Assembly: GCF_000381085.1 (NCBI RefSeq)
Contig: NZ_KB905899.1
Span: 186,001-250,000, forward strand
Origin: Thiomicrorhabdus arctica DSM 13458
GTDB taxonomy: Bacteria > Pseudomonadota > Gammaproteobacteria > Thiomicrospirales > Thiomicrospiraceae
Length of the DNA stretch: 64,000 bases
Direction of reading: 5' to 3'
The notes below the pieces were generated by a model. It was not told where the DNA came from, did no database searches, and was given only the letters and a program-made list of their open reading frames with translations. Within the stretch, counting starts at the first letter, position 1. The number at the start of each line of letters is the position of its first letter. Made by a program: the position numbers and the translations under genes. Shown in pieces: positions 1-64,000 of this stretch.

Positions 1-230
1 GAATCAATGTCTAAAGCTTGCAGTAGTCGACCTTCAACTCTTGGAAACATCATTGTTTGACCTTGTCCAATAGACAGTTCAATATCACTGTACGCAAGGC
101 CTTCATTGCCTTCCTTAACAAAAAAGTGACGAGGAACGTCCATAAATAGGTCAAGTATCTTTGGGTCAAGGACATCCCATGGGCGAATTTGTTGTTCTAC
201 CATGAAGAATCGAGCCTGATCTAAGTTCAT
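1..230 (-). CDS. pcm: Protein-L-isoaspartate O-methyltransferase family protein, partial
   Basis: Only the first 76 codons lie in the window; the gene runs off the left edge on the minus strand. The translation opens MNLDQARFFMVEQQIRPWDV and continues with a VPRHFFV segment and a SIGQGQT segment. The family places its substrate-recognition and entry to the SAM-binding fold there. Such enzymes transfer a methyl group from SAM to isoaspartyl residues in damaged cytosolic proteins. Bacterial Pcm-like proteins with the MVxQQIRPWDV start are often a divergent subgroup whose repair activity is less certain. The ATG at 228-230 follows an AAGGA ribosome binding site about 6 bases upstream. The SAM-binding motifs are outside the window. 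Confidence 0.8.
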   Translation of the reverse strand, partial: MNLDQARFFMVEQQIRPWDVLDPKILDLFMDVPRHFFVKEGNEGLAYSDIELSIGQGQTMMFPRVEGRLLQALDID

Positions 231-378
231 ATGATTGTCCTTTGTCTGTCTTTTTAAGCGATTTCGTTATGGGTTTTTAGCTTCATGTTATACCGGTCAC
301 GAGTCTAATTGATTCGCTTTGCTAATATGTGACCTGAAATTTTAACCAAAGGATTATATCCAAAAAAAGCCCTTTTAT

Positions 379-420
379 GGATGTTAATTCACTAGGGATG
401 GATGTTAATTCACTAGGGAA
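379..420. repeat. 21-bp tandem direct repeat, two copies
   Basis: Two adjacent 21-base units, 379-399 and 400-420, share GGATGTTAATTCACTAGGGA and differ only in the last base. They lie about 30 bases upstream of the kinase-like gene at 453. This could be a recent slippage duplication or a doubled regulator site. Confidence 0.8.
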
Positions 421-452
421 GCGCTTTCTTGTGAATAAAGGCTTAAAAATTC

Positions 453-1397
453 ATGTTAATATCTGTGTCTATGAATAGATCACTGCCCGCGACCTTACTG
501 AGTCAAATTGCTGTAGAGCATCAAGCCGTTCTTAAAGAGTGCCATACAGCCGCTCTGCTGCCTCGTCTGTTTGCGGACAGTACGCATCAAGTCTGGTCAT
601 GTCTTTATGGATATGATTCTGAAGAGTTAAATTGCGTGCTTAAAGTCTGTTCTGTTGAGGGTGTCCGTCATTCGCCGTTTTGGCAAGCGATGCAACAGTT
701 ATTTTCGTTCGATTTTGCTCATGAGATGGGTCGTTATGGCCTTGTTTATCAACACGTTAAGAGTATGACTCCTTTAAAGATTCCACGTTTAATTGCCGCA
801 GGTTCGGCAAATAAAGTCAATCAAAGTGGCTTTTTGTTAACCGAATTTGTGGATGGCAAGGTCATAGAGCCCAATAAAATTGGTGTACCGCATATTGAGC
901 AGCTCGCCCATCACCTTGCGGCTTTACACCAAAGCACTCAAATTGTTTTTGGACCTTTATATGCTCCACAGTTGTCTATCGATTTGTGGGGTGACGCTTT
1001 AGCAAAAACCTTAAAAGATTTAAGCAGAGCGCAAAATATTGATTTGAGGATTGCAGATGACATAATTAGGCAGATAGCGAGTCTAGAGATTGATGCTTTT
1101 TATCCTATTATGCCGGATTTGCGTTGGGATCAGTTTTTAGTGACGGATGATGGTGTATTGAATCTAATTGATTTAGATGGGCTGGTATGGGGGCCAAGAG
1201 AGCTTGAACTGGTCTTAATTGAGTATCTATTAGACCCGTCGCAGTTAGACGTGTTCAAGGCTGTTTATACGCGATCACACGTTATGCCCGATTTGGACTC
1301 AGTACGAGATGTTTATCGATTGTTATTGTTTGTTATGAATGTCCTAGGAGAATCCGATTTAGAGAAGTGGATGGGGCACCCTGTCAGATTTAAATAA
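453..1397 (+). CDS. APH/choline-kinase-fold phosphotransferase-like protein
   Basis: This 314-residue cytosolic protein has the C-terminal signature of the aminoglycoside phosphotransferase/choline kinase fold. Around residues 225-250 the sequence PDLRWDQFLV matches the position of the catalytic-loop motif HxDxxxxN. NLIDLDGLVWGPRELEL then matches the metal-binding aspartate region. The usual His before the catalytic Asp is replaced, and Gln stands where Asn is usual, so activity on a small-molecule alcohol is uncertain. It converges on the thiamine-uptake genes. A ThiK-like thiamine kinase role would fit that neighbourhood, but convergent orientation gives no operon support. An in-frame ATG at 471 is an alternative start. 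The stop codon lies inside the terminator stem. Confidence 0.6.
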   Translation: MLISVSMNRSLPATLLSQIAVEHQAVLKECHTAALLPRLFADSTHQVWSCLYGYDSEELNCVLKVCSVEGVRHSPFWQAMQQLFSFDFAHEMGRYGLVYQHVKSMTPLKIPRLIAAGSANKVNQSGFLLTEFVDGKVIEPNKIGVPHIEQLAHHLAALHQSTQIVFGPLYAPQLSIDLWGDALAKTLKDLSRAQNIDLRIADDIIRQIASLEIDAFYPIMPDLRWDQFLVTDDGVLNLIDLDGLVWGPRELELVLIEYLLDPSQLDVFKAVYTRSHVMPDLDSVRDVYRLLLFVMNVLGESDLEKWMGHPVRFK

Positions 1398-1417
1398 CTC
1401 ATGAGGGATGAGTTATT
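1393..1417. terminator. Bidirectional terminator between convergent genes
   Basis: AATAACTCAT and ATGAGTTATT form a perfect 10-bp stem around a 5-base loop, with T-rich sequence after it on the plus strand. It overlaps the stop codon of the kinase-like gene and precedes the end of the convergent PnuC-type gene. Confidence 0.7.
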
Positions 1418-1441
1418 TTGTCAGGGGTGATATGACTTGTA

Positions 1442-2062
1442 TTACGCAGTTTGGGCCTGGATTTGTAGAGCACGCCAGTTTTTGTAGCCATAAATCGCCA
1501 ATGCTAGATAGACCAGAAACATCAAAATGGTGACGTAATAACCTGTTTGGAAGTAGAGTGTAATCGCCGCGACATTAATGACCATCCAATAAAGCCAGTT
1601 TTCTAATACTTTTCGAACCATTAGGGCTGTATTCATGACAGAAAATACAGTGACAGCTGCGTCTAAAAAAGGTAAGCGGTTTCCCGGAATGCTGGATAAG
1701 TAGAGTCCAATTAAGCTTGTTAACATGATTCCGATGCCGATAAAGAGTGCATGAAATTTGAGTGGACGGTTTGATATTCTGAGATTATCTTTAGGCGTTG
1801 TTTGTTGTTGCCATAGTATAAAGCCATAGACGGCCATACCCATATAGTAAACGTTCAAAATCGCTTGCATGGGCAGTTGGCCTTTCCAAAACAATACGGT
1901 GTAGATGAGTGTGCTCACAAGCGCTGCAGGCCAGCACCAAATAGACTCTTTAGCGGCTAGAATCACATAAAGAATTCCCAAGCTTGCTGCTAACCACTCC
2001 CAACCTGATTGGGCTAATAGTGCATTTAAAACGATGGAGATTGGGTTTTCTTCAGCAAACAT
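1442..2062 (-). CDS. pnuT: PnuC-family vitamin transporter, probable thiamine permease PnuT
   Basis: This is a 206-residue polytopic inner-membrane protein with about seven hydrophobic helices. PnuC-family members move vitamin precursors by facilitated diffusion, and those under TPP riboswitches are predicted thiamine transporters (PnuT). The SIWCWPAALVSTLIYTVLFW and NVYYMGMAVYGFILW segments are typical of the family, including the W-rich substrate region. I place the start at the ATG 2060-2062, which overlaps the stop of the upstream thiamine-binding gene by 11 bases. This implies translational coupling. A start at 2092 would lie deep inside the upstream gene. Thiamine as substrate is inferred from the riboswitch and neighbours. 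Confidence 0.82.
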   Translation of the reverse strand: MFAEENPISIVLNALLAQSGWEWLAASLGILYVILAAKESIWCWPAALVSTLIYTVLFWKGQLPMQAILNVYYMGMAVYGFILWQQQTTPKDNLRISNRPLKFHALFIGIGIMLTSLIGLYLSSIPGNRLPFLDAAVTVFSVMNTALMVRKVLENWLYWMVINVAAITLYFQTGYYVTILMFLVYLALAIYGYKNWRALQIQAQTA

Positions 2063-2318
2063 GAATGTTTGCCTTTTCTCGATCCGTGCCAATCAATTTA
2101 ATCACAAAAACCGTTTCTGGAATCTGTTCCAAGACATTGAGTATTTCCGTATCTAAGGTGTCCATTACGTCTCGATAGTTGCCATAGATATGGGTTGACA
2201 TACTATTGCGCTGGATCGTGACGCTCGGATTTTTTGCTAAACGTTCAATGAAGTCAATAATTGGCTGACAGAACTCTTCTCTAAGCGGGTACATGCTGAT
2301 TTCAACAGAGACTTTCAT
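2052..2318 (-). CDS. MTH1187/YkoF-family thiamine-binding protein
   Basis: An 88-residue ferredoxin-fold protein opening MKVSVEISMYPL, the hallmark start of the small MTH1187/YqgV family related to thiamine-binding YkoF. Members form oligomers of beta-alpha-beta-beta-alpha-beta units and bind thiamine or its pyrimidine. The ATG follows AAAGGAACC, a good ribosome binding site. It lies between the TonB-dependent receptor and the PnuC-type permease, and overlaps the permease. It probably buffers or hands over thiamine in the cytoplasm; the exact role is not established from sequence. Confidence 0.8.
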   Translation of the reverse strand: MKVSVEISMYPLREEFCQPIIDFIERLAKNPSVTIQRNSMSTHIYGNYRDVMDTLDTEILNVLEQIPETVFVIKLIGTDREKANIHVC

Positions 2319-2344
2319 GGGTTGGTTCCTTTGTATTAGGCGAT

Positions 2345-2368
2345 AAAAAAGGGCTCGAAAGAGCCCTT
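2345..2368 (-). terminator. Intercistronic terminator/attenuator hairpin in the thiamine operon
   Basis: On the minus strand an 8-bp stem AAGGGCTC / GAGCCCTT with a 4-base loop is followed by six T. It lies between the receptor stop and the thiamine-binding gene. It probably terminates most transcripts and lets a fraction read through, giving more receptor than permease. Confidence 0.75.
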
Positions 2369-2382
2369 AGTTTAGCAGAGGT

Positions 2383-4470
2383 CTAGAAATAAACTCTAGC
2401 GGTAATTCCCAGTTGGCGTGGGTCACCAAGCTTGATATAAGTCTTTTCAACAGAATACGTCGGTTCGTTTGCGAAATGATAGCCACGAGTTGCATAGCGT
2501 TCATCCGTTAAGTTTTTGCCCCAAAGGTACGCTTCCCAATTGTCTCCTTCATAACCAAGTTGTGCATTGTAAATAGCATAAGAATTGGATTTGTAAGAGT
2601 GAGTATTACTAAAGTAGAAACTGTCCATGCCTTGTGTATCGGCTCTAAAGAAAATGCCTTTTTCTCCACGATATTGAAAACCAAACGTGTATTGATAGCT
2701 TGGTGCATGAGCTTGATCACGGTCAGAAACTTTAATGACTTCAGAAGCTGATATTCCTTTAACATCAGTTTGTAAAAGTCCAAGTGAGGCAAATAACTTA
2801 TAGTTTGTTTTAGGGATCCAGTCAATATTCGCTTCTAAACCATAATTCGTTGCGGAGTCGAAATTTTCTTTATAAAACACATAATTGTTGCCGACATAAC
2901 TATAGCCATCAAACTGCGGGTTTTTTCTATCCATATAAAACACGCTAATGTCCGTTTTAATAGTATTGTTAGCAAGGGTTGCTTTATGCCCAATTTCATA
3001 ATTGATTAGGGATTCTTTTTTAAATTGAATCAAGTTGTTTTGTGCAGAGGGGAGTCCTATATTAAAACCACCTGCTTTATATCCTCTTGAAATGCTCGCG
3101 TAGGCTTGGCCGGCATTAATCATTTTTCTCGTTAGGCTTAGACCACCGCCCCAGAGGGTATCATTTGGTGAATAATATTCACTGTTGTTGTCGGTGTAAC
3201 GGGTATTGTTGTTTTCAATTCTAAGGCTCGGAGAGAGTGTCCAGCGAGCATCGAGTTGAATATCTAGTTGACCGTAAGCGGCAAGTTTATTCATTGCATA
3301 GTCGCTGATAAGGTTTGCGCCATAATTATCTGTGGTGTGGTTTTGTTCACTTAGCTTTGAACCATAAAAGCCTAGTAGCCAGTCTGTTGATTGGTTGAGT
3401 ATTCTGGATTTGGGGGTAGAGGTTAGGCGAATATCTTGAGTCAATGTTTGACGTTCTTTCTTATTTTGGTAATAGTAAGCATTATCAAAAATCGTTATGT
3501 TGTCTACATTCGTATGAAATCCAGGGTAGACCCAATCACCATCATAGGCATAAATCATATCTGAATGGGCAATAGATGTTTTACTTTCTACGACAAAGTT
3601 CGGGTTGCTCGTTGAATGGATGTTAATACCCATCGCTGAACTTTTTTGAGTATCTTTACCCGGTTGGTCAGAAAGGGTGGTGAAAGAGTTGTCCAGAGAC
3701 CAGGCATCATAACCATTGTCTAAGTTTGCGTGCATAAGGGTCAAATCTACACGATTTTCACTGTTAGGGAGAAAGCGAAATTTTGCACGGGCATTCAATT
3801 CATCATGCTTGTTAGTGTCATCTCTATTTAAATAATTATTTTGTCTAAAGCCATTGTCTTGAGTTTTTTGAATGGCAATACGGTATTGAGGTGCAAATTC
3901 TGCAGAAGAAAAAGCGCCTGTCGTCATCACACCTACTTGGCGTAGGTTGTCTTGTCCAACTGTTGTCTCTATTAGGCTTTCTCGTTCGGCCTGTGGGTCA
4001 TTGGTTTTAATGTTGATTAACCCACCGAGTGCGCTGGCACCATAGCGTGTTGATTGAGGGCCTCTTAGGACTTCCACCTGCTTGGTATCGAATAAGTTAC
4101 TGGTCATACCAATGCCACTGAAATCAATATCATCAATAGCTAGGCCAATGCTAGAGTTGGGTGCACCCGTGTATTCATCTCTTTCACCAATTCCGCGTAT
4201 TTGAATATGCCTTGCTCGAGAAGATTGCCCTGAATAATTGACATTAACCGTTTTTAACAGAATATCATCTAAATGTGTAATACCTTGATCTTGAAGTTCT
4301 GCTTGGGTTATGACATCAACACTGGCAGGAATATCTTGTTCAGAAGTTTCACGAAGATCGGCTGTCACAATAATGGGTGATAACGTTTCAGTAGAGTTGT
4401 CTGCATAGCTGGTAGTTGGGATTAAACAGGTCAAAATCACTGCTTGAATGGGGTTGATCTTAAATCGCAT
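2383..4470 (-). CDS. TonB-dependent outer-membrane receptor, probably for thiamine
   Basis: This 695-residue protein begins with a signal peptide ending near residue 23 (TSYA|DNS). Next comes a TonB-box-like stretch (SPIIVTA), then the plug domain at about residues 30-150 with QVEVLRGPQSTRYGASALGG. A long beta-barrel follows, ending in the outer-membrane terminal signature RQLGITARVYF. Such receptors use TonB-ExbBD energy to import scarce ligands across the outer membrane. The TPP riboswitch directly upstream and the thiamine genes downstream make thiamine or a phosphorylated form the likely ligand. The plug-barrel architecture is clear; the ligand is inferred from context. Confidence 0.9.
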   Translation of the reverse strand: MRFKINPIQAVILTCLIPTTSYADNSTETLSPIIVTADLRETSEQDIPASVDVITQAELQDQGITHLDDILLKTVNVNYSGQSSRARHIQIRGIGERDEYTGAPNSSIGLAIDDIDFSGIGMTSNLFDTKQVEVLRGPQSTRYGASALGGLINIKTNDPQAERESLIETTVGQDNLRQVGVMTTGAFSSAEFAPQYRIAIQKTQDNGFRQNNYLNRDDTNKHDELNARAKFRFLPNSENRVDLTLMHANLDNGYDAWSLDNSFTTLSDQPGKDTQKSSAMGINIHSTSNPNFVVESKTSIAHSDMIYAYDGDWVYPGFHTNVDNITIFDNAYYYQNKKERQTLTQDIRLTSTPKSRILNQSTDWLLGFYGSKLSEQNHTTDNYGANLISDYAMNKLAAYGQLDIQLDARWTLSPSLRIENNNTRYTDNNSEYYSPNDTLWGGGLSLTRKMINAGQAYASISRGYKAGGFNIGLPSAQNNLIQFKKESLINYEIGHKATLANNTIKTDISVFYMDRKNPQFDGYSYVGNNYVFYKENFDSATNYGLEANIDWIPKTNYKLFASLGLLQTDVKGISASEVIKVSDRDQAHAPSYQYTFGFQYRGEKGIFFRADTQGMDSFYFSNTHSYKSNSYAIYNAQLGYEGDNWEAYLWGKNLTDERYATRGYHFANEPTYSVEKTYIKLGDPRQLGITARVYF

Positions 4471-4590
4471 GGATTTACTTCCTTTTAAAAGTTTTAAAAG
4501 GACAGGAATACAGAAAGCTAGTGCATTAAGGTGTGGCGAATTTGATGATTGGGATCAAACGCCAGGTAAAAATGTAACACAATGTATTTA

Positions 4591-4679
4591 GCCTGTCCCT
4601 ACGCCAGAATTATCTGGATCAGGTTCATAGGGTTTTCAACGTATTGAAATCTCAGGCTAAATGTAAGCCGCCCCTAGGC
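4591..4679 (-). promoter_or_regulatory. TPP (THI-element) riboswitch
   Basis: Read on the minus strand the element opens GCCTAGGGG and carries the conserved CTGAGA. It then has ACCCTATGAACCTGATC and CTGGCGTAGGGA, and closes with AGGC pairing back to GCCT (P1). These match the conserved bulges of the thiamine-pyrophosphate aptamer, including the pyrimidine- and pyrophosphate-sensing halves. It lies about 120 bases upstream of the TonB-dependent receptor start. High TPP should repress the receptor and the two downstream transport genes. Confidence 0.95.
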
Positions 4680-4814
4680 AATTGTTTTTTAATTTATGAC
4701 TAAATTGAAAAACGGAAGAATTCTACCGCATTTTTGTGTCAGAATTAGAATAATTTAGCATTTAACCCAATTTAAAGTACGTGAATTTACGAATTAATAG
4801 CAAGAGAAGTCAAT

Positions 4815-5702
4815 ATGTCTGAAGAGGTGGCTAATAAGCCTAACATTAGTAAGGCAATTCTAGAGCGTTTACAGTCTCTGGAAGACCTACCGCATTTTCC
4901 AGATGCACTGATTAAATTAGAGTACGTTTTATCGACGGATGAAAACATCAAAATTGATGAGATTGTTCAATTGATTGTTCAAGATCCTAGGCTTGTTGCA
5001 GGTTTAATAGGTGTGGTGAATACCGCTAAATATACGACGGGTAATCATATTACAGATTTGGCTGAAGCCATCAGTCGTGTTGGACTAAAAGATGTACGTT
5101 TAATGGCGCATGCTATCAATTTTAAAGAGTCTTTTAAGCGAAAGCCGCCTTTTAGCCAAACTCGTTTTATCAAGCATGCGTTGTTGTCGGCATTTATTGC
5201 ACAAGGTCTCGCAAAGGTTTTAAAGCTAAATTCAGGGGATGCATTTCTCTGTGGTCTCATGCGAGATATTGGAATTTACTTATTAGCGATTGAGGATCGA
5301 GAAGGGTATTTAAAAGTGATTAAGTTGGCTGGTTATGATATTTCGAAGCTCACACGCTCTGAGGTCACCGTTTTCGGTACTCAGCATGCCATGATGAGTG
5401 CGAGATTATTGCAGAAGTGGGGGTTTCCTCAGGAAGTTGTTCTTGGGATTGCTCACCACCATGCTCCAGATAAAGCGGCTCCTCAATTTCAGCCTTATGC
5501 CTATTTAACGTATTTGGCAGAACAGGCGGTGTTTAGATTAAATATTGATAACGGTATTGCGGATTTATCTGCGGGCGATCAAGAGTCACCGTCACTGTCT
5601 CTTTTGAGAGCTCTTAATCAGGTTGGATTGACGCTGGAAGCTTATGATGAATTGATTCATAAAGCCTATGAAGCAGCGGAAGAGGTTGGTTTGCACAATT
5701 AA
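4815..5702 (+). CDS. HDOD-domain signalling protein
   Basis: A 295-residue protein whose residues about 15-220 match the HDOD domain, a helical HD-like domain without the metal-binding catalytic residues. LPHFPDALIKLEYVL and QDPRLVAGLIGVVN are typical of its first half, and MRDIGIYLL occurs where the HD motif would be. HDOD proteins act in signalling, motility and c-di-GMP-related regulation without a proven common activity. The ATG follows AAGAGAAG. No linked effector domain is present. A second HDOD gene lies at 18541. Confidence 0.85.
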   Translation: MSEEVANKPNISKAILERLQSLEDLPHFPDALIKLEYVLSTDENIKIDEIVQLIVQDPRLVAGLIGVVNTAKYTTGNHITDLAEAISRVGLKDVRLMAHAINFKESFKRKPPFSQTRFIKHALLSAFIAQGLAKVLKLNSGDAFLCGLMRDIGIYLLAIEDREGYLKVIKLAGYDISKLTRSEVTVFGTQHAMMSARLLQKWGFPQEVVLGIAHHHAPDKAAPQFQPYAYLTYLAEQAVFRLNIDNGIADLSAGDQESPSLSLLRALNQVGLTLEAYDELIHKAYEAAEEVGLHN

Positions 5703-5750
5703 TTCATTCATGATGGTCTTTACTTTACATTTCAATTTCAATTTTCGTTC

Positions 5751-5766
5751 TGACCAGGCCTGGTCA
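5751..5766. repeat. Dispersed palindrome copy 1 (GACCAGGCCTGGTC)
   Basis: A perfect 16-bp palindrome TGACCAGGCCTGGTCA lies 49 bases after the HDOD stop and about 137 bases before thrS. It has no longer stem. It belongs to the family of ten sites listed in this window. Confidence 0.85.
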
Positions 5767-5902
5767 AAAGTTTTTGACTTTATTCTGAATTAAATATTGA
5801 ATAATTTCGTTATTCATTTCAGCTTTAAATAAGAAAATGCTAAAATGCTCAGCTGAATTTTAACTTTACTTCTTAATTTGTATATTTCAAGAGAATAAAT
5901 CA

Positions 5903-7828
5903 ATGCCAATCATTACGTTACCTGACGGTTCAACCAAACAATTCGACGAAGCTGTTTCTGTTATGCAAGTGGCAGAAAGCATTGGGGAGGGGCTTGCAAG
6001 AGCGACGGTTGCTGGACGAGTAAATGGTGACCTAGTGGATGCGTGTGATCTCATTACCGGCGATGCTTCTTTAGAGCTTGTCACGATGCGTGATGAAGAT
6101 GGTGTACATATTATGCGTCACTCTTGTGCCCACCTGTTGGGACACGCATTAAAGCAACTCTATCCTGATGTTAAAATGGCCATCGGGCCAGTTATCGAGA
6201 ATGGTTTTTATTATGATATCGAAATGGAACACAAGGTTACGCCAGACGATTTAAAGCAAATCGAAAAACGTATGCTGGCCTTGGCGAAAACCAAATACCC
6301 TGTTGTTAAAAAGATGTTGTCGCGTGACGAAGCCGTGGCCACTTTTGAAGCACGTGGGGAAGATTATAAGCTAGAGTTGATTCGTAACTTGCCAAATGAG
6401 ACTGAATTTGGATTTTACTTTCATGAAGAGTATGTCGATATGTGTGTAGGTCCGCATTTACCGCATATGGGCTTTGTAAAGGCACTTAAGTTAACGCATG
6501 TTGCGGGTGCTTATTGGCGCGGTAATTCTGAAAATACTATGTTGCAGCGCATCTATGGTGTTGCTTTCTCCGACAAGCAAGCGCTTAAAGACTACTTGCT
6601 GATGATGGAAGAAGCTGAGAAACGTGACCACCGTAAATTAGGTAAGACACTTGATTTGTTTCATCTTGAAGATGTCTCTCCTGGCATGGCTTTCTGGCAT
6701 CCGAAAGGCACGACTTTGTATCGTGTTGTAGAGGAATATATGCGCAGTCAATTAATTGAAAATGACTATGAAGAAGTTCGCACCCCTTTGATTATGGATC
6801 GCTCATTATGGGAGAAATCAGGTCACTGGGACAAATTTAAAGATAATATGTTTACCACCGAAACCGATAATCGGGATTATGCGGTGAAGCCGATGAACTG
6901 TCCCGGGCATATTCAGGTTTATAACCGTCAACTGCACAGTTACCGTGATTTACCAATCCGTATTGCAGAGTTTGGCTTGGTGCATCGTAATGAACCATCT
7001 GGTACCCTGCATGGTTTGATGCGTGTACGTTCTTTCACCCAAGATGACGCGCATATCTTCTGTACAGAAGAGCAGATTAAAGCAGAAGTTCAAGCCTGTA
7101 TTGATTTGGTTTTTGAAACCTATGCTGATTTCGGTTTTGATAATATCGCTATTAAGTTCTCAACTCGCCCAGAGCAGCGTGTTGGCGCAGATGCTGTCTG
7201 GGACATGGCTGAGGCGGCGTTAGAAGAAACGTTGCAAGACGCTAACTTAGATTATGTGTTGCAACCGGGTGAAGGTGCCTTCTACGGCCCTAAGATTGAA
7301 TTCCAGTTGAAAGACTGCATTGGACGCGTGTGGCAGTGTGGAACAATCCAATTAGACTTCTCCATGACACAAGCAGAACGGTTAAATGCTGTCTATATCG
7401 GTAAAGATAACGAGAAGCATCATCCTGTTATGATTCACCGAGCCATTTTGGGTTCACTTGAACGTTTTGTGGGTATTTTGATTGAACATTACGAAGGTAA
7501 GTTCCCAACTTGGTTAGCACCGACGCAATGTGTAATTGCCTCAATTTCGGAAGTCCACAACGAATATGTGGCCGAAATGAGTAAAAATTTGAAAAAACAT
7601 GGCTTTAGAGTCGAATCGGACTTGAGAAATGAGAAGGTTGGGTTTAAAATTCGCGAGCATACTATGCAACGTGTTCCATATATCTTAGTGGTGGGTGATC
7701 AAGAGATGGAAAACGGGTCGGTAAATGTTCGTGCTCGTGGAGGTGAAAACCTAGGAAGCTTTACACTTGCACAACTCGTTGATTTGCTTACGACAGATAT
7801 TGGTAATTTGGGCAGAGTTAGCGCCTAA
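5903..7828 (+). CDS. thrS: Threonyl-tRNA synthetase
   Basis: 641 residues, the usual full length. An N-terminal TGS domain covers about residues 1-62. The editing domain follows, with [11 protein letters not shown] carrying the HxxxH pair. The class II catalytic core contains motif 2 around [23 protein letters not shown] and the zinc-site cysteine in MNCPGH. A C-terminal anticodon-binding domain follows. It charges tRNA-Thr in the cytosol and clears Ser-tRNA-Thr. It starts the conserved thrS-infC-rpmI-rplT order. In E. coli, ThrS represses its own translation through leader hairpins; here an inverted pair TTCAGCT/AGCTGAA (5818-5857) lies upstream, but its role is unproven. Confidence 0.97.
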
Positions 7829-7884
7829 ACCAATCGTAAACGAACAGACAAAACAAAATTTTTTAATAATTGGAGGATATTGCT

Positions 7885-8439
7885 ATCGCAATTCGAAGAG
7901 GCCGTGGAAGACCACAGCAACCTGAAGCACCAAAAGATAGAATTAATAGCGCGATTACTTCGCCTGAAGTACGCCTAGTAGCATCAGACGGGGAGCCTTT
8001 AGGCGTCGTCACCATTCAAGAAGCTTTTGATGCAGCTCAGGAAGCTGGGTTTGATTTGGTAGAAATTACCGCGAAAGCAAATCCACCAGTTTGTAAAATT
8101 ATGGATTATGGTAAGTACCTTTACCAGCAGCAAAAAAAGCAGCACGATGCTAAGAAAAATCAAAAGCAAGTGCAGCTAAAAGAAGTTAAGTTTCGCCCAG
8201 GAACTGAAGAGGGAGATTATCAGGTAAAACTACGCAACCTGGTGAAATTCCTAAATAATGGAGATCGCGTCAAGGTAACTATATGGTTCCGTGGCCGCGA
8301 GATCACTCATAAGGAACTGGGATTGAAGATGTTGGAACGTATTCGGGATGATATTCAAGAGGTTGCGACCGTTGAACAAATGCCGAAAATGGAAGGCCGT
8401 CAAATGCAAATGATGGTTGCCCCAACAAAGAAAAAGTAA
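7885..8439 (+). CDS. infC: Translation initiation factor IF-3
   Basis: About 184 residues with both IF3 domains. The N-domain contains [12 protein letters not shown], and after a Lys-rich linker the C-domain carries [18 protein letters not shown] and [11 protein letters not shown]3 binds the 30S subunit, keeps the ribosome split and proofreads the start codon. No ATG, GTG or TTG is well placed. GGAGG at 7872-7876 is followed after 8 bases by ATC at 7885, giving (M)[10 protein letters not shown]. The in-frame TTG at 7870 overlaps the Shine-Dalgarno itself, so it cannot be the start. A rare AUC (or nearby AUU) start fits known IF3 autoregulation. Confidence 0.93.
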
Positions 8440-8625
8440 GGTTTGATTTTAAACCTTGCTTAACACAACAGTCGGGACTTCTGCTTATGTAAGTAAGTAG
8501 GGGTTACTGGTGCAGCTCCTTCAGTGCTGTTCGTTGTTCCGAAGTAGATTGTAAATTTTTGCAGTCTTATTAAAAAACCAAGTGACCTTTTAAAAGGGAC
8601 CACTTAAATGCGGAGTTTCAATTAA
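8440..8625 (+). promoter_or_regulatory. infC-rpmI leader with possible L20 control hairpin
   Basis: The 186-base gap is long for this operon. Just before rpmI, 8580-8605 can fold as a bulged hairpin (AAGTGACCTTTT with AAAAGGGACCACTT). In E. coli, L20 represses rpmI-rplT translation through a structure in the same gap. The analogous role here is inferred from position only. Confidence 0.35.
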
Positions 8626-8823
8626 ATGCCAAAGTTGAAAACAAACAGTAGTGCTAAAAAGCGCTTCTCTAAAACTGGCTCAGGTCGTTTCAAGTGTAAA
8701 CAATCTCATCTTCGTCATATTTTGACTAAGAAATCGACTAAGCGTAAACGTCAACTTCGTTCTGGAAGTATGATTCACGATCACGATGTAGCGATGGTTC
8801 GCCGCATGTTACCGTTCGCTTAA
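8626..8823 (+). CDS. rpmI: 50S ribosomal protein L35
   Basis: A 65-residue, strongly basic protein opening [14 protein letters not shown] and ending MLPFA, matching bacterial L35 over its full length. It is a component of the large ribosomal subunit. It sits between infC and rplT as in most proteobacteria, 15 bases before rplT. The preceding sequence GCGGAGTTTCAATTA gives a GGAG ribosome binding site. Confidence 0.97.
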
Positions 8824-8838
8824 TTGGAGATTTAAGAC

Positions 8839-9195
8839 ATGGCAAGAGTTAAAAGAGGTGTCGTAGCACGCCGTAGACACAACAAAGTATTAAAGCAAGC
8901 GAAAGGTTATTACGGAGCTCGTAGTAAAGTTTTCCGTGTTGCTAAGCAAGCAGTTATCAAAGCTGGTCAGTATGCATACCGCGATCGTCGCACTAAGAAG
9001 CGTCAATTTAGACGTCTTTGGATTGCACGTATCAACGCTGCAGCACGTATGAATGGAATGACGTATAGTCGTTTTATCAACGGCCTGAACCTAGCTCAGA
9101 TTGCTGTTGACCGTAAGGTTCTTGCAGATATCGCTGTACATGATGCAGCCGCTTTTACTGTTTTCGCTGAAAAAGCCAAAGCAGCATTAGTGTAA
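8839..9195 (+). CDS. rplT: 50S ribosomal protein L20
   Basis: 118 residues, the normal L20 length, with the canonical start [20 protein letters not shown] and the conserved core [22 protein letters not shown]20 binds 23S rRNA early in 50S assembly and in E. coli also represses its own operon. It is preceded by GGAG and separated from rpmI by only 15 bases, so the two are co-translated. A double hairpin and terminator follow the stop. Confidence 0.97.
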
Positions 9196-9259
9196 AGAAA
9201 TTGGACTAGGCTAGCCTAGGCCATTTCTTCTTTAGGGGGCTTCGGTCCCCTATTTTTTT
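9196..9259 (+). terminator. Tandem hairpins and rho-independent terminator after rplT
   Basis: The first structure, 9196-9228, is a long imperfect hairpin built on CTAGG/CCTAG. The second, 9233-9252, is a classical 8-bp stem TAGGGG..CCCCTA with a TTCG tetraloop, followed by seven T. Together they end the thrS-rplT transcript before pheS. Confidence 0.85.
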
Positions 9260-9396
9260 ATAGATTCCTGTTTTATTCAAAACAATCTTCTTAGCTTAAA
9301 TAACGATTAAAGATTTCATTGATGAATCGCACCTGCTGATTTTTTAGACTGTAGTGAAATGTTTAATCTTTATTAAATCCTTTTTGGGACATTTAA

Positions 9397-10398
<1,002 letters not shown>

Positions 10399-10436
10399 AC
10401 CCGGCCTGCTGAAATACGCTTACGAGACAAAGAATT

Positions 10437-12827
10437 ATGAAATTTAGTGAAAATTGGTTAAGAGAGTGGACAAATCCTCAGTGGGATACAAACACATTAT
10501 CTGAAAAATTAAGTTTAGCCGGTCTAGAAGTCGACGGCGCAGAAGCTGTTGCAGGTCAATTTACCAATGTTGTAGTGGGTCATGTCTTATCCGTTGAAAA
10601 ACATCCTGATGCTGATAAATTAAATGTAACTCAAGTTGATATCGGTGAAGCAGAGCCTGTACAGATTGTGTGTGGCGCCAAAAATGTCTTCGTTGGCATG
10701 AAAGCTTGTTGCGCTAAAGTCGGTGCCGTCTTGCCAGGTGATTTTAAGATTAAGAAAGCTAAATTACGCGGTGTGCCATCCAATGGCATGTTATGTGGTG
10801 CCACTGAGATTGGTCTCGCGGATGACGGTGTTGATGGTCTATTAGTACTTGATTCTGAGGCTCCAGTTGGTCAAGATATTCGTAAATATCTAGATTTAAA
10901 CGATATGAGCATTGAGGTGGATTTAACCCCTAACCGTGCTGACTGTTTCAGTGTGCAGGGAATCGCGCGTGATGTACGTGCGATTAGTGGCGTAGCTTTG
11001 ACCCAGCCGTTCGACATTAAAGACATGTCGGGTGATCGTGCTTGTACACAAACGGTTACCGTTTCTGAAAGCCAGGCCTGTCCAAAATATCTAGGCTGTG
11101 TCGTTACAGATTTTAATACTCAAGCTAAAACACCACGGTGGATGGTTCAAAAACTTGAACGTTCAGGACTTCGTCCATTGAGCCTTGTGGTTGATATCAC
11201 CAACTATGTCTTGATGGAGTTGGGTCAACCGATGCACGCTTTTGATCTTGCTAAAATTCAAGGGTCAATCGAGATCCGTTTAGCCAAAGCAGATGAAAAA
11301 CTCACCACTTTAGATGACAAAGAATTAACTCTTAAAGAAGATACTTTAGTCATTGCAGATGATTCAGGGGCCATTGCGTTAGCTGGAATTATGGGGGGAG
11401 TATCCACTTCGGTCACCGCTGAAACAGATGCGATATTCTTTGAATGTGCACATTTTTCACGTTTAGCGATCACTGGTAAAGCACGTAAATACGGTCTGCA
11501 TACAGATTCGTCCATGCGTTTTGAGCGTGGTGTCGATCCAATGCTGCCAGAAAAAGCTTTAAATCGAGCATTACAGTTGTTCACGGACATTGCCGGCGGA
11601 ACGGTTAGTGTCTTTAATCGTATTATCTCAGAAGCCGATTTACCCAAACCAGTTACGATCGAATTACGTCGTGCTACGATTGGCAGTCGCTTAGGGGTTG
11701 AAATTGAAGACGCTCAAATCCTAGAGATTTTTAAGCGGTTAGATTTTGAAATGGTGGCTACGGATGCTGGCTGGATGATGACGGCTCCGAGCTACCGTTT
11801 TGATATGTCCATTGAAATGGATTTGATTGAAGAAGTCGGACGTATCTTCGGCTACAATAACCTTCCAGAAACACCTGTTTTGGCACCGATGGTTTTGAAT
11901 GAATTACCAGAAGATATTCAGTCTTTAATGTCGTTGAAAATAGCACTTGTGCAGCGAGGCTTTAATGAAGTCGTTACCTATAGCTTTGTTGAAGAGGTTA
12001 AGCAGAAGTTGCTAGAACCTGATCTACCTTATGTGCTGTTACAAAATCCCATTTCAGATGATATGAAAGCCATGCGTACCAGTTTGTTCCCTGGTTTATT
12101 ACAAACGGTCGCTTACAATCAAAATCGTCAACAGCCACGCGTTCGAATCTTTGAAACAGGCTTGGTCTTCTATAAAAACGATTCTGATCCAACAGGAGCA
12201 ACGCAAGTGCCAATGATGGGCGGTGTCATTGCGGGCCAAGTTGCTGCATCTGGTTGGGATGAAGCAGAACGTCATGTAGACTTCTACGACCTTAAAGGTG
12301 ATGTAGAAACCCTGGTTCGTATGAGTCATCAACTTGCCCATATTCGTTTTGAAGCCTGTCAGCATCCCGCATTGCACCCAGGGCAATCTGCGAGCATTCT
12401 TAAAGATGGCAAAGAGGTCGGAATCATGGGGCAGTTACACCCTAGCTTGGTGAAAGCTATGGGCGTAAGCGGCCATGTTTATATGTTCCAAATCCGCCAA
12501 GATGCATTAATGCACATGCAAATACCTGCTGCACAAGCCGTCTCAAAGTACCCAGAAGTACAGCGTGACTTGGCTTTTGTTGTTGATGAGAATCTCTCAG
12601 CTCAAGCTTTGATTGATGCTGTTGTATCGGTGAAGTCGGAGATCTTCAAAGCGGTTGAGTTGTTTGACATTTACCGTGGACAAGGAGTGGATCCGACCCA
12701 GAAAAGCATCGCTTTAACATTAAAAATTCAACACGCTGAAAGAACGCTTCAGGACGAAGAAGTTGAAGCCTTGGTCGCCAATATTTTAAAAGCGGCAAAG
12801 CAAGCGGTGAATGCAGAACTAAGATAA
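10437..12827 (+). CDS. pheT: Phenylalanyl-tRNA synthetase beta subunit
   Basis: 796 residues, full length for the gammaproteobacterial beta subunit. It opens [11 protein letters not shown] and has the EMAP/OB-type tRNA-binding domain at about 40-155 ([18 protein letters not shown]). The B3/B4 editing domain, B5 domain, catalytic-like core and C-terminal anticodon-binding domain ([16 protein letters not shown]) follow. It hydrolyses Tyr-tRNA-Phe and positions the tRNA for PheS. It is followed by ihfA at 49 bases. Confidence 0.97.
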
Positions 12828-12875
12828 AAAACAACATTACAGACTAGATATATAGAAATAGGAATAAAAATACAA

Positions 12876-13169
12876 ATGACTTTAACAAAAGCAGACATTG
12901 CTCAGAACTTATCAGACACTTTTGGTTTCAATAAAAGAGAGTCTAAAGAGCTTGTTGAACAATTCTTCGACGAATTGAGTGAAGTTCTAGTAGCCGGAGA
13001 ACAAATTAAATTATCTGGATTTGGCAACTTTGAACTGCGTGATAAAGCCTCACGTCCTGGACGTAATCCTAGAACAGGAGAAGATGTTCCCATTTCAGCA
13101 AGAAGAGTGGTAACATTTAAACCTGGACAAAAATTACGTGCGCAAATAGATAATTATGGCAAAGCCTAA
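12876..13169 (+). CDS. ihfA: Integration host factor alpha subunit
   Basis: 97 residues of the HU/IHF fold. [20 protein letters not shown] opens the helical dimerisation part, and the DNA-binding arm carries [14 protein letters not shown] with the Pro that intercalates into the minor groove. IHF-alpha pairs with IhfB to bend DNA sharply at promoters, origins and recombination sites. Its location after pheT matches E. coli. Its end overlaps the next gene by 14 bases. Confidence 0.96.
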
Positions 13170-13551
13170 GAATCAATCAAACACCTCAGCGCAACTTGAA
13201 ATAGAGTTGCCTGACAAAAAGTACTTCACCATTGGTGAGGTGGCAGAACTTTGCCAGTTGAAGTCACATGTATTACGCTATTGGGAACAGGTGTTTCCTC
13301 AGCTTGAACCCAGCAAACGTAGTGGCCGTCGCTACTACCAGCGAATAGATGTCGAGTTAGTATTAGAAATAAAGTCTTTATTGCATGATCAAGGTTTTAC
13401 GATTCCAGGTGCCAAAGCCAGGCTTTCTAAAGGGGCTGTGGATCTGACGAATAGTGCGCTGTCAAAAGAGCAAAAAACAGCCATGGAACTGTTGCAGACG
13501 ATGCAAAGTGAGTTGTTACAGTTTAGACAATACATTAAGAGTCGTTTCTAG
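13156..13551 (+). CDS. MerR-family transcriptional regulator
   Basis: 131 residues with an N-terminal winged helix at about 23-92: [20 protein letters not shown] followed by [20 protein letters not shown] short helical C-terminus follows that lacks an obvious effector-binding domain or metal-binding cysteines. This orphan MerR-like regulator is commonly found overlapping ihfA in proteobacteria. Its target is not known to me. The ATG lies inside the ihfA end, so translation is coupled. Confidence 0.85.
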
Positions 13552-13564
13552 GTCTTAAAAACAG

Positions 13565-13593
13565 TTTATTTGAAGTCATAACGTCGCTATAAT
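13565..13593 (+). promoter_or_regulatory. Candidate sigma-70 promoter of tRNA-Pro
   Basis: TATAAT at 13588-13593 is preceded by a weak -35, TTTATT at 13565-13570, with a 17-base spacer. It lies 43 bases upstream of the tRNA. The perfect -10 supports a dedicated promoter. Confidence 0.5.
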
Positions 13594-13636
13594 AAGCGCC
13601 GTTACTCATTTTCAAAGTGAGTCAATAAAATCTATT

Positions 13637-13713
<77 letters not shown>

Positions 13714-13826
13714 CTATTGTTTGAGTTTAACTCAAAAATTTTCTTCTACTTATTTTCTAATATTACGTCTGATCATATTACCCATAATAAAAGCTATTGC
13801 TGGCTATTGCTTAACGTTAAGTCAGG

Positions 13827-13973
13827 TTATTGGCGACGATTTTTCTGTTGTATTTCTAAAAGAATAATTTCTCTTAATCGTGAACCCGCCAGGGCTTCAT
13901 CATGATGTATGCTCGCTTGAATGAGTTCTTTCCATGTCTTTTGTAATTGCTTCTCCAGCTCAGAATTATTCAT
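13827..13973 (-). CDS. Small hypothetical protein, 48 residues
   Basis: A 48-codon open frame, hydrophilic and probably helical. It opens MNNSELEKQLQKTWKEL and ends with a basic tail (QQKNRRQ). GGAG lies 9 bases before the ATG, so translation is credible. It occupies the gap between tRNA-Pro and the ybbP stop, on the same strand as ybbP. No family recognised. The rest of 13714-14164 holds a 12-bp palindrome CAAAACGTTTTG (14141-14152) behind the ybbP stop, possibly part of its transcript end. Confidence 0.5.
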   Translation of the reverse strand: MNNSELEKQLQKTWKELIQASIHHDEALAGSRLREIILLEIQQKNRRQ

Positions 13974-14164
13974 AACTAAACTCCATTAAATGTTGATAAT
14001 AGTAATATTTTATTACTTTTATTCATTAAAATCAACTGTTTAATTAATCGTGACCAATACAACGCCCAGTATGAATGGGTTTAAGCAAAAAAATAGGCCG
14101 TTACACTTTACTTGGACTGACCACTAACTGTGGTGTTTATCAAAACGTTTTGGATAAGCTCCCA

Positions 14165-16693
14165 CTATTGTCCACTTAAATATAAACGCAGTTCTCGGGC
14201 GCTTTTTCTTAAGAAACCATATTGGGTGATCAGCCCGGTAAACAGAAGCAGACTAATGCCGCTGAGTAGGCTGATTATCCATAAATTGAAATCTAAGCTA
14301 ACCTCTATCTTGAGTAAATAGTGACTCATCAGACCACTGGCAATTTGCGCAAAAGTTGCGGCTAAAATACCTGCGACAGCGCCTAATAATGCAAATTCTG
14401 TTAAACCAATTTTAATGATCTCCTTGTTTTGCGCACCTAAGGTTCTTAAGAGTATCCAGCTTTGTATCCGGCTCTGCTGGCTTGCTAATGTGGCCGTAAA
14501 CAATACCCCTATGCTGGCCAATAGGGTAAACAGATAAAGTCCAGAGACGGCCCAGCTAGCTTGCTTCATGATATCCTGAATCTGCTGCATGATTTGACGA
14601 ACATCGATTAAGAGCACACCAGGAGTTCTCTTGGCGAATGCTTGGGTTAGTTCGGTTGCACGTTCGGAATGATTTTGCTTCTGACGGTCTCTTCCTTCAT
14701 TCCTATCAGCAAGCTTAGGTAGATGAAAATTGCTGATGTAGGAAAATGCTATCGGGCGTTCTGCAACGGGTTCGAGTATAAAAAAGAAATTTAACCGAAA
14801 GCTCTGCCATTCGACTTTACGTAAACTGCTCACCTGATAATCGTAGTTTTGTCCGGCAAAGTTAAAACGTAAGGTATCACCGAGTTGAATACCGAATAGT
14901 TCTGCGATACTGGCCTCTACTGATACGCTAGGCAGGGTTAATGTATCTCTACTGATCTTGGCTGTAATCACATTGTATTTTGGTAATTCGGCAAGCAAGG
15001 CGATATTCGCCTCGCGCTCGAGCATTCTACGCGCTCGGTCGCTCACTTGTTCACTGGCGATGAGTGGCTGTTGATTAATGGCGATTAAACGACCGCGTAC
15101 CATCGGTACAAGGGGTGGTGTCAGGTGTTGCTTGGCCAGTATCTTCACCACTTCTGATTCTTGATCTGGCTGAATATTCATAATAAAAGTGTTCGGTGTA
15201 TTGGCTGGCAACGAGGCTTGCCAGTTTTGCAAAAGATCTTGGCGAACAAAACTCATAAGCATTAACACAAACAACACTAAACCTACGGAGACTAATTGTA
15301 TTTTCACTAGGCCAGGTTCTTTGAGTAGATTAGAGAGTGCAATATGAAACCAGCCACGACTGTAACGTTGGAGTCGGTGGATACCTTTGAGCAGTAAACT
15401 GGCAGCCAGTAGAAGGATTAAACTGATTATGACCAGGCCTGGTAGGATCCATAACAGCGACTCTAGATCAAACATCAAACTGATTAAGCCAAGCAATAGA
15501 GCAAAACTCATTAACCAGTGAATGCTTTTGGGGTTACGCGGTACTGATTTTAAAACTTGCATTGGGGAGGTGTGTAATGCGGCTTGAAAAGCCTGCCAAG
15601 CAAAACTCCACAGTACTAAAATACCACTTAAAAACCCAGTGAGCAGAGCAGACCAAGGCGGCGTGATGATTAAGGGTTGAAAGTAGTCCGCCAATACAGG
15701 TTGGAGTAGCACCGAAAGGCTATACCCTATTAGGATTCCAATGAGACTGCTAAATAGGGCGATCCACGTGAGTTGTAGAGCAAACAGACGTTGCATCTTT
15801 GCATTATGAGCACCAAACGCACGCATTAATGCCATACTGTTTTCCCAACGGGTCAAGTAAAAACGGCTGGCGATTAAAATCGACATGCCTGCAATCAATA
15901 CCGCGGATAAAGCCGACAAGTCCAAAAATAACCAAGCCGTCTTCAAGGAATTCCCCAAATCTTCTGAAGGCGCTTGCGCCGATAAGGTTTGCCAGTGTGG
16001 ATTGTGTTGTTGCGCGATCTTTTCAGAAAAATCGGTAATCTGTTTTTCACTGCCGGCGAGACTCAATTCATAAGTTACGCGACTTCCTGGGCCAATCAAC
16101 TGAGTTCTGTTTAACGTCGCTAAAGTGATAAAAACCTGTGGCGCAAAGCTCGACATGGGATTAATAAACGTGCTGGGTTGGATGCTACCCGCTAAACCGA
16201 GCTCCAAATGTCCTAAGGTTAAACGGCTCTCTTGAGTGAGTTGCAATAGGCTAATTAGTTTGGGCTCGACCCAAGCCTCATCAGTTTGAAGAGTTTGCAG
16301 AGGTTTAAAGGTCAAGTCGTTGGTTTGACGAAGCGTACCCCTTAATGGATACGTTGCACTGATGCCTTTAAGCTGCACCAGTTGAAACTGCTTATTGCTT
16401 AAAGCCATTGTGGTAAGCGTCGTACTGTGTGCGGTTTTTAAACCGGCATCCATCGCCATTTGTGACCATTTTTGCTCGATGGGACGGCTGCTTCGGATCA
16501 CGAAGTCTGCCTTCAACGATTCTGATGCTTTGCGTAGCATGCTTTGTTGGACCGTATCGCCGAGCTGTTTGACTAATGTTACGGTGCTGCTGGCTAAGAT
16601 GACGGCAATCATGAGCCATAACCAATCACCCCGTTTCAGACTCCTGCCAAACCATTTAGAGGCTGTGAGTGCATCTCGCCAAAAAGCTAGCAT
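14165..16693 (-). CDS. ybbP: ABC transporter permease, YbbP/FtsX family
   Basis: An 842-residue inner-membrane protein. An N-terminal transmembrane helix (about 25-45) is followed by a large periplasmic domain, and then two blocks of three to four helices separated by a second periplasmic domain. This gives the ten-helix MacB/LolCE/FtsX permease pattern. E. coli YbbP is about 800 residues and sits in the same ybbA-ybbP-tesA neighbourhood. The transported substrate is unknown, and a role in moving hydrophobic or lipid-linked molecules is only suggested for this family. Its start overlaps the ybbA stop by 7 bases. A copy of the dispersed palindrome lies inside the gene at 15431. Confidence 0.85.
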   Translation of the reverse strand: MLAFWRDALTASKWFGRSLKRGDWLWLMIAVILASSTVTLVKQLGDTVQQSMLRKASESLKADFVIRSSRPIEQKWSQMAMDAGLKTAHSTTLTTMALSNKQFQLVQLKGISATYPLRGTLRQTNDLTFKPLQTLQTDEAWVEPKLISLLQLTQESRLTLGHLELGLAGSIQPSTFINPMSSFAPQVFITLATLNRTQLIGPGSRVTYELSLAGSEKQITDFSEKIAQQHNPHWQTLSAQAPSEDLGNSLKTAWLFLDLSALSAVLIAGMSILIASRFYLTRWENSMALMRAFGAHNAKMQRLFALQLTWIALFSSLIGILIGYSLSVLLQPVLADYFQPLIITPPWSALLTGFLSGILVLWSFAWQAFQAALHTSPMQVLKSVPRNPKSIHWLMSFALLLGLISLMFDLESLLWILPGLVIISLILLLAASLLLKGIHRLQRYSRGWFHIALSNLLKEPGLVKIQLVSVGLVLFVLMLMSFVRQDLLQNWQASLPANTPNTFIMNIQPDQESEVVKILAKQHLTPPLVPMVRGRLIAINQQPLIASEQVSDRARRMLEREANIALLAELPKYNVITAKISRDTLTLPSVSVEASIAELFGIQLGDTLRFNFAGQNYDYQVSSLRKVEWQSFRLNFFFILEPVAERPIAFSYISNFHLPKLADRNEGRDRQKQNHSERATELTQAFAKRTPGVLLIDVRQIMQQIQDIMKQASWAVSGLYLFTLLASIGVLFTATLASQQSRIQSWILLRTLGAQNKEIIKIGLTEFALLGAVAGILAATFAQIASGLMSHYLLKIEVSLDFNLWIISLLSGISLLLFTGLITQYGFLRKSARELRLYLSGQ
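15431..15443. repeat. Dispersed palindrome copy 2, inside a coding sequence
   Basis: GACCAGGCCTGGT within the ybbP-like gene carries the exact 12-bp core. It is the only exact copy within a gene in this window. There is no extended stem or T-run. Confidence 0.8.
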
Positions 16694-17415
16694 GATTGTT
16701 TATCCACTGATGGACTTGGAAGGGGGGTAAAAGTTTGCAGTTGACCATGCACCAATTGCAGCATTCGGTTGCACTGTTGGGCAAACTCATGGTCATGGGT
16801 GACCAGAATGAGCGTGGTTTTCTGCTGCTGATTGAGCTCAAAAAGTAGGTTTTGAATCTGCTTGGCGGTCTCTTCATCTAAATTTCCAGTGGGTTCATCA
16901 GCAAATAAAATTTTAGGTTTTGTAACAAACGCTCGGGCAATGGCAACACGTTGTTGCTCACCACCGGAGAGTTCGGCAGGACGATGTTGAGCGCGATGGG
17001 ATAAGCCAACTTGTTGTAAAGCCTCTAAAGCCAGTTGTTTTGCATTAGGAATTTGAAACAACTCTAATGGCATTAATACGTTTTCGAGTGCACTCATGCT
17101 GGGCATTAATTGGAAGTTTTGGAAAATAAAGCCCACTTGTTGCGCACGCATTTTTGCTCGCGCATCTTCAGAAAGTGATTCAATTGCTTGACCAAATAGC
17201 TCTATGCAGCCCGACGTCGGCACGTCTAGTCCTGCCATCAAGGCTAATAGAGTAGACTTACCTGAACCTGATCGTCCTACAATCGCTAGAGTCTCTTCTG
17301 GCTGGACAGTGAGCTGGCAAGCTTTTAATATATCCAGGACAATCTCCTCTAAAGGAATTTGATAATGAACATTTTTCAGAGTAATAATCGGTTTAGGTGG
17401 CTGAGTGTTATGCAT
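16687..17415 (-). CDS. ybbA: ABC transporter ATP-binding protein, YbbA/LolD family
   Basis: 242 residues with a complete nucleotide-binding domain: Walker [11 protein letters not shown]-loop [18 protein letters not shown], signature [15 protein letters not shown], Walker B ILFADEPT and the switch His in VTHDHEF. The MacB/LolD-type signature fits the FtsX-like permease encoded next. It powers that permease from the cytoplasmic face. Its ATG (17413-17415) directly abuts the tesA ATG (17410-17412) on the other strand, so both starts share the hexamer ATGCAT. Confidence 0.88.
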
Positions 17416-18066
17416 TTTGGTTGGCTTTTAGGATTTGTATTAACATGTATTTATCCTAGTCAAAGCCAGGCCAATGCGCAAGACAATCCGATACAAATAG
17501 CACAATCAACGTGGTTAGTGTTTGGCGACAGTTTAAGCGCCGCTTATGGCATGGATAAACAGCAAGGTTGGGTGGCCCTTTTACAGCAAAAACTGCAGAA
17601 AACAGGAGCGCATGTGCAAGTCGTTAATGCCAGTATCAGTGGTGAAACCACCAGTGGCGGTAAACAGCGATTACCCGCTTTGTTGCAACAATACCATCCA
17701 CAGCGTTTGGTTCTTGAATTAGGCGCGAATGATGCCTTACGGGGTCAGGACCTACGAAGTACGCAACAAAACTTGCAGGCGATGATTTCCGCATGTGTTC
17801 AATACAATAAAGCGTGTCAGGTGGTTTTATTAGGGGTACGTTTACCTACGAATTACGGCCCTGCTTATGATGGAGTGTTTCAAGCGATGTACCAGAATCT
17901 GGCCGACAATAACCGGGTTTTGTTTGATGCATTTTTTTTAGAAACCGTCGTAGAGGACCCCGATTTGATGCAGTGGGACGGCTTACATCCGAATGCAGCC
18001 GCGCAACCACTGATTTTGCAAAGAGTTTGGCCTTTGCTTGAGCCGAACCGGGTACGAATAGAATAA
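17410..18066 (+). CDS. tesA: Arylesterase / lysophospholipase L1-like SGNH hydrolase
   Basis: About 218 residues. A signal peptide precedes the mature enzyme. The four SGNH blocks are visible: FGDSLSAAYGM with the nucleophile Ser, SGETTSGG with Gly, GANDALRG with Asn, and DGLHPN with the catalytic His and Asp. TesA acts in the periplasm as a thioesterase/lysophospholipase. I prefer the ATG at 17410, which gives a compact signal peptide; a start at 17359 would run into the divergent ybbA gene. The tesA/ybbA divergence is the same as in E. coli. Confidence 0.88.
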   Translation: MHFGWLLGFVLTCIYPSQSQANAQDNPIQIAQSTWLVFGDSLSAAYGMDKQQGWVALLQQKLQKTGAHVQVVNASISGETTSGGKQRLPALLQQYHPQRLVLELGANDALRGQDLRSTQQNLQAMISACVQYNKACQVVLLGVRLPTNYGPAYDGVFQAMYQNLADNNRVLFDAFFLETVVEDPDLMQWDGLHPNAAAQPLILQRVWPLLEPNRVRIE

Positions 18067-18120
18067 TAAATGGCTCAATTAAAACTCAGATTAAAGATGG
18101 GGATGACAAAAGAGAAGGGA

Positions 18121-18273
18121 CTAGGGAGCCAAGTGAAATAATGCTTTAGTCAGAGCTTTCAAAACAAATGAGGGACTACGAACGAAATGTTCATTCTCTG
18201 TAGGATTAAAATAAGCATTATGGAATGGACCGAAATGGCGCTTGATAAATAAGTTAATGCGGTTCCATGTCAT
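18121..18273 (-). CDS. Possible small protein, 50 residues
   Basis: An open frame of 50 codons begins MTWNRINLFIKRHFGPFHNA and ends ALFHLAP. It has mixed aromatic and basic composition. There is no good ribosome binding site, so it could also be a decayed gene end. It lies in the 474-base gap between tesA and the second HDOD gene. The rest of that gap shows only a TATAAT at 18475-18480, a likely -10 for the HDOD gene. Confidence 0.3.
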   Translation of the reverse strand: MTWNRINLFIKRHFGPFHNAYFNPTENEHFVRSPSFVLKALTKALFHLAP

Positions 18274-18540
18274 CAATAGAGTATTTATCCCTGTTAAATA
18301 TCCTCCAAACTAAGGGGCAAAAGAATACGCTTGGGTTTTAATCATTCGATCGTTTTGAGTGGGTAAACAAGAGACCGTGATGCCGAGGTGCATGTCGATT
18401 ATGATCCTTTCCGTCTACAGGTTCCGTTTAACCGTTCTAACTGGAAATTTAAGTTAGCCTTCCAATATAAACGGTATAATTGCGAGTTGGCTTTAACATT
18501 TATTTAAAATGTGGCTTAATTTAAACTCTGGAACCAAGTT

Positions 18541-19374
18541 ATGGAACAAAAATTACGCAATGCAGTGGCTGCGATACGTGGACATAAAATTCCTGAACTG
18601 CCTAATGAAGTTTTGCTTCTGGAAAAGGAAATAAAAAGTAAATTTTGCAGTAGTGCAAAGGTTGCAGAAATTATTGAAATGAATACGACTTTATCCGGAG
18701 AAGTGATGCGTATTGCTAATTCACCAATCGTTAAACTCCGATCCCCTGTCTCTTCTATTCGTGATGCCGTCAATGCTATGGGAATGGATCAAATCTATAA
18801 TTTGGTGGTTTCCGCAGCATTAAAAAATATTTTTGGCAGTAAAGGCTTGTTTAAAGATATTATGGATAACAGTGTCGATGTGGCTTTCTGTATGGCCGAT
18901 TTGGCCGAGTGGGTGGAAGGCGTTACCCGTGATGAAGCTTATATGTTAGGACTTTTTCACAATTCAGGAGCTTTAATGCTGGCGGCCAAAAGTGTGTCTA
19001 CTTACGAGCCTTTATTCAGAAGTTCAATGTCGTTACCCCTCTCAATTCTACAAAAAGAACAGCAGAAATTTGGTTCAGATCATTCCATGATTGGTGTATT
19101 AATGGCTAAAAAGTGGTGCCTACCAATCGATATGTTAAGCGCGATTATGTTGCACCATAACGCCGCATGTTCGCAGATTAAAAATGACCGTGTCAGAGCA
19201 ATGGTTGCCATGATTAAAATTGCCAATGCCATGGTCGCAGAAATCTCATTAGGTGCTTATCGAGGCGAAGAAATGCGTCTTTATGAAGTCGATGGCATTG
19301 AAGAGTTGATGATTCCATCCAGTACGATTAATGAAATCAGAACGGCTTTAATGTCTTATTCTTTTAAGAGTTAA
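18541..19374 (+). CDS. HDOD-domain signalling protein
   Basis: 277 residues, most of them an HDOD domain: KIPELPNEVLLLEKEI, MNTTLSGEVMRIANSPIV, then GLFHNSGALML and LSAIMLHHNA where catalytic HD proteins would have metal ligands. No output domain is attached. HDOD proteins are regulatory scaffolds in motility and stress pathways. Here the next gene is a chemotaxis receptor on the opposite strand, consistent with but not proof of a motility role. It is only distantly similar to the HDOD protein at 4815. Confidence 0.85.
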   Translation: MEQKLRNAVAAIRGHKIPELPNEVLLLEKEIKSKFCSSAKVAEIIEMNTTLSGEVMRIANSPIVKLRSPVSSIRDAVNAMGMDQIYNLVVSAALKNIFGSKGLFKDIMDNSVDVAFCMADLAEWVEGVTRDEAYMLGLFHNSGALMLAAKSVSTYEPLFRSSMSLPLSILQKEQQKFGSDHSMIGVLMAKKWCLPIDMLSAIMLHHNAACSQIKNDRVRAMVAMIKIANAMVAEISLGAYRGEEMRLYEVDGIEELMIPSSTINEIRTALMSYSFKS

Positions 19375-19415
19375 CGTTATTTCTTAAACAAGAATTTTTA
19401 ATTCCCCGTAAACCA

Positions 19416-19459
19416 AAATCGGCTAAACGACTAGAAAAGGTCGTTTAGCCGATTTTTTT
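19416..19459. terminator. Strong terminator between convergent HDOD and chemoreceptor genes
   Basis: A perfect 16-bp stem (19416-19431 with 19440-19455, core CGGCTAAACGAC) around an 8-base loop is followed by a run of T on the plus strand. The minus strand has a shorter T-rich flank. Confidence 0.88.
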
Positions 19460-19472
19460 GTGATCAATAATT

Positions 19473-21926
19473 TTAGGCTAACAGCCCTGTGTTTTGAATC
19501 GCCGTTAATGTTTTAAACGTTTTAGTGGAGGATTCTAAATATCTAACCTGTTCAATAATGGAGCTGGAGGTGGTTGATATTTCTTCTACCAGCGCCGCAT
19601 TTTGTTGGGTGGAATCATCAATTTCATTCAGTGCTACACTGACTTTTTGAATGCCTTGTGTTTGTTTTTCAAGACTTATCTGCATACTGTCAATCATATC
19701 GCTGACTCGTTCAATCGCTTCACTATTTTTAACAAAGGCTTGGGTGGTCAAGTCGCTTAAACGCAATCCGGTATTTACTTTCTCAATACTTGAGTCTGAT
19801 ACGATGCGAATATCTTTTGCAGCCTCAGCTGATTTTTGCGCTAATGAACGAACTTCACCCGCAACCACAGCAAATCCACGGCCAGCTTCACCTGCTCTCG
19901 CCGCTTCTACGGCCGCATTAAGGGCTAATAGATTTGTTTGAAAAGCAATGCCATCAATAAGACTTGTCATATTGGATATTTCACTGCTGGCAATGGCAAG
20001 GTCTTGTATCGCTTGATTCATTTCGTCAACGACTTGTCGACCTTCACGAATCGTTTGCTTAACATTGTGGCTTACCAGGTTCATCTCCGTTGCTTGTTCA
20101 AGCGTCTGAGAGACACTTTGAGCCATGACCTCCATATTTTGTGCCGTATGTTGCAGTGACGCGGCTTGGTTTTGAACGCGTTGATTTAGGTCTAGGTTAC
20201 CCGTGCCAATCTCTTCGACGCCTCTCACCGTATCTTTGGTGGCATTTTGCACCATTTGTAGCATGTGGCTCATGCTGCTTGCCATGCTGTCCAGATTGGA
20301 TTTTAAATCATGCAGCTTTCCACTGAATGTCGCTTCCGTTGTAAAGGCAAAATTACCGCCTTTGTAATTTTCCAGAATTTCGATATTGGTATTAATCGCA
20401 AACTCTAAGCTGTCCAATGAGCTATTCAAATACTGCTTCAACTGAAAGTATTCGCCAGGTAGATCAATCATGATACGTTGATTGAAATCTCCTTGACTCA
20501 TAGCTTGCATAACCTTAATGACTGAACTTATAGAGTCACTTTGCACGTGGGTGGCTTTTTGTAAGTTTTGCATTACCGCATGATAATCACCTTGAAATTG
20601 CTCAAGGTTTATCCGTGTTTGTAAGTTGCCTTGTGCCAAATCGAGACTGACTATGTCAATGGCATGGAAGGTATTGGCGATGTTTTCCACACTGCTATTG
20701 AACTCTTGTTTTAAAGTTGCGAGTTCGCCTTGATAATGGCCATTCATCTTGGTCGAAAGTTGACCTTGCGCCAAAGCTTGACTCACTTGTGTAATTTCGC
20801 TTGTGGCGGCGACAACCGACTCTAGCAAGCTCTGTATGCTGTATCCCATTTCGGTCAGTTCATTGTTGCCGGATGGAATGGTCCAGGTTTTATAGGTACC
20901 ATTGTTAGCAATCTCATTAACTTGAGTTTTAATTATCGAAAGCGGACGAGTAATCGACTTAATAAGCAAAGCATTTAAAGCCAACATCACCAGTAAAGCA
21001 ATCAATCCAGACAGAGTTATTTCATAGGTTTTAGAGTCGCTAAGCTGGCTTAAAGCATCGATTAACCCGAGTGTTTGGTGCTCCGTATTTGTGGCAGCAG
21101 TCTGGAGTAATAGGTTTGCACTATTTGCCAGTTCTGTAATGGTCGTGTTGTTTTGCTGGGTAGTTTGCAGAGAATCTTTTAAATCTGAAAACGATTCAAC
21201 ATAGCCTTCCCATCCTGAGGTCAGCTCTGAATAAAGGTCTTGGTTTTCATAATCTGATTCAAAATGGTCACCAAGTTTTTCAAAAATTTCACTTGAGGAA
21301 TCGCCTAATCCTTTTTCATCAAATGTCGCTTTATAAGATGGATCATTGATTGAAATCATTTTAAGCAGGGCAAACTGAGAAATATCAAGTCGTTCTAATA
21401 CCTCTTTTAATAAAACCTGATATTCAGGGTCTAAGCCTTCAATAAGAAGTAGTGCTTTGGCACTCATTGCTATTTGCTTAGTACTGGGTTCAATGCCATA
21501 AACAAGTGTCTCTTGAATTTGATTTTTTAAGAACACTGAAGAGTTAGCGGCTTTCTTTACATTCGTGAGGACTATATCCAATTCATCCGAAAATTGGTTG
21601 CTTTGAGCTTTCGTTTCTATTTCTTTCAAGCTTTGATTGAGTGTTTTTAAGTCATCCATTTTTTGGTTGAATGCTTGACCTGTTTTTTCATCTAAGGTCA
21701 GCAGATAATCATTCATTTTTTGTAAAGTATTCGCAAAATGCGTTTGGAACTCAGAAATTTTCTCAGTTTGAGATTTTTGAATCTGCGCTAAAGTCTCTGC
21801 ACTGCCACGCACCTCTATCAATGCTAGTCTCGCAGAATAAGCTACGGCTAGTAAAAAAGTGATACTGATGAATAAGTTTAACCACAGACGCTTTTGAATA
21901 GATAATTTTTCTAGTAAACGAATCAT
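19473..21926 (-). CDS. Methyl-accepting chemotaxis protein with a poly-HAMP array
   Basis: 817 residues. Transmembrane helix 1 lies at about 15-33 and a helical periplasmic sensor of about 270 residues follows. Helix 2 is near 305-325, then a canonical HAMP. Next come several HAMP-like repeats, seen as recurring G-N/D/Q-hydrophobic segments ([48 protein letters not shown]). The cytoplasmic signalling tip [19 protein letters not shown] is intact. It senses an unknown ligand and controls the CheA kinase. No C-terminal CheR-tethering pentapeptide is present. A sigma-28-type promoter lies just upstream. Confidence 0.93.
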
Positions 21927-21947
21927 ATTGCTCTCATATTGAATAAA

Positions 21948-21974
21948 TTACCTGCCTATATTAACGGGCGTTTA
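21948..21974 (-). promoter_or_regulatory. Candidate sigma-28 (FliA) promoter of the chemoreceptor
   Basis: On the minus strand TAAA (21971-21974) is followed by exactly 15 bases and GCAGGTAA (21948-21955). The consensus is TAAA-N15-GCCGATAA, so the -10 matches 6 of 8. It lies about 22 bases before the chemoreceptor ATG. Confidence 0.65.
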
Positions 21975-22027
21975 TGACAAAAAGATGAAGGTTATAAGAT
22001 GTTGTTTACCTTATTATTAGGGGAGAG

Positions 22028-22058
22028 GTGAACATTACGAATGGAATTCGTAGTTCAC
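22028..22058. other. Bulged hairpin in the lon-chemoreceptor gap
   Basis: GTGAAC-at-TACGAAT pairs with ATTCGTA-GTTCAC around a short loop, leaving a two-base bulge. It lies about 100 bases upstream of the chemoreceptor start and has no T-run. It may be an operator or an RNA element. Confidence 0.45.
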
Positions 22059-22154
22059 AATATACTCTGTATTTTATCGTAGGATCGTGTAAACAACCTT
22101 TAGAATAAGAAGGCAGAACGAAAGGATTTGAAGTTGAATTTAATTGATAGAATT

Positions 22155-22184
22155 GATGAAACGACCAGGTCTGGTCGTTTCATC
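22155..22184 (-). terminator. lon terminator hairpin built on the dispersed palindrome (copy 3)
   Basis: A 14-bp perfect stem, GATGAAACGACCAG with CTGGTCGTTTCATC, around GT lies 15 bases after the lon stop. Its centre GACCAGGTCTGGTC is the dispersed palindrome with one changed base. No clean T-run follows on the minus strand. Confidence 0.7.
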
Positions 22185-22199
22185 AAAGGGTGAGGTTGA

Positions 22200-25001
22200 T
22201 TAAGACAGAGTGTTCACTAAGGCTTTCTTATAGGTTTCACTCTCTTTATCTGCTAGGTACGTTTTTAAGGCTAATGATTTAGAGCGGATATTGAAGGTTA
22301 AACGCGCTACATCATCAAAGTGTTTTGCAAAATGTACCAACATACCTTCCTGTAGGTAGTCAGGCAACTCTTGATAATCCTTGCGATTGTCTTCGGGTAA
22401 TATTAACTCTTTAATACCAACCCTTTTGGCCGCGATGACCTTTTCTCTAATACCACCCACCGGTAACACTAGACCTGTCAAGCTGAGCTCTCCAGTCATG
22501 GCCAGTGGGTTTTTAATGGATTCATTACGTGCTAAAGAGAGTAACGAGGTCGCCATGGTTACACCGGCACTCGGACCGTCTTTCGGGGTTGAACCATCCG
22601 GCACATGTAAATGCACAAAAGCTTTATCGAAGAACTCCGGGTCGGCTTTGTATTTATCTAAGTTAGAAGAGATAAAGCTATAAGCGATACCAGCCGATTC
22701 CTGCATGACTTCCCCCAACTGGCCCGATAATTTAAAACCACGATTCAAGGTGTGGACACGACTGGCTTCAATGGTGAGAGTGACCCCGCCCATAGAGGTC
22801 CATGCTAAGCCGGTAATGGTACCAATTTGTTGATTGATCTTTTCGAGCGCAAAGCGCGGTTGTCCTAACATCTCTTCAAGTTCATTGACATGAATACGTG
22901 TCGATTTCATCTCCGTCGTCACAAACTTAACCGCCAGTTTACGTACAAGTTTAGAGAGTTGTTTTTTCAAATTACGCACACCCGATTCACGAGCATAGCC
23001 TTCAATGACATGTCGAATCGCGGCGGGCGTAATTTGCACCTGCTCTCGTGTCAACCCTGTATCTTTTAACAGCGCGGGCCACAGGTGATGTTTTGCTATT
23101 TTCATCTTCTCTTCAGTGATATAACCCGATAAACGAATGACTTCCATACGATCAAGCAGGGGACCAGGAATCGAGTCTAACGTATTCGCAGTACAGACAA
23201 ATAAGGCTTTCGACAGGTCAAAACGCACATCCATAAAGTGGTCCATAAAGTCATGGTTTTGCTCTGGATCTAACACTTCCAATAATGCAGACGCAGGGTC
23301 ACCGTGGTAAGAAGCACCAATTTTGTCGATTTCGTCCAACATAATCACCGGATTAGCCGTTTCACAATCTTTTAAAGCCTGCATAAACTTACCTGGCATC
23401 GCACCAATATAAGTACGACGATGGCCTTTAATTTCAGCCTCATCACGCATGCCTCCGACTGAGAAACGATAGAATTTTCGGCCTAAGGATTCTGCAATTG
23501 AACGACCAATCGAGGTTTTACCAACCCCTGGTGGGCCGACCAAGCAAATAATAGAGCCTGATACTTCACCTTTTAATACGCCGACGGCCAAAAATTCTAA
23601 AATACGATCTTTTACATCTTCTAAACCATCATGGCCTTTATCCAATACTTTTCGTGCCCGTTTTAGATCCAATTTATCGGTGCTGTATTTTCCCCAGGGT
23701 AATTGCGTTAACCAATCCAACCAATTGCGCGCAACATTGTATTCTGGAGATTGCGAGTCAAGGATCTTCAATTTACTCAGCTCTTCATCTGCTTTTTTCT
23801 GGGCTTCTGGTGGCAGTGTCAGGGTTTTCATCCGTTCTAGAAAACGATCACTATCCAAGGTTTGGTCATCTTTGACCATACCCAGTTCTTCTTGAATTTC
23901 ATGCAGTTGTTGGCGTAAGAAAAATTCTCTTTGATGTTCTGAAAGACTCTCTTCAACACGTTCACGAATGCCGAATTGAATTTTAGTAATCTCTATTTCT
24001 TGTTTAAACAGCGTCAAGACTTTTTCCATACGCTCGGCTAAATCGAGTGTTTCCAAAATATCTTGCAACTTACTGTTTTCCGCAGACGTCAGACCAGCGG
24101 CAAAATCAGCAAGTTGAGAGGGTTCGCTGGCACTATAACGATTCAAAAAATATTTTAGCTCTTCGCTGTATAGCGGGTTTAAAGGCAAGAGCTCTTTAAA
24201 GGCATTCATGATGGCTAAACCGTAGGCCTTAAATTCGATATCAGAGCCTTCTTTAAGATCTTGTGGGTAACTGACTTGCGCACGATAGGGGGCGGACTCG
24301 TTCACCCAGTTTTCAATTTGAAAGCGTTTGATACCTTCGGCAATCAGCTGAATATAATCTTCTTTAATTTTTGGGTCATGGATTTTAACTAAAGTTCCCA
24401 TGTGACTGAAATCGTCAGGCGTGGCTTTTTCGTTCTCTTCTCGATCGACATACACCAGACCTATATAACGGCACTTTCTCGAACGAATTGCCTCAAAGGT
24501 CTCACTCCAGTTCTGCTTATTCAGTAAAACAGGGAGTTGCTGGCCTGGGAAGAAAGGACGCTCCTTAACGGGTAACAAGAAAATTTCAGAGGGTAAAATA
24601 ACATCCGCTTTGTCAATATGGCCAAAAACATTCGCAGGCTCACTTACTAAAAGTTGACCTTCTATAGTCGTTTCCATTTGAATCAGTTGATTATTGAGGG
24701 CTTCATTTATTTCGATTTTTATGCGAGCTTGCTCCGCTTTATCAACTTCATCCGCTTCGGCATCGAGTTCTTCGATCAACTCATCAATCAGTTCAATCTC
24801 CGTTGGACCGACTAGCTCGATAACACTCTCTTTTTTTAGCTCGGATTCTCTGGACTCAGAAGCTGCCAATGCGGCATCGTCTGCTTTAGGTTCCGTTCCA
24901 GATGTTTTTCCATCGTGCACGCTTTCATTCGGTGGCGTGTTCGCTGTCACTTCAGGTAATTCGGTTGGCAGATCTTGTGGTTTATCTATTGAATCAGTCA
25001 T
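22200..25001 (-). CDS. lon: ATP-dependent Lon protease with long acidic N-terminal extension
   Basis: 933 residues, about 150 longer than E. coli Lon. Residues 1-135 are a low-complexity, Glu/Asp-rich stretch absent from most LonA proteins. The usual Lon N-domain begins near ILPSEIFLLPVKERPFFPGQ. The AAA+ module has Walker A GPPGVGKTS and Walker B VIMLDEIDKIG. The protease domain has the catalytic Ser in PKDGPSAG and Lys in REKVIAAKR. Lon degrades misfolded and regulatory proteins in the cytosol. A heat-shock type promoter lies upstream, divergent from mog. I see no internal start that would remove the extension and has an obvious ribosome site. Confidence 0.94.
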   Translation of the reverse strand: MTDSIDKPQDLPTELPEVTANTPPNESVHDGKTSGTEPKADDAALAASESRESELKKESVIELVGPTEIELIDELIEELDAEADEVDKAEQARIKIEINEALNNQLIQMETTIEGQLLVSEPANVFGHIDKADVILPSEIFLLPVKERPFFPGQQLPVLLNKQNWSETFEAIRSRKCRYIGLVYVDREENEKATPDDFSHMGTLVKIHDPKIKEDYIQLIAEGIKRFQIENWVNESAPYRAQVSYPQDLKEGSDIEFKAYGLAIMNAFKELLPLNPLYSEELKYFLNRYSASEPSQLADFAAGLTSAENSKLQDILETLDLAERMEKVLTLFKQEIEITKIQFGIRERVEESLSEHQREFFLRQQLHEIQEELGMVKDDQTLDSDRFLERMKTLTLPPEAQKKADEELSKLKILDSQSPEYNVARNWLDWLTQLPWGKYSTDKLDLKRARKVLDKGHDGLEDVKDRILEFLAVGVLKGEVSGSIICLVGPPGVGKTSIGRSIAESLGRKFYRFSVGGMRDEAEIKGHRRTYIGAMPGKFMQALKDCETANPVIMLDEIDKIGASYHGDPASALLEVLDPEQNHDFMDHFMDVRFDLSKALFVCTANTLDSIPGPLLDRMEVIRLSGYITEEKMKIAKHHLWPALLKDTGLTREQVQITPAAIRHVIEGYARESGVRNLKKQLSKLVRKLAVKFVTTEMKSTRIHVNELEEMLGQPRFALEKINQQIGTITGLAWTSMGGVTLTIEASRVHTLNRGFKLSGQLGEVMQESAGIAYSFISSNLDKYKADPEFFDKAFVHLHVPDGSTPKDGPSAGVTMATSLLSLARNESIKNPLAMTGELSLTGLVLPVGGIREKVIAAKRVGIKELILPEDNRKDYQELPDYLQEGMLVHFAKHFDDVARLTFNIRSKSLALKTYLADKESETYKKALVNTLS

Positions 25002-25084
25002 TAGGCAATTTCATCATTATGGATTGGTGATTGTTTGGTTTTGATCTCTTTTTTTCATCTAAAGAGAGAGGATAATACGGTATT

Positions 25085-25113
25085 ATATGTGGTCTGAAGT
25101 AATCGTATTCAAG
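25085..25113 (-). promoter_or_regulatory. Candidate sigma-32 heat-shock promoter of lon
   Basis: On the minus strand CTTGAA (25108-25113), 15 bases, then CCACATAT (25085-25092) match the sigma-32 consensus CTTGAAA-N(11-16)-CCCCATNT, with 7 of 8 in the -10. A sigma-70 -10 (TATAAT, 25082-25087) overlaps. The -35 overlaps the ribosome binding site of the divergent mog gene. Confidence 0.7.
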
Positions 25114-25121
25114 GGGAGATC

Positions 25122-25697
25122 ATGCAAAATAGTGAAATTAAAATTGGGTTCATCACGGTATCGGATAGAGCGAGCCGCGGAGAGTATGAAGATTTAGGCG
25201 GACCCGCCATGCAAGCTTGGATGGCGCTGGCATTAACGAGTGAATGGACCGCGGTTGCCAAGGTCATTGCCGATGAGCAAAATCTGATTGAATCGACCCT
25301 TATTGAGATGGCGGATATCGAGGGGTGTAGTTTAATTGTGACAACTGGTGGCACAGGCCCTGCTAAACGCGATGTCACGCCAGAAGCGACCGCCAATGTC
25401 TGTGATAAAATTTTAGATGGTTTTGCCGAGCAAATGCGTGCGGTTTCCTTACAATATGTGCCAACGGCAATTCTATCAAGACAAATAGCAGGCACTCGCG
25501 GTTCAACTTTAATCATCAACTTACCCGGTAAGCCATCCGCCATCAGTGAATGCCTAGAAGCGGTCTTCCCAGCGGTCCCATACTGTATTGACCTGATTGA
25601 CGGCAGTTACCTTGAAACGGATGATGAGTTCATTAAAGCATTCAGACCTAAACACGCTATCAAACCTGCACATGCACACAAAAGCCAGCAAGGATAA
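25122..25697 (+). CDS. mog: Molybdopterin adenylyltransferase
   Basis: 191 residues, close to E. coli MogA over its full length: IKIGFITVSDRASRGEYED, the substrate-binding loop TTGGTGPAKRDVTPEAT, and LPGKPSAISECLEAVFPAVPYC. It adenylates molybdopterin so that MoeA can insert molybdate, a late step of molybdenum cofactor synthesis in the cytosol. GGGGAG precedes the ATG. It is followed after 6 bases by prmB. MogA rather than MoaB is supported by the conserved C-terminal AFRPK. Confidence 0.92.
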   Translation: MQNSEIKIGFITVSDRASRGEYEDLGGPAMQAWMALALTSEWTAVAKVIADEQNLIESTLIEMADIEGCSLIVTTGGTGPAKRDVTPEATANVCDKILDGFAEQMRAVSLQYVPTAILSRQIAGTRGSTLIINLPGKPSAISECLEAVFPAVPYCIDLIDGSYLETDDEFIKAFRPKHAIKPAHAHKSQQG

Positions 25698-25703
25698 CTC
25701 GTT

Positions 25704-26639
25704 ATGACTAATCTTAATTATCAGCACGACGGCCTGGAAAGCATCACAGATTTCGTTCGCTGGGGTGGCTCTATCTTTGCAAAAGCAGAGTTGTATTTTG
25801 GTCACGGCACCGACAATGCATTTGATGAATCTAAGGTGCTGGTTTTTTATGCTCTGAATTTGCCGATGATCATTCCTGAAAATTATTGGCTTTCACGTCT
25901 GACCACACAAGAAAAACAAGCCGTCACCGAGTTGTTTAGGCGTCGGATTGAAAATAGGAAACCAGCGGCTTACTTAACCGGTGAAGCTTGGTTTGCAGGC
26001 ATTCGTTTTAAAGTCAATGAATCGACTTTAGTTCCGCGCTCGCCCATTGCCGAGTTGATCAATCAAAAGTATGAGCCTTGGGTGAATCCTGAAACGGTTT
26101 CCCATGTATTGGATTTATGTACCGGTAGCGGTTGTATCGGCATTGCTTCATTGCAAGCGTTCCCAAATGCCCAGGTGGATTTGGTTGACATCTCAACGGA
26201 TGCCTTAGAAGTTGCGCAAGCCAATATCGAACTGTACGGTTTAGAAGACTTTGCTCAAGTCATTGAATCAGACTTGTTCTCAGCGTTACAAGGCAAACAG
26301 TATGATTTGATTGTCTCAAATCCTCCGTATGTAGACGTGATAGAGATGGATGCTTTGCCTGCCGAATTTCAACAAGAGCCAAGATTGGGCCTAGAAGCGG
26401 GTGCGGATGGTTTAGACCTGGTACGCAGAATTCTAGCCGAAGCGCCTTTGTATCTAAAAGAAGAAGGGGTTCTGATTGTTGAAGTCGGGGTGTCTCAATA
26501 TTACATGGAGTCGGTTTACCCTGAATTACCCTTATACTGGTTTGAGTTTGAACATGGGGGTGAAGGTGTTTTTGCCATTCAAAAGCATGAGTTGGAACTG
26601 TTTCAAGAGTTGCTTGATGCACGAGTGAAGCCGATTTAA
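25704..26639 (+). CDS. prmB: Ribosomal protein L3 N5-glutamine methyltransferase
   Basis: 311 residues, with a helical N-terminal domain and a class I SAM methyltransferase fold. DLCTGSGCIGIASLQAFPNA is motif I, and the catalytic SNPPYVD binds the substrate glutamine. PEFQQEPRLGLEAGADGLD is the PrmB-type follow-on. It methylates a glutamine of ribosomal protein L3 on the cytosolic ribosome. The N-terminal sequence is PrmB-like rather than PrmC-like, and no prfA is adjacent. It probably shares a transcript with mog. Confidence 0.92.
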   Translation: MTNLNYQHDGLESITDFVRWGGSIFAKAELYFGHGTDNAFDESKVLVFYALNLPMIIPENYWLSRLTTQEKQAVTELFRRRIENRKPAAYLTGEAWFAGIRFKVNESTLVPRSPIAELINQKYEPWVNPETVSHVLDLCTGSGCIGIASLQAFPNAQVDLVDISTDALEVAQANIELYGLEDFAQVIESDLFSALQGKQYDLIVSNPPYVDVIEMDALPAEFQQEPRLGLEAGADGLDLVRRILAEAPLYLKEEGVLIVEVGVSQYYMESVYPELPLYWFEFEHGGEGVFAIQKHELELFQELLDARVKPI

Positions 26640-26776
26640 GTTTAGTATTTTACTCAGGTTAAACATGCATCAAAGTATTTCGTCCAAACTTGTATTGTCT
26701 GGCAAAGTTATTGCTTAATACTTCGTATTATTTAACCTAAGCAGGTCTTACCCAAATGTATTCGCGTGGATTTAGA

Positions 26777-27754
26777 ATGAACAAGCCCGTTTTATGGTTA
26801 TTGTCGGCTGCCCTTTTTTTCTCAGGTTCGCTCGTTTTTGCCGCCGATGCTCAGAACGTCACAAAATTGACGCATGAATCAAAGCCTTTATTAGATTTAG
26901 GTGCAGAGTTAGATTCGAGCAGGCCGAAGGTCAAAAAGAGTGTTGCTCGTAAAGCGGCGCCTCATGCCCCTGTTGCAAAACAGACCTCTACAGCATCGAC
27001 TCCCGCTGTTGGCGCGATAGGAAATAATACAATTCACTGGGGTTATACCGGTGCAAGTGGTCCACAGCATTGGGGCGATTTAGCACCTGAAAATATCATG
27101 TGTAAGATAGGTAAAAATCAGTCTCCGATTGATCTACGCGATAATGCCGCAGTGGGGACCATTGGTCTCCCCCAACTTGATGTTGTCTACCAGAATGTGC
27201 CTTTAAAAGTAATTAACAATGGACATACCGTGCAAGTCAATTACCCGCTGGGCAGTTACATTAAAGTCGGTGGACATCGTTATGAATTACTACAGTTTCA
27301 TTTTCATACCCCAAGTGAACACAAGAAAGAGGGCTTTAACTATCCGATGGAAATGCATTTGGTGCATAAAGACGGCGATGGTCATTTAGCGGTGATGAGT
27401 ATTTTATTTCAGGAAGGTGAAGAGAATGAAACGTTGGATGCCCTATTAGCCAATCTGCCAAGAGACGTCGGAAAGCAGCATGTTCATAAAGATGCCAGTT
27501 TAAACCCCGCGGGCTTTATACCCGCTAATACGGATTTCTATAAATACAGCGGCTCTCTGACCACACCACCGTGTTCAGAAGGCGTGTATTGGATGGTCTT
27601 TAAACAGCCGATTCAAGCTTCGGCTGAACAGATTCAGCAGTTGAACGAATTGATGGGAGACAACTCTCGACCTTTTCAAGCCACCAATGCACGTTCGGTG
27701 TTAAAGTCTTGGGCGGATCAGTTGCAAGAACCGCCTTTGTATGAGTTTTATTAA
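26777..27754 (+). CDS. cah: Periplasmic alpha-class carbonic anhydrase
   Basis: About 325 residues. A signal peptide (LLSAALFFSGSLVFA|AD) is followed by a basic/proline-rich spacer of about 60 residues, then the alpha-carbonic anhydrase domain. The zinc ligands are visible as the His pair of LLQFHFHTPSEH and the His of EMHLVHK. QSPIDL and YSGSLTTPPCSEGV are family signatures. It interconverts CO2 and bicarbonate in the periplasm. In sulfur-oxidising autotrophs such enzymes are tied to inorganic carbon supply. I choose the ATG at 26777, which follows GGA at a good distance; 26756 is an alternative. Confidence 0.92.
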   Translation: MNKPVLWLLSAALFFSGSLVFAADAQNVTKLTHESKPLLDLGAELDSSRPKVKKSVARKAAPHAPVAKQTSTASTPAVGAIGNNTIHWGYTGASGPQHWGDLAPENIMCKIGKNQSPIDLRDNAAVGTIGLPQLDVVYQNVPLKVINNGHTVQVNYPLGSYIKVGGHRYELLQFHFHTPSEHKKEGFNYPMEMHLVHKDGDGHLAVMSILFQEGEENETLDALLANLPRDVGKQHVHKDASLNPAGFIPANTDFYKYSGSLTTPPCSEGVYWMVFKQPIQASAEQIQQLNELMGDNSRPFQATNARSVLKSWADQLQEPPLYEFY

Positions 27755-27783
27755 ATTCATATAAGTTGTTTAGAACACTGCTT

Positions 27784-27811
27784 AAACTCACCAGGCCTGG
27801 TGAGTTTTTTT
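27784..27811 (+). terminator. Terminator of the carbonic anhydrase gene containing palindrome copy 4
   Basis: A perfect 24-bp palindrome, AAACTCACCAGG with CCTGGTGAGTTT, is followed by a run of T. Its centre ACCAGGCCTGGT is the dispersed palindrome. The outer arms differ from those of the other sites. Confidence 0.9.
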
Positions 27812-27848
27812 GTTTCTGGGGCTCGGTGTTTTTTAGTTGAGAATTTTT

Positions 27849-27860
27849 ACCAGGCCTGGT
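27849..27860. repeat. Dispersed palindrome copy 5
   Basis: The exact 12-bp core ACCAGGCCTGGT lies 48 bases beyond copy 4, with no matching outer arms. Two copies this close suggest the element is not simply a terminator by-product. Confidence 0.85.
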
Positions 27861-28385
27861 CATTATTTAAATCTTAACTTCTTGTGTACTTGAGAAGCCT
27901 GTTTATTTAAATTACTCATTACCTTTTTTTCTCGTTCGGCTTCACGTGACTGTTTTGCTTGCCCAAAATAGTCACGATAAAAGGGCGCCTCGCTCAATCA
28001 ATCGGCATTCCCTAAACACATTCACTGAAATCCCAGAACTCGCTCCACTCAGACAGCGGGGATTTTTATACCCTCAAGGGGCACCTCGACCGTTCTTTTC
28101 GTTAAGGAAATTGCACGGATTACTTTCAAAGAGGGAGTAGGACGTGTGCGGTTGGCTTGCAGATAAATTCAATGTTCAAAGTTTCCAGGCCTGACATCTC
28201 CTGCGGCTTTACAAAGCCATGTGGGCGTGGGTCGGTTTATGACCAAAAATTCTTTGAATGATCAATGACTACGTTTGAAACCAAAAAGTCATATAACTAA
28301 CCACTGTTTGTAATGTGCACGTTTTATTCTGTCACCATGCCAAAACGGCGTTGGTCTTCAAATAATGAGTTAACAGGGGTAGGTT
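27861..28385. other. Gene-free stretch with a hairpin and a possible decayed element
   Basis: No convincing gene. 27945-27976 forms a 13-bp hairpin with one mismatch (CGTGACTGTTTTG with CAAAATAGTCACG, 6-base loop). The G+C-richer 27940-28140 looks unlike its surroundings. A partial palindrome copy, CCAGGCCTG, lies near 28185. This resembles short noncoding repeat-like elements I have seen in other gammaproteobacterial gaps, but I cannot name it. Confidence 0.4.
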
Positions 28386-28631
28386 ATGAGTTATGCAATA
28401 AAACGTGGATTGATTTTTTGTGGATTGGATGAGTGTCAGCTGGTAAAAGGGATTGTTATTTTAACGGTAAGTTTTGCAGTGCTTATTTTAGGTGGCACAT
28501 GGTTAAGTAGCGGTCTACTCGGGTATGATTATTTTGCGATCATGAGCGATATTGCACTCTTAGTTGGTATTGCTTCAGCCTTTCCGTTAGCGTATGCCTC
28601 TCTTGTTATTCTGAAGCTCAAAACAAGATAA
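28386..28631 (+). CDS. Small membrane protein, 81 residues
   Basis: Two hydrophobic helices are clear, at about residues 21-42 and 49-75, with a short cytoplasmic N-terminus (MSYAIKRGLIFCGL) and a basic end. The ATG follows AGGGGTAGG. A GC-rich hairpin (GCCTCC/GGAGGC, 28645-28669) shortly after the stop may terminate it. No family recognised. It stands alone between the carbonic anhydrase and the ectoine operon. Confidence 0.55.
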   Translation: MSYAIKRGLIFCGLDECQLVKGIVILTVSFAVLILGGTWLSSGLLGYDYFAIMSDIALLVGIASAFPLAYASLVILKLKTR

Positions 28632-28774
28632 GAGCCGTTGTAAGCCTCCACTAAGAGAAAAGGGAGGCATTTGTATTTTCGGAATGACAAAATAAGCGTT
28701 TTTAAATTCGCTCTGTACGATAAAACGGTCTTTTGAGGTTCCCGGTATTATCGCACCAACGATCATTCCTATCG

Positions 28775-29656
28775 TTAACTTGCAGGTGTTTCCTCTGGAT
28801 CTTGTTGTAATAGCTGCTGAAACTTAGGGTTGTCTAGCAACGAGCTGAAGACAGGATCTTCCATCACTTCTTCTGCCATGCCTTCCACATCACTCAGGGC
28901 TTTTTCGAGATTGTAAAGCGCTTCATTTGGTTGGTTGAGTAACGCATAGGCGCCCGCCAACTGATAGAAAGCGTGCTTATTTTCGTGCTCAATGAGAAGT
29001 GCTTGATTACATAAGTTAATCGCCCATTGCGGCTCATCCATCTCCAAAGCTACATCCGCTTTATACGTCAGCGCTTCGGCATTTCTTGGATCCATCTCTA
29101 AAATCTGATCATAAATATTCAGACGATTACTGAGGATTTGTTCCTGCGCCGCTTTTAGCCATAGGCTATGTATGTCTTGATTCTCTGAGATACGTTTTTG
29201 CGCACTGTTGATGCCTTTGGTTTTTCGATTCAGTTCTTCTTCAAGTTTTTCGAGTCGCTTTTCGTATTGCGAGATGACCTTGGTGACCTTATTATCGGCC
29301 AGGTTAAGGACTTTATCTTTGATTTCACGGATGGAGTTCCAACCGACAAGAAGCAGCATCGAACTGATTCCGGCAATCAAATAGAAGAAGTAGGTCACGG
29401 TATCGGTCGCATAGCCTACAGCACGTGTGGTTGCCGTGAGTTCGCGATTGACCACCTCTTTAGTCAAATCAACATGCAAGTCGTTCATATCCACTCGCAG
29501 TTGTTTGAGTTCATCCATAACATAACGCTCTATAAAGGGGTTATACATAGGCTCGGTTAAGGTCTCAACATCTTGAGTTTCCTTGTCATGAAATTGCACC
29601 GCATAGCTAATTTGCGGCAACAGAGCAAGAATCGTAAAAAGGATTAATGTTCGCAT
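28775..29656 (-). CDS. TPR-repeat membrane protein, last gene of the ectoine operon
   Basis: 293 residues. A signal-peptide-like N-terminus (residues 1-19, ISYA|VQF) is followed by about 60 residues and a transmembrane helix near 82-103 (VTYFFYLIAGISSMLLLVGW). A charged coiled coil then spans about 110-160. Three to four TPR-like helical pairs follow, with LEMDPRNAEALTYKADVALE and AFYQLAGAYALLNQPNEALY. Its start overlaps the ask gene end by 13 bases, so it is co-translated with the ectoine pathway. Unknown function; not a standard ect gene. TPRs suggest protein-protein contacts. Confidence 0.7.
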   Translation of the reverse strand: MRTLILFTILALLPQISYAVQFHDKETQDVETLTEPMYNPFIERYVMDELKQLRVDMNDLHVDLTKEVVNRELTATTRAVGYATDTVTYFFYLIAGISSMLLLVGWNSIREIKDKVLNLADNKVTKVISQYEKRLEKLEEELNRKTKGINSAQKRISENQDIHSLWLKAAQEQILSNRLNIYDQILEMDPRNAEALTYKADVALEMDEPQWAINLCNQALLIEHENKHAFYQLAGAYALLNQPNEALYNLEKALSDVEGMAEEVMEDPVFSSLLDNPKFQQLLQQDPEETPAS

Positions 29657-31089
29657 ATTGCTTTCCCATGGTCGTGTATTTCGATTAAATTCAAATGTAG
29701 AGCTTTAATGGTTTTTTCATAGTCTTTCTCATTGACAAAAAATTGCATTTCCACCTGGCGGATATTCTGATGCATGGCTTCGATATTGATGTCATGAGTA
29801 AACAGCGTTTGCACCGATTTTGCCAATAAACCTTTGATACGCATATCACTCCCCATCACTGAAACCAGCGAGACTCTACTGGTGTTGAGAGTGGCGGTCG
29901 GTAGTTGCTCTAGCAATTGCGTAGCGAGACGTTTGGCTTTTTTGAGTGAGGTATTCAAGAAAACAGTAATGGTATTGGCGTTAAAGTCTTTCGTGATCAC
30001 CTGACACTGCAAACGCGCGGACATGTCAATCAGGATTTTTTCATAACGACCTTGCTGACCCATCATCTCTTGGTCAAAAATTTCCAGCGCAATCAAACGC
30101 TGCATGCCGGCGATGATTTCCACTTGTGGGGATTCGCTGACATAGTCATCTGTGATGAGCGTACCATGATGTTCTGGTTCAAACGCATTTTTGATACGCA
30201 GTGCAATTTTGGCCTGACGCAATCCTTTTGCCGCATGAGGATGAATCGCTTCCATACCAAGGTTTGCGAGCTGGTCAGCAATATCGTAGTTGGTCTTCCC
30301 AATAGGGATTGCTTGCGTTTCACCCACTAGCCTAGGGTCGGCGCTGCTGAGGTGATATTCTTTGTGAATGACTGCTTCAGTCGCATTACAAAGTACAGCA
30401 ATTCGGCTGAAGACCATTTCACTGTATCCACGGTCAAAAGTGTCCATCAAATTTTCACTACAATGCGCATAGCCGGTGACAATCGCTAACTCTTTTGTGA
30501 AGTCGATGTCTTTCATATTCTCTGTAATCACTTCATCCAAGGAGTGCTTGGTATCGGCCTGCCAACCCGTTAGGTCTACAAAACGGGTTTTAACGCCTTC
30601 ATTTTGTAGTAGTTGACTCAAGTTCCAGGCACTGTGTGCCTCACCGATACTGGCCAGCAGTTCGCGTACGGTCAGCAAATGTTCTTCTAATGAAAAATGA
30701 CCATGGCTACAAAGATCTTGAAGGTGATTTAACAGCTCTTTGGTCTTGACGATGCGCTCATTGATGAAGCCATTCGCTTTATCTAACTGCTGTGCGTCTG
30801 TAAACAAGGTCTGGTTGATTTGGTTGAGTTTTTGACCAAGCTTCTGAAAGGCAATAAACCAATCACTTTTACTGTCATTGTGAGCAAAGAGCCCAAACAC
30901 GCCAGGCTGGCCGGTTTTTTTATGCTCTAACAGGTCATCGGTGATACCGCCATAGGCAGATACAACTAAAACACGGTTGTAGGGGTTGTTTGAATAGAGA
31001 ACGATATTGTCTCTGACGACAGGGTAGTCACTCATTGAAGTGCCACCGATTTTTTCGATACTTAATGTTCTTAGGTGTGTATTTGACAT
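29644..31089 (-). CDS. ask: Ectoine-type aspartate kinase
   Basis: 481 residues. The kinase domain opens IEKIGGTSMSDYPVVRDN, and two C-terminal ACT domains are visible (VSLVSVMGSDMRIKGLLAKS). The GGTSMS start and overall length match the Ask_Ect subgroup, which is linked to ectoine genes and escapes the feedback control of the housekeeping enzyme. It phosphorylates aspartate to feed L-aspartate-semialdehyde to EctB. It lies 80 bases after ectC, separated by a long hairpin. Confidence 0.93.
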   Translation of the reverse strand: MSNTHLRTLSIEKIGGTSMSDYPVVRDNIVLYSNNPYNRVLVVSAYGGITDDLLEHKKTGQPGVFGLFAHNDSKSDWFIAFQKLGQKLNQINQTLFTDAQQLDKANGFINERIVKTKELLNHLQDLCSHGHFSLEEHLLTVRELLASIGEAHSAWNLSQLLQNEGVKTRFVDLTGWQADTKHSLDEVITENMKDIDFTKELAIVTGYAHCSENLMDTFDRGYSEMVFSRIAVLCNATEAVIHKEYHLSSADPRLVGETQAIPIGKTNYDIADQLANLGMEAIHPHAAKGLRQAKIALRIKNAFEPEHHGTLITDDYVSESPQVEIIAGMQRLIALEIFDQEMMGQQGRYEKILIDMSARLQCQVITKDFNANTITVFLNTSLKKAKRLATQLLEQLPTATLNTSRVSLVSVMGSDMRIKGLLAKSVQTLFTHDINIEAMHQNIRQVEMQFFVNEKDYEKTIKALHLNLIEIHDHGKAICEH

Positions 31090-31119
31090 GCTAATTTGGG
31101 TATTTATCTCTGTTGTTTG

Positions 31120-31157
31120 GCGTTTAAAACGGAACCATTTTGTTCGGTTTTAAACGC
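31120..31157 (-). other. ectC-ask intercistronic hairpin
   Basis: GCGTTTAAAACGGAAC and GTTCGGTTTTAAACGC form a 16-bp stem with one mismatch around a 6-base loop. No T-run follows on the minus strand. It is more likely an RNA processing or stability element that uncouples ectABC from ask than a terminator. Confidence 0.7.
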
Positions 31158-31169
31158 AAATAATCGGGA

Positions 31170-31568
31170 TTAGTCTGTTTCAGGTAACAGATATGAACCA
31201 TCTTTGTCATGGGTTTCACGACCCGTGACCGGCGGATTGAAAACACAAACCATTCTCATACCAACGCCTTTATTGGCCCGCAAAATATGTTGGTCATTGT
31301 CATTCAATGCATACACGGTGCCTTCACGGATAGAGTGTACCTTACCGTTTTTTTGTTCAACGATTTCGCCTTGGCCTTCGATGCAATACACCGCCTCAAG
31401 ATGGTTTTTGTACCAAAGGTGAAGGTCTTCACCTTCTTTGATAAGGGTATCGTGCAGTGAAAAGCCCATACCATCTTTAGCTAGTAATAAGCGACGGCTT
31501 GTCCATTGGTCGGCATCTACATCGGCATCTGTGCCGATGACATCATCATAAAGATTCTTAACAATCAT
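31170..31568 (-). CDS. ectC: L-ectoine synthase
   Basis: 132 residues, the usual EctC length, of the cupin fold. MIVKNLYDDVIGTDADVDAD and WTSRRLLLAKDGMGFS open it. The metal-binding cupin residues lie around LWYKNHLEAVYCIEGQGE and NDNDQHILRA. It cyclises N-gamma-acetyl-diaminobutyrate to ectoine with loss of water. The stop of ectB overlaps its ATG, so expression is coupled. Confidence 0.96.
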   Translation of the reverse strand: MIVKNLYDDVIGTDADVDADQWTSRRLLLAKDGMGFSLHDTLIKEGEDLHLWYKNHLEAVYCIEGQGEIVEQKNGKVHSIREGTVYALNDNDQHILRANKGVGMRMVCVFNPPVTGRETHDKDGSYLLPETD

Positions 31569-32854
31569 TATTTAGCTCCTTTAGTCGTGTTAGGGGTATA
31601 TGTTTTCAGGACTTTTACAATCGCATTTTCTAAAATATCGAAGCCTTCATTAATCAACTCTTCGGTCATGACCAATGGCCCTAAGAATTTAATGAGGTCG
31701 CTCTCAGCTCCGGCGGTTTCGATGACCAGACCATCTTCGAATGCTTGTGAACAGATGGCAGAGGTAATGCTTGGATCTTTGAACTCAGCCCCCCAAATCA
31801 TACCTAAACCACGTGTTTCATTAATGATTTCTGGAAAACGTGACACTAGCTTTTGCATACGTTGTTCAACCAGTTTGGCTTTTATTTTGACTTCTTTCGA
31901 AAAACTGTCATCTGACCAGTAAGTATCAAGTGCGACGGTAGAGGCCACAAACGCCAGGTTATTACCGCGGAACGTACCAGAGTGTTCACCTGCTGTCCAT
32001 ATGTCGAGTTCAGGCTTAAGGAGTACTAACGCCATTGGATGGCCAGCGCCGATTGATTTCGATAAGGTGATGATATCTGGCTTGATACCCGCTCTTTCAA
32101 AACTAAAAAAGTCACCTGAACGACCATTTCCAACTTGAATGTCATCCACAATCATTAAAATATCAAAGTCATCACAGATTTGACGCAAGTCTTTTAGCCA
32201 TTCCTCTCCGGCGACGTTAATTCCACCTTCGGCCTGAACCGTTTCTAAAACAATCGCCGCTGGTAATTCCGTACCACTAGAGTCGTCTTCTAGAATCTTA
32301 CGCAAATACGCAATCGTATCGACTTTGTCGCCTAAATATTTATGAAAAGGCACTTGAGTGGTATAGCCTGGTACACCATAGCTTTCATCATGATAATACT
32401 TGTTACCGGTAATGCTTAAGGAACCCATTGACATGCCATGAAACCCATTAGTAAAGGACATGATTTGCTTACGACCTTTGACTTTACGGGCAATTTTAAG
32501 TGCAGCTTCAATCGCACCAGTACCTGTCGGGCCCACAAATTGCAGTTTGTAATCCAAATCACGCGGTTTAAGGATATTGTTGACAAAACTTTCCATGAAA
32601 TCACGCTTGGCAACAGTTCCCATGTCCAATGCGTGGCCGATACCATCGTTTTGCAGATAGCTAATAACGGCGTCATTTATTTTTGGGTTGTTGTGGCCAT
32701 AGTTTAAAGCACCGGCTCCGGCAAAAAAATCAATATAACGTTTGCCAGATACATCCCAAATCTCAGCCATTTTAGATTTTTCGAAAATGGTTGGGAAAGA
32801 ACGGATATAGCCACGAACTTCTGATTCATATTTGTTAAAAACTTCAAATGTCAT
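31568..32854 (-). CDS. ectB: L-2,4-diaminobutyrate transaminase
   Basis: 428 residues of PLP-dependent class III aminotransferase. RGYIRSFPTIFEKSKMAEIW is a typical EctB start. GPTGTGAIEAALKIAR binds the cofactor phosphate. MIVDDIQVGNGRSG carries the Asp that holds the pyridine ring, and TLSKSIGAGHPMAL carries the Schiff-base Lys. It converts aspartate semialdehyde and glutamate to diaminobutyrate. It lies 11 bases after ectA. Confidence 0.96.
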   Translation of the reverse strand: MTFEVFNKYESEVRGYIRSFPTIFEKSKMAEIWDVSGKRYIDFFAGAGALNYGHNNPKINDAVISYLQNDGIGHALDMGTVAKRDFMESFVNNILKPRDLDYKLQFVGPTGTGAIEAALKIARKVKGRKQIMSFTNGFHGMSMGSLSITGNKYYHDESYGVPGYTTQVPFHKYLGDKVDTIAYLRKILEDDSSGTELPAAIVLETVQAEGGINVAGEEWLKDLRQICDDFDILMIVDDIQVGNGRSGDFFSFERAGIKPDIITLSKSIGAGHPMALVLLKPELDIWTAGEHSGTFRGNNLAFVASTVALDTYWSDDSFSKEVKIKAKLVEQRMQKLVSRFPEIINETRGLGMIWGAEFKDPSITSAICSQAFEDGLVIETAGAESDLIKFLGPLVMTEELINEGFDILENAIVKVLKTYTPNTTKGAK

Positions 32855-32865
32855 TTGGTGTTCCT

Positions 32866-33438
32866 TTATAGGGTTTCTTTTATAGAAAGATAAGGTATTA
32901 ATTTTTGATTGTCAGCCATTTTTAGCGTATAGAGGTCTTCAGCCTCATGATTCTCCTCTCCAAAAAAAGCTTCACTGATGAAGGGAGTGGTCTGCAGTAA
33001 AAGGCCATGTGTTTTTGCAAACGAATTAAATAAGCTTTGTGATGCTTTGTTCGATGGACTAATGGTGCATGTGATTTCAGCCATTGCTGAATCTTTAGGC
33101 TGGTTTTTTAGGAGCGCGAGCAAAAGAGCCTTAGCCAAACCTCGGCCACGTTGGCTTTCAGCGACAACAACCTGCCATACAAAAAGGGCTTGAGGTTTAT
33201 CTGGCTGAAAGTATGCGGACAAGAAGCCAATAATCTGTCCATCCTGTTCGGCGACGACACATGTATCTGCAAAATGTGAGGCCTGTAAAAAATACAAGTA
33301 GCTCGAATTCAAATCCAAAGGAGGAGAGGATTTTATCAACTGATAAATGGCATAGCCATCTGTCAGGATTGGTTTACGAAAGCTAAGGTCGCTCAGGTTG
33401 TTAGAGTCGTTATGCTTGTTTTCGATAATGTTCTCCAT
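32866..33438 (-). CDS. ectA: L-2,4-diaminobutyrate N-gamma-acetyltransferase
   Basis: 190 residues with a GNAT fold. LSFRKPILTDGYAIYQLIKS is the EctA N-terminal pattern, and VVAESQRGRGLAKALLLALL binds acetyl-CoA. It makes N-gamma-acetyl-diaminobutyrate, the substrate of EctC. The ATG at 33436-33438 is chosen over the in-frame TTG at 33447. Ectoine is a compatible solute, so salt stress is the expected signal. No ectR-type MarR gene lies upstream. Confidence 0.95.
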   Translation of the reverse strand: MENIIENKHNDSNNLSDLSFRKPILTDGYAIYQLIKSSPPLDLNSSYLYFLQASHFADTCVVAEQDGQIIGFLSAYFQPDKPQALFVWQVVVAESQRGRGLAKALLLALLKNQPKDSAMAEITCTISPSNKASQSLFNSFAKTHGLLLQTTPFISEAFFGEENHEAEDLYTLKMADNQKLIPYLSIKETL

Positions 33439-33533
33439 AATATGCAATGCTTTTAATACTTTTAAAATTGATATTTGAAATTAACCATTCGCAGCAAATA
33501 AAGGCTGGTTATCGCGGAAAATGGGTATTTTTG

Positions 33534-33562
33534 ATTATAATGGGCGCTTTAAGTTATGGCAA
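33534..33562 (-). promoter_or_regulatory. Sigma-70 type promoter of the ectoine operon
   Basis: On the minus strand TTGCCA (33557-33562), a 17-base spacer, then a perfect TATAAT (33534-33539). It would give a 5' leader of roughly 85-90 bases before the ectA ATG. Confidence 0.7.
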
Positions 33563-34253
33563 GCGGTAATCAAATGACAGTTCTAGATGATTCAATGGCT
33601 GGGCCATACGATTAACTCATCTGGGGAGGACCTTTAGAGTAGGCTCGATCAAAATAGGTCTAGAAAAGGGAGGGCGTATAAACGCGACGGTGAGGGTATT
33701 AAAGACAGCTGAAAAAATGATAAACGAACCTGTTTGGGTTATGGAATGAGGCTTATTGTAACAAAAAAATACTATTTATCAAGGTGTTAGGTTTTTATAA
33801 ACAACGAATAGCTTAACGAAGGGCTTAATAAATCACCTATAAGCAGTTGTTTTATTTAAAGGTTTTAACCGATTATGTTCTGCCTATATTTAATACTAAA
33901 ATAATGCCGTAAAATCCCAATTAAAACGGTTATTATATATTTTATACGTAAATATTCCGTTGATGGTTGACGTAATCTGTCGTTAGACAAAAGACAAATG
34001 TAAACCGTCGTTAAGTAAGTCACTCTTCAGACGATCAAGCATTAGAAAGGAATTCAGGAGTTAGAGACTCTCTTTAGGGGCTAAAATGATCCTAAGTAAA
34101 CTGAGTTGTGTGGATAACCTAAGCTTATGTTGCTGATTTTACGTTGTAAAAGGTGATCGAATCAGTACAATCAGATCTCGTTTCATTTCCCAGAGTAGAT
34201 CTTTTGGCTTTGGTTAAAGTTTTTAAAGGTAATTAATTTAAAGGTAAGTCGTT
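33563..34253. other. Long intergenic region upstream of ectA and the DjlA-like gene
   Basis: About 690 bases of A+T-rich sequence with no open frame I would call. The divergent promoters of ectA and the DjlA-like gene must lie here. The size suggests extended regulation or a lost gene; no clear hairpin or repeat was seen. Confidence 0.5.
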
Positions 34254-35078
34254 TTGCGTTTTATAAAGTATTTAGTCTTAATTATTGTGGTTATTTTCTT
34301 CCAGTTGATTCGTTTACTCTTTAAAAGTACACGTAAAACCGTGGATATTGGAGTAGATGCCTATAAATCGGTGAAGCACAGTGAGAGTTTTGATGAGGCT
34401 TATAAAAATTTTACCAGTAACCAATATAGTAAGGCACGCTTAAGCATCCCTGAAGAAATTATTGCTTTAATGGCTAAGATTGCCAAAAGCGATGGCACTA
34501 TTAGTGAGCTTGAAATCGAATTTATGAGCGACACTATAAAATCGATGACCCGTGCAATGCAATCGGCTGGTTTACCGACCGTCATCATTGATTCAGCCAA
34601 AAAGAAGCTATATGACTTAGCCAACAAAGCTAAAAGTGATGAAAATCCCATTTCGTATTATTGTCAGACATTGAGTGAATCGGGATTAGAGATAAGAGCG
34701 GGCGCTTTGATGCAGATGATTAGCTTTGCTTCTTTGGATGGCCTGTCAGAAAAAACCTTAGCAATGCTGTTTGAAATCGGTCGTTTACTGACCTTTAACG
34801 ATGAGCAGATACAGCAACTGATTGATCAAGTGAATGGTCGCGGTGGTTCAGCTTATTCAAACCCGACAATGCACGAAAATCCTTATGCTGTATTGGGTTG
34901 TTCGGAGTCTGATGACTTTGCAACGATTAAAAAAGCCTATCGCAAAATGGTGAAAGAGAATCATCCTGATTTTATGCATGGCAAAGGAGTGGATGATGCT
35001 GATATCAAAGTGGCGACAGAAAAAATGCAAGATATTAATGCCGCGTTTGAAGATATCAAAAAACGTAAGGCTCAGTAA
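34254..35078 (+). CDS. djlA: DjlA-like membrane-anchored DnaJ co-chaperone
   Basis: 274 residues. An N-terminal membrane helix (about 4-24) is followed by a TerB-like helical domain (about 60-190, SDGTISELEIEFMSDTI). The C-terminal J domain starts at NPYAVLGCSESDDFATIKKA and contains the HPD motif in ENHPDFMHG. This is the DjlA order. J domains stimulate the ATPase of DnaK-type chaperones, here at the cytoplasmic membrane face. The start is a TTG preceded by AAAGG at about 9 bases; no upstream ATG is in frame. Confidence 0.82.
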   Translation: MRFIKYLVLIIVVIFFQLIRLLFKSTRKTVDIGVDAYKSVKHSESFDEAYKNFTSNQYSKARLSIPEEIIALMAKIAKSDGTISELEIEFMSDTIKSMTRAMQSAGLPTVIIDSAKKKLYDLANKAKSDENPISYYCQTLSESGLEIRAGALMQMISFASLDGLSEKTLAMLFEIGRLLTFNDEQIQQLIDQVNGRGGSAYSNPTMHENPYAVLGCSESDDFATIKKAYRKMVKENHPDFMHGKGVDDADIKVATEKMQDINAAFEDIKKRKAQ

Positions 35079-35134
35079 CCACTGTTTGGCTTGATGAAGC
35101 ATTCAATTAGCATCTCCTTTAACCTTGGTAGATT

Positions 35135-35147
35135 GACCAGGCCTGGT
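35135..35147. repeat. Dispersed palindrome copy 6
   Basis: GACCAGGCCTGGT lies 56 bases after the DjlA-like stop. The exact 12-bp core is present without longer arms. Confidence 0.85.
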
Positions 35148-35270
35148 AGAGTTTATAATGACTTACTTGTAAATTATTGTCTATTTAGTAAAATCACTTA
35201 TTATAGTTCGGGGTTGCCAACTCAAAAGCACCTTGTTTTGTTTTAGATCTGTTGTTGGGAGTGACTCGTT

Positions 35271-35666
35271 ATGTATACCGGTAGTTGTTTGTGCGGTCAG
35301 GTTCAGTTTGAAATCAGCGGTAAAATTGACGATATTGTTTGTTGTCATTGTTCACAATGCCGAAGAGCACAAGGGAGTGCGTTTGCTACCAATGCGAACG
35401 TGAACAGCACGGATTTTAGGTTTACCCAAGGTGAAGATTTGCTCACCAAATATAAGAACAATGATAAGGGCGATAAATATTTTTGCAGTCGTTGTGGTTC
35501 GCCTATGATGGCTAAAATTCACGCAACTCCTGATAAAATAAGAATACGGCTTGGCACGATCATTGACGATATTGTGGAACGCCCCACAGCACATATCTTT
35601 GCCAGTTCAAAAGCCAATTGGGAAGAGATTTGTGGTGACTTACCTCAATTTGAAGAACGGGGTTAA
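35271..35666 (+). CDS. GFA/CENP-V family zinc-binding protein
   Basis: 131 residues with the family zinc ligands: GSCLCGQVQF, the CCHCSQCRRAQGSAF block, and a closing FCSRCGSP. The family includes the glutathione-dependent formaldehyde-activating enzyme, but most bacterial members have no proven substrate. GGAG lies upstream of the ATG. It stands alone between two large gaps. A formaldehyde role is not supported by neighbours. Confidence 0.85.
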   Translation: MYTGSCLCGQVQFEISGKIDDIVCCHCSQCRRAQGSAFATNANVNSTDFRFTQGEDLLTKYKNNDKGDKYFCSRCGSPMMAKIHATPDKIRIRLGTIIDDIVERPTAHIFASSKANWEEICGDLPQFEERG

Positions 35667-36020
35667 GTGTCTCCCATAATGTCTTTTCCTACAAATATTT
35701 AAACGTGACTGTTGAGCCTTAAATTGTCATGGTGATAAGCTACTTTGAACGGTTAAGGTCTCGCCAATTTAAATGAGATCAATTGCTATAGCTTCATTTT
35801 CTTTTCAGACTGTGTAGTTGTTTTTTTTGCAGCCTTTCGGTATTGTTGGTGCAATTGAGTAATTTATTCAATTTAATTATTTTAGGCTTGTGTGAAATGG
35901 CGACTCGCCCATGGATCAAATCTATCTTATTGGTAGATGTCATGTATTTTAGAAAACGATGTATTAGAGGGTGTTTTCTTTGATTTACGCAAGCTTTTTA
36001 ACTGACAGTTAGGAGGTTTT
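35667..36020. other. Intergenic region, no gene seen
   Basis: 354 bases of A+T-rich sequence. It ends with AGGAGG-like sequence before the next ATG, a strong ribosome binding site. No repeat or convincing hairpin seen. Confidence 0.5.
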
Positions 36021-36641
36021 ATGAAGTTTCATTTTAAAAGTGTATCTAAGTCGGCAGTATCAGCTTTAATTTTTTCCATGGGGATGGCAGTATCCGCTTC
36101 GGTACTTGCAGGACCTCAAGCCACGCCAGGTGCTAATTCAATGCCTCATGGGCAGCCTTCACAGCAACTGAGTCCTGAGAAACAAGCAATCGTGTCGGAG
36201 CTAGAAAGTCTTCAAAAAGAGTTACAAGCGACACAACACTCTTTACAAGGTGTCCAACAACAAGCATTCAAAAAAAATCCATCTTTTATAAAGCAGCGAG
36301 AAAAACTGCAAGCCCTCGTGTTTAAGAAAATGTCTACTAAAGACTATGACGCGACAAAAGAGGTGCGCGAGTTGCAATCTATTGCGACTAAATATCAAAA
36401 GGGTAAAACAAAACCGACTCAAGAGGAAGTATTGAAATTTCGCCAGCGTGATCAGGCTTTCCAACAACGTCAACAAAAAGCTATGCAGGATCCTGAAGTA
36501 CAAAAAATGACAATGTCGCTTAAAAATAATGTGGAAAAAGCAATGATGGCCATCAATCCCAAAACAAAAGAGCTAGTGGCTCAGATGGAAAGCAAGTCAA
36601 AAAAGTTTATGCAACTTCGTCAGAAAATGGCAAGCATGTAA
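36021..36641 (+). CDS. Periplasmic helical protein of unknown function
   Basis: 206 residues. A signal peptide ends near residue 31 (SVLA|GPQ), followed by a Pro/Gln-rich linker and then almost entirely charged amphipathic helix rich in Lys, Gln and Met. The composition recalls Spy/CpxP-like periplasmic chaperones, but the LTxxQ repeats that define that family are not visible. TAGGAGG lies before the ATG, indicating strong translation. It stands alone, followed by a very long perfect hairpin. No function assigned. Confidence 0.65.
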   Translation: MKFHFKSVSKSAVSALIFSMGMAVSASVLAGPQATPGANSMPHGQPSQQLSPEKQAIVSELESLQKELQATQHSLQGVQQQAFKKNPSFIKQREKLQALVFKKMSTKDYDATKEVRELQSIATKYQKGKTKPTQEEVLKFRQRDQAFQQRQQKAMQDPEVQKMTMSLKNNVEKAMMAINPKTKELVAQMESKSKKFMQLRQKMASM

Positions 36642-36672
36642 TTTAGTCACTTAATCGACCTGCTACAGGCTG

Positions 36673-36715
36673 ACTCAAACACTTTCAGTGAAGCCTTCAC
36701 TGAAAGTGTTTGAGT
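36673..36715. terminator. 20-bp perfect inverted repeat after the periplasmic helical protein
   Basis: Arms 36673-36692 and 36696-36715 (core CAAACACTTTCAGTGAA) are perfectly complementary around a 3-base loop. No T-run follows on either side. It may be a terminator, an mRNA-stabilising end or a protein-binding site. Confidence 0.65.
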
Positions 36716-37175
36716 GTTGACAAAACGTCCTATCCCCTCCCTATAACAGTGTAGAGTCTTCTTAACTGCCTACTCAACCGTTGTTACCGTCTCTTGATTG
36801 AAAGCGTATTATCTAAGAATACCGCTTTGAAATGAAAATTTTCTGACGTAAACCTTGCACGTTTATTGATATTATTTGGGTTTAACAATACCCACCGATA
36901 CTCAGTATGGCGGCTGTTTTTCAATCGTTTTATTTGTGATGCATGAAGTGATTAATGTCAGTTGACCACTTTAGAATCGTGATCACCTCTGAGAATGGCT
37001 TGGCTAAGGATGGACTGTCTTGGTTGATGCATAAATCGAAGCCGTCGGGAGACTGAAACTTCTATGTTTTAAACGTCGTTTAAAGCGCCGTTAGCCACTC
37101 ATTTCTAACGGCAAAAGAGATAATAAACTCTGTTTTGAATGATGTCTTTTTATGATAAAAACAAACGGGTCTCTT
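36716..37175. other. Intergenic region with a minor hairpin
   Basis: 460 bases without a gene. 37087-37112 carries GCCGTTAG/CTAACGGC with a 10-base loop, which may terminate the minus-strand gene that ends at 37176. Nothing else recognised. Confidence 0.45.
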
Positions 37176-37565
37176 TTAGTAACCTATGTTTTCATGGTGT
37201 GCCTGTGGAATGTCTTCCGCACCAGGAAGCAAATACCACATAAGGTAATCGACTACCATCGGCACAAGTACCGTATGGTGGTTGTCCGTTGCTTGTAATT
37301 GCTGACGGATTGCTTGTTTTATTTCTGGACGATTTGACGTATCCATGATGATATCAATGTGCGAACCGAATTTTTCAAGCGCATCTTCAAAATCTGGGAA
37401 GTTTGGAATCCCACGCCCGAGCGCATCTTTAAGTAATGGATTATTTTCATTGGGCTCACTGATGCCGATAATCTCGACATGTTCTGGTTTCATGTTGGTA
37501 AACTGTTCATAAAACTTGCCACCAATACGTCCTAGGCCGACCATTACTATGGTTATTTTTCTCAT
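37176..37565 (-). CDS. Short NAD(P)-binding Rossmann protein
   Basis: 129 residues only. The N-terminus has a clear dinucleotide-binding motif, IVMVGLGRIGGKFYEQF, then a second strand ending in an acidic position (IIGISEPNE). IDIIMDTSNRPEIKQAIRQQ matches the next Rossmann unit seen in homoserine dehydrogenase and dihydrodipicolinate reductase N-domains. No catalytic domain follows, so it is a stand-alone binding domain, a sensor or a truncated enzyme. Its frame ends with a normal stop and its start follows AAGGAG, so it appears intact and expressed. Confidence 0.65.
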   Translation of the reverse strand: MRKITIVMVGLGRIGGKFYEQFTNMKPEHVEIIGISEPNENNPLLKDALGRGIPNFPDFEDALEKFGSHIDIIMDTSNRPEIKQAIRQQLQATDNHHTVLVPMVVDYLMWYLLPGAEDIPQAHHENIGY

Positions 37566-37770
37566 ACATCCTTCTCCTTAAATTGTGCTTACAGTCGATT
37601 TAAAACTTCTTATGTATAAAGATTTTCATTAGTGATTATAGGGATATTGATAAAGATACTTTTGTGAAATTTTTTATATCTGCCCGAGCAAAATTTATAT
37701 GGAAAAGAGAGCTCATTAACTATCGTTAAAATATACTTATTGAAGGACCATAAAAAACGTAAAACAATTC

Positions 37771-37784
37771 GACCAGGCCTGGTC
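37771..37784. repeat. Dispersed palindrome copy 7, between divergent genes
   Basis: Perfect GACCAGGCCTGGTC lies 106 bases before the DUF4389 gene and 205 bases before the start of the Rossmann-protein gene. Both neighbours point away from it, so it is not a 3'-end terminator. The rest of 37566-37889 holds only promoter-like A+T-rich sequence. Confidence 0.85.
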
Positions 37785-37889
37785 AGTTTAGAAATGGCAT
37801 CTTTTCTTTTATCTATTTATCTGTAAAATCAATGGCACTAAAGTATCCAATAAATTTATGATTAAATCACTAAAGAAAAGGATCGTAAT

Positions 37890-38210
37890 ATGAAAGATGA
37901 CACCGTAAAATCTTATAAAGATAAAAGCGTGTGGATGCGTGGCCTGTATATGCTGATGTTCATAATCTTATTGGGCGTCGCGAAGTTTGTTTCGTTTGTC
38001 GTGATACTGATTCAATTCTTAACGGTACTATTTACGGCAGAAACCAATCTTAAATTGGTTCAATTTGGTAAAAGCTTAAGTTTATACCAATATGAAATTA
38101 TGCTGTTCTTAACTTACAATAGTGATGCGCACCCATACCCCATGGGAGAGTGGCCAGAAGTAACAGAAGTAACAGAAGTTGCTGAAACTACTGAAAAAAA
38201 TAAAGGGTAA
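37890..38210 (+). CDS. DUF4389 membrane protein
   Basis: 106 residues. The core WMRGLYMLMFIILLGVAKF, two hydrophobic helices (about 16-50 across the pair) and the C-terminal SLYQYEIMLFLTYNSDA are typical of DUF4389 proteins, which have no known function. The C-terminus is a short Glu/Thr/Val repeat (EVTEVTEVAE) encoded by a tandem 9-base repeat near 38160, likely a slippage-prone tail. GGATCG lies before the ATG. Confidence 0.8.
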   Translation: MKDDTVKSYKDKSVWMRGLYMLMFIILLGVAKFVSFVVILIQFLTVLFTAETNLKLVQFGKSLSLYQYEIMLFLTYNSDAHPYPMGEWPEVTEVTEVAETTEKNKG

Positions 38211-38484
38211 AGGTTCTGCCCTTTTCGGCTAATTGTTGGAATTGCGAACATGGCACTTTGCCTTTTCTTGGCTTATGTAAAAAAGTGATCAATATTGTCT
38301 TTTCTTCATTCGAAAACGACTCAATGTGTTGGTCTTTTTAAAGACCTTCACCTCAATTTTCAGTGGGATATATGGGGTGTATCTCTAAGAGTAAGCCTCT
38401 TGAATTAATCAATGACTCTTTCGTTTTATCAGTGTTTTCGTTTGTTTTTAATCGTTCGCTAACCCAATTGGTGAATGTTGATGG

Positions 38485-39021
38485 CTACTTTGCAATGCGT
38501 TGCTTGATGTGCTGATAAGCTTTGCTAAGTTCATCGGCCACTATTTTGGCATTTTCGACGATGGCTTCTGAGGTCTCTTTCGTCGAATCCGCGATATTCT
38601 CAGCGTCTACCTTTAACGTTTGCCATTGCTTTTCTGTCGGTTCGAATGCTTTTTGTACTTCCATTGAGGCCAGATGCAGTTGCAGTTTTATTTCATCACG
38701 TTCTTTTCTGAGAGCTTCAAGGGAGCTTTCAAGTTCCGCTTGAGCCGTGCTGGTCTTAGCTGAAAGACGTTGCGAAATCTCATGATAATGTAGTTTCAAA
38801 TGTTCGCCCTCTCGTTTCGCTTTAGCAATCAATTCGTCAGTGCGCTCTTGGTTATCATCCTCGATTTTGGCGATTTTATCTTTAAGGCTTAGCCATTGTT
38901 TTTCCGCCAGAACAAACTCTTTATTTACTTCCTGAGAAGCTTGATGTAATTTGGAGTTGATCCAATCGCGTTCAGTGGCCAACTTTTCGAATAAAATTTT
39001 AAACTCTTTCTTAACACTCAT
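38485..39021 (-). CDS. Internally duplicated coiled-coil protein
   Basis: 178 residues from the ATG at 39019-39021, almost all charged helix, no signal or membrane segment. Residues 17-89 and 107-178 are clear repeats of one another. Each starts with ERD, continues with an LHxAS-EVxKxF segment and xEKQW-LK, and ends HxISQR/HIKQR. A ~90-residue unit has therefore been duplicated in tandem. No family recognised. It stands alone. A cytosolic structural or envelope-associated role is possible but not shown. Confidence 0.6.
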   Translation of the reverse strand: MSVKKEFKILFEKLATERDWINSKLHQASQEVNKEFVLAEKQWLSLKDKIAKIEDDNQERTDELIAKAKREGEHLKLHYHEISQRLSAKTSTAQAELESSLEALRKERDEIKLQLHLASMEVQKAFEPTEKQWQTLKVDAENIADSTKETSEAIVENAKIVADELSKAYQHIKQRIAK

Positions 39022-39033
39022 GGTCCGTCTCAC

Positions 39034-39404
39034 TTGTATTGGATTTAAGTTACCTACGGCAGTCGAGATAAAATGTCTTTATTTAACGTTAAATTATCAT
39101 TACTACGCTTAATCATTTTAGGCCTATTTTTGATCTATTTTTGGGCGATTTACTTAAATGAAATTAAATAATGATTTGCATCAAGAATAAAACCGCTACT
39201 TAGTCTCATCAGGTGTTGAAATGAGATGAACCGAGAGGATACCATTCTTATTTTAGGAGTAAAAATCTTTTCGAAAAACGAGCCGTTTAAGTGAGAAAAC
39301 AGTCGATGAGATCTACTATAATTCGGAGATTAAGAGGCACTTCTAGAACATCATTAGACAAGCCTGTTTAGATTCGGTAATCTAGCGATAATAAAATCAG
39401 TTGT
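39034..39404. other. Intergenic region, no gene seen
   Basis: About 370 bases of A+T-rich sequence between divergent genes. Nothing beyond promoter-like composition; no clear repeat. Confidence 0.45.
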
Positions 39405-39416
39405 GTGGAGGTAAGG

Positions 39417-39731
39417 GTGCAGAAAAAAAGTGGATTGTTATTAATCTTGTCTTGGTTATCAGGTTTGGTGGGGTTGGTTTTAGGGCTTGTTTTAGAACCT
39501 ATGTGGTTTGCGCGTTTTGGCAGTTTAATGGTGTTGCTCTCACTGATGAGTGAGTACTTATTACTGCATAATGAATTAAACCGTTTATATGTCAGTTTAG
39601 AGAAAGTGGATGACTCGGGCGATATTCCCGATCTGTCGCCCTCTAAATGGCATTATAAAAAAGTTAAATTGTCTCACCTGACCATCATCCTCGGGACTTT
39701 AATTTGGGGTTTTGGGGATTTACTGATTTAA
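39417..39731 (+). CDS. Small membrane protein, 104 residues
   Basis: Two N-terminal hydrophobic helices (about 5-45), a polar middle (KVDDSGDIPDLSP) and a third hydrophobic segment at the C-terminus (LTIILGTLIWGFGDLL). I choose the GTG at 39417, because GGAGG (39407-39411) sits five bases ahead. The GTG at 39405 would overlap that site. No family recognised. Confidence 0.6.
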   Translation: MQKKSGLLLILSWLSGLVGLVLGLVLEPMWFARFGSLMVLLSLMSEYLLLHNELNRLYVSLEKVDDSGDIPDLSPSKWHYKKVKLSHLTIILGTLIWGFGDLLI

Positions 39732-39841
39732 GCAGGTTCAATGTCTGAGCCAACGAGCTTGACTTTTACACTCCCCCGAATAAGCTGTGCTGTAAAGTTC
39801 GAACCTTGCCTTTAGGCACGGATGAGTTACCTACTGCTTTG

Positions 39842-40438
39842 CTATTTTGAAGTGGGATAGTAAGTGTAGTTGATGCTGACGGAATTTGATCTCTCGCCAT
39901 TTATGAAACCTAAACCAAATCGGTGCTTTTTAGAGGGCCAAATACCGATGCCAAATTTAGTTGAGGTATTGCCAGAATTGGTCTGTGTCAGCTCTGAATA
40001 GCCTAAGGCTGCTAGAAGGTCAATCGAGTCTGTTAACCAAGCCTTTACGCCCGCTGAGAGGACATAGCCATGATCATTCGCTTTTATGCATGACGTCTTA
40101 GAACAATCCTCAGCGGCAGCCCTCGCGTAGCTGGCGGTGGCAAAGCCATCCACGAACTGCATGAGCGGAATAGCCCCACCAATACCAAGCTGAGTGCTCT
40201 CTCGGGTCACATCAAGGCCGTTTACATTCTTTTCTGCGGAAAGATAAGAACCCAGCAAATAGAGGTTGCTGTGAATTTGCAGTGAAGCGTTCATACCGTA
40301 GGCATTTAACTCTTTTGATAGCCCATTTACATTGATTTGACCAAGATCCATTCCAAAGGATGTATAGCTAAAGTTAGTGGCATTGGCTACGTTTGCAAAC
40401 AATGCAAGAATGGTTAAAGGAATGAGTTTTTTTAGCAT
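39842..40438 (-). CDS. Outer-membrane beta-barrel protein
   Basis: 198 residues. A signal peptide ends near residue 20 (VANA|TNF). The rest alternates in the manner of amphipathic strands with Gly and aromatic girdle residues (YGMNASLQIHSNLYLLGSYL, STKFGIGIWPSKKHRFGLGF) and ends SVSINYTYYP. Two cysteines (AAEDCSKTSCIK) could form a disulfide in a loop. This suits a small 8-strand barrel of the OmpA-like/PF13505 type. Ligand unknown. Confidence 0.7.
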   Translation of the reverse strand: MLKKLIPLTILALFANVANATNFSYTSFGMDLGQINVNGLSKELNAYGMNASLQIHSNLYLLGSYLSAEKNVNGLDVTRESTQLGIGGAIPLMQFVDGFATASYARAAAEDCSKTSCIKANDHGYVLSAGVKAWLTDSIDLLAALGYSELTQTNSGNTSTKFGIGIWPSKKHRFGLGFINGERSNSVSINYTYYPTSK

Positions 40439-41030
40439 AAGCTATGGCTCCAGAGGCACTTGATTTGAATGCAAGGGGGTTACTCTATTACGATGATTCA
40501 TCGTATTTAAGACTGTTATGAATAAATTATCAATTCTCTAATGAAACTAATTGGTTTTCAAACGTTTTTTACTGCATAGGGTTGATCTCACCGATGTTGG
40601 TTTATATTACTCTGGACTCGCGAGAAAAAAGGCCACGATTGAACAATGAGATGATCATTCATACGCATAAGCATTTTAGACCTATTTAGGAAATGATTGA
40701 ATCAAATAAGACGAAATAATAATTTGTCCATGGTTTGTCCACTTGAGAGTGCTGTTCACCATGGATGCGTGAATAAGCTCTTACTGAAAAAGGCATTAAA
40801 CTCGGTAAAATGTCAGCTTAGACGTTCGTTTAGAAAAGATTGAAATTTGGGTGATATTCCTAAAACAGGGTCTCTAAAGAGAGTTCAAAAAGAAAATTTT
40901 GCTTACCAGATCATTGTTTTCGGCAGGGTCAATATAGAAACTTGGAATTGACGTTAATTTAACAAATTGGTTAAGGCCGTCTCTTTTAACCAGGCCTGGG
41001 CAGATTGTTTAAGGAGGCCTTATTCCCCCC
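40439..41030. other. Intergenic region with degenerate palindrome copy 8
   Basis: 592 bases without a convincing gene. ACCAGGCCTGGG at 40989-41000 matches the dispersed core in 11 of 12 bases and lies just beyond the thioesterase stop. CCATGG-containing short inverted pieces near 40729-40762 look incidental. Confidence 0.55.
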
Positions 41031-41462
41031 TTAATTAAGATAGGGAGCAATAAAGGCTTCAGGGATGGGTTTGGGGCGCAGATTTTTTAAATCAACACAC
41101 ACAAACTCGGTGGTGGCGGTGAAGACAGTCAACCCATCACCTACTCGAATAATCTGATAATGACGTTCTCTTACACAACAGCCTTTTTGTTCCCCTAACC
41201 AAGTGCCAATCAACAGTTCATCATCTAAATAACTCCCTGCATGGTAAAACATTCGATGTTCTTTAATCACCATAATTCGATTGAGTCGTTTTTGGGTATC
41301 GTGATTGATACCGACCGATTGGCTATGCAACCAGGCCACTTGTTCCATCCAAGTTAGATAGGTTTTATTGTTGACGTGTTGTAGAAAATCCAACTCATCG
41401 ACTTGCACGGTATGGCCATGAATAAAAGGCTGGGACGATTGCCAATGCTGTTGCCGTTTCAT
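41031..41462 (-). CDS. Acyl-CoA thioesterase, 4HBT/hot-dog family
   Basis: 143 residues of the hot-dog fold. VDELDFLQHVNNKTYLTWME matches the 4HBT active-site segment, with the Asp and HVNN region placed as in YbgC-like enzymes. The C-terminal RPKPIPEAF is also common in the family. It would hydrolyse an acyl-CoA thioester in the cytosol. The substrate cannot be told from sequence. It diverges from aroC. Confidence 0.82.
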   Translation of the reverse strand: MKRQQHWQSSQPFIHGHTVQVDELDFLQHVNNKTYLTWMEQVAWLHSQSVGINHDTQKRLNRIMVIKEHRMFYHAGSYLDDELLIGTWLGEQKGCCVRERHYQIIRVGDGLTVFTATTEFVCVDLKNLRPKPIPEAFIAPYLN

Positions 41463-41609
41463 AGGGTTCTCCTAAAGTTGTCCTGAAGTTGTAATTATGT
41501 TGGTTTTGGGGTGTTTTCGATTGTTTTTTAAGCGGTCTCAAGAATGCACATCAGGCGTTTTTTAGGTAGAATATACAGATTATAACCAAGATTAGAAAGA
41601 AGTAGGCTT

Positions 41610-42710
41610 ATGTCGGGTAATACGCTAGGACAAAATTTCAAAGTCACTACCTTTGGTGAGAGCCATGGAATTGCATTAGGCTGCATTGTAGACGGCTGTC
41701 CTCCTGGTATGGATTTGTGTGAAGCGGACATTCAAGCTGAGCTTGATCGCCGTAAACCCGGCACCTCTAAACACGCAACGGCGCGTCGCGAAGATGATGA
41801 AGTGCAGATTCTGTCGGGCGTGTTTAAAGGTAAAACCACCGGCACGCCAATCGGTTTGCTAATTCACAATAAAGATCAACGTTCTAAAGATTACTCTAAG
41901 GTGGCGGAAACTTTTCGACCCGCGCACGCAGATTACACCTACACACAAAAGTATGGTCTACGTGATTACCGTGGTGGTGGACGTTCTTCAGCACGGGAAA
42001 CGGCAATGCGCGTTGCCGCGGGGGCGATTGCTAAAAAATATCTTAGAGAGCGTTTAGGCGTAGAAGTGAAAGGTTACTTGTCTCAGTTAGGACCCATCAT
42101 GGTTGAAAATGTGACTTGGCCATTCGATAACAGCAATGAATATTTCTGCCCAGATTTAGAGAAAACCGAAGAGATTCGTGCCTATATGGATGAGTTGCTC
42201 AAACAGAAAGATTCAGTTGGTGCAAAAATCACCATTATCGCCAAGAATGTCCCTGTGGGTTTGGGTGAGCCGGTGTTCGACCGTTTGGATGCTGACTTAG
42301 CACACGCCTTAATGAGTATTAACGCCGTTAAAGGTGTCGAGATGGGCGACGGTTTTGCGGTCGCTGCGCAACGCGGGACGGAACACCGTGATGAAATGAC
42401 GCCGCAAGGCTTTGAATCGAATCATGCGGGCGGTATCTTAGGTGGTATTTCGACGGGTCAAGAGATCATAGCGCACATCGCGTTAAAACCAACGTCGAGC
42501 ATTATGACACCAGGTCGCAGTATCAACGCGGCAGGTGAAGCCGTTGAGATGGTCACAAAAGGTCGCCACGATCCTTGCGTGGGGATTCGCGCAACGCCGA
42601 TTGCCGAAGCACAGATGGCAATTGTTCTGTTAGATCATTTTATGCGTAACCGCGCACAAAATGGCGATGTCGTCCCACCGATTATGGATTTGGCACACGC
42701 GTCAGATTAA
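41610..42710 (+). CDS. aroC: Chorismate synthase
   Basis: 366 residues, normal length. Signatures are [19 protein letters not shown], the FMN/phosphate-binding block [20 protein letters not shown], and [11 protein letters not shown]. It makes chorismate from EPSP using reduced FMN, the last shikimate-pathway step in the cytosol. A strong hairpin terminator follows. The ribosome binding site is AAGTAGG. Confidence 0.97.
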
Positions 42711-42775
42711 GTTTTCTTGTCACTCATAGAATAAAACGCTCATGCGGTTAAAATCCAACTAGACGATACAAATAC

Positions 42776-42811
42776 AACGGAGTATTTATGAATCAACATA
42801 AATACTCCGTT
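42776..42811 (+). terminator. aroC terminator
   Basis: A perfect 15-bp stem, AACGGAGTATTTATG with CATAAATACTCCGTT, around a 6-base loop is followed by a T-rich stretch. Confidence 0.85.
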
Positions 42812-42885
42812 TCTGTTTCTAGACGGATCTAAAGCTTGCTCTTAAAGCATTCAACCCCTAATCTCAGAGTCACTAATTTACCATT

Positions 42886-44031
42886 ATGTCAGACGGTTCC
42901 TTTCAATCCACCCATAAACGCTTATCGCTACACTATTTTTTATATTTTAGTGTACTTGGTGCGTTATTACCTTATTTAGGGCTGTATCTACAGTCTCTGA
43001 ATTTTAACCCAATTGAAATCGGTCAGTTATTGGCGGCTTTGCTCTTAACGAAAATTGTCGCACCAAATGTCTGGGGTTGGTTGGCCGATCGAAATGGTAA
43101 AACCATTCATTGGGTGCGTGTTGCCACAGGTTTAACTTTACTGACGAGCATGGGTTTAGTGGTCTTTGAAAGCTACTGGGGTTTAATGCTGACGATACTG
43201 GTCTTCAGTTTTTTCTGGCACGCTTCTTTACCGCAATTTGAGTCTTATACTTTTGGGTGTTTAGGCGATGAAAAGCACCGTTATGGGGATATTCGCCTTT
43301 GGGGGTCGATAGGTTTTATTGCTGCGGTGGTGCTAATTGGTTGGCAGATTGAAGTCTTCAGTGTTTCGGTTCTGCCTTGGGATCTGGTGTTTTTACTGGC
43401 ATTGGTGTGGTTGAGTGCTTATTTAGTGAAGGAGGGTAAACGCCATCACGATAATGAACTGTCACTGGGGTTTTTAGACATCCTTAAACGGCCAGAAGTT
43501 ATCAGTTTATTGATGGTCAGTTTTTTAGTCCAATTATCACACGGCGTTTATTACGGTTTTTTCACCATTCAGTTGAGTGATTTAGGCTACGATAAAACCA
43601 CCATTGCATCATTGTGGGCTTTGGGCGTGGTAGCGGAAGTGGCCGTGTTCTTTTGGATGCGAAAAATTTTCAGTCGCTACACGGTTCGCTTTTTAATTTT
43701 GTTAAGTGTCTTTTTAACCTTAGTGCGCTGGCTAATGACCGGAACTTTAGATGATAGTCTATCGTGGATGGTTGTGGCGCAACTGCTGCATGCCGCAAGT
43801 TTTGGGCTATTTCATGCAGCAGCCATTCATTTAATTGATGACTACTTTACGGGTAAACACCACGGTAAAGGTCAAGCCATTTACGCTGCATCCAGTCATG
43901 GATTGGGGGGCGCTTTAGGCATGTTAATGGCAGGTTATGCCTGGGCCGCAGGGGGGGCTTTACTCGGTTATGTGTTAAGTGCTTTTGCCGTGTTGATCGC
44001 ATTAGGCATTGCTTGGCGTTGGACTAAATGA
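42886..44031 (+). CDS. MFS transporter, MFS_1-like family
   Basis: 381 residues with twelve predicted hydrophobic helices. LHYFLYFSVLGALLPYLGLY is the usual start of the HcaT/nucleoside-like MFS_1-like subfamily. The cytoplasmic loop VWGWLADRNGK is the major facilitator A-motif. RYGDIRLWGSIGFI is a subfamily hallmark. It is an inner-membrane secondary transporter whose substrate cannot be told. It is followed by gloA at 94 bases. Confidence 0.85.
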   Translation: MSDGSFQSTHKRLSLHYFLYFSVLGALLPYLGLYLQSLNFNPIEIGQLLAALLLTKIVAPNVWGWLADRNGKTIHWVRVATGLTLLTSMGLVVFESYWGLMLTILVFSFFWHASLPQFESYTFGCLGDEKHRYGDIRLWGSIGFIAAVVLIGWQIEVFSVSVLPWDLVFLLALVWLSAYLVKEGKRHHDNELSLGFLDILKRPEVISLLMVSFLVQLSHGVYYGFFTIQLSDLGYDKTTIASLWALGVVAEVAVFFWMRKIFSRYTVRFLILLSVFLTLVRWLMTGTLDDSLSWMVVAQLLHAASFGLFHAAAIHLIDDYFTGKHHGKGQAIYAASSHGLGGALGMLMAGYAWAAGGALLGYVLSAFAVLIALGIAWRWTK

Positions 44032-44124
44032 ATATTCAAAAACTGACCAAATAAGAGAATAAAAACCTTATAACATTGTTAAGATTGAGCCATCACACAT
44101 TAAGAAGCAATTAAGGAGAAAAAG

Positions 44125-44520
44125 ATGCGTTTATTACACACCATGTTACGAGTCGGTAACTTAGAAAAATCGATTGCTTTTTACACTGAAGTGCTTGGTA
44201 TGACGTTACTGCGTCAAAAAGAATACCCAAAAGGCGAGTTTACGTTAGCGTTTTTAGGCTATTCTAACGAAGCGGAAAATACGGTATTAGAGTTGACCTA
44301 CAACTGGGGTGTCACGGAATACGATTTGGGTAATGGGTATGGACATATTGCCATTGAAGTGCCCGATGTTTATGCCACGGCGGATGCGATTAAAAAGGTG
44401 GGTGGTAAGATTATCCGCGAAGCAGGACCGATGAATGCAGGCAATACGATTATTGCATTTGCCGAGGATCCTGATGGGTATCAGATTGAATTTATAGGCG
44501 AAGGCCATATTCGTACTTGA
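44125..44520 (+). CDS. gloA: Lactoylglutathione lyase (glyoxalase I)
   Basis: 131 residues. The metal ligands align with E. coli GlxI: His5 in MRLLHTMLRV, Glu56 in ENTVLELTYN, His74 in GHIAIEVPD, and Glu122 in YQIEFIGEG. This is the nickel-type enzyme converting the methylglyoxal-glutathione adduct to S-lactoylglutathione in the cytosol. Strong AAGGAG ribosome binding site. Confidence 0.96.
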   Translation: MRLLHTMLRVGNLEKSIAFYTEVLGMTLLRQKEYPKGEFTLAFLGYSNEAENTVLELTYNWGVTEYDLGNGYGHIAIEVPDVYATADAIKKVGGKIIREAGPMNAGNTIIAFAEDPDGYQIEFIGEGHIRT

Positions 44521-44570
44521 TTTATGTGTCTCAATGAAATTTAGAGGCTTTTAATTGGAGTGATCACACT

Positions 44571-45050
44571 GTGATTTTTACCATTGATGATAGTGCCGTC
44601 AATACCGTTTCACACCTTATTCAATTATCGGTTGCTCCTGTGTTTTTGATTGCCGGTGTTGGGGCGATTTTGGGCGTATTTTCGCAACGTTTGGCCCGGA
44701 TTATCGATAAAGTCGATAAGATCAATACCGAGCTACAGCAGTCACAAAAAGATCCCTGTATGTCTAAGAAAAGTGCTGGTGAACGAAGAGTCCAAGCATT
44801 AGAAATCCAACGAGTCTATTTAGAGAAGCGTTCTAGAAATATGAATTTTGCGATACTCTTGTGCACCATGACAGGGTTCTTAGTCGCATCGGTCATTATG
44901 GTTCTCTTTTTAAGTTCATTCTTTTCATTTAGTGGTGGCTTGCTTATTGCCAGTTTGTTTATATTGGGAATGACGACCTTTATGTTGGCCTTAACGCTCT
45001 TTTTAAGAGAGATTTATATGGCGACTCATTTTATGAGAATGCGCGGGTAG
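44571..45050 (+). CDS. DUF2721 membrane protein
   Basis: 159 residues. HLIQLSVAPVFLIAGVGAIL followed by RLARIIDKVDKINTEL is characteristic of DUF2721. One N-terminal helix, a charged coil, then two C-terminal helices (about 93-145). Function unknown. The start is a GTG with GGAG about 11 bases upstream. Confidence 0.82.
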   Translation: MIFTIDDSAVNTVSHLIQLSVAPVFLIAGVGAILGVFSQRLARIIDKVDKINTELQQSQKDPCMSKKSAGERRVQALEIQRVYLEKRSRNMNFAILLCTMTGFLVASVIMVLFLSSFFSFSGGLLIASLFILGMTTFMLALTLFLREIYMATHFMRMRG

Positions 45051-45080
45051 TCTTATTGGAGTGGGTTAATTTTGTCTGCT

Positions 45081-45106
45081 AAAAAGCACCTGGTCAGGTG
45101 CTTTTT
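45081..45106. terminator. Bidirectional terminator between DUF2721 and marR genes
   Basis: A perfect 12-bp stem, AAAAAGCACCTG with CAGGTGCTTTTT, encloses two bases and carries T-runs on both strands. It serves both convergent genes. Confidence 0.9.
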
Positions 45107-45138
45107 TTATATCTAAATAAATAGGTTTCTGTTTTAAA

Positions 45139-45609
45139 TCAATTGAGTTGCTCGACAATTTTCTCAAGCTTATCACCCATTGACTGTAACTCTTTAGCGG
45201 TGGCTTTAAGGTTATTTTTATGAGCTTGAATAATCTCTTTTAGGATTTCTAAGCCAATGGCTTCACCTTTAGGCGTAATTTCAACCCAATGGCTGCGTTT
45301 GTCATCTGGATCCGGAATTCGAATGATAAGCTTCAACTCTTCAAATTTTTTTAGTACCTTAGTGATACCACCAGAAGAAACAATTAAATTTTTATAAATC
45401 TCAGAAGGTTTCATGAGACCATTATCGGCGACCCTTAAAAGGGTGGCGAGAGTATCAAATTCAAGTGTAGTAAAGCCATGTGCTGCAAATATTTTTTCTG
45501 AGTATTGCATAATGCGTTTATGCGTTAAAAATAAATTAAGTATAAAAGCGTGCATTTCTGGCGCATCATTACAAAGAGGGCAGCGGTCTTTAAGGCTATT
45601 TATTGTCAT
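45139..45609 (-). CDS. MarR-family repressor of the adjacent efflux operon
   Basis: 156 residues with a winged helix: KPSEIYKNLIVSSGGITKVLK is the recognition region and IRIPDPDDKRSHWVEITPKG is the wing signature. N-terminal cysteines (DRCPLCNDAP) could sense oxidation or metal, but this is untested. It is transcribed away from an RND efflux operon. The shared 133-base gap contains two operator-like inverted repeats. The most likely role is local repression of the pump, relieved by a ligand. Confidence 0.85.
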   Translation of the reverse strand: MTINSLKDRCPLCNDAPEMHAFILNLFLTHKRIMQYSEKIFAAHGFTTLEFDTLATLLRVADNGLMKPSEIYKNLIVSSGGITKVLKKFEELKLIIRIPDPDDKRSHWVEITPKGEAIGLEILKEIIQAHKNNLKATAKELQSMGDKLEKIVEQLN

Positions 45610-45653
45610 GCATTAAGGCTCTGAGTTGTTTGTACAAAATATTGTATAAAAAA

Positions 45654-45713
45654 GCTTTCAAGAAAGATAGTTTTTCGATAGAATAATGTTTTAGATAGCT
45701 TTCTAGGAAGCTA
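45654..45713. promoter_or_regulatory. Putative MarR operators in the divergent gap
   Basis: CTTTCAAGAAAG (45655-45666) is a perfect 12-bp palindrome. TAGCTTTCTAGGAAGCTA (45696-45713) is an 18-bp palindrome with one mismatched pair. Both share a CTTTC half-site, as expected for two sites bound by one dimeric repressor. Confidence 0.55.
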
Positions 45714-45742
45714 GATTTCATTTACATTTAAAAGGGTCGATT

Positions 45743-46927
45743 ATGAACCTGCGTGGTTTCCAAATACAGTTTTTGCTAAAAGGGTTCAGTTTCATCGCTG
45801 TATTATTGATGTTGTCTGCTTGCGATAAGACACAACAAGAAGGTGCGCCTTCCGCGAGACCCCTGCCTAAAGTCGCTGTGAGCATCGCTCAACCTCAATC
45901 CATTCCTAATGTCGTTAATTTGACGGGTCGTATAGAAGCCAGTTTGGTCGCTGAAATTAGACCACAGGTCACAGGTATTATTCAGCAGAGACTCTTTACT
46001 GAGGGAGGGTGGGTGAAAGCAGGTGAATCTTTGTATCAAATTGATCCGGCTTCTTATCAAGCAGAATATGAGAGTGCGTTGGCAGAAGTTAAACGAGCTC
46101 AATCTGTGTTAAAGAATGCAAAGTTAACCAGTAAACGTAATAAACAGGTTGTTAAAATTAATGCAATCAGTGCGCAAGATCTTGATAATTCGATTGCCGC
46201 TGAAACTGAAGCTAGGGCAAACGTCATTGCCACCCAAGCAGCATTAGAATTTGCCAAAATTAGACTTGACCGTACCGTTATCGATTCGCCGATTGCTGGA
46301 AAAATTAGTCGCTCATTGGTAACACAGGGGGCATTGGTCACTGAAAGTCAAACTAACCCTCTTGCAATTGTACAAACGATGGATCCAATGTATGTAGATT
46401 TTGCTTTGCCAGCGAATAACATGATGTCACTGCAACAGGCCATGTCGCAGTCAGAGGTGCCGCTGAAAGTCGATGTCACCTTGGATGATGGGTCGCAATA
46501 TCCCCATCAAGGTTCTGTTAAGTTTTCTGAGTTTACGGTGAATAGAGAAACCGATAGTGTCGTGTTAAGAGCGGTTTTTTCGAATCCTGACTTTAGTTTA
46601 CTCCCAGGGGCATTCATCAGAGGGCAGTTGGTTTTAGGCAACCGAAATCAAGTGTTTTTAATGCCCTCTACGGCTCTGTTTCGTAATGCCAAGGGCGGAG
46701 CTATGGTCATGGTGCTGAGTGCGGATCATATAGTCGGCGTAAAACCCGTCGTTGAATCAGGCCTTTTTGAAGGTCAATGGGTCATTACCGGTGGATTGAA
46801 TGCTGGAGATCAAGTGATTACGAAAGGGTTACAGTATGTTCGTCCTGGCTCAAAAGCTGATATTGAAGTTGTGCCAGCCAAAGCTAATGCTAACGGTGCA
46901 GAAGCGTTAAAAGGAGCACACTCATGA
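45743..46927 (+). CDS. RND efflux periplasmic adaptor lipoprotein
   Basis: 394 residues. A lipoprotein signal ends at the LSAC lipobox (Cys27). Then come the split lipoyl/barrel-sandwich domain (VEIRPQVTGIIQQRL-type half; AEIRPQVTG is the sequence seen), an alpha-hairpin (about 100-150) and the second half at DRTVIDSPIAGKISRS. A beta-barrel and membrane-proximal domain complete the AcrA/MexA layout. It links the pump to an outer-membrane channel; no channel gene is in the operon, so a TolC-type protein from elsewhere is needed. Its stop overlaps the pump start by 4 bases. Confidence 0.9.
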   Translation: MNLRGFQIQFLLKGFSFIAVLLMLSACDKTQQEGAPSARPLPKVAVSIAQPQSIPNVVNLTGRIEASLVAEIRPQVTGIIQQRLFTEGGWVKAGESLYQIDPASYQAEYESALAEVKRAQSVLKNAKLTSKRNKQVVKINAISAQDLDNSIAAETEARANVIATQAALEFAKIRLDRTVIDSPIAGKISRSLVTQGALVTESQTNPLAIVQTMDPMYVDFALPANNMMSLQQAMSQSEVPLKVDVTLDDGSQYPHQGSVKFSEFTVNRETDSVVLRAVFSNPDFSLLPGAFIRGQLVLGNRNQVFLMPSTALFRNAKGGAMVMVLSADHIVGVKPVVESGLFEGQWVITGGLNAGDQVITKGLQYVRPGSKADIEVVPAKANANGAEALKGAHS

Positions 46928-49900
46928 AAGTGAGTTCATCTCCTTCTCGCGCCACCTTCGCGACCTTTTTTGTTAATCGGCCTGTATTTGCATGGGTCAT
47001 TGCACTGCTCATTATGTTGGCAGGCAGTATCTCATTATTTAGCCTGCCTATATCGCAATATCCAAGTATCGCACCACCCTCTATTTCCGTTATTGCAACC
47101 TATCCAGGCGCTTCTGCCAAAACCATTGAAGAGTCGGTTACGCAAGTCATCGAAAATAAGATGAAAGGATTAGATGGTCTTTTGTATATGAAGTCGGCAA
47201 GTGAATCGACGGGTACGGCAACCATTACTCTGACATTTAATAATGATATTGATCCAGATTATGCTCAGACGCAAGTACAAAATAAGTTACAGCTCGCGAC
47301 TGCGGCTCTACCTCCAGAAGTACAACGTCAAGGGATTCAGGTCAATAAGGCGGTTAGAAACTTCCTGATGGTGGTCGGCTTTATCTCTAAAGACAATAGC
47401 CAAACGGCGATTGATTTGGGGGACTATATTGCCACCAATATTGCGGATCCATTAAGTCGAGTCGATGGTGTGGGGGATATCACTTTGTTCTCTTCACAAT
47501 ATGCCATGCGTGTTTGGTTGGATCTGCCTAAATTAATTAAATACAATCTCACCTCGGTAGATGTGGTGAAAGCGCTACAAGCCAATAATGCTGTGGTGAC
47601 CGCGGGTCAATTAGGTGAAGTGCCCGCGGTAGCGGGACAGCCCATTAATGCGACGATTAATTTGCAGGGTCGTTTAAAAACGCCTGAAGAATTTGCTCAT
47701 ATTTTGATTCGTGCAGATGAGCAGGGGGCAGCAGTTCGAATCAGTGATGTTGCACGGGTTGAATTAGGTGCGGAAAGTTATACCAAAATGGCACGTTATA
47801 AAGGTGTACCGGTTGCGGGTTTAGCGGTCAAGTTATCCAGCGGTGCAAATGCTTTAGATACCCAAGAAAATGTGTTAGCTAAACTGGATGAACTTAAGGT
47901 TTTTTTCCCGCAGGGAATGGACTATGTCATAGCTTATGACAGCACGCCTTTTGTAAGAGCCTCGATTGAATCGGTCATTCAAACCTTGATTGAAGCGATT
48001 TTGTTAGTGTTTGTGGTGATGTTTATTTTTCTGGGTAATTTTAGGGCGACCTTAATTCCGACCATTGCCGTGCCTGTGGTGTTATTAGGGACTTTTGGTG
48101 TCTTATCACTGTTTGGTTATTCAATTAATACCTTGACCATGTTTGCGATGGTGTTGGCCATCGGTTTATTGGTGGATGATGCTATTGTTGTGGTCGAAAA
48201 CGTTGAAAGAGTGATGCATGAAGAGGGACTTTCCGCACCCGAAGCGACCCGCAAGTCCATGAACCAGATTTCCGGCGCGCTGATCGGGATTGGATTGGTA
48301 TTAAGCGCAGTGTTTTTACCGATGGCCTTTTTCCCCGGTTCTTCTGGCGTCATTTACCAACAATTCTCAGTGACCATCGTTTCAGCGATGGTGATCTCGG
48401 TACTGACGGCCTTTATCTTAACGCCAGCATTGTGTGCCACTATTTTAAAACCAGTGGATCATAATGCTGAATCAAAAGGTTTATATGGTTGGTTTAATCG
48501 CGGTTTTGGTCATATTACCAATGGTTACATAACGGGCGTAAAGAGCATGATTCGTTGGCGTTATGTTTTTATTGTGTTTTATTTGTTGTTGGTCGTTGTG
48601 GTGACATTTTTATACCTAAGAACCCCGTCAGGCTTTTTGCCGAATGAAGACCAAGGCATGATGATGAGTCAAGTGATGATGCCTGCTGGCGCGACTCAAG
48701 AACAAACGTTAGCCGTGGTCAAAAAGTTGGAAGACCATTTTCTGAATGATGAAGCAGAAAATATCGATGCCTTATTCACTATTTTAGGGTTTAACTTTTC
48801 GGGCACAGGTCAAAATACGGCCATGGCATTTATTAAACTTAAAGATTGGAGTGAGCGATCAAATCCAGATCAATCTGTTACTGCAATGAGTGCGAGAGCG
48901 ATGCAGAAGTTCAGCAAAATCAATGAAGCGAGGGTGTTCGCATTTGCACCACCACCGGTCATGGAGTTGGGGAATGCGGCTGGATTTGATCTCTTCTTAA
49001 AAGATAATGTCGGCATGGGACGTCAAAAGCTGATGGATGCACGTAATCAATTATTAGGTGCGGGGAATGCTCAACCAGGTTTGGTTGGCGTTCGTCCGAA
49101 TGGTCAGGAACCTGCACCTACATTACAGCTGCAGGTTGATCGTGAAAAAGCGGCTGCATTGGGTCTATCGTTAGCAGATTTAAATAAAGCACTTTCTGTG
49201 GCTTGGGGAAGTGCGTATGTTGATGACTTTGTCTATCAAGGCAAAGTAAAAAGAATATTCGTGCAGGCTGAAGCAGAAAGTCGAATGACACCAGAAGATC
49301 TTCGAAGTTGGTATGTGCGTAATGACCAAGGCAAGATGGTGTCAGTGAGTGCGTTTGCTACCTTAAGTTGGGGGCAAGCTTCGCCTAAACTTGAACGTTA
49401 CAATGGTCAGCCCGCAGTCGAAGTCATGGGGATGTGGACACCTGATGTCAGTTCAGGTCAAGCCATGGCGATGGTTGAGAACTTAGTGGATAAATTGCCT
49501 AAAGGAGTTTCAATTGATTGGACAGGTTTGTCCTATGAAGAGAAGCAGTCCGGAAAAATGGCGATGTATTTGTATGTATTGTCGATTCTAATCGTATTTT
49601 TGGTTTTGGCGGCATTGTATGAGAGTTGGTCTTTACCGATTTCGGTTATGTTAATGTTGCCCCTGGGTGTTTTAGGGACTTTAGTCGCTGCTATGCTCAC
49701 GGGTAAGCCAAGCGATATCTACTTTCAGGTTGGGTTATTGACGATTGTCGGTTTGGCGACTAAAAATGCTATCTTGATTGTCGAGTTTGCCAAAGCGCAA
49801 GTTGAACAGGGGGTTGAGTTAGTCGAAGCGACGGTTCATGCTGCAAAAATGCGTTTTCGTCCCATTATCATGACCTCGTTAGCCTTTGGTTTTGGCGTTT

Positions 49901-50088
49901 TACCCTTAGCGTTAAGTAACGGAGCGGGTTCTGGTGCACATAACGCGATTGGAACGGGAGTCATTGGCGGGATGATTTCCGCAACATTTCTAGGCGTGTT
50001 CTTTATCCCGTTATTTTATGTATTAGTTCAAAAGCGTTCAAAGAATAACAAAGCTGACGGACAAGCTTTAATAAAGGAAGTTGAATGA
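46924..50088 (+). CDS. RND efflux pump of the HAE-1/AcrB family
   Basis: 1054 residues with the full AcrB pattern: two six-helix bundles and two large periplasmic loops. FFVNRPVFAWVIALLIMLAG opens helix 1. The proton-relay Asp pair is in GLLVDDAIVVVENVER and the partner Lys is in GLATKNAILIVEFAK. It exports hydrophobic or amphipathic compounds using the proton gradient. The exact substrates are not predictable. It overlaps its neighbours by 4 bases on each side, so three proteins are co-translated. Confidence 0.95.
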   Translation: MKVSSSPSRATFATFFVNRPVFAWVIALLIMLAGSISLFSLPISQYPSIAPPSISVIATYPGASAKTIEESVTQVIENKMKGLDGLLYMKSASESTGTATITLTFNNDIDPDYAQTQVQNKLQLATAALPPEVQRQGIQVNKAVRNFLMVVGFISKDNSQTAIDLGDYIATNIADPLSRVDGVGDITLFSSQYAMRVWLDLPKLIKYNLTSVDVVKALQANNAVVTAGQLGEVPAVAGQPINATINLQGRLKTPEEFAHILIRADEQGAAVRISDVARVELGAESYTKMARYKGVPVAGLAVKLSSGANALDTQENVLAKLDELKVFFPQGMDYVIAYDSTPFVRASIESVIQTLIEAILLVFVVMFIFLGNFRATLIPTIAVPVVLLGTFGVLSLFGYSINTLTMFAMVLAIGLLVDDAIVVVENVERVMHEEGLSAPEATRKSMNQISGALIGIGLVLSAVFLPMAFFPGSSGVIYQQFSVTIVSAMVISVLTAFILTPALCATILKPVDHNAESKGLYGWFNRGFGHITNGYITGVKSMIRWRYVFIVFYLLLVVVVTFLYLRTPSGFLPNEDQGMMMSQVMMPAGATQEQTLAVVKKLEDHFLNDEAENIDALFTILGFNFSGTGQNTAMAFIKLKDWSERSNPDQSVTAMSARAMQKFSKINEARVFAFAPPPVMELGNAAGFDLFLKDNVGMGRQKLMDARNQLLGAGNAQPGLVGVRPNGQEPAPTLQLQVDREKAAALGLSLADLNKALSVAWGSAYVDDFVYQGKVKRIFVQAEAESRMTPEDLRSWYVRNDQGKMVSVSAFATLSWGQASPKLERYNGQPAVEVMGMWTPDVSSGQAMAMVENLVDKLPKGVSIDWTGLSYEEKQSGKMAMYLYVLSILIVFLVLAALYESWSLPISVMLMLPLGVLGTLVAAMLTGKPSDIYFQVGLLTIVGLATKNAILIVEFAKAQVEQGVELVEATVHAAKMRFRPIIMTSLAFGFGVLPLALSNGAGSGAHNAIGTGVIGGMISATFLGVFFIPLFYVLVQKRSKNNKADGQALIKEVE

Positions 50089-50312
50089 TTCATCACAGGT
50101 ACCAACATATTGTTTTTGCACTCGTTATGTCGTTCATGATGTCTTTTATTATGTCTTTTGTGATTACGTTTTTTAACTTAGGCTGGGTTGACGATTTTAT
50201 CACGCTCTGGCTTAAATCTTGGGTGTTTGCTTTTGCCGTGGCTTTTCCAATAATTATGGTAGTTGCACCTCTGGTTAAAAAAACCGTTTCGATACTGATT
50301 AAAACACCGTAG
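50085..50312 (+). CDS. DUF2798 small membrane protein in the efflux operon
   Basis: 75 residues with two membrane helices. HHRYQHIVFALVMSFMMSF and WVFAFAVAFPIIMVVAPLVK match DUF2798. Its start overlaps the pump stop by 4 bases. Small helical subunits such as AcrZ tune some RND pumps; a similar accessory role is possible but not known for this family. Confidence 0.8.
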   Translation: MIHHRYQHIVFALVMSFMMSFIMSFVITFFNLGWVDDFITLWLKSWVFAFAVAFPIIMVVAPLVKKTVSILIKTP

Positions 50313-50404
50313 TTGGCTTTAGCGCTGAAGGTTCGGTTATAATTCGTCCAAAATGAAAGTGTTGAAAACATTATTAAGTAACTTGTTATAAAAGGGAAAA
50401 CATC

Positions 50405-50722
50405 ATGTCTAAATTTGACAATGTCACAGTATTAAAAGAAGCGTCTGTCTATTTTGATGGCAAAGTCACCAGTCGAACAATTCTGTTTGCTGACGGTTCT
50501 AAGAAAACGTTAGGCATTATGATGCCGGGTGAGTATAAATTTGGCACTGAGTTAGCTGAAAACATGGAAATGCATTCTGGTGATGTCGAAGTGTTATTGC
50601 CCGGTGAAACCGAGTGGAAAGCGATTCCAAATGGCACAAGTTTTTATGTCCCCGCGAACTCTAAGTTTGATATTAACGTTAAGCACATTGCAGATTACTG
50701 CTGCTCATATCTTACGGAATAA
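50405..50722 (+). CDS. ppnP: Pyrimidine/purine nucleoside phosphorylase
   Basis: 105 residues, a cupin formerly DUF1255/Yai[35 protein letters not shown] and the C-terminal IADYCCSYL are diagnostic. It phosphorolyses several nucleosides to base and ribose-1-phosphate in the cytosol. GGG-rich Shine-Dalgarno (AAAGGGAAA) precedes the ATG. A strong terminator follows. Confidence 0.92.
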
Positions 50723-50765
50723 CGTTTAACTAAGATGTTTGCGAGCATCATTTTGTAATGCATTT

Positions 50766-50801
50766 AACCCAATTGACCAGGCCTGGTCAATTGGGTTTTT
50801 T
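50766..50801 (+). terminator. ppnP terminator built on palindrome copy 9
   Basis: A perfect 32-bp palindrome, 16-base arms AACCCAATTGACCAGG and CCTGGTCAATTGGGTT, is followed by T. GACCAGGCCTGGTC (50775-50788) is at its exact centre. The remaining gap to 51052 shows nothing more. Confidence 0.92.
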
Positions 50802-51051
50802 AATGGATGTCATGCTGTCATAGTAGGCTGAAGTCCAAATAAAATTAGGTTTTTTCTTGCAAGGAAAGTAAAGACTTATTCAAAATCATGCCCTTTGTTG
50901 TCTCAACCGATCTTTGTGACAAAAGCTTCTTTAGAACACATTCGCCAAGTTGTTTCAATAAAAAAGCCCTAAAGTTAATCCCCATTGTTTGCTGCAGAGC
51001 AACGGTTCATAACCTGTACTTTTAGTTGGTTGATAAACGGCGGTTGTATTT

Positions 51052-51639
51052 TTATGGCTTTTTTGCAATGACCTGAATCACCGCGCCAGTACCCGTGTGA
51101 TGCGTACCTTCAACGACATCACGTTCAATTTCTTGAATAAGAGTAAACTGTAAGCCGTTAAGTTCTTCAGTTAATTGTACTGTATTCATGGTCATATCTG
51201 CCGTTGTGGGACCACCAGTCTTATAGTTTAATTGGTCTGGAGTATAGGCTTCTAACAACATGACACCATCCTGTTTAAGACTGGTAACGACTTTCTGATG
51301 TAAGGCTCGTCTGATATTAACCGGTAGGTGGCAAAAGATAGAGACGATTCCGTCCCATTTCGCTTCGCCCAGTTCGTAATCGGCTAAATCGGCATGAATG
51401 AATTCTATAGAAACCTGGTTTTCTTCTGCCCATTTGCGAGCTTTTTGGAGGCCTACTGCAGAACCATCAACAGCGGTCACGGAGTATCCTTGTTTCGCAA
51501 GAAAGACTGCATTTCGTCCTTCTCCTTCGGCTAAACAAAGAATCTTACCTTTGGGGAGAAGGTTAAAATTTTGTGTTAAAAATTCGTTAGGTTTTGTGCC
51601 ATAAATGTAATTTGGTGCACTGTATTTTTCATCCCACAT
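51052..51639 (-). CDS. Class I SAM-dependent methyltransferase, TehB-like
   Basis: 195 residues. MWDEKYSAPNYIYGTKPNEF is the common start of a TehB/thiopurine-like group. Motif I is ILCLAEGEGRNAVFLA and motif II ends SVTAVDGSA. An acidic post-I residue binds the SAM ribose. The substrate is unknown; homologues are linked to tellurite or thiol methylation without firm proof. It stands alone. Confidence 0.82.
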   Translation of the reverse strand: MWDEKYSAPNYIYGTKPNEFLTQNFNLLPKGKILCLAEGEGRNAVFLAKQGYSVTAVDGSAVGLQKARKWAEENQVSIEFIHADLADYELGEAKWDGIVSIFCHLPVNIRRALHQKVVTSLKQDGVMLLEAYTPDQLNYKTGGPTTADMTMNTVQLTEELNGLQFTLIQEIERDVVEGTHHTGTGAVIQVIAKKP

Positions 51640-52061
51640 TGGATCTCTCTCTTGGGTTATTATGATTAGTATAAGAGGGGTAGTCGTCTTAAAGACGCTT
51701 CAAATAACCATTATAAACAAAAGCGGGCAAAGAAAAACAGATCAGACAGCCAAGCTGACTAAAGATTAGAAAGAGAGATTGCTTTTAGAGAGTCTGAATT
51801 CAATATCTTTGTTTTGTTAAATAAAAACGGTCTGGAAAGCATTTGACTGAATAAACAGGATAGCCAGTAAGCGGCTTAAGCGACTCTTTCATCAAACCAT
51901 ACGCGCAATAGTAGCGAATCGTTTCAATGCCTACGTTAACTTGTTTTACGGTATTGTTAATAATTAAGTGGTTCGATGGTTATATACAAGCTTTTTACAT
52001 TGAGTGGAGAACGACTTTTGGTTATTACGATATAGTCATTCGGACAAAATGGAGTGGGTCA
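51640..52061. other. Intergenic region, no gene seen
   Basis: 422 bases, A+T-rich, no open frame or strong structure recognised. It follows the 3' end of the small membrane-protein pair and precedes the start of the minus-strand methyltransferase gene. Confidence 0.45.
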
Positions 52062-52352
52062 CTACCAAAAAGCCGCGGTGATGGCGATGAACAAATTTAA
52101 TACGGTAGATACAATGCCCATGGGCAGAAGCGAAAACCCTGGCGTACCTGTCGGCGTTTCAGGTTGTGCATACTTTCGATGCCATAAAGCCAAAATGGTG
52201 ACCATCGTGGCGCCGATCGCCATGATAAAAAACCAGTTACGAATTTCACTTGCAGATTCAAAAAATAAAACATACAAAGAAAATGGCCCTCCTACCCAAA
52301 AGAAAATAAGATATGCGGTACCAATTATTAATCCTATTAATTTACCCATCAT
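52062..52352 (-). CDS. Small membrane protein, 96 residues, divergent from the SulP gene
   Basis: Three hydrophobic helices (about 3-30, 37-56, 75-95) with a polar loop RKYAQPETPTGTPG. It starts 4 bases after the stop of the 48-residue gene below, with two successive ATG codons. No family recognised. The pair diverges from the SulP transporter. Confidence 0.6.
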   Translation of the reverse strand: MMGKLIGLIIGTAYLIFFWVGGPFSLYVLFFESASEIRNWFFIMAIGATMVTILALWHRKYAQPETPTGTPGFSLLPMGIVSTVLNLFIAITAAFW

Positions 52353-52356
52353 CGTT

Positions 52357-52503
52357 TCACTTTTCTTGTCGTTGCTTAAGTGGCTTGTTTTTATTTTTCA
52401 TACGTCGAGCTTTGGCTTTAAAGAAAAAGTGTACTGAAAAATGTAGCGCAATAAGAAGTATAAAGAAACCCATAGCAATCTCGCCAATATGATGAATCCA
52501 CAT
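52357..52503 (-). CDS. Tiny membrane protein, 48 residues, first gene of the pair
   Basis: One membrane helix (about 9-28, MGFFILLIALHFSVHFFF) preceded by MWIHHIGEI and followed by a strongly basic tail (KAKARRMKNKNKPLKQRQEK), so the tail should be cytoplasmic. AGGGA lies 9 bases before the ATG. It is immediately followed by the 96-residue gene, implying one transcript. The divergent gap to the SulP start is only 86 bases. Confidence 0.6.
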   Translation of the reverse strand: MWIHHIGEIAMGFFILLIALHFSVHFFFKAKARRMKNKNKPLKQRQEK

Positions 52504-52589
52504 AATTGATTCCCTATAAATCGTTGATTATCCGATAATTGTACTGCGTTTTTGGTAAAATTTGCAGCACTTTAAATCTAGGAGTTTCC

Positions 52590-54170
52590 ATGAGTCACCC
52601 AAGTCAGCCATTTCAGTGGCAAACCTATAAAAATGATACGCTGTCCGGCATTACGGTCGCTTTGGCATTGGTACCCGAAGCAGTGGCTTTTTCATTTGTC
52701 GCTGGGGTTCACCCGTTGGTCGGTCTGTATGCGGCAATTATCGTAGGTATGATCACAGCCATCTTTGGTGGGCGTCCAGGGATGATTACCGCTGCCGCCG
52801 GTTCTTTGGCGGTCGTTATGATGCACTTGGTGATGGAACATGGGGCTTCTTTTTTATTCTTAGCGGTCATTATGATGGGCGTTATGCAAATATTCATTGG
52901 ATTGATGAAGTGGGGGCGTTTTATCCGCATGGTGCCGAGTTCAGTTATGCTTGGTTTTGTGAACGGCCTGGCGTTGATTATCCTCGTGGCGCAGTTCACC
53001 CAGTTTAAGGATGTCAATGGTGCGTGGTTAACGGGCGATAGCCTGAATATCATGCTCATGATTATTGCGTCAACCTTAGCGATTATCTACCTCCTGCCTA
53101 AGATTACCAAAGCAGTGCCATCGGCGCTAGCAGCGATTGTACTGGTCTCTATTGCCGTTATTATGTTTGATATTAATGCGATTACCGTCGGAGATAAAGC
53201 CTCCGTTTCCGGCACTTTAGAGTCTTTGATTTACGGTGATGGTGTCGAGGGTGGTTTTCAAGGTTTGAGTTGGTTAACGACGTTACCTGAAGGCTTCTGG
53301 AGCTTAGAAACATTATGGATTGTTCTGCCTTATGCGGTGATTTTAACCATTATAGGCTCGGTTGAATCTTTATTGACCATGACCTTGATTGATGACATTA
53401 CCAATACACGTGGTAAAGGTAATAAAGAGTGTATCGCTTTAGGTGCGGCAAACTGTACCGCTGGTACGTTTGGTACGATGGGGGGCTGTGCGTTGATTGG
53501 TCAGTCAATGATTAACGTGAACTCTGGTGGAACAGGGCGTTGGTCAGGTATTTCAGCCGCTTTAGGGTTGATGGTCATTGTTTTAGTAGCCTCTTCTTGG
53601 ATTGAAATGGTGCCGATAGGGGCTTTGATTGGTTTGATGTTCTTTGTGGTTATCGCAACGTTTAACTGGTCTAGTTGGAATATCATGCGTGGCATGAGTA
53701 AGGCGGATGCATTTGTCATGGTGTTAGTCACTGTTCTTACCGTCATGTTTGATTTGGCGGTAGCTGTGATTGCCGGGGTCATTGTGGCCGCGTTGGTCTT
53801 TGCATGGGAGCATGCGCAACGTGTAATGTTGGAACAATCATTAGAAGTCATTAACGGTAAGACGGTTAAAACATATAAAGTGCAGGGGCCATTATTTTTC
53901 GCCTCTGCCAAAAACTTTATCGATATGTTTGATCCTAAAAATGATCCAGAATGTGTCCAAATCGATTTTATGCACTCGCGAGTATATGACCATACCGGGA
54001 TTGAAGCGATTGATTCATTAACCAAAAAATATCAAGAAGCGGGTAAAAAATTGGTGCTTAAACACTTGAGCCCAGAGTGTCAAATATTGTTACATGCGGC
54101 TAAAGACTTGGTGGAAGTCAATGTTTCGGAAGACCCACATTATCACGTATCGACGAGTGGTAGAAAGTAG
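52590..54170 (+). CDS. SulP-family anion transporter, possibly bicarbonate
   Basis: 526 residues from the ATG at 52590, which follows TAGGAG; an upstream in-frame start at 52539 lacks support. The transmembrane part has 11-14 hydrophobic helices, with GITVALALVPEAVAFSFVAG and AAAGSLAVVMMH as the SulP signature regions. A C-terminal STAS domain covers about 420-520 (VQIDFMHSRVYDHTGIEAID). SulP proteins carry sulfate, bicarbonate or other anions. In an autotroph with a periplasmic carbonic anhydrase, bicarbonate uptake is plausible, but the substrate is inferred. Confidence 0.9.
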   Translation: MSHPSQPFQWQTYKNDTLSGITVALALVPEAVAFSFVAGVHPLVGLYAAIIVGMITAIFGGRPGMITAAAGSLAVVMMHLVMEHGASFLFLAVIMMGVMQIFIGLMKWGRFIRMVPSSVMLGFVNGLALIILVAQFTQFKDVNGAWLTGDSLNIMLMIIASTLAIIYLLPKITKAVPSALAAIVLVSIAVIMFDINAITVGDKASVSGTLESLIYGDGVEGGFQGLSWLTTLPEGFWSLETLWIVLPYAVILTIIGSVESLLTMTLIDDITNTRGKGNKECIALGAANCTAGTFGTMGGCALIGQSMINVNSGGTGRWSGISAALGLMVIVLVASSWIEMVPIGALIGLMFFVVIATFNWSSWNIMRGMSKADAFVMVLVTVLTVMFDLAVAVIAGVIVAALVFAWEHAQRVMLEQSLEVINGKTVKTYKVQGPLFFASAKNFIDMFDPKNDPECVQIDFMHSRVYDHTGIEAIDSLTKKYQEAGKKLVLKHLSPECQILLHAAKDLVEVNVSEDPHYHVSTSGRK

Positions 54171-54196
54171 GACCTCTGTTACTCATGTTGATTTAT

Positions 54197-54220
54197 AAAA
54201 AGCGCCTTAGGGCGTTTTTT
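54197..54220 (+). terminator. Terminator of the SulP gene
   Basis: AAAAGCGCC and GGCGTTTTT form a stem with one G-T pair around TTAG, followed by T. Confidence 0.8.
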
Positions 54221-54479
54221 TTATGTCAGGCAATGAATTCTTGTATTGCGACGAGTAGAGCGAATGGGCAAAACACATTGGTACATTGTTTGTTTTAGGC
54301 TTTAATTTTAAGTGAGAGATCACGCGAGAACCGATGCAAAAGATGTTTGAAATCGAATTTTGTAATGACAGTCGGTTTGGCTTGTTTGTGAAAGCCACTC
54401 ACCTCCTCTTCTAAAGAGAGTCTTATCTTATGCAGGTAGAATTATCTATTTACACGGATTTTTTGTATAGTATCCAATA

Positions 54480-54495
54480 GACAACGTACGTTGTC
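54480..54495. promoter_or_regulatory. 16-bp palindrome upstream of the PilZ-like gene
   Basis: GACAACGTACGTTGTC is a perfect palindrome 37 bases before the GTG start at 54533. It is a likely repressor or activator site. Further up, TAAA (54412-54415) and GCAGGTAG (54432-54439) resemble the sigma-28 pattern but with a 16-base spacer. The rest of 54221-54479 shows nothing clear. Confidence 0.5.
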
Positions 54496-54532
54496 GATCA
54501 TGATGATTTCCTATTCATTACGGAGTTATGGA

Positions 54533-55453
54533 GTGCACAAAGAGCAAAGAGAATTTTTTAGATTTGATGTTTCGCTCCCCGTCTATTTTGAGCCAATGGG
54601 GTCTTCGGGTGCCTGTTTACAGGTGGATAAAACCCAATTAATCGAACCCCGTGAAGCAGAGCGTTTGGATGCAGCAAATAGTCAATTAGAGTCTCTCTTT
54701 GAGGATGAGGTTCATCTTCAAAATGGGGGGGTGCAACTGTTTGATGAGTTTAACCAGAAATTGGCATTTATGGCTTGGTTGGTAGAATCTATTGTTGAAG
54801 GTAAAAATCCAACCGCGCATCCAGAATTTCAGCAAAAAAAACATGAGCAAGCCCAATACAAACGCCCAGAAGGTAAAGGGTCATCGAAAATGATTCCGTT
54901 GCTACAAGCATTTTATCTTAGTATTGATAATGCAATTTTAGAATGTGTAGAGGTGGTTGATAAAAGTATCAGTGGCCAGGTCTTTATGTTTCACATGCCC
55001 ATAGGCTCTCTTTTCAGCAGTCAGGATTATATTGCGAATTTGGAGGTCATCGCCAAACAAGGAAACTGGCTGGCGAGTGTGATTGAAAAGCTTATTTTTA
55101 AATTTAATTATTACGAAACGCTTTTAAATAAACTTAAGCGAGCCTATCAAAACTTATCTGAATATGAGAAATGGCCAGTTGAACGCATCAATTTAGCCGC
55201 GGGTGGATTCTCACTCATGATGAAGGAAGACTATCAGGTAGGGGAAACGCTCTGTGCTTTATTTCTAATGGACGAGCAGTTTGTATTTTCCCAAGCAGAG
55301 TGTGTTTTTGTGGAAAATAATAGGACTGGCAACACACCTGTCAGAGATGGCAAGCGGACGGCATTTAAGTTCACGTGCATCGCCGCCGAAGATGAAGCAC
55401 ACATTGTGCGTTATTTAATGAGTAAAGAGTTAGAGTTAAGATCCCTTGAGTAA
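54533..55453 (+). CDS. PilZ-like domain protein
   Basis: About 306 residues from the GTG at 54533, which follows GGAG by 7 bases. The N-terminal REFFRFDVSLPVYFEP resembles the RxxxR-containing strand of PilZ-type domains. A helical middle (about 50-210) separates it from a C-terminal PilZ-like barrel, with ERINLAAGGFSLMM where canonical PilZ has [D/N]xSxxG. The Ser is replaced by Ala, so c-di-GMP binding may be weak or lost. Similar proteins occur in motility and surface regulation. The BFD-like gene follows after 14 bases. Confidence 0.6.
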   Translation: MHKEQREFFRFDVSLPVYFEPMGSSGACLQVDKTQLIEPREAERLDAANSQLESLFEDEVHLQNGGVQLFDEFNQKLAFMAWLVESIVEGKNPTAHPEFQQKKHEQAQYKRPEGKGSSKMIPLLQAFYLSIDNAILECVEVVDKSISGQVFMFHMPIGSLFSSQDYIANLEVIAKQGNWLASVIEKLIFKFNYYETLLNKLKRAYQNLSEYEKWPVERINLAAGGFSLMMKEDYQVGETLCALFLMDEQFVFSQAECVFVENNRTGNTPVRDGKRTAFKFTCIAAEDEAHIVRYLMSKELELRSLE

Positions 55454-55467
55454 GGTGAGAAAGAGTC

Positions 55468-55704
55468 ATGTCAACTCATAAAAAGCGTCAAGGGCAGTAT
55501 AATGCCATCCCCCTTAAGCAAGATAGGCAACAAATCTGTGTTTGTTATGATGTTTATTCCGACGAAATTATAGAGGCCATCCAAAAGGGTGCTGACAGTG
55601 TCGAGAAGGTCAGTGATCTCACTTATTCTTGTCAGGGGTGCGGCAGTTGCCGTTTTAAAATAGAGGGCTTACTGCAAGGCATCGTTTGCGTAAGCCGTGA
55701 GTAA
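55468..55704 (+). CDS. BFD-like [2Fe-2S]-binding protein
   Basis: 78 residues. ICVCYDVYSDEIIEAIQKGA and CQGCGSCRFKIEGLL give the C-x-C...C-x-x-C cysteine set of the BFD-like [2Fe-2S] domain. The closest functional model is bacterioferritin-associated ferredoxin, which reduces stored iron, but no bacterioferritin gene is nearby. The N-terminal KKRQGQYNAIPLKQDRQQ is a short basic extension. It likely shares a transcript with the PilZ-like gene and precedes the manganese transporter on the opposite strand. Confidence 0.82.
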   Translation: MSTHKKRQGQYNAIPLKQDRQQICVCYDVYSDEIIEAIQKGADSVEKVSDLTYSCQGCGSCRFKIEGLLQGIVCVSRE

Positions 55705-55758
55705 ACTCGAGTGATTTAAACGATATCAATTTATGTGGTTTACGGAATCTTATGTCGA

Positions 55759-55790
55759 TTTAATAATGACCAGGCCTGGTCATTATTAAA
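55759..55790. terminator. Bidirectional terminator built on palindrome copy 10
   Basis: A perfect 32-bp palindrome, arms TTTAATAATGACCAGG and CCTGGTCATTATTAAA, lies between convergent genes. GACCAGGCCTGGTC (55768-55781) is at its exact centre. Its outer arms are unrelated to those of the ppnP terminator. Confidence 0.85.
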
Positions 55791-55807
55791 TTCAAGTGAC
55801 TAGCTGT

Positions 55808-56698
55808 TTATAGAGAGTCAATTGGTTGTCGTTGTCTGCGCTGTGATTGTACTTGCTGCCACGCAATCGTTACAAAGAGCAACAGTCCAGCACTCACTGC
55901 GATAGAGGCTGATATTGAGCTGTCTAGCCAGAATGCTAAAGCATATCCTATCAATACAGCAAGCTGAGAATAGCCTACCGCCATCCATAACATCGCTTTT
56001 AAAGAGCGTGCTACCAGATAGGCACTGCTGGCAGGAATCACCAATAACGCCACCACTAAAATAGCTCCGACCGCATCAAATGAGGCAACGGTTGTCATCG
56101 AAACCAAAGTCATTAGAAAGTAATGCCAAAAAATAACATTAATGCCTAAAGAGAGTGCCAGGCTTGGATGGAAAGCAATGGTTTTTAGACGATTAAAGCT
56201 GATGATGATACTGCTTAACACGATTGTAAAAACAATTCCAATCCCCCAAAAAGCGCGCGGACCAATGTCAAAGCCGGATTCGGCAGCGAGATTGCCGATA
56301 TAAATCGTGTCGAAGGGTACAAAAGCGATTTCACCATAGAGAACACACTCTTGGTCTAAATCAATCTGTCCCGCATAGAGCGATATCAAAATAACGCCTA
56401 TGGCAAAAAATAGGGTAAAAATGATCCCTATACTGGCATCACTTTGTAATTTACCGACGCGATGTAAACTGTCACTTAACCAGGCGGTCAATAAGCCGAT
56501 AATGACCGCACCGCCGAGCATGATCGGTAACGCTCGACTGTCGGTAATAAGATAGGCGAGCACGATGCCTAATAAGACGGAGTGACTGATGGCGTCGCCT
56601 ATTAAGGCTTGTCTGCGCAAAATTAAAAAGACCCCTACCAATGCACAAGATGCAGCCACTAAAGCGGCCGTGGCGATAATCCAAATATCATTTGTCAT
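55808..56698 (-). CDS. Manganese/zinc-type ABC transporter permease
   Basis: 296 residues with about eight membrane helices. ALVGVFLILRRQALIGDAIS and HSVLLGIVLAYL carry the cytoplasmic coupling region of the ZnuB/MntB/TroD family. It pairs with the fused permease encoded just upstream, with which it overlaps by 4 bases (56695-56698). It lacks any extra domain. The metal is manganese, zinc or iron; the fused MntR-like domain on its partner favours manganese. Confidence 0.88.
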   Translation of the reverse strand: MTNDIWIIATAALVAASCALVGVFLILRRQALIGDAISHSVLLGIVLAYLITDSRALPIMLGGAVIIGLLTAWLSDSLHRVGKLQSDASIGIIFTLFFAIGVILISLYAGQIDLDQECVLYGEIAFVPFDTIYIGNLAAESGFDIGPRAFWGIGIVFTIVLSSIIISFNRLKTIAFHPSLALSLGINVIFWHYFLMTLVSMTTVASFDAVGAILVVALLVIPASSAYLVARSLKAMLWMAVGYSQLAVLIGYALAFWLDSSISASIAVSAGLLLFVTIAWQQVQSQRRQRQPIDSL

Positions 56699-58047
56699 TT
56701 AGATTCTCCAGGGATCGTTGAATTTGAGCTTGGAATCAGGTTGCCATGCGGATCGGATTGACTATTGGCCAACTCTTCTTGCAACTGTAACTCTTGCGAC
56801 TCCGTCAAAATGTGTTCAATGCGCTCCGCTTGTTGGTGCACCTGTTGCGGCGTTAACTCTGCATGTTCAGTTAAATAGTTTTCCCACAAACGATGGCGGC
56901 GTGTCAGCTGCTCGGCCAACTCAAAACCACTGGTTGTCATTTCAAACCCTTCGGTTGAGGACGTTATGAGAGCCTTTTTGCAGAGTTGTTTCAACGTGCT
57001 CTGTAAACTTTCAAGTGGCATGCTTCTAAGCGCTTGGATATCAGCAAGATTGAACGTTTTGTGTTGAAAATTTTTACGTTCCAGTAGTTTATATAGCGTA
57101 CGTAATATATTCTCTTCGGCGACTTTTTTGCGCAATTTTTGATGTTCAGTATAGCGTTTTAGTAAACCTTTCTCTGGGGCAAAGAGCAAAGAGATAATAA
57201 ACAAAGCCGATAAACTGACCACCATCCAAGGGCCAGTCGGCATCGCGGGTGCCAAGTAGGATATTTGCGTGCTAATAATGGCACTTAAGCCACCTAAGAG
57301 TGCTGAGATAATCAGGATATGTGAAAGTTGATTGCTCCAAAAACGCGCGGCGGCAACAGGGGTCAATAGTACTGCGGCCATTAAGACCACGCCAACAAGC
57401 TGCAAGCCGACCACCACCGACATGACAATCAATAAAGCTAATAGAAGTTCATAACGATTAACGGCAATGCCGATGGTGCGTGCGTAGGTGGCGCTAAAAG
57501 CGATGAGACGGAACTTGTGAAAAAAGAGCACGACACAACTCAGAACAAACAGTGCGACATAGGCCAATAGCTTAATGTCTTTTTGAGTCATGGCGGCCGC
57601 TTGACCAAAAAGGATTTTATCTAAACCACTTTTATTGTCGACTTCCAGTCCCTGAATATAAGAGAGGAGCATCAAACCCAGTGCGAAGAAAAACGACAAG
57701 GTAATGGCCAGTGCGGCGTCCGCTTTAATTTTGGTATTTTTTGGTAACCAGTCAATTAAAAAGAAACCGAGAAAACTACTGGTCACCGCGCCTAAAAACA
57801 TCACTAAGGGGTCACGGCTTTCAAACAGCAGAAAAGCCATCATGACACCTGGCAGTGCGGCATGTGCCAAGGCGTCACCTACCAAAGAACGTTTGCGTAG
57901 AAAAGCAAAGCCACCAATCACCGAGGCACTCATACCCAGTAAAATACTGCCCACCAATACCCATAGTAAATTGATGTCATCAAAAGACCAGAAGGCTAGC
58001 CAATTCGTCCAGACAGTCGGCGTGTCAAGCAAGGTAAATGCGTCCAT
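56695..58047 (-). CDS. Metal ABC permease fused to an MntR/DtxR-like domain
   Basis: 450 residues. Residues about 1-300 form the permease, with GGFAFLRKRSLVGDALAHAA as the coupling motif. Residues 311-430 are a DtxR/MntR-type winged helix and metal-dimerisation domain. LTRRHRLWENYL, HQQAERIEHILTE and DPHGNLIP are visible, including the His, Glu, Glu and His that bind manganese in MntR. So a metal-sensing repressor-like module is tethered to the cytoplasmic end of the transporter. It could gate transport directly or bind DNA; neither is proven. Similar fusions exist in this transporter class. Confidence 0.85.
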   Translation of the reverse strand: MDAFTLLDTPTVWTNWLAFWSFDDINLLWVLVGSILLGMSASVIGGFAFLRKRSLVGDALAHAALPGVMMAFLLFESRDPLVMFLGAVTSSFLGFFLIDWLPKNTKIKADAALAITLSFFFALGLMLLSYIQGLEVDNKSGLDKILFGQAAAMTQKDIKLLAYVALFVLSCVVLFFHKFRLIAFSATYARTIGIAVNRYELLLALLIVMSVVVGLQLVGVVLMAAVLLTPVAAARFWSNQLSHILIISALLGGLSAIISTQISYLAPAMPTGPWMVVSLSALFIISLLFAPEKGLLKRYTEHQKLRKKVAEENILRTLYKLLERKNFQHKTFNLADIQALRSMPLESLQSTLKQLCKKALITSSTEGFEMTTSGFELAEQLTRRHRLWENYLTEHAELTPQQVHQQAERIEHILTESQELQLQEELANSQSDPHGNLIPSSNSTIPGESK

Positions 58048-58055
58048 TATTTCGT

Positions 58056-58862
58056 CTAATCCGTATCGTGGGCTTTATTCAGCTGAGTGCGGTACATCTG
58101 CTCGGTTAAATCATTCAATAGCGAGAGGCGGCCACCGTAGGTTTTATTAAGATTTTCTTTGGTCAGAACTTCCTCCACCGGGCCAGCGGCAATCAGTCGT
58201 GCATTGATAAAAATAATCCAATCGAAGTATTCGCCGACCGTGTTTAAATCGTGATGTACGCAAACAATGGTTTTACCTTGCAATTTTAGTTCTTTAAAAA
58301 GTTCGATGATGGCTTGTTCGGTGGCGACATCGACCCCTGCAAATGGTTCATCCATTAGATACAACGTGGCTTGCTGGGCGAGGGCACGAGCCAAAAAGAC
58401 ACGCTGTTGTTGTCCACCTGAGAGTTGGCTGATCTGGCGATTTTTAAAATCCCACATTTTAAGGTCTTTCAGGGCTTGCTCGGCAATATCGATATCCAGT
58501 TGACTAGGACGTTGCCACAATTTAAGTTGACCGTGCCGACCCATCAAAACGACATCTAAGACATTGATTGGAAAATCCCAGTCGATCTCTTCACGTTGCG
58601 GCACATAAGCAATGGCTTGACGTTTTTTATCGAGTGATTCACCAAAGAAGCTGGCCTGGCCTTCAATGTTTGGTTCCAATCCCATTATTCCTTTGAGAAG
58701 AGTGGATTTACCTGCTCCATTGGGTCCGACTATGGCAATCGTTTTGCCTTCTGGAATCTCAAAACTGACATCGGTCAAGACCGGTTTATGGTGATAACGC
58801 ATGCTTAAGTGTTGGACACTCAAAGGAGAGGGTGTATGTGTGTTTGAATTAGGTTGCTTCAT
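58056..58862 (-). CDS. Manganese/zinc-type ABC transporter ATPase
   Basis: 268 residues with Walker A GPNGAGKSTL, the Q-loop YVPQREEIDWDFPI (the DWDFP stretch is typical of metal importers), signature LSGGQQQRVFLARAL, Walker B LYLMDEPFAG and switch His in CVHHDLN. It energises the two permeases. It lies 40 bases after the binding-protein gene and 8 bases before the fused permease gene. Confidence 0.92.
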   Translation of the reverse strand: MKQPNSNTHTPSPLSVQHLSMRYHHKPVLTDVSFEIPEGKTIAIVGPNGAGKSTLLKGIMGLEPNIEGQASFFGESLDKKRQAIAYVPQREEIDWDFPINVLDVVLMGRHGQLKLWQRPSQLDIDIAEQALKDLKMWDFKNRQISQLSGGQQQRVFLARALAQQATLYLMDEPFAGVDVATEQAIIELFKELKLQGKTIVCVHHDLNTVGEYFDWIIFINARLIAAGPVEEVLTKENLNKTYGGRLSLLNDLTEQMYRTQLNKAHDTD

Positions 58863-58902
58863 AGGTAAGCCCTTTAATATGGCACTTTAAAATGACACTG
58901 TT

Positions 58903-59883
58903 TTAAGGTTGTGGTTTTGTGCTTTTAAGGGCATCTACAATGGTCTTTACATTGTGTTTTACCATGCCAAAATAATGGCCGGTTGGCGTACCGGTTTGAC
59001 CCATAGCATCGGAATAGAGCTCGCCACCAATACTCAAATTATGGCCCTCGGCTTTAACACCGGCAACAAGCGATTGGATAAAACGAGGAGAGACACTGGA
59101 TTCTACAAAAACAGCTTTAATATTGTTTTTTACAATCAGATCTTTTAACTGCTTAATGTCTTGCAGGCCAAATTCAGATGCGGTACTGATGCCCTGTAAG
59201 CCTTCCACCTGCATGCCATAAGCACGACCAAAGTAGCCAAAAGCATCATGGGCGGTAATTAAAATACGCTGAGCTGGTGGGATACTTAAAACTTGGGTTT
59301 TTATCCATTGATGCAGTTGTTGCATTTCAGCAAGATAGAGCTGGGCATTGTCAGCATAGGCCTGCTTATTTTTTGGATCTTGTTGTTGCAAAATTTGTAA
59401 TACCCGTTGTCCAGCTTGTTGCCAAAGGCTCAAGTCAAACCAGATATGTGGGTCAGGAAAGTGACCGTGTTGTAGCAGTTGCGTCCTCGGAATCAAACTA
59501 CTGACGGCAAAAACAGGTTTTTTACGCGCCATTTTCTCAAAAATGTCCTGCATCTTGCCTTCAAGATGTAAACCGTTATATAGAATAATGTCAGCTCGAC
59601 TCAGTCGACGTAAGTCGCCTTGAGTGGCTTTATATAAGTGAGGATCAACACCACTGCCCATTAAAGACGTGACCTCAACATATCTACCGCCAATATTTTG
59701 CACCAGGTCGGCAATCATCCCAGTGGTGGTGGTAACCTTTAGTTGAGCTTGAGCTGAAAAGCTTAACAGCAGTATACACAAGCCAATAAAACTAAATAAA
59801 TTCTTTAAAACTCGGCTGGAACTCGAGTCTGTAGTGTGGCTTATGGTGCTGTAAGTCATTAACGGTTGTATAGGTTTTCTCAT
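58903..59883 (-). CDS. Manganese/zinc-type ABC substrate-binding protein
   Basis: 326 residues of the cluster A-I (TroA/ZnuA/MntA) fold. A signal peptide ends near residue 46 (SAQA|QLK). The metal ligands are visible as His in GSGVDPHLYKA, His in PDPHIWFDLS, Glu in ISTASEFGLQ and Asp in GELYSDAMGQ. There is no His-rich loop as found in many ZnuA proteins, which favours manganese or iron. It captures the metal in the periplasm and delivers it to the permeases. It is first in the operon. Confidence 0.9.
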   Translation of the reverse strand: MRKPIQPLMTYSTISHTTDSSSSRVLKNLFSFIGLCILLLSFSAQAQLKVTTTTGMIADLVQNIGGRYVEVTSLMGSGVDPHLYKATQGDLRRLSRADIILYNGLHLEGKMQDIFEKMARKKPVFAVSSLIPRTQLLQHGHFPDPHIWFDLSLWQQAGQRVLQILQQQDPKNKQAYADNAQLYLAEMQQLHQWIKTQVLSIPPAQRILITAHDAFGYFGRAYGMQVEGLQGISTASEFGLQDIKQLKDLIVKNNIKAVFVESSVSPRFIQSLVAGVKAEGHNLSIGGELYSDAMGQTGTPTGHYFGMVKHNVKTIVDALKSTKPQP

Positions 59884-60141
59884 TAAAATATTATTCTCTA
59901 CCCTGTTTAATCTTCGGTAAAATCAGTTGACTAAGGCATGGTTAAATAAAAAATTAGTCTTGGCTAATAAATGTAAGGTCTTCACTATATCATGAAACCT
60001 TAATCATGAAAAGAATCCACGAAATGTGCAGGCTATTTATCATGAGTTGAGTGTGGATAGAAGGGTAAATATTGGCTTGTAGAGTGGGGAGAATTCAGCA
60101 ATCACCAGAGATAAAGTGTTTTATCCCTGGTGAATAGAGAT

Positions 60142-61437
60142 TTAAAGCCTAAAAATTGGGCGTTTCTTAATTTTAGGTGCCGATTTTTGCGTCTTGGTCA
60201 ATTGCACCATCACTTCTGTATGTGTGGTGTGTGGAAACATATCAATAAGACCGGCTTTTGTCAGACGATAACCTTGTTTTTCCAGTTCTTTAATGTCACG
60301 AGTTAAAGTCGCGGCATTGCAAGATACGTAAACGATGATTTGCGCATTAAGCAGTCCCAGTGTTTTGCACAAATCAAATGCGCCTTGACGACCTGGATCT
60401 AGCAGGATACGGTCGTATTGGTTGTTATGGAACCAAGGCAGTGGACGCATATCGTTAAATAAATTGGCTTTATGGAATTTAACATTCTCCAGTAGGTTGA
60501 GATGTGCATTGTGATTTGCGACATTCACCAAGGACTGCTCGCCTTCAATGCCGACCGCTTGGGCAACGTGCTGAGCAATGGGTAGCGTGAAGTTACCAAC
60601 GCCACAAAATAGGTCTAATACCTTATGAGAAGAATCGAGCTTTAGCCAAGCGATCGCCTGCTTTACCATGGCTTTATTCATCTCAGCATTCACTTGGATA
60701 AAGCCGTCTTTTGGGAATTCAAACGTCAGTCTTGTCGGAGTTAGATTCACTTGGGTATCGAGTTGGTAATAAGGTCGGTCTATTGAGCTTGATTCTTTGT
60801 CCCCTGTTTTTTCGGTAGAGCGATTAATAAAAATACCATTGTCCGCTTCTACAAAAGTAATCTCTTTATATGCACGGCTGGCGGTATCTAATAGTTCTGC
60901 GCGATTTTCTTGGATGGATTGGTTTAAAGCAGGGCTCAATACGGGACAGTTGGTAATGTCTATAAGTTCATTGGAGGCTTTTTGTCTAAACCCTAAGCGG
61001 GCGATTTTGTCCTTTTTACTAATCACTAACCCTAAACGAGCGCGTCTGCGGTACCCCTCGCCATTTCCAACCAATGGTTCGGCTATTTCACACTGTTTGG
61101 CATCGACCGCTTTTGTCAAACCCATCATAAAGTTTTGACCTTTCAATAAACGTTGGGCATCTAATGAAAGGTGTTGCAATTGACAGCCACCACAGTTTGC
61201 GTAGTATTCGCAAAATGGCTCAACCCGTTCATTCGAGGGGGTTAAGATTTGTAAATATTCGGCTTCATCAAACTTGTCTAAAGATTGAGTGATTTTGGCT
61301 TTCACACGGTCACCAGGCACAGCCTGATGAACAAAAATGGTTTTGCCATTATGGCGAGCAACCCCGCGACCATCGTGTGTCAGTCCGGTAATGTCTAAAG
61401 AGTCAATCAATGTATTTGGCTGGATTTTTGGGGTCAT
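60142..61437 (-). CDS. rlmD: 23S rRNA (uracil-1939-C5)-methyltransferase
   Basis: 431 residues. An N-terminal TRAM domain (about 5-65, LTHDGRGVARHNGKTIFV) precedes the iron-sulfur cysteine cluster CEYYANCGGCQLQHL. The SAM domain has VLDLFCGVGNFTLPIA. The catalytic Cys is in YVSCNAATLTRD and LDPGRQGA is the post-catalytic family motif. RlmD makes m5U1939 in 23S rRNA on the cytosolic ribosome. No operon partner is evident; queE follows upstream on the same strand at 130 bases. Confidence 0.95.
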   Translation of the reverse strand: MTPKIQPNTLIDSLDITGLTHDGRGVARHNGKTIFVHQAVPGDRVKAKITQSLDKFDEAEYLQILTPSNERVEPFCEYYANCGGCQLQHLSLDAQRLLKGQNFMMGLTKAVDAKQCEIAEPLVGNGEGYRRRARLGLVISKKDKIARLGFRQKASNELIDITNCPVLSPALNQSIQENRAELLDTASRAYKEITFVEADNGIFINRSTEKTGDKESSSIDRPYYQLDTQVNLTPTRLTFEFPKDGFIQVNAEMNKAMVKQAIAWLKLDSSHKVLDLFCGVGNFTLPIAQHVAQAVGIEGEQSLVNVANHNAHLNLLENVKFHKANLFNDMRPLPWFHNNQYDRILLDPGRQGAFDLCKTLGLLNAQIIVYVSCNAATLTRDIKELEKQGYRLTKAGLIDMFPHTTHTEVMVQLTKTQKSAPKIKKRPIFRL

Positions 61438-61567
61438 AGGCTTCCGCGGTTTAAATTTATTTGGGTTACGTTTCAGTAGGTGTTAGGTCAAAAAGTACTT
61501 TTATAAGCTGATCATAAACTTACATGGTTTTGGATAACCGTAGCATTATGCTTATAGACGGTTTTCG

Positions 61568-62227
61568 TTAGTCAATGCCTAATAGCTTATGAGTCTGTAA
61601 GCTCAGTTTCCATTGCGGGTGCGTTAAGCAATATGTCAGGGCTTGTTTAATATTTTGTTTTGTGACCAAAGGATCCTTGTCATCCATAGGTTGTAAATAG
61701 AAGTAATCATAATTCAAGCCAGCCACTTTCTCAGGCATTAAATCTGGCTGAGGGTAAACCAGTTTTAACTCATGACCCGATTCTAAGATCAAGGGAGCAT
61801 TGGCTTTAGGGCTCATACAAATCCAATCAATATTTTCGGGTGCCGATTTGGTGCCATTGGTTTCAATGGCAATCTCGAATCGATGTTTGTGTAGTTGGTC
61901 GATGAGTAATTTATCAACCTGTAAAAGCGGTTCGCCACCGGTAATGACGACAAACGGGTGCACTTTGGCTATTTCACCTTCTGAGTCTTTAGGCCAAAAT
62001 TGTAAAAGGTGCTGGCAAAGCGCTTCTGCATCTGCAAATTTGCCACCATTTTGGCCATCCGTGCCAATAAAATCGGTATCGCAAAATTGGCAAATGGCCG
62101 TGGCGCGATCTTCTTCACGGCCAGTCCATAAGTTGCATTTACTCATTCGGCAAAAAATAGCAGGGCGACCGCTATGGAATCCTTCTCCTTGTAAAGAGTA
62201 GAAGACTTCTTTTACCGAATAACTCAT
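61568..62227 (-). CDS. queE: 7-carboxy-7-deazaguanine synthase
   Basis: 219 residues of radical-SAM fold. VKEVFYSLQGEGFHSGRPAI is the QueE start. The cluster-binding cysteines are CRMSKCNLW and, after an insertion, ICQFCDTDF, the long-spaced pattern of the gammaproteobacterial QueE group. FVVITGGEPLLQ binds substrate. It makes carboxy-deazaguanine on the queuosine path in the cytosol. A weak ribosome site precedes the ATG. No other que gene is in the window. Confidence 0.94.
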   Translation of the reverse strand: MSYSVKEVFYSLQGEGFHSGRPAIFCRMSKCNLWTGREEDRATAICQFCDTDFIGTDGQNGGKFADAEALCQHLLQFWPKDSEGEIAKVHPFVVITGGEPLLQVDKLLIDQLHKHRFEIAIETNGTKSAPENIDWICMSPKANAPLILESGHELKLVYPQPDLMPEKVAGLNYDYFYLQPMDDKDPLVTKQNIKQALTYCLTHPQWKLSLQTHKLLGID

Positions 62228-62348
62228 ATTAACTTTCCTTTTGCCTGAAATGATTGATTGGTGCGTGTATTTTACTATTTAGATTAGGGTGTGAAGTGAT
62301 ATAATTTATGATTATTTTTTAATATTTACACGGGTTGGGTTAAGCGCG

Positions 62349-63764
62349 ATGTCAGCAAAGACTTTATACGATAAATTGTGGGATGCACATATAGTGCGTC
62401 AAGAAGATGATGGAACGGCTCTGATTTATATCGATCGCCAGTTGCTGCATGAAGTGACTTCTCCACAGGCGTTTGAAGGTCTGCGTATGGCGCATCGTAC
62501 GCCATGGCGTATTGATACCAACTTAGCCACACCAGATCATAACGTGCCAACCACCGATTTAAGTAATGGGATTGCAAGTATTACCGACCCGGTTTCTCGT
62601 ATTCAGGTCGAAACGTTGGGTATGAATACCCGTGAATTTGGGATTACCGAATACGCGATGGGCGATATTCGTCAAGGTATTGTGCATGTCGTTGGGCCTG
62701 AGTCAGGTGCAACTTTACCAGGTATGACGGTGGTTTGTGGTGATTCTCATACGGCAACTCATGGCGCTTTGGGTGCATTGGCACACGGTATCGGTACCTC
62801 TGAAGTTGAGCATGTGTTAGCAACTCAGTGCTTAATCCAGAAAAAAATGAAAAATATGCTGGTTAAAGTCGACGGAAAGTTATCTGCTGGGGTGACCCCA
62901 AAAGACGTCGTACTGGCCATTATTGGTAAGATTGGTACGGCTGGCGGTAATGGCCATGCAATCGAATTCGGTGGACAGGTGTTTCGAGATATGTCTATTG
63001 AGGGGCGTATGACGGTCTGTAATATGGCGATTGAAGGCGGTGCGCGTGTTGGTCTAATTGCGGTGGATGAAAAAACAGTCGAATATGTTAAAGGTCGTAC
63101 TTTTGCGCCAAAGGGCGAGCAATGGGATATGGCTGTGACGGCTTGGATGGATTTAACCTCCGATGCTGATGCTGTGTTTGATACCCTCGTAGAGTTAGAT
63201 GGTTCAATGATTGAACCGCAAGTCACTTGGGGTACATCACCTGAGATGGTTTTAGATGTGAATGGCAGAGTGCCAAATCCGGCGAACGAAATGGATGCTG
63301 TGAAGGCGGACGGAATTCGCCGTGCTTTGGCTTATATGGGGCTAGAGGCGGATATGGCAATTAAAGACATTCCTGCTGAATATGTCTTTATCGGGTCTTG
63401 TACTAATTCACGTATTGAAGATCTTAGAGCCGCCGCAACCGTACTCAAAGGTCGAAAGATTTCCGATAAGGTCGAGCTGGCTTTAGCGGTGCCGGGTTCG
63501 GGTTTGGTTAAGCAGCAAGCGGAAGCTGAAGGGTTGGATAAAATTTTTATTGAAGCGGGTTTCGAATGGCGTAATCCTGGCTGTTCAATGTGTTTAGCGA
63601 TGAACGCAGATAAATTGCCGACAGGTAAGCACTGTGCGTCCACTTCAAATCGTAACTTTGAAGGGCGTCAAGGCGCAGGTGGGCGTACTCATTTAGTCAG
63701 TCCAGAAATGGCCGCCGCCGCCGCCATAGCAGGTCATTTTGTTGACGTGCGTGATTACATCTAA
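62349..63764 (+). CDS. leuC: 3-isopropylmalate dehydratase large subunit
   Basis: 471 residues of the aconitase family. [12 protein letters not shown] and [11 protein letters not shown] open it. The [4Fe-4S] ligands are in [14 protein letters not shown] and [29 protein letters not shown] is typical LeuC. With LeuD it isomerises 2- to 3-isopropylmalate for leucine synthesis. It starts the leuCD operon, 24 bases before leuD. Confidence 0.97.
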
Positions 63765-63787
63765 CCGAGCAGGAGTGGAGAGATAAG

Positions 63788-64000
63788 ATGGAAAAGTTTA
63801 TAAAAAAGACCTCGATTGTTGCCCCGATGGATCGTGCGAATGTAGATACCGATGCGATTATTCCTAAGCAGTTTTTAAAATCAATTAAACGCTCAGGTTT
63901 TGGTCCGAACTTGTTTGATGAGTGGCGTTATGAAGATGTTGGACAACCGGATTCCGATAACTCAGCTCGACCATTACGTAAAGAATTTGTTTTGAACCAA
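63788..64000 (+). CDS. leuD: 3-isopropylmalate dehydratase small subunit, partial
   Basis: The first 71 codons only; the gene runs off the right edge. [20 protein letters not shown], then [13 protein letters not shown] and [12 protein letters not shown] match LeuD, whose swivelling domain pairs with LeuC. Preceded by AGTGGAGAG, a strong ribosome binding site. Confidence 0.95.

Follow-up and report, generated by a model that had tools for sequence, protein, structure and literature searches.

The 12-bp palindrome ACCAGGCCTGGT, which recurs throughout the genome of the sulfur oxidiser Thiomicrorhabdus arctica DSM 13458, is probably an uptake-signal sequence that has spread via biased natural transformation, in a manner similar to the USS of Pasteurellaceae and the DUS of Neisseriaceae. 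This assignment, which is drawn from sequence comparisons, would extend such signals to a third bacterial family, in which the commonest dialect is palindromic. The repeat resembles a DNA-uptake password because relatives hold their own altered versions of it, and these track the family tree. If true, this additional family, with its five dialects, their changes along the tree and its clades in which we found no motif, would offer a natural experiment on uptake specificity, which would bear on how such specificity originates, changes and is lost. The available portion of a 2025 article (PMC12616744) lists just two families, Neisseriaceae and Pasteurellaceae, in which such motifs are known to determine which DNA is bound. 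In a literature search that lay outside most subscription journals, we found no report of the exact 12-mer or of an uptake sequence in connection with Thiomicrospira, and among the matches listed for CCAGGCCTGG none concerned this subject by title.

The window, a stretch of 64,000 nucleotides from this genome, contains eight exact and two one-mismatch copies of the core, compared with 0.04 expected (100 shuffles; mean 0.04, maximum 1). All ten coordinates, including both one-base variants, are exactly those given in the original prediction, and inspection bears out its description of each core as two abutting CCWGG sites around GGCC. Genome-wide, 333 exact copies are present in 2,552,883 bases and the reversed control is absent. 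A second-order Markov model predicts ~0.03 copies per 400 kb, which scales to ~0.2 for the genome and is far below the observed count. Within 464 kb of the same genome the core is the most frequent 12-mer, with 60 exact copies versus 29 for all single-mismatch variants combined (each seven or fewer). Maximum-order Markov scores for these 464 kb gave no information because the internal 11-mers of the core are nearly unique to it. The density of the core is ~0.13 per kb in this genome and reaches a maximum of ~0.34 per kb in G057 (genome size rounded), and the spacing of copies is no more even than random in two blocks of the window's genome and one block of G001. Enrichment occurs only in the host's order, where 27 of 62 genomes carry 84-718 copies, whereas each of 365 gammaproteobacterial genomes outside the order has at most five. 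Chance and restriction to the window are ruled out by the genome-wide count, the order-wide enrichment and the near-absence in other Gammaproteobacteria, and the part of the original prediction that proposed a genome-wide recognition sequence is thereby upheld.

Individual copies in the window occupy varied settings. Exact cores are found at 5753..5764, between ORFs 4815-5702 (+) and 5903-7828 (+); at 35136..35147, between ORFs 34254-35078 (+) and 35271-35666 (+); and at 37772..37783, between the divergent ORFs 37176-37565 (-) and 37890-38210 (+). The counterpart of the first is absent from the aligned stretch of the relative L227. The one-mismatch core ACCAGGCCTGGG (40989..41000) resides between ORFs 39842-40438 (-) and 41031-41462 (-), and the other such variant, ACCAGGTCTGGT (22164..22175), is bordered by the 9-bp inverted flanks GATGAAACG and CGTTTCATC. 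Within ORF 14165-16693 (-) lie both an exact core (15432..15443), which is read as PGLV and is also exact in L227, and the two-mismatch relative ACTAGGCCAGGT (15306..15317). At the latter site L227 holds the exact core, and both differences are synonymous, such that EPGLV is encoded in each. Mobile-repeat insertion is ruled out for the listed copies in general, because their flanks differ and because this synonymous difference is seen in place.

Some intergenic copies form terminator hairpins. The hairpin at 27784..27813 has as its apex an exact core (27790-27801), 35 bases past ORF 26756-27754 (+); with six further paired bases and a T run after it, this hairpin is terminator-like; another intergenic exact core (27849..27860) lies 59 bases after the core at 27790. 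A second terminator-like hairpin (50766..50803), between the convergent ORFs 50405-50722 (+) and 51052-51639 (-), combines an exact core at its apex (50776-50787) with ten further paired bases and a T run. A third hairpin (55758..55791) has an exact core as its apex (55769-55780) and eleven further paired bases, and likewise separates convergent ORFs, 54491-55453 (+) and 55808-56698 (-). Mapping of the 60 copies relative to genes reveals that intergenic DNA is favoured, since 41 are intergenic despite a coding fraction of 0.864. The 19 genic copies are read as QAW (12), PGLV (6) or TRPG (1).

One alternative is that selection acts on the motif solely because it caps intrinsic terminator hairpins. 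Consistent with such a role, convergent DNA contains 14 copies versus four in an equal amount of divergent DNA, and the outward pairing of flanks exceeds that of permuted flanks for intergenic copies (3.20 versus 1.59), most strongly between convergent genes (5.00 versus 2.11). However, 28 of the 41 intergenic copies have fewer than five pairs of extension, the 19 genic copies lack any extension, a hairpin with a GGCC apex requires no fixed sequence, and dialects that are not palindromic exist. We therefore consider selection as a terminator cassette to be very improbable. The coupling to hairpins was not found in G006 (1.19 versus 1.02 for permuted flanks).

The core sits inside a symmetric motif of ~24 bp, AAANYG-ACCAGGCCTGGT-CRNTTT. 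The original prediction, according to which the copies have nothing in common beyond the core, is not entirely accurate: flanking sequences vary, but those of 60 sites (120 flanks) show a weak consensus that is symmetric, with C at +1 (0.57), A or G at +2 (0.97) and T at +4 to +6 (0.68, 0.74 and 0.53). A second rise at +16 to +21, an interval chosen afterwards, is present in the window's genome and G001 and absent in G006. A few copies reside in similar flanks, namely those at 14935 and 15609 in L036 and at 3198, 5869 and 14542 in L052.

In relatives that lack the core, other motifs are built in the same way (ACCGGCCGGT, AACAGGCCGGGT, AACAGGCCTGTT and CCYARCCTGGYAGATTTT). Five dialects were found in the order, each composed of a core and an A/T tract located 9-12 bp from the centre of the core, a distance that is equal in all five. 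Whereas ACCAGGCCTGGT and ACCGGCCGGT are palindromic, AACAGGCCGGGT and CCYARCCTGGYAGAT are not, and the two non-palindromic dialects have the tract on a single side. A degenerate motif pattern yields 96-538 copies in G002, G003, G016, G026 and G027, compared with 1-4 for the reversed control. The dialects track the PheT tree: their labels, which are weak for G013 and G021, require eight changes versus 21.7 when shuffled, and none of 200 shuffles gave a value as low. Many close relatives carry no motif that we could find. In 40-80 kb of each of nine genomes (G004, G008, G009, G010, G020, G022, G030, G031 and G035), k-mers and gapped dyads gave no clear further dialect, and the same was true for ~111 kb pooled from the MAG clade, although rare dialects may exist in any of these samples. 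For the remaining genomes in which we found no dialect (e.g. G032, G034, G045 and G047-G051), sampling extended to fragments at most.

The dialects also bear on the proposal that the repeat is a methylation- or restriction-related site, selected for its mark. The presence of GGCC and two CCWGG sites in the core accords with this option of the original prediction, as does the fact that AGGCCT is still frequent outside cores (102 in 464 kb). However, the dialects do not all share any short site, given that GGCC is absent from CCYARCCTGGYAGAT and CCWGG from ACCGGCCGGT, and enrichment concerns a full, exact 12-mer that has tracts outside it. The option is a poor fit, and we give it very little credence. 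The analogy on which it draws is cyanobacterial HIP1 (GCGATCGC), which is also a highly iterated palindrome of uncertain function; HIP1 differs in sequence and is tied to methylases in the available part of PMC6604393, whereas here there are non-palindromic dialects and no methylase site that all dialects share.

A different explanation is that the copies are sites for a homodimeric cytosolic DNA-binding protein, such as a nucleoid-associated protein, a segregation factor or a global regulator, whose function depends on hundreds of sites scattered through the genome, with the dialects mirroring change in that protein. Core and flanks together are two-fold symmetric across 24 bp, as would suit a dimer, and the copies are dispersed and prefer intergenic DNA. 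Nevertheless, two dialects are asymmetric with a one-sided tract, a third of the copies lie within genes, and numerous close relatives have no found motif. Moreover, regulatory sites usually tolerate mismatches, whereas exact copies here outnumber single-mismatch copies. This explanation is accordingly unlikely, although it is the most credible of the three rivals.

Among the options offered in the original prediction, a putative uptake signal fits best because the clade-specific dialects of relatives carry a core and an A/T tract. A surface receptor on a DNA-uptake pilus would bind the core together with the tract approximately one helical turn away, and DNA bearing the motif would enter the cell and recombine at a higher rate. 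Acting over long periods, this bias would create copies and make them more exact at positions where the sequence is under little constraint, namely in intergenic DNA and tolerant reading frames. As receptor specificity drifts, the entire set of copies would follow, yielding clade-specific dialects. In the window's species the two half-sites match, which makes the motif a palindrome, a single copy of which can seed a hairpin, and some of the copies between genes have turned into terminator hairpins. Four parts of this explanation are inferred: that the species is naturally competent, that a receptor reads the motif, that uptake favours DNA which carries it, and that this bias drives its spread.

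Several observations argue for the uptake signal, including the synonymous difference within a gene, the intergenic preference, the symmetric T-tract flanks and the tree-tracking dialects. The excess of exact over single-mismatch copies does so too, as in the pattern that the accessible text of PMC1626085 describes for a genome's own USS type. Arguing against it are a density below ~1 per kb, palindromy, spacing no more even than random, the results for comEC, comEA, a prepilin and the ComP_DUS and PilQ models described below, and the lack of hairpin coupling in G006.

The Pasteurellaceae USS (Hin AAGTGCGGT and Apl ACAAGCGGT) are alike in that a short exact core is accompanied, roughly one helical turn away, by A/T-rich segments, the two types are distributed by subclade, and perfect copies exceed in number those with one mismatch (PMC1626085, in the part available). 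One half of our motif, GGTCRNTTT, is similar to the extended form of the USS, AAAGTGCGGTCAATTTT, as given in the accessible portion of PMC12616744. The present motif, a putative uptake signal, differs in its family and in a commonest dialect that is palindromic with tracts on both sides. It is also about three to eight times sparser than USS and DUS, which occur at roughly 1 per kb according to the available text of PMC1626085. Known uptake sequences are not palindromes (‘DUESs are not palindromes’; PMC1939737, in the part available). The DUS share with our motif dialects that track the core-genome tree and an association with terminators (PMC3630211 and PMC1852404, as far as their available text extends), but are unrelated in sequence. 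Terminators made from USS or DUS require an inverted pair, whereas one palindromic copy is enough here.

The genes for uptake do not distinguish motif carriers. Matches to comEA and comEC occur in 35 and 34 of 36 dialect carriers, respectively, but also in 18 and 22 of the 26 genomes where we found no dialect, and they are therefore non-discriminating for motif presence. When comEC, comEA or a PilQ-model match was tried as a separator of these two groups, no clear separation resulted. Neither a comEA match nor the motif is present in G048-G051.

Specific receptors are ComP in Neisseriaceae and, as proposed, ComN in Pasteurellaceae. The ComP_DUS model exceeded its cut-off in none of the 62 genomes, with one sub-threshold match in G031, and 14 controls were all without a match as well. 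A 311-aa prepilin (G000:C3), the only prepilin compared across the order, was rejected as the receptor since it is not universal in motif-rich genomes; an evident full-length ortholog is missing in G001, G007, G011, G012 and G029. The PilQ model likewise passed its cut-off in none of the 62 genomes of the order. In a more speculative reading, which we hold to be doubtful, a two-headed palindromic signal might be read by an MSHA-type pilus: the family would import its own DNA by way of such a pilus, the pilin of which would bind a half-site related to the Pasteurellaceae USS, and the codes of the two groups would have either shared descent or a convergent core-plus-tract geometry. The motif also occurs in viral contigs, without informing its function: 39 stretches carry a single copy each.

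The original prediction of a 12-bp palindromic core dispersed through the window is borne out: of its ten sites, eight match ACCAGGCCTGGT exactly and two differ from it at one base, compared with a mean of 0.04 in 100 shuffles. The suggestion that the word recurs genome-wide was likewise confirmed, as the 2.55-Mb genome of Thiomicrorhabdus arctica (hereafter G000, one of 62 genomes of the order labelled in this way), in which the window spans 186001-250000 of contig 1, carries 333 copies of ACCAGGCCTGGT and none of the reversed string. Within 464 kb of this genome (the window and 20 further stretches), 60 exact copies are present, all single-mismatch variants together number 29 with none exceeding 7, and a second-order Markov model predicts about 0.03 copies per 400 kb. 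Two copies in one stretch (L036, positions 14935 and 15609) share almost the same left flank and were probably duplicated jointly with their surroundings.

We surveyed 62 genomes of the order, representing seven genera in one family, and found 84-718 copies of ACCAGGCCTGGT in each of 27 genomes from four genera, and 0-38 in the remaining 35. Outside the order, no more than five copies occur in each of 365 genomes from a draw of 369 gammaproteobacterial genomes.

Copies in G000 favour intergenic DNA. A simple ORF caller applied to the 464 kb (398 roughly called genes, coding fraction 0.864) places 41 of 60 copies between genes (binomial p 4e-22, calculated as if sites were independent, which they are not), a number that may be slightly high if genes were missed, for example around 13.6-15.9 kb of L036. 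A retrained caller assigns 36 of 56 copies to intergenic DNA in 440 kb outside the window. In relatives with coding fractions of 0.88-0.93, the in-gene share of the motif is 25/58 in G001, 23/37 in G006, 9/16 in G002, 2/9 in G026, 9/17 in G027, 5/12 in G038, 1/9 in G039 and 3/9 in G044. The 19 in-gene cores of G000 are read as QAW (12), PGLV (6) or TRPG (1), and two exact cores (L047 16659 and 17925) lie in the comEC ORF of its first contig (L047 16181-18811; comEC match at 347030-347842). Spacing of copies is no more even than random in two G000 blocks and one G001 block.

Both flanks in G000 exhibit a weak symmetric consensus, yielding AAANYG-ACCAGGCCTGGT-CRNTTT. A second A/T rise at +16 to +21, an interval picked after the profile was seen, amounts to 0.084 +/- 0.014 in pooled G000 and G001 and is absent in G006 (-0.009 +/- 0.027). 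Convergent intergenic DNA of G000 holds 14 copies in 13.2 kb versus 4 in 13.1 kb of divergent regions (p 0.03). When left and right flanks were permuted among sites, outward pairing of intergenic flanks averaged 1.59 (largest 2.41), compared with the observed 3.20; the corresponding values are 5.00 versus 2.11 in convergent regions, 1.16 versus 1.12 for in-gene copies, 2.29 versus 1.16 in G001, and 1.19 versus 1.02 in G006, where pairing is not raised. Thus, part of the intergenic copies is terminator-like, within the limit that 28 of the 41 extend outward by fewer than five pairs.

Individual copies turn over between relatives. An alignment of the window with a stretch of a relative (L227; 86% identity over 15.6 kb) contains one in-gene copy that is exact in both, and another in-gene site that is exact in L227 and reads ACTAGGCCAGGT in the window. 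The second site encodes EPGLV in both, and therefore differs by two synonymous changes. The copy at window position 5753 has no counterpart in this alignment. In the alignments of G005, G007 and G012, corresponding positions hold several exact copies, together with others that are absent or altered at one or two bases, and G011 and G029 have no common copy in their aligned part.

We sampled some of the genomes in which ACCAGGCCTGGT is rare or absent, counting only copies with distinct flanks, and several proved to carry different dispersed words of the same build, which we term dialects. These include aaa.tttACCGGCCGGTaaa.ttt in G006 (37 copies in 100 kb), AAaCTcAACAGGCCGGGT in G002 (16 in 100 kb), AACAGGCCTGTT-like words in G026, G027 and, weakly, G003, and CCC-A-R-CCTGGYAGATTTT in G038, G039 and G044 (12 in 140 kb, and 9 and 10 in 60 kb, respectively). 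The degenerate pattern AMCMGGCCKGKT occurs 538, 305, 298, 204 and 96 times in the whole genomes of G002, G016, G027, G026 and G003, and its reversed control only 1-4 times. In dialects, a T or A tract sits about 9-12 bp from the core centre; symmetric dialects have it on both sides, whereas those of G002 and G038/G039/G044 have it on a single side. No word stood out in small samples (40-80 kb each) of G004, G008, G009, G010, G020, G022, G030, G031 and G035. In a metagenome-assembled clade without a found dialect (L009, L010, L013, L015, L019, L098 and L099), the dyad AATGnnnnCATT occurs 19 times in 111 kb versus 4.1 expected, and perhaps represents a weak, more degenerate dialect.

The PheT protein encoded in the window shares 92% identity with its counterpart in Thiomicrorhabdus MAG NP51 and 73-77% with those of other Thiomicrorhabdus loci, which makes the organism a Thiomicrorhabdus relative. 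A 46-row PheT tree, which lacks 16 of the 62 genomes, requires 8 changes for the five dialect labels versus 21.7 when these are shuffled, a value as low arising in 0 of 200 shuffles. Labelling is weak for G021, where 38 of 71 degenerate matches are exact, and for G013, which has 59 such matches and is classed as 'none'; the class 'none' in general is based on low counts or short samples. CCYARCCTGGYAGAT occupies one side of a branch, AACAGGCCKGKT requires two changes, and ACCAGGCCTGGT requires six and is present in deep branches.

An exact core with looser flanks, a preference for unconstrained DNA, dialects replaced along the tree and tracts a turn away are marks of the uptake signals of Pasteurellaceae (USS) and Neisseriaceae (DUS), as described in PMC1626085, PMC3630211, PMC1852404 and PMC1939737, and by this analogy the present motifs are putative uptake signals. 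The main rival holds that a dimeric cytosolic protein binds the copies, which accounts for the symmetry of the motif but not for the one-sided dialects. The dialects have no short site in common, which speaks against a methylase site, also raised originally. The right half of the motif, GGTC(A/G)NTTT, bears a possibly fortuitous likeness to the extended USS AAAGTGCGGTCAATTTT quoted in PMC12616744; of 128 flanks in G000, just 3 have exact CAATTT after the core and 14 have CANTTT, and of 116 in G001, 5 and 6 do so, respectively. PMC12616744 names these two families as the only ones known to have such signals, and our literature search, with most subscription journals outside its coverage, returned no report for this order.

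Uptake machinery is widespread, with comEC (PF03772) in 56 of the 62 genomes and comEA (TIGR00426, E up to 0.001) in 53, 40 of them above its cut-off. We classed 36 genomes as dialect-bearing: 27 by ACCAGGCCTGGT count, G002, G003, G016, G026 and G027 by the degenerate pattern, and G006, G038, G039 and G044 by sampling. Among these, 34 have comEC and 35 comEA. This fits an uptake signal without discriminating carriers, since 22 and 18 of the other 26 genomes also have comEC and comEA. ComP_DUS exceeds its cut-off in none of the 62 genomes; neither does PilQ, though some match exists in 57, and 1 of 14 control genomes passes.

G000 has an operon resembling an MSHA pilus operon (MshL 263.8, cut-off 250.2), four T2SS-like pseudopilins and three further prepilins above the N_methyl cut-off. 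A 311-aa prepilin has matches in 56 of 62 genomes, at full length in both motif-rich and motif-free genomes; it is not a convincing receptor because motif-rich G001, G007, G011, G012 and G029 match only its N-terminal part. A prepilin cluster on the third contig of G000 (L225 7109-12916) includes two long prepilins (320 and 452 aa) with a common PCPD segment, whose relatives reach eight matches per genome in the order.

Other repeats were encountered. Words such as CGCGTGGATTGAAAC and CGGGGGGCGCGAC total about 72 copies in L054-L061 (G001, contig 1, 1-160000) and look CRISPR-like by eye. A word family with 26-55 copies each (e.g. CAGACCTAGCCG, CGGATGCCG) in L066-L069 (G038, contig 1, 1-80000) belongs to either a repetitive gene or a long array of repeats, and GAGACCTTTGCA and AGCTAGCTATTC each occur eight times in 22 kb (L020) of Thiomicrorhabdus sp. 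Milos-T2. In the window, a perfect 21-base tandem duplication (377-419) directly precedes an ORF at 453-1397, and four ORFs at 29644-33447 (-) look by eye like an ectoine cluster with aspartokinase. A TPP riboswitch (4578-4685 (-), 75.2 bits) resides ahead of an ORF at 2383-4470 (-) whose product, judged by eye, resembles a TonB-dependent outer-membrane receptor and is possibly under thiamin control.
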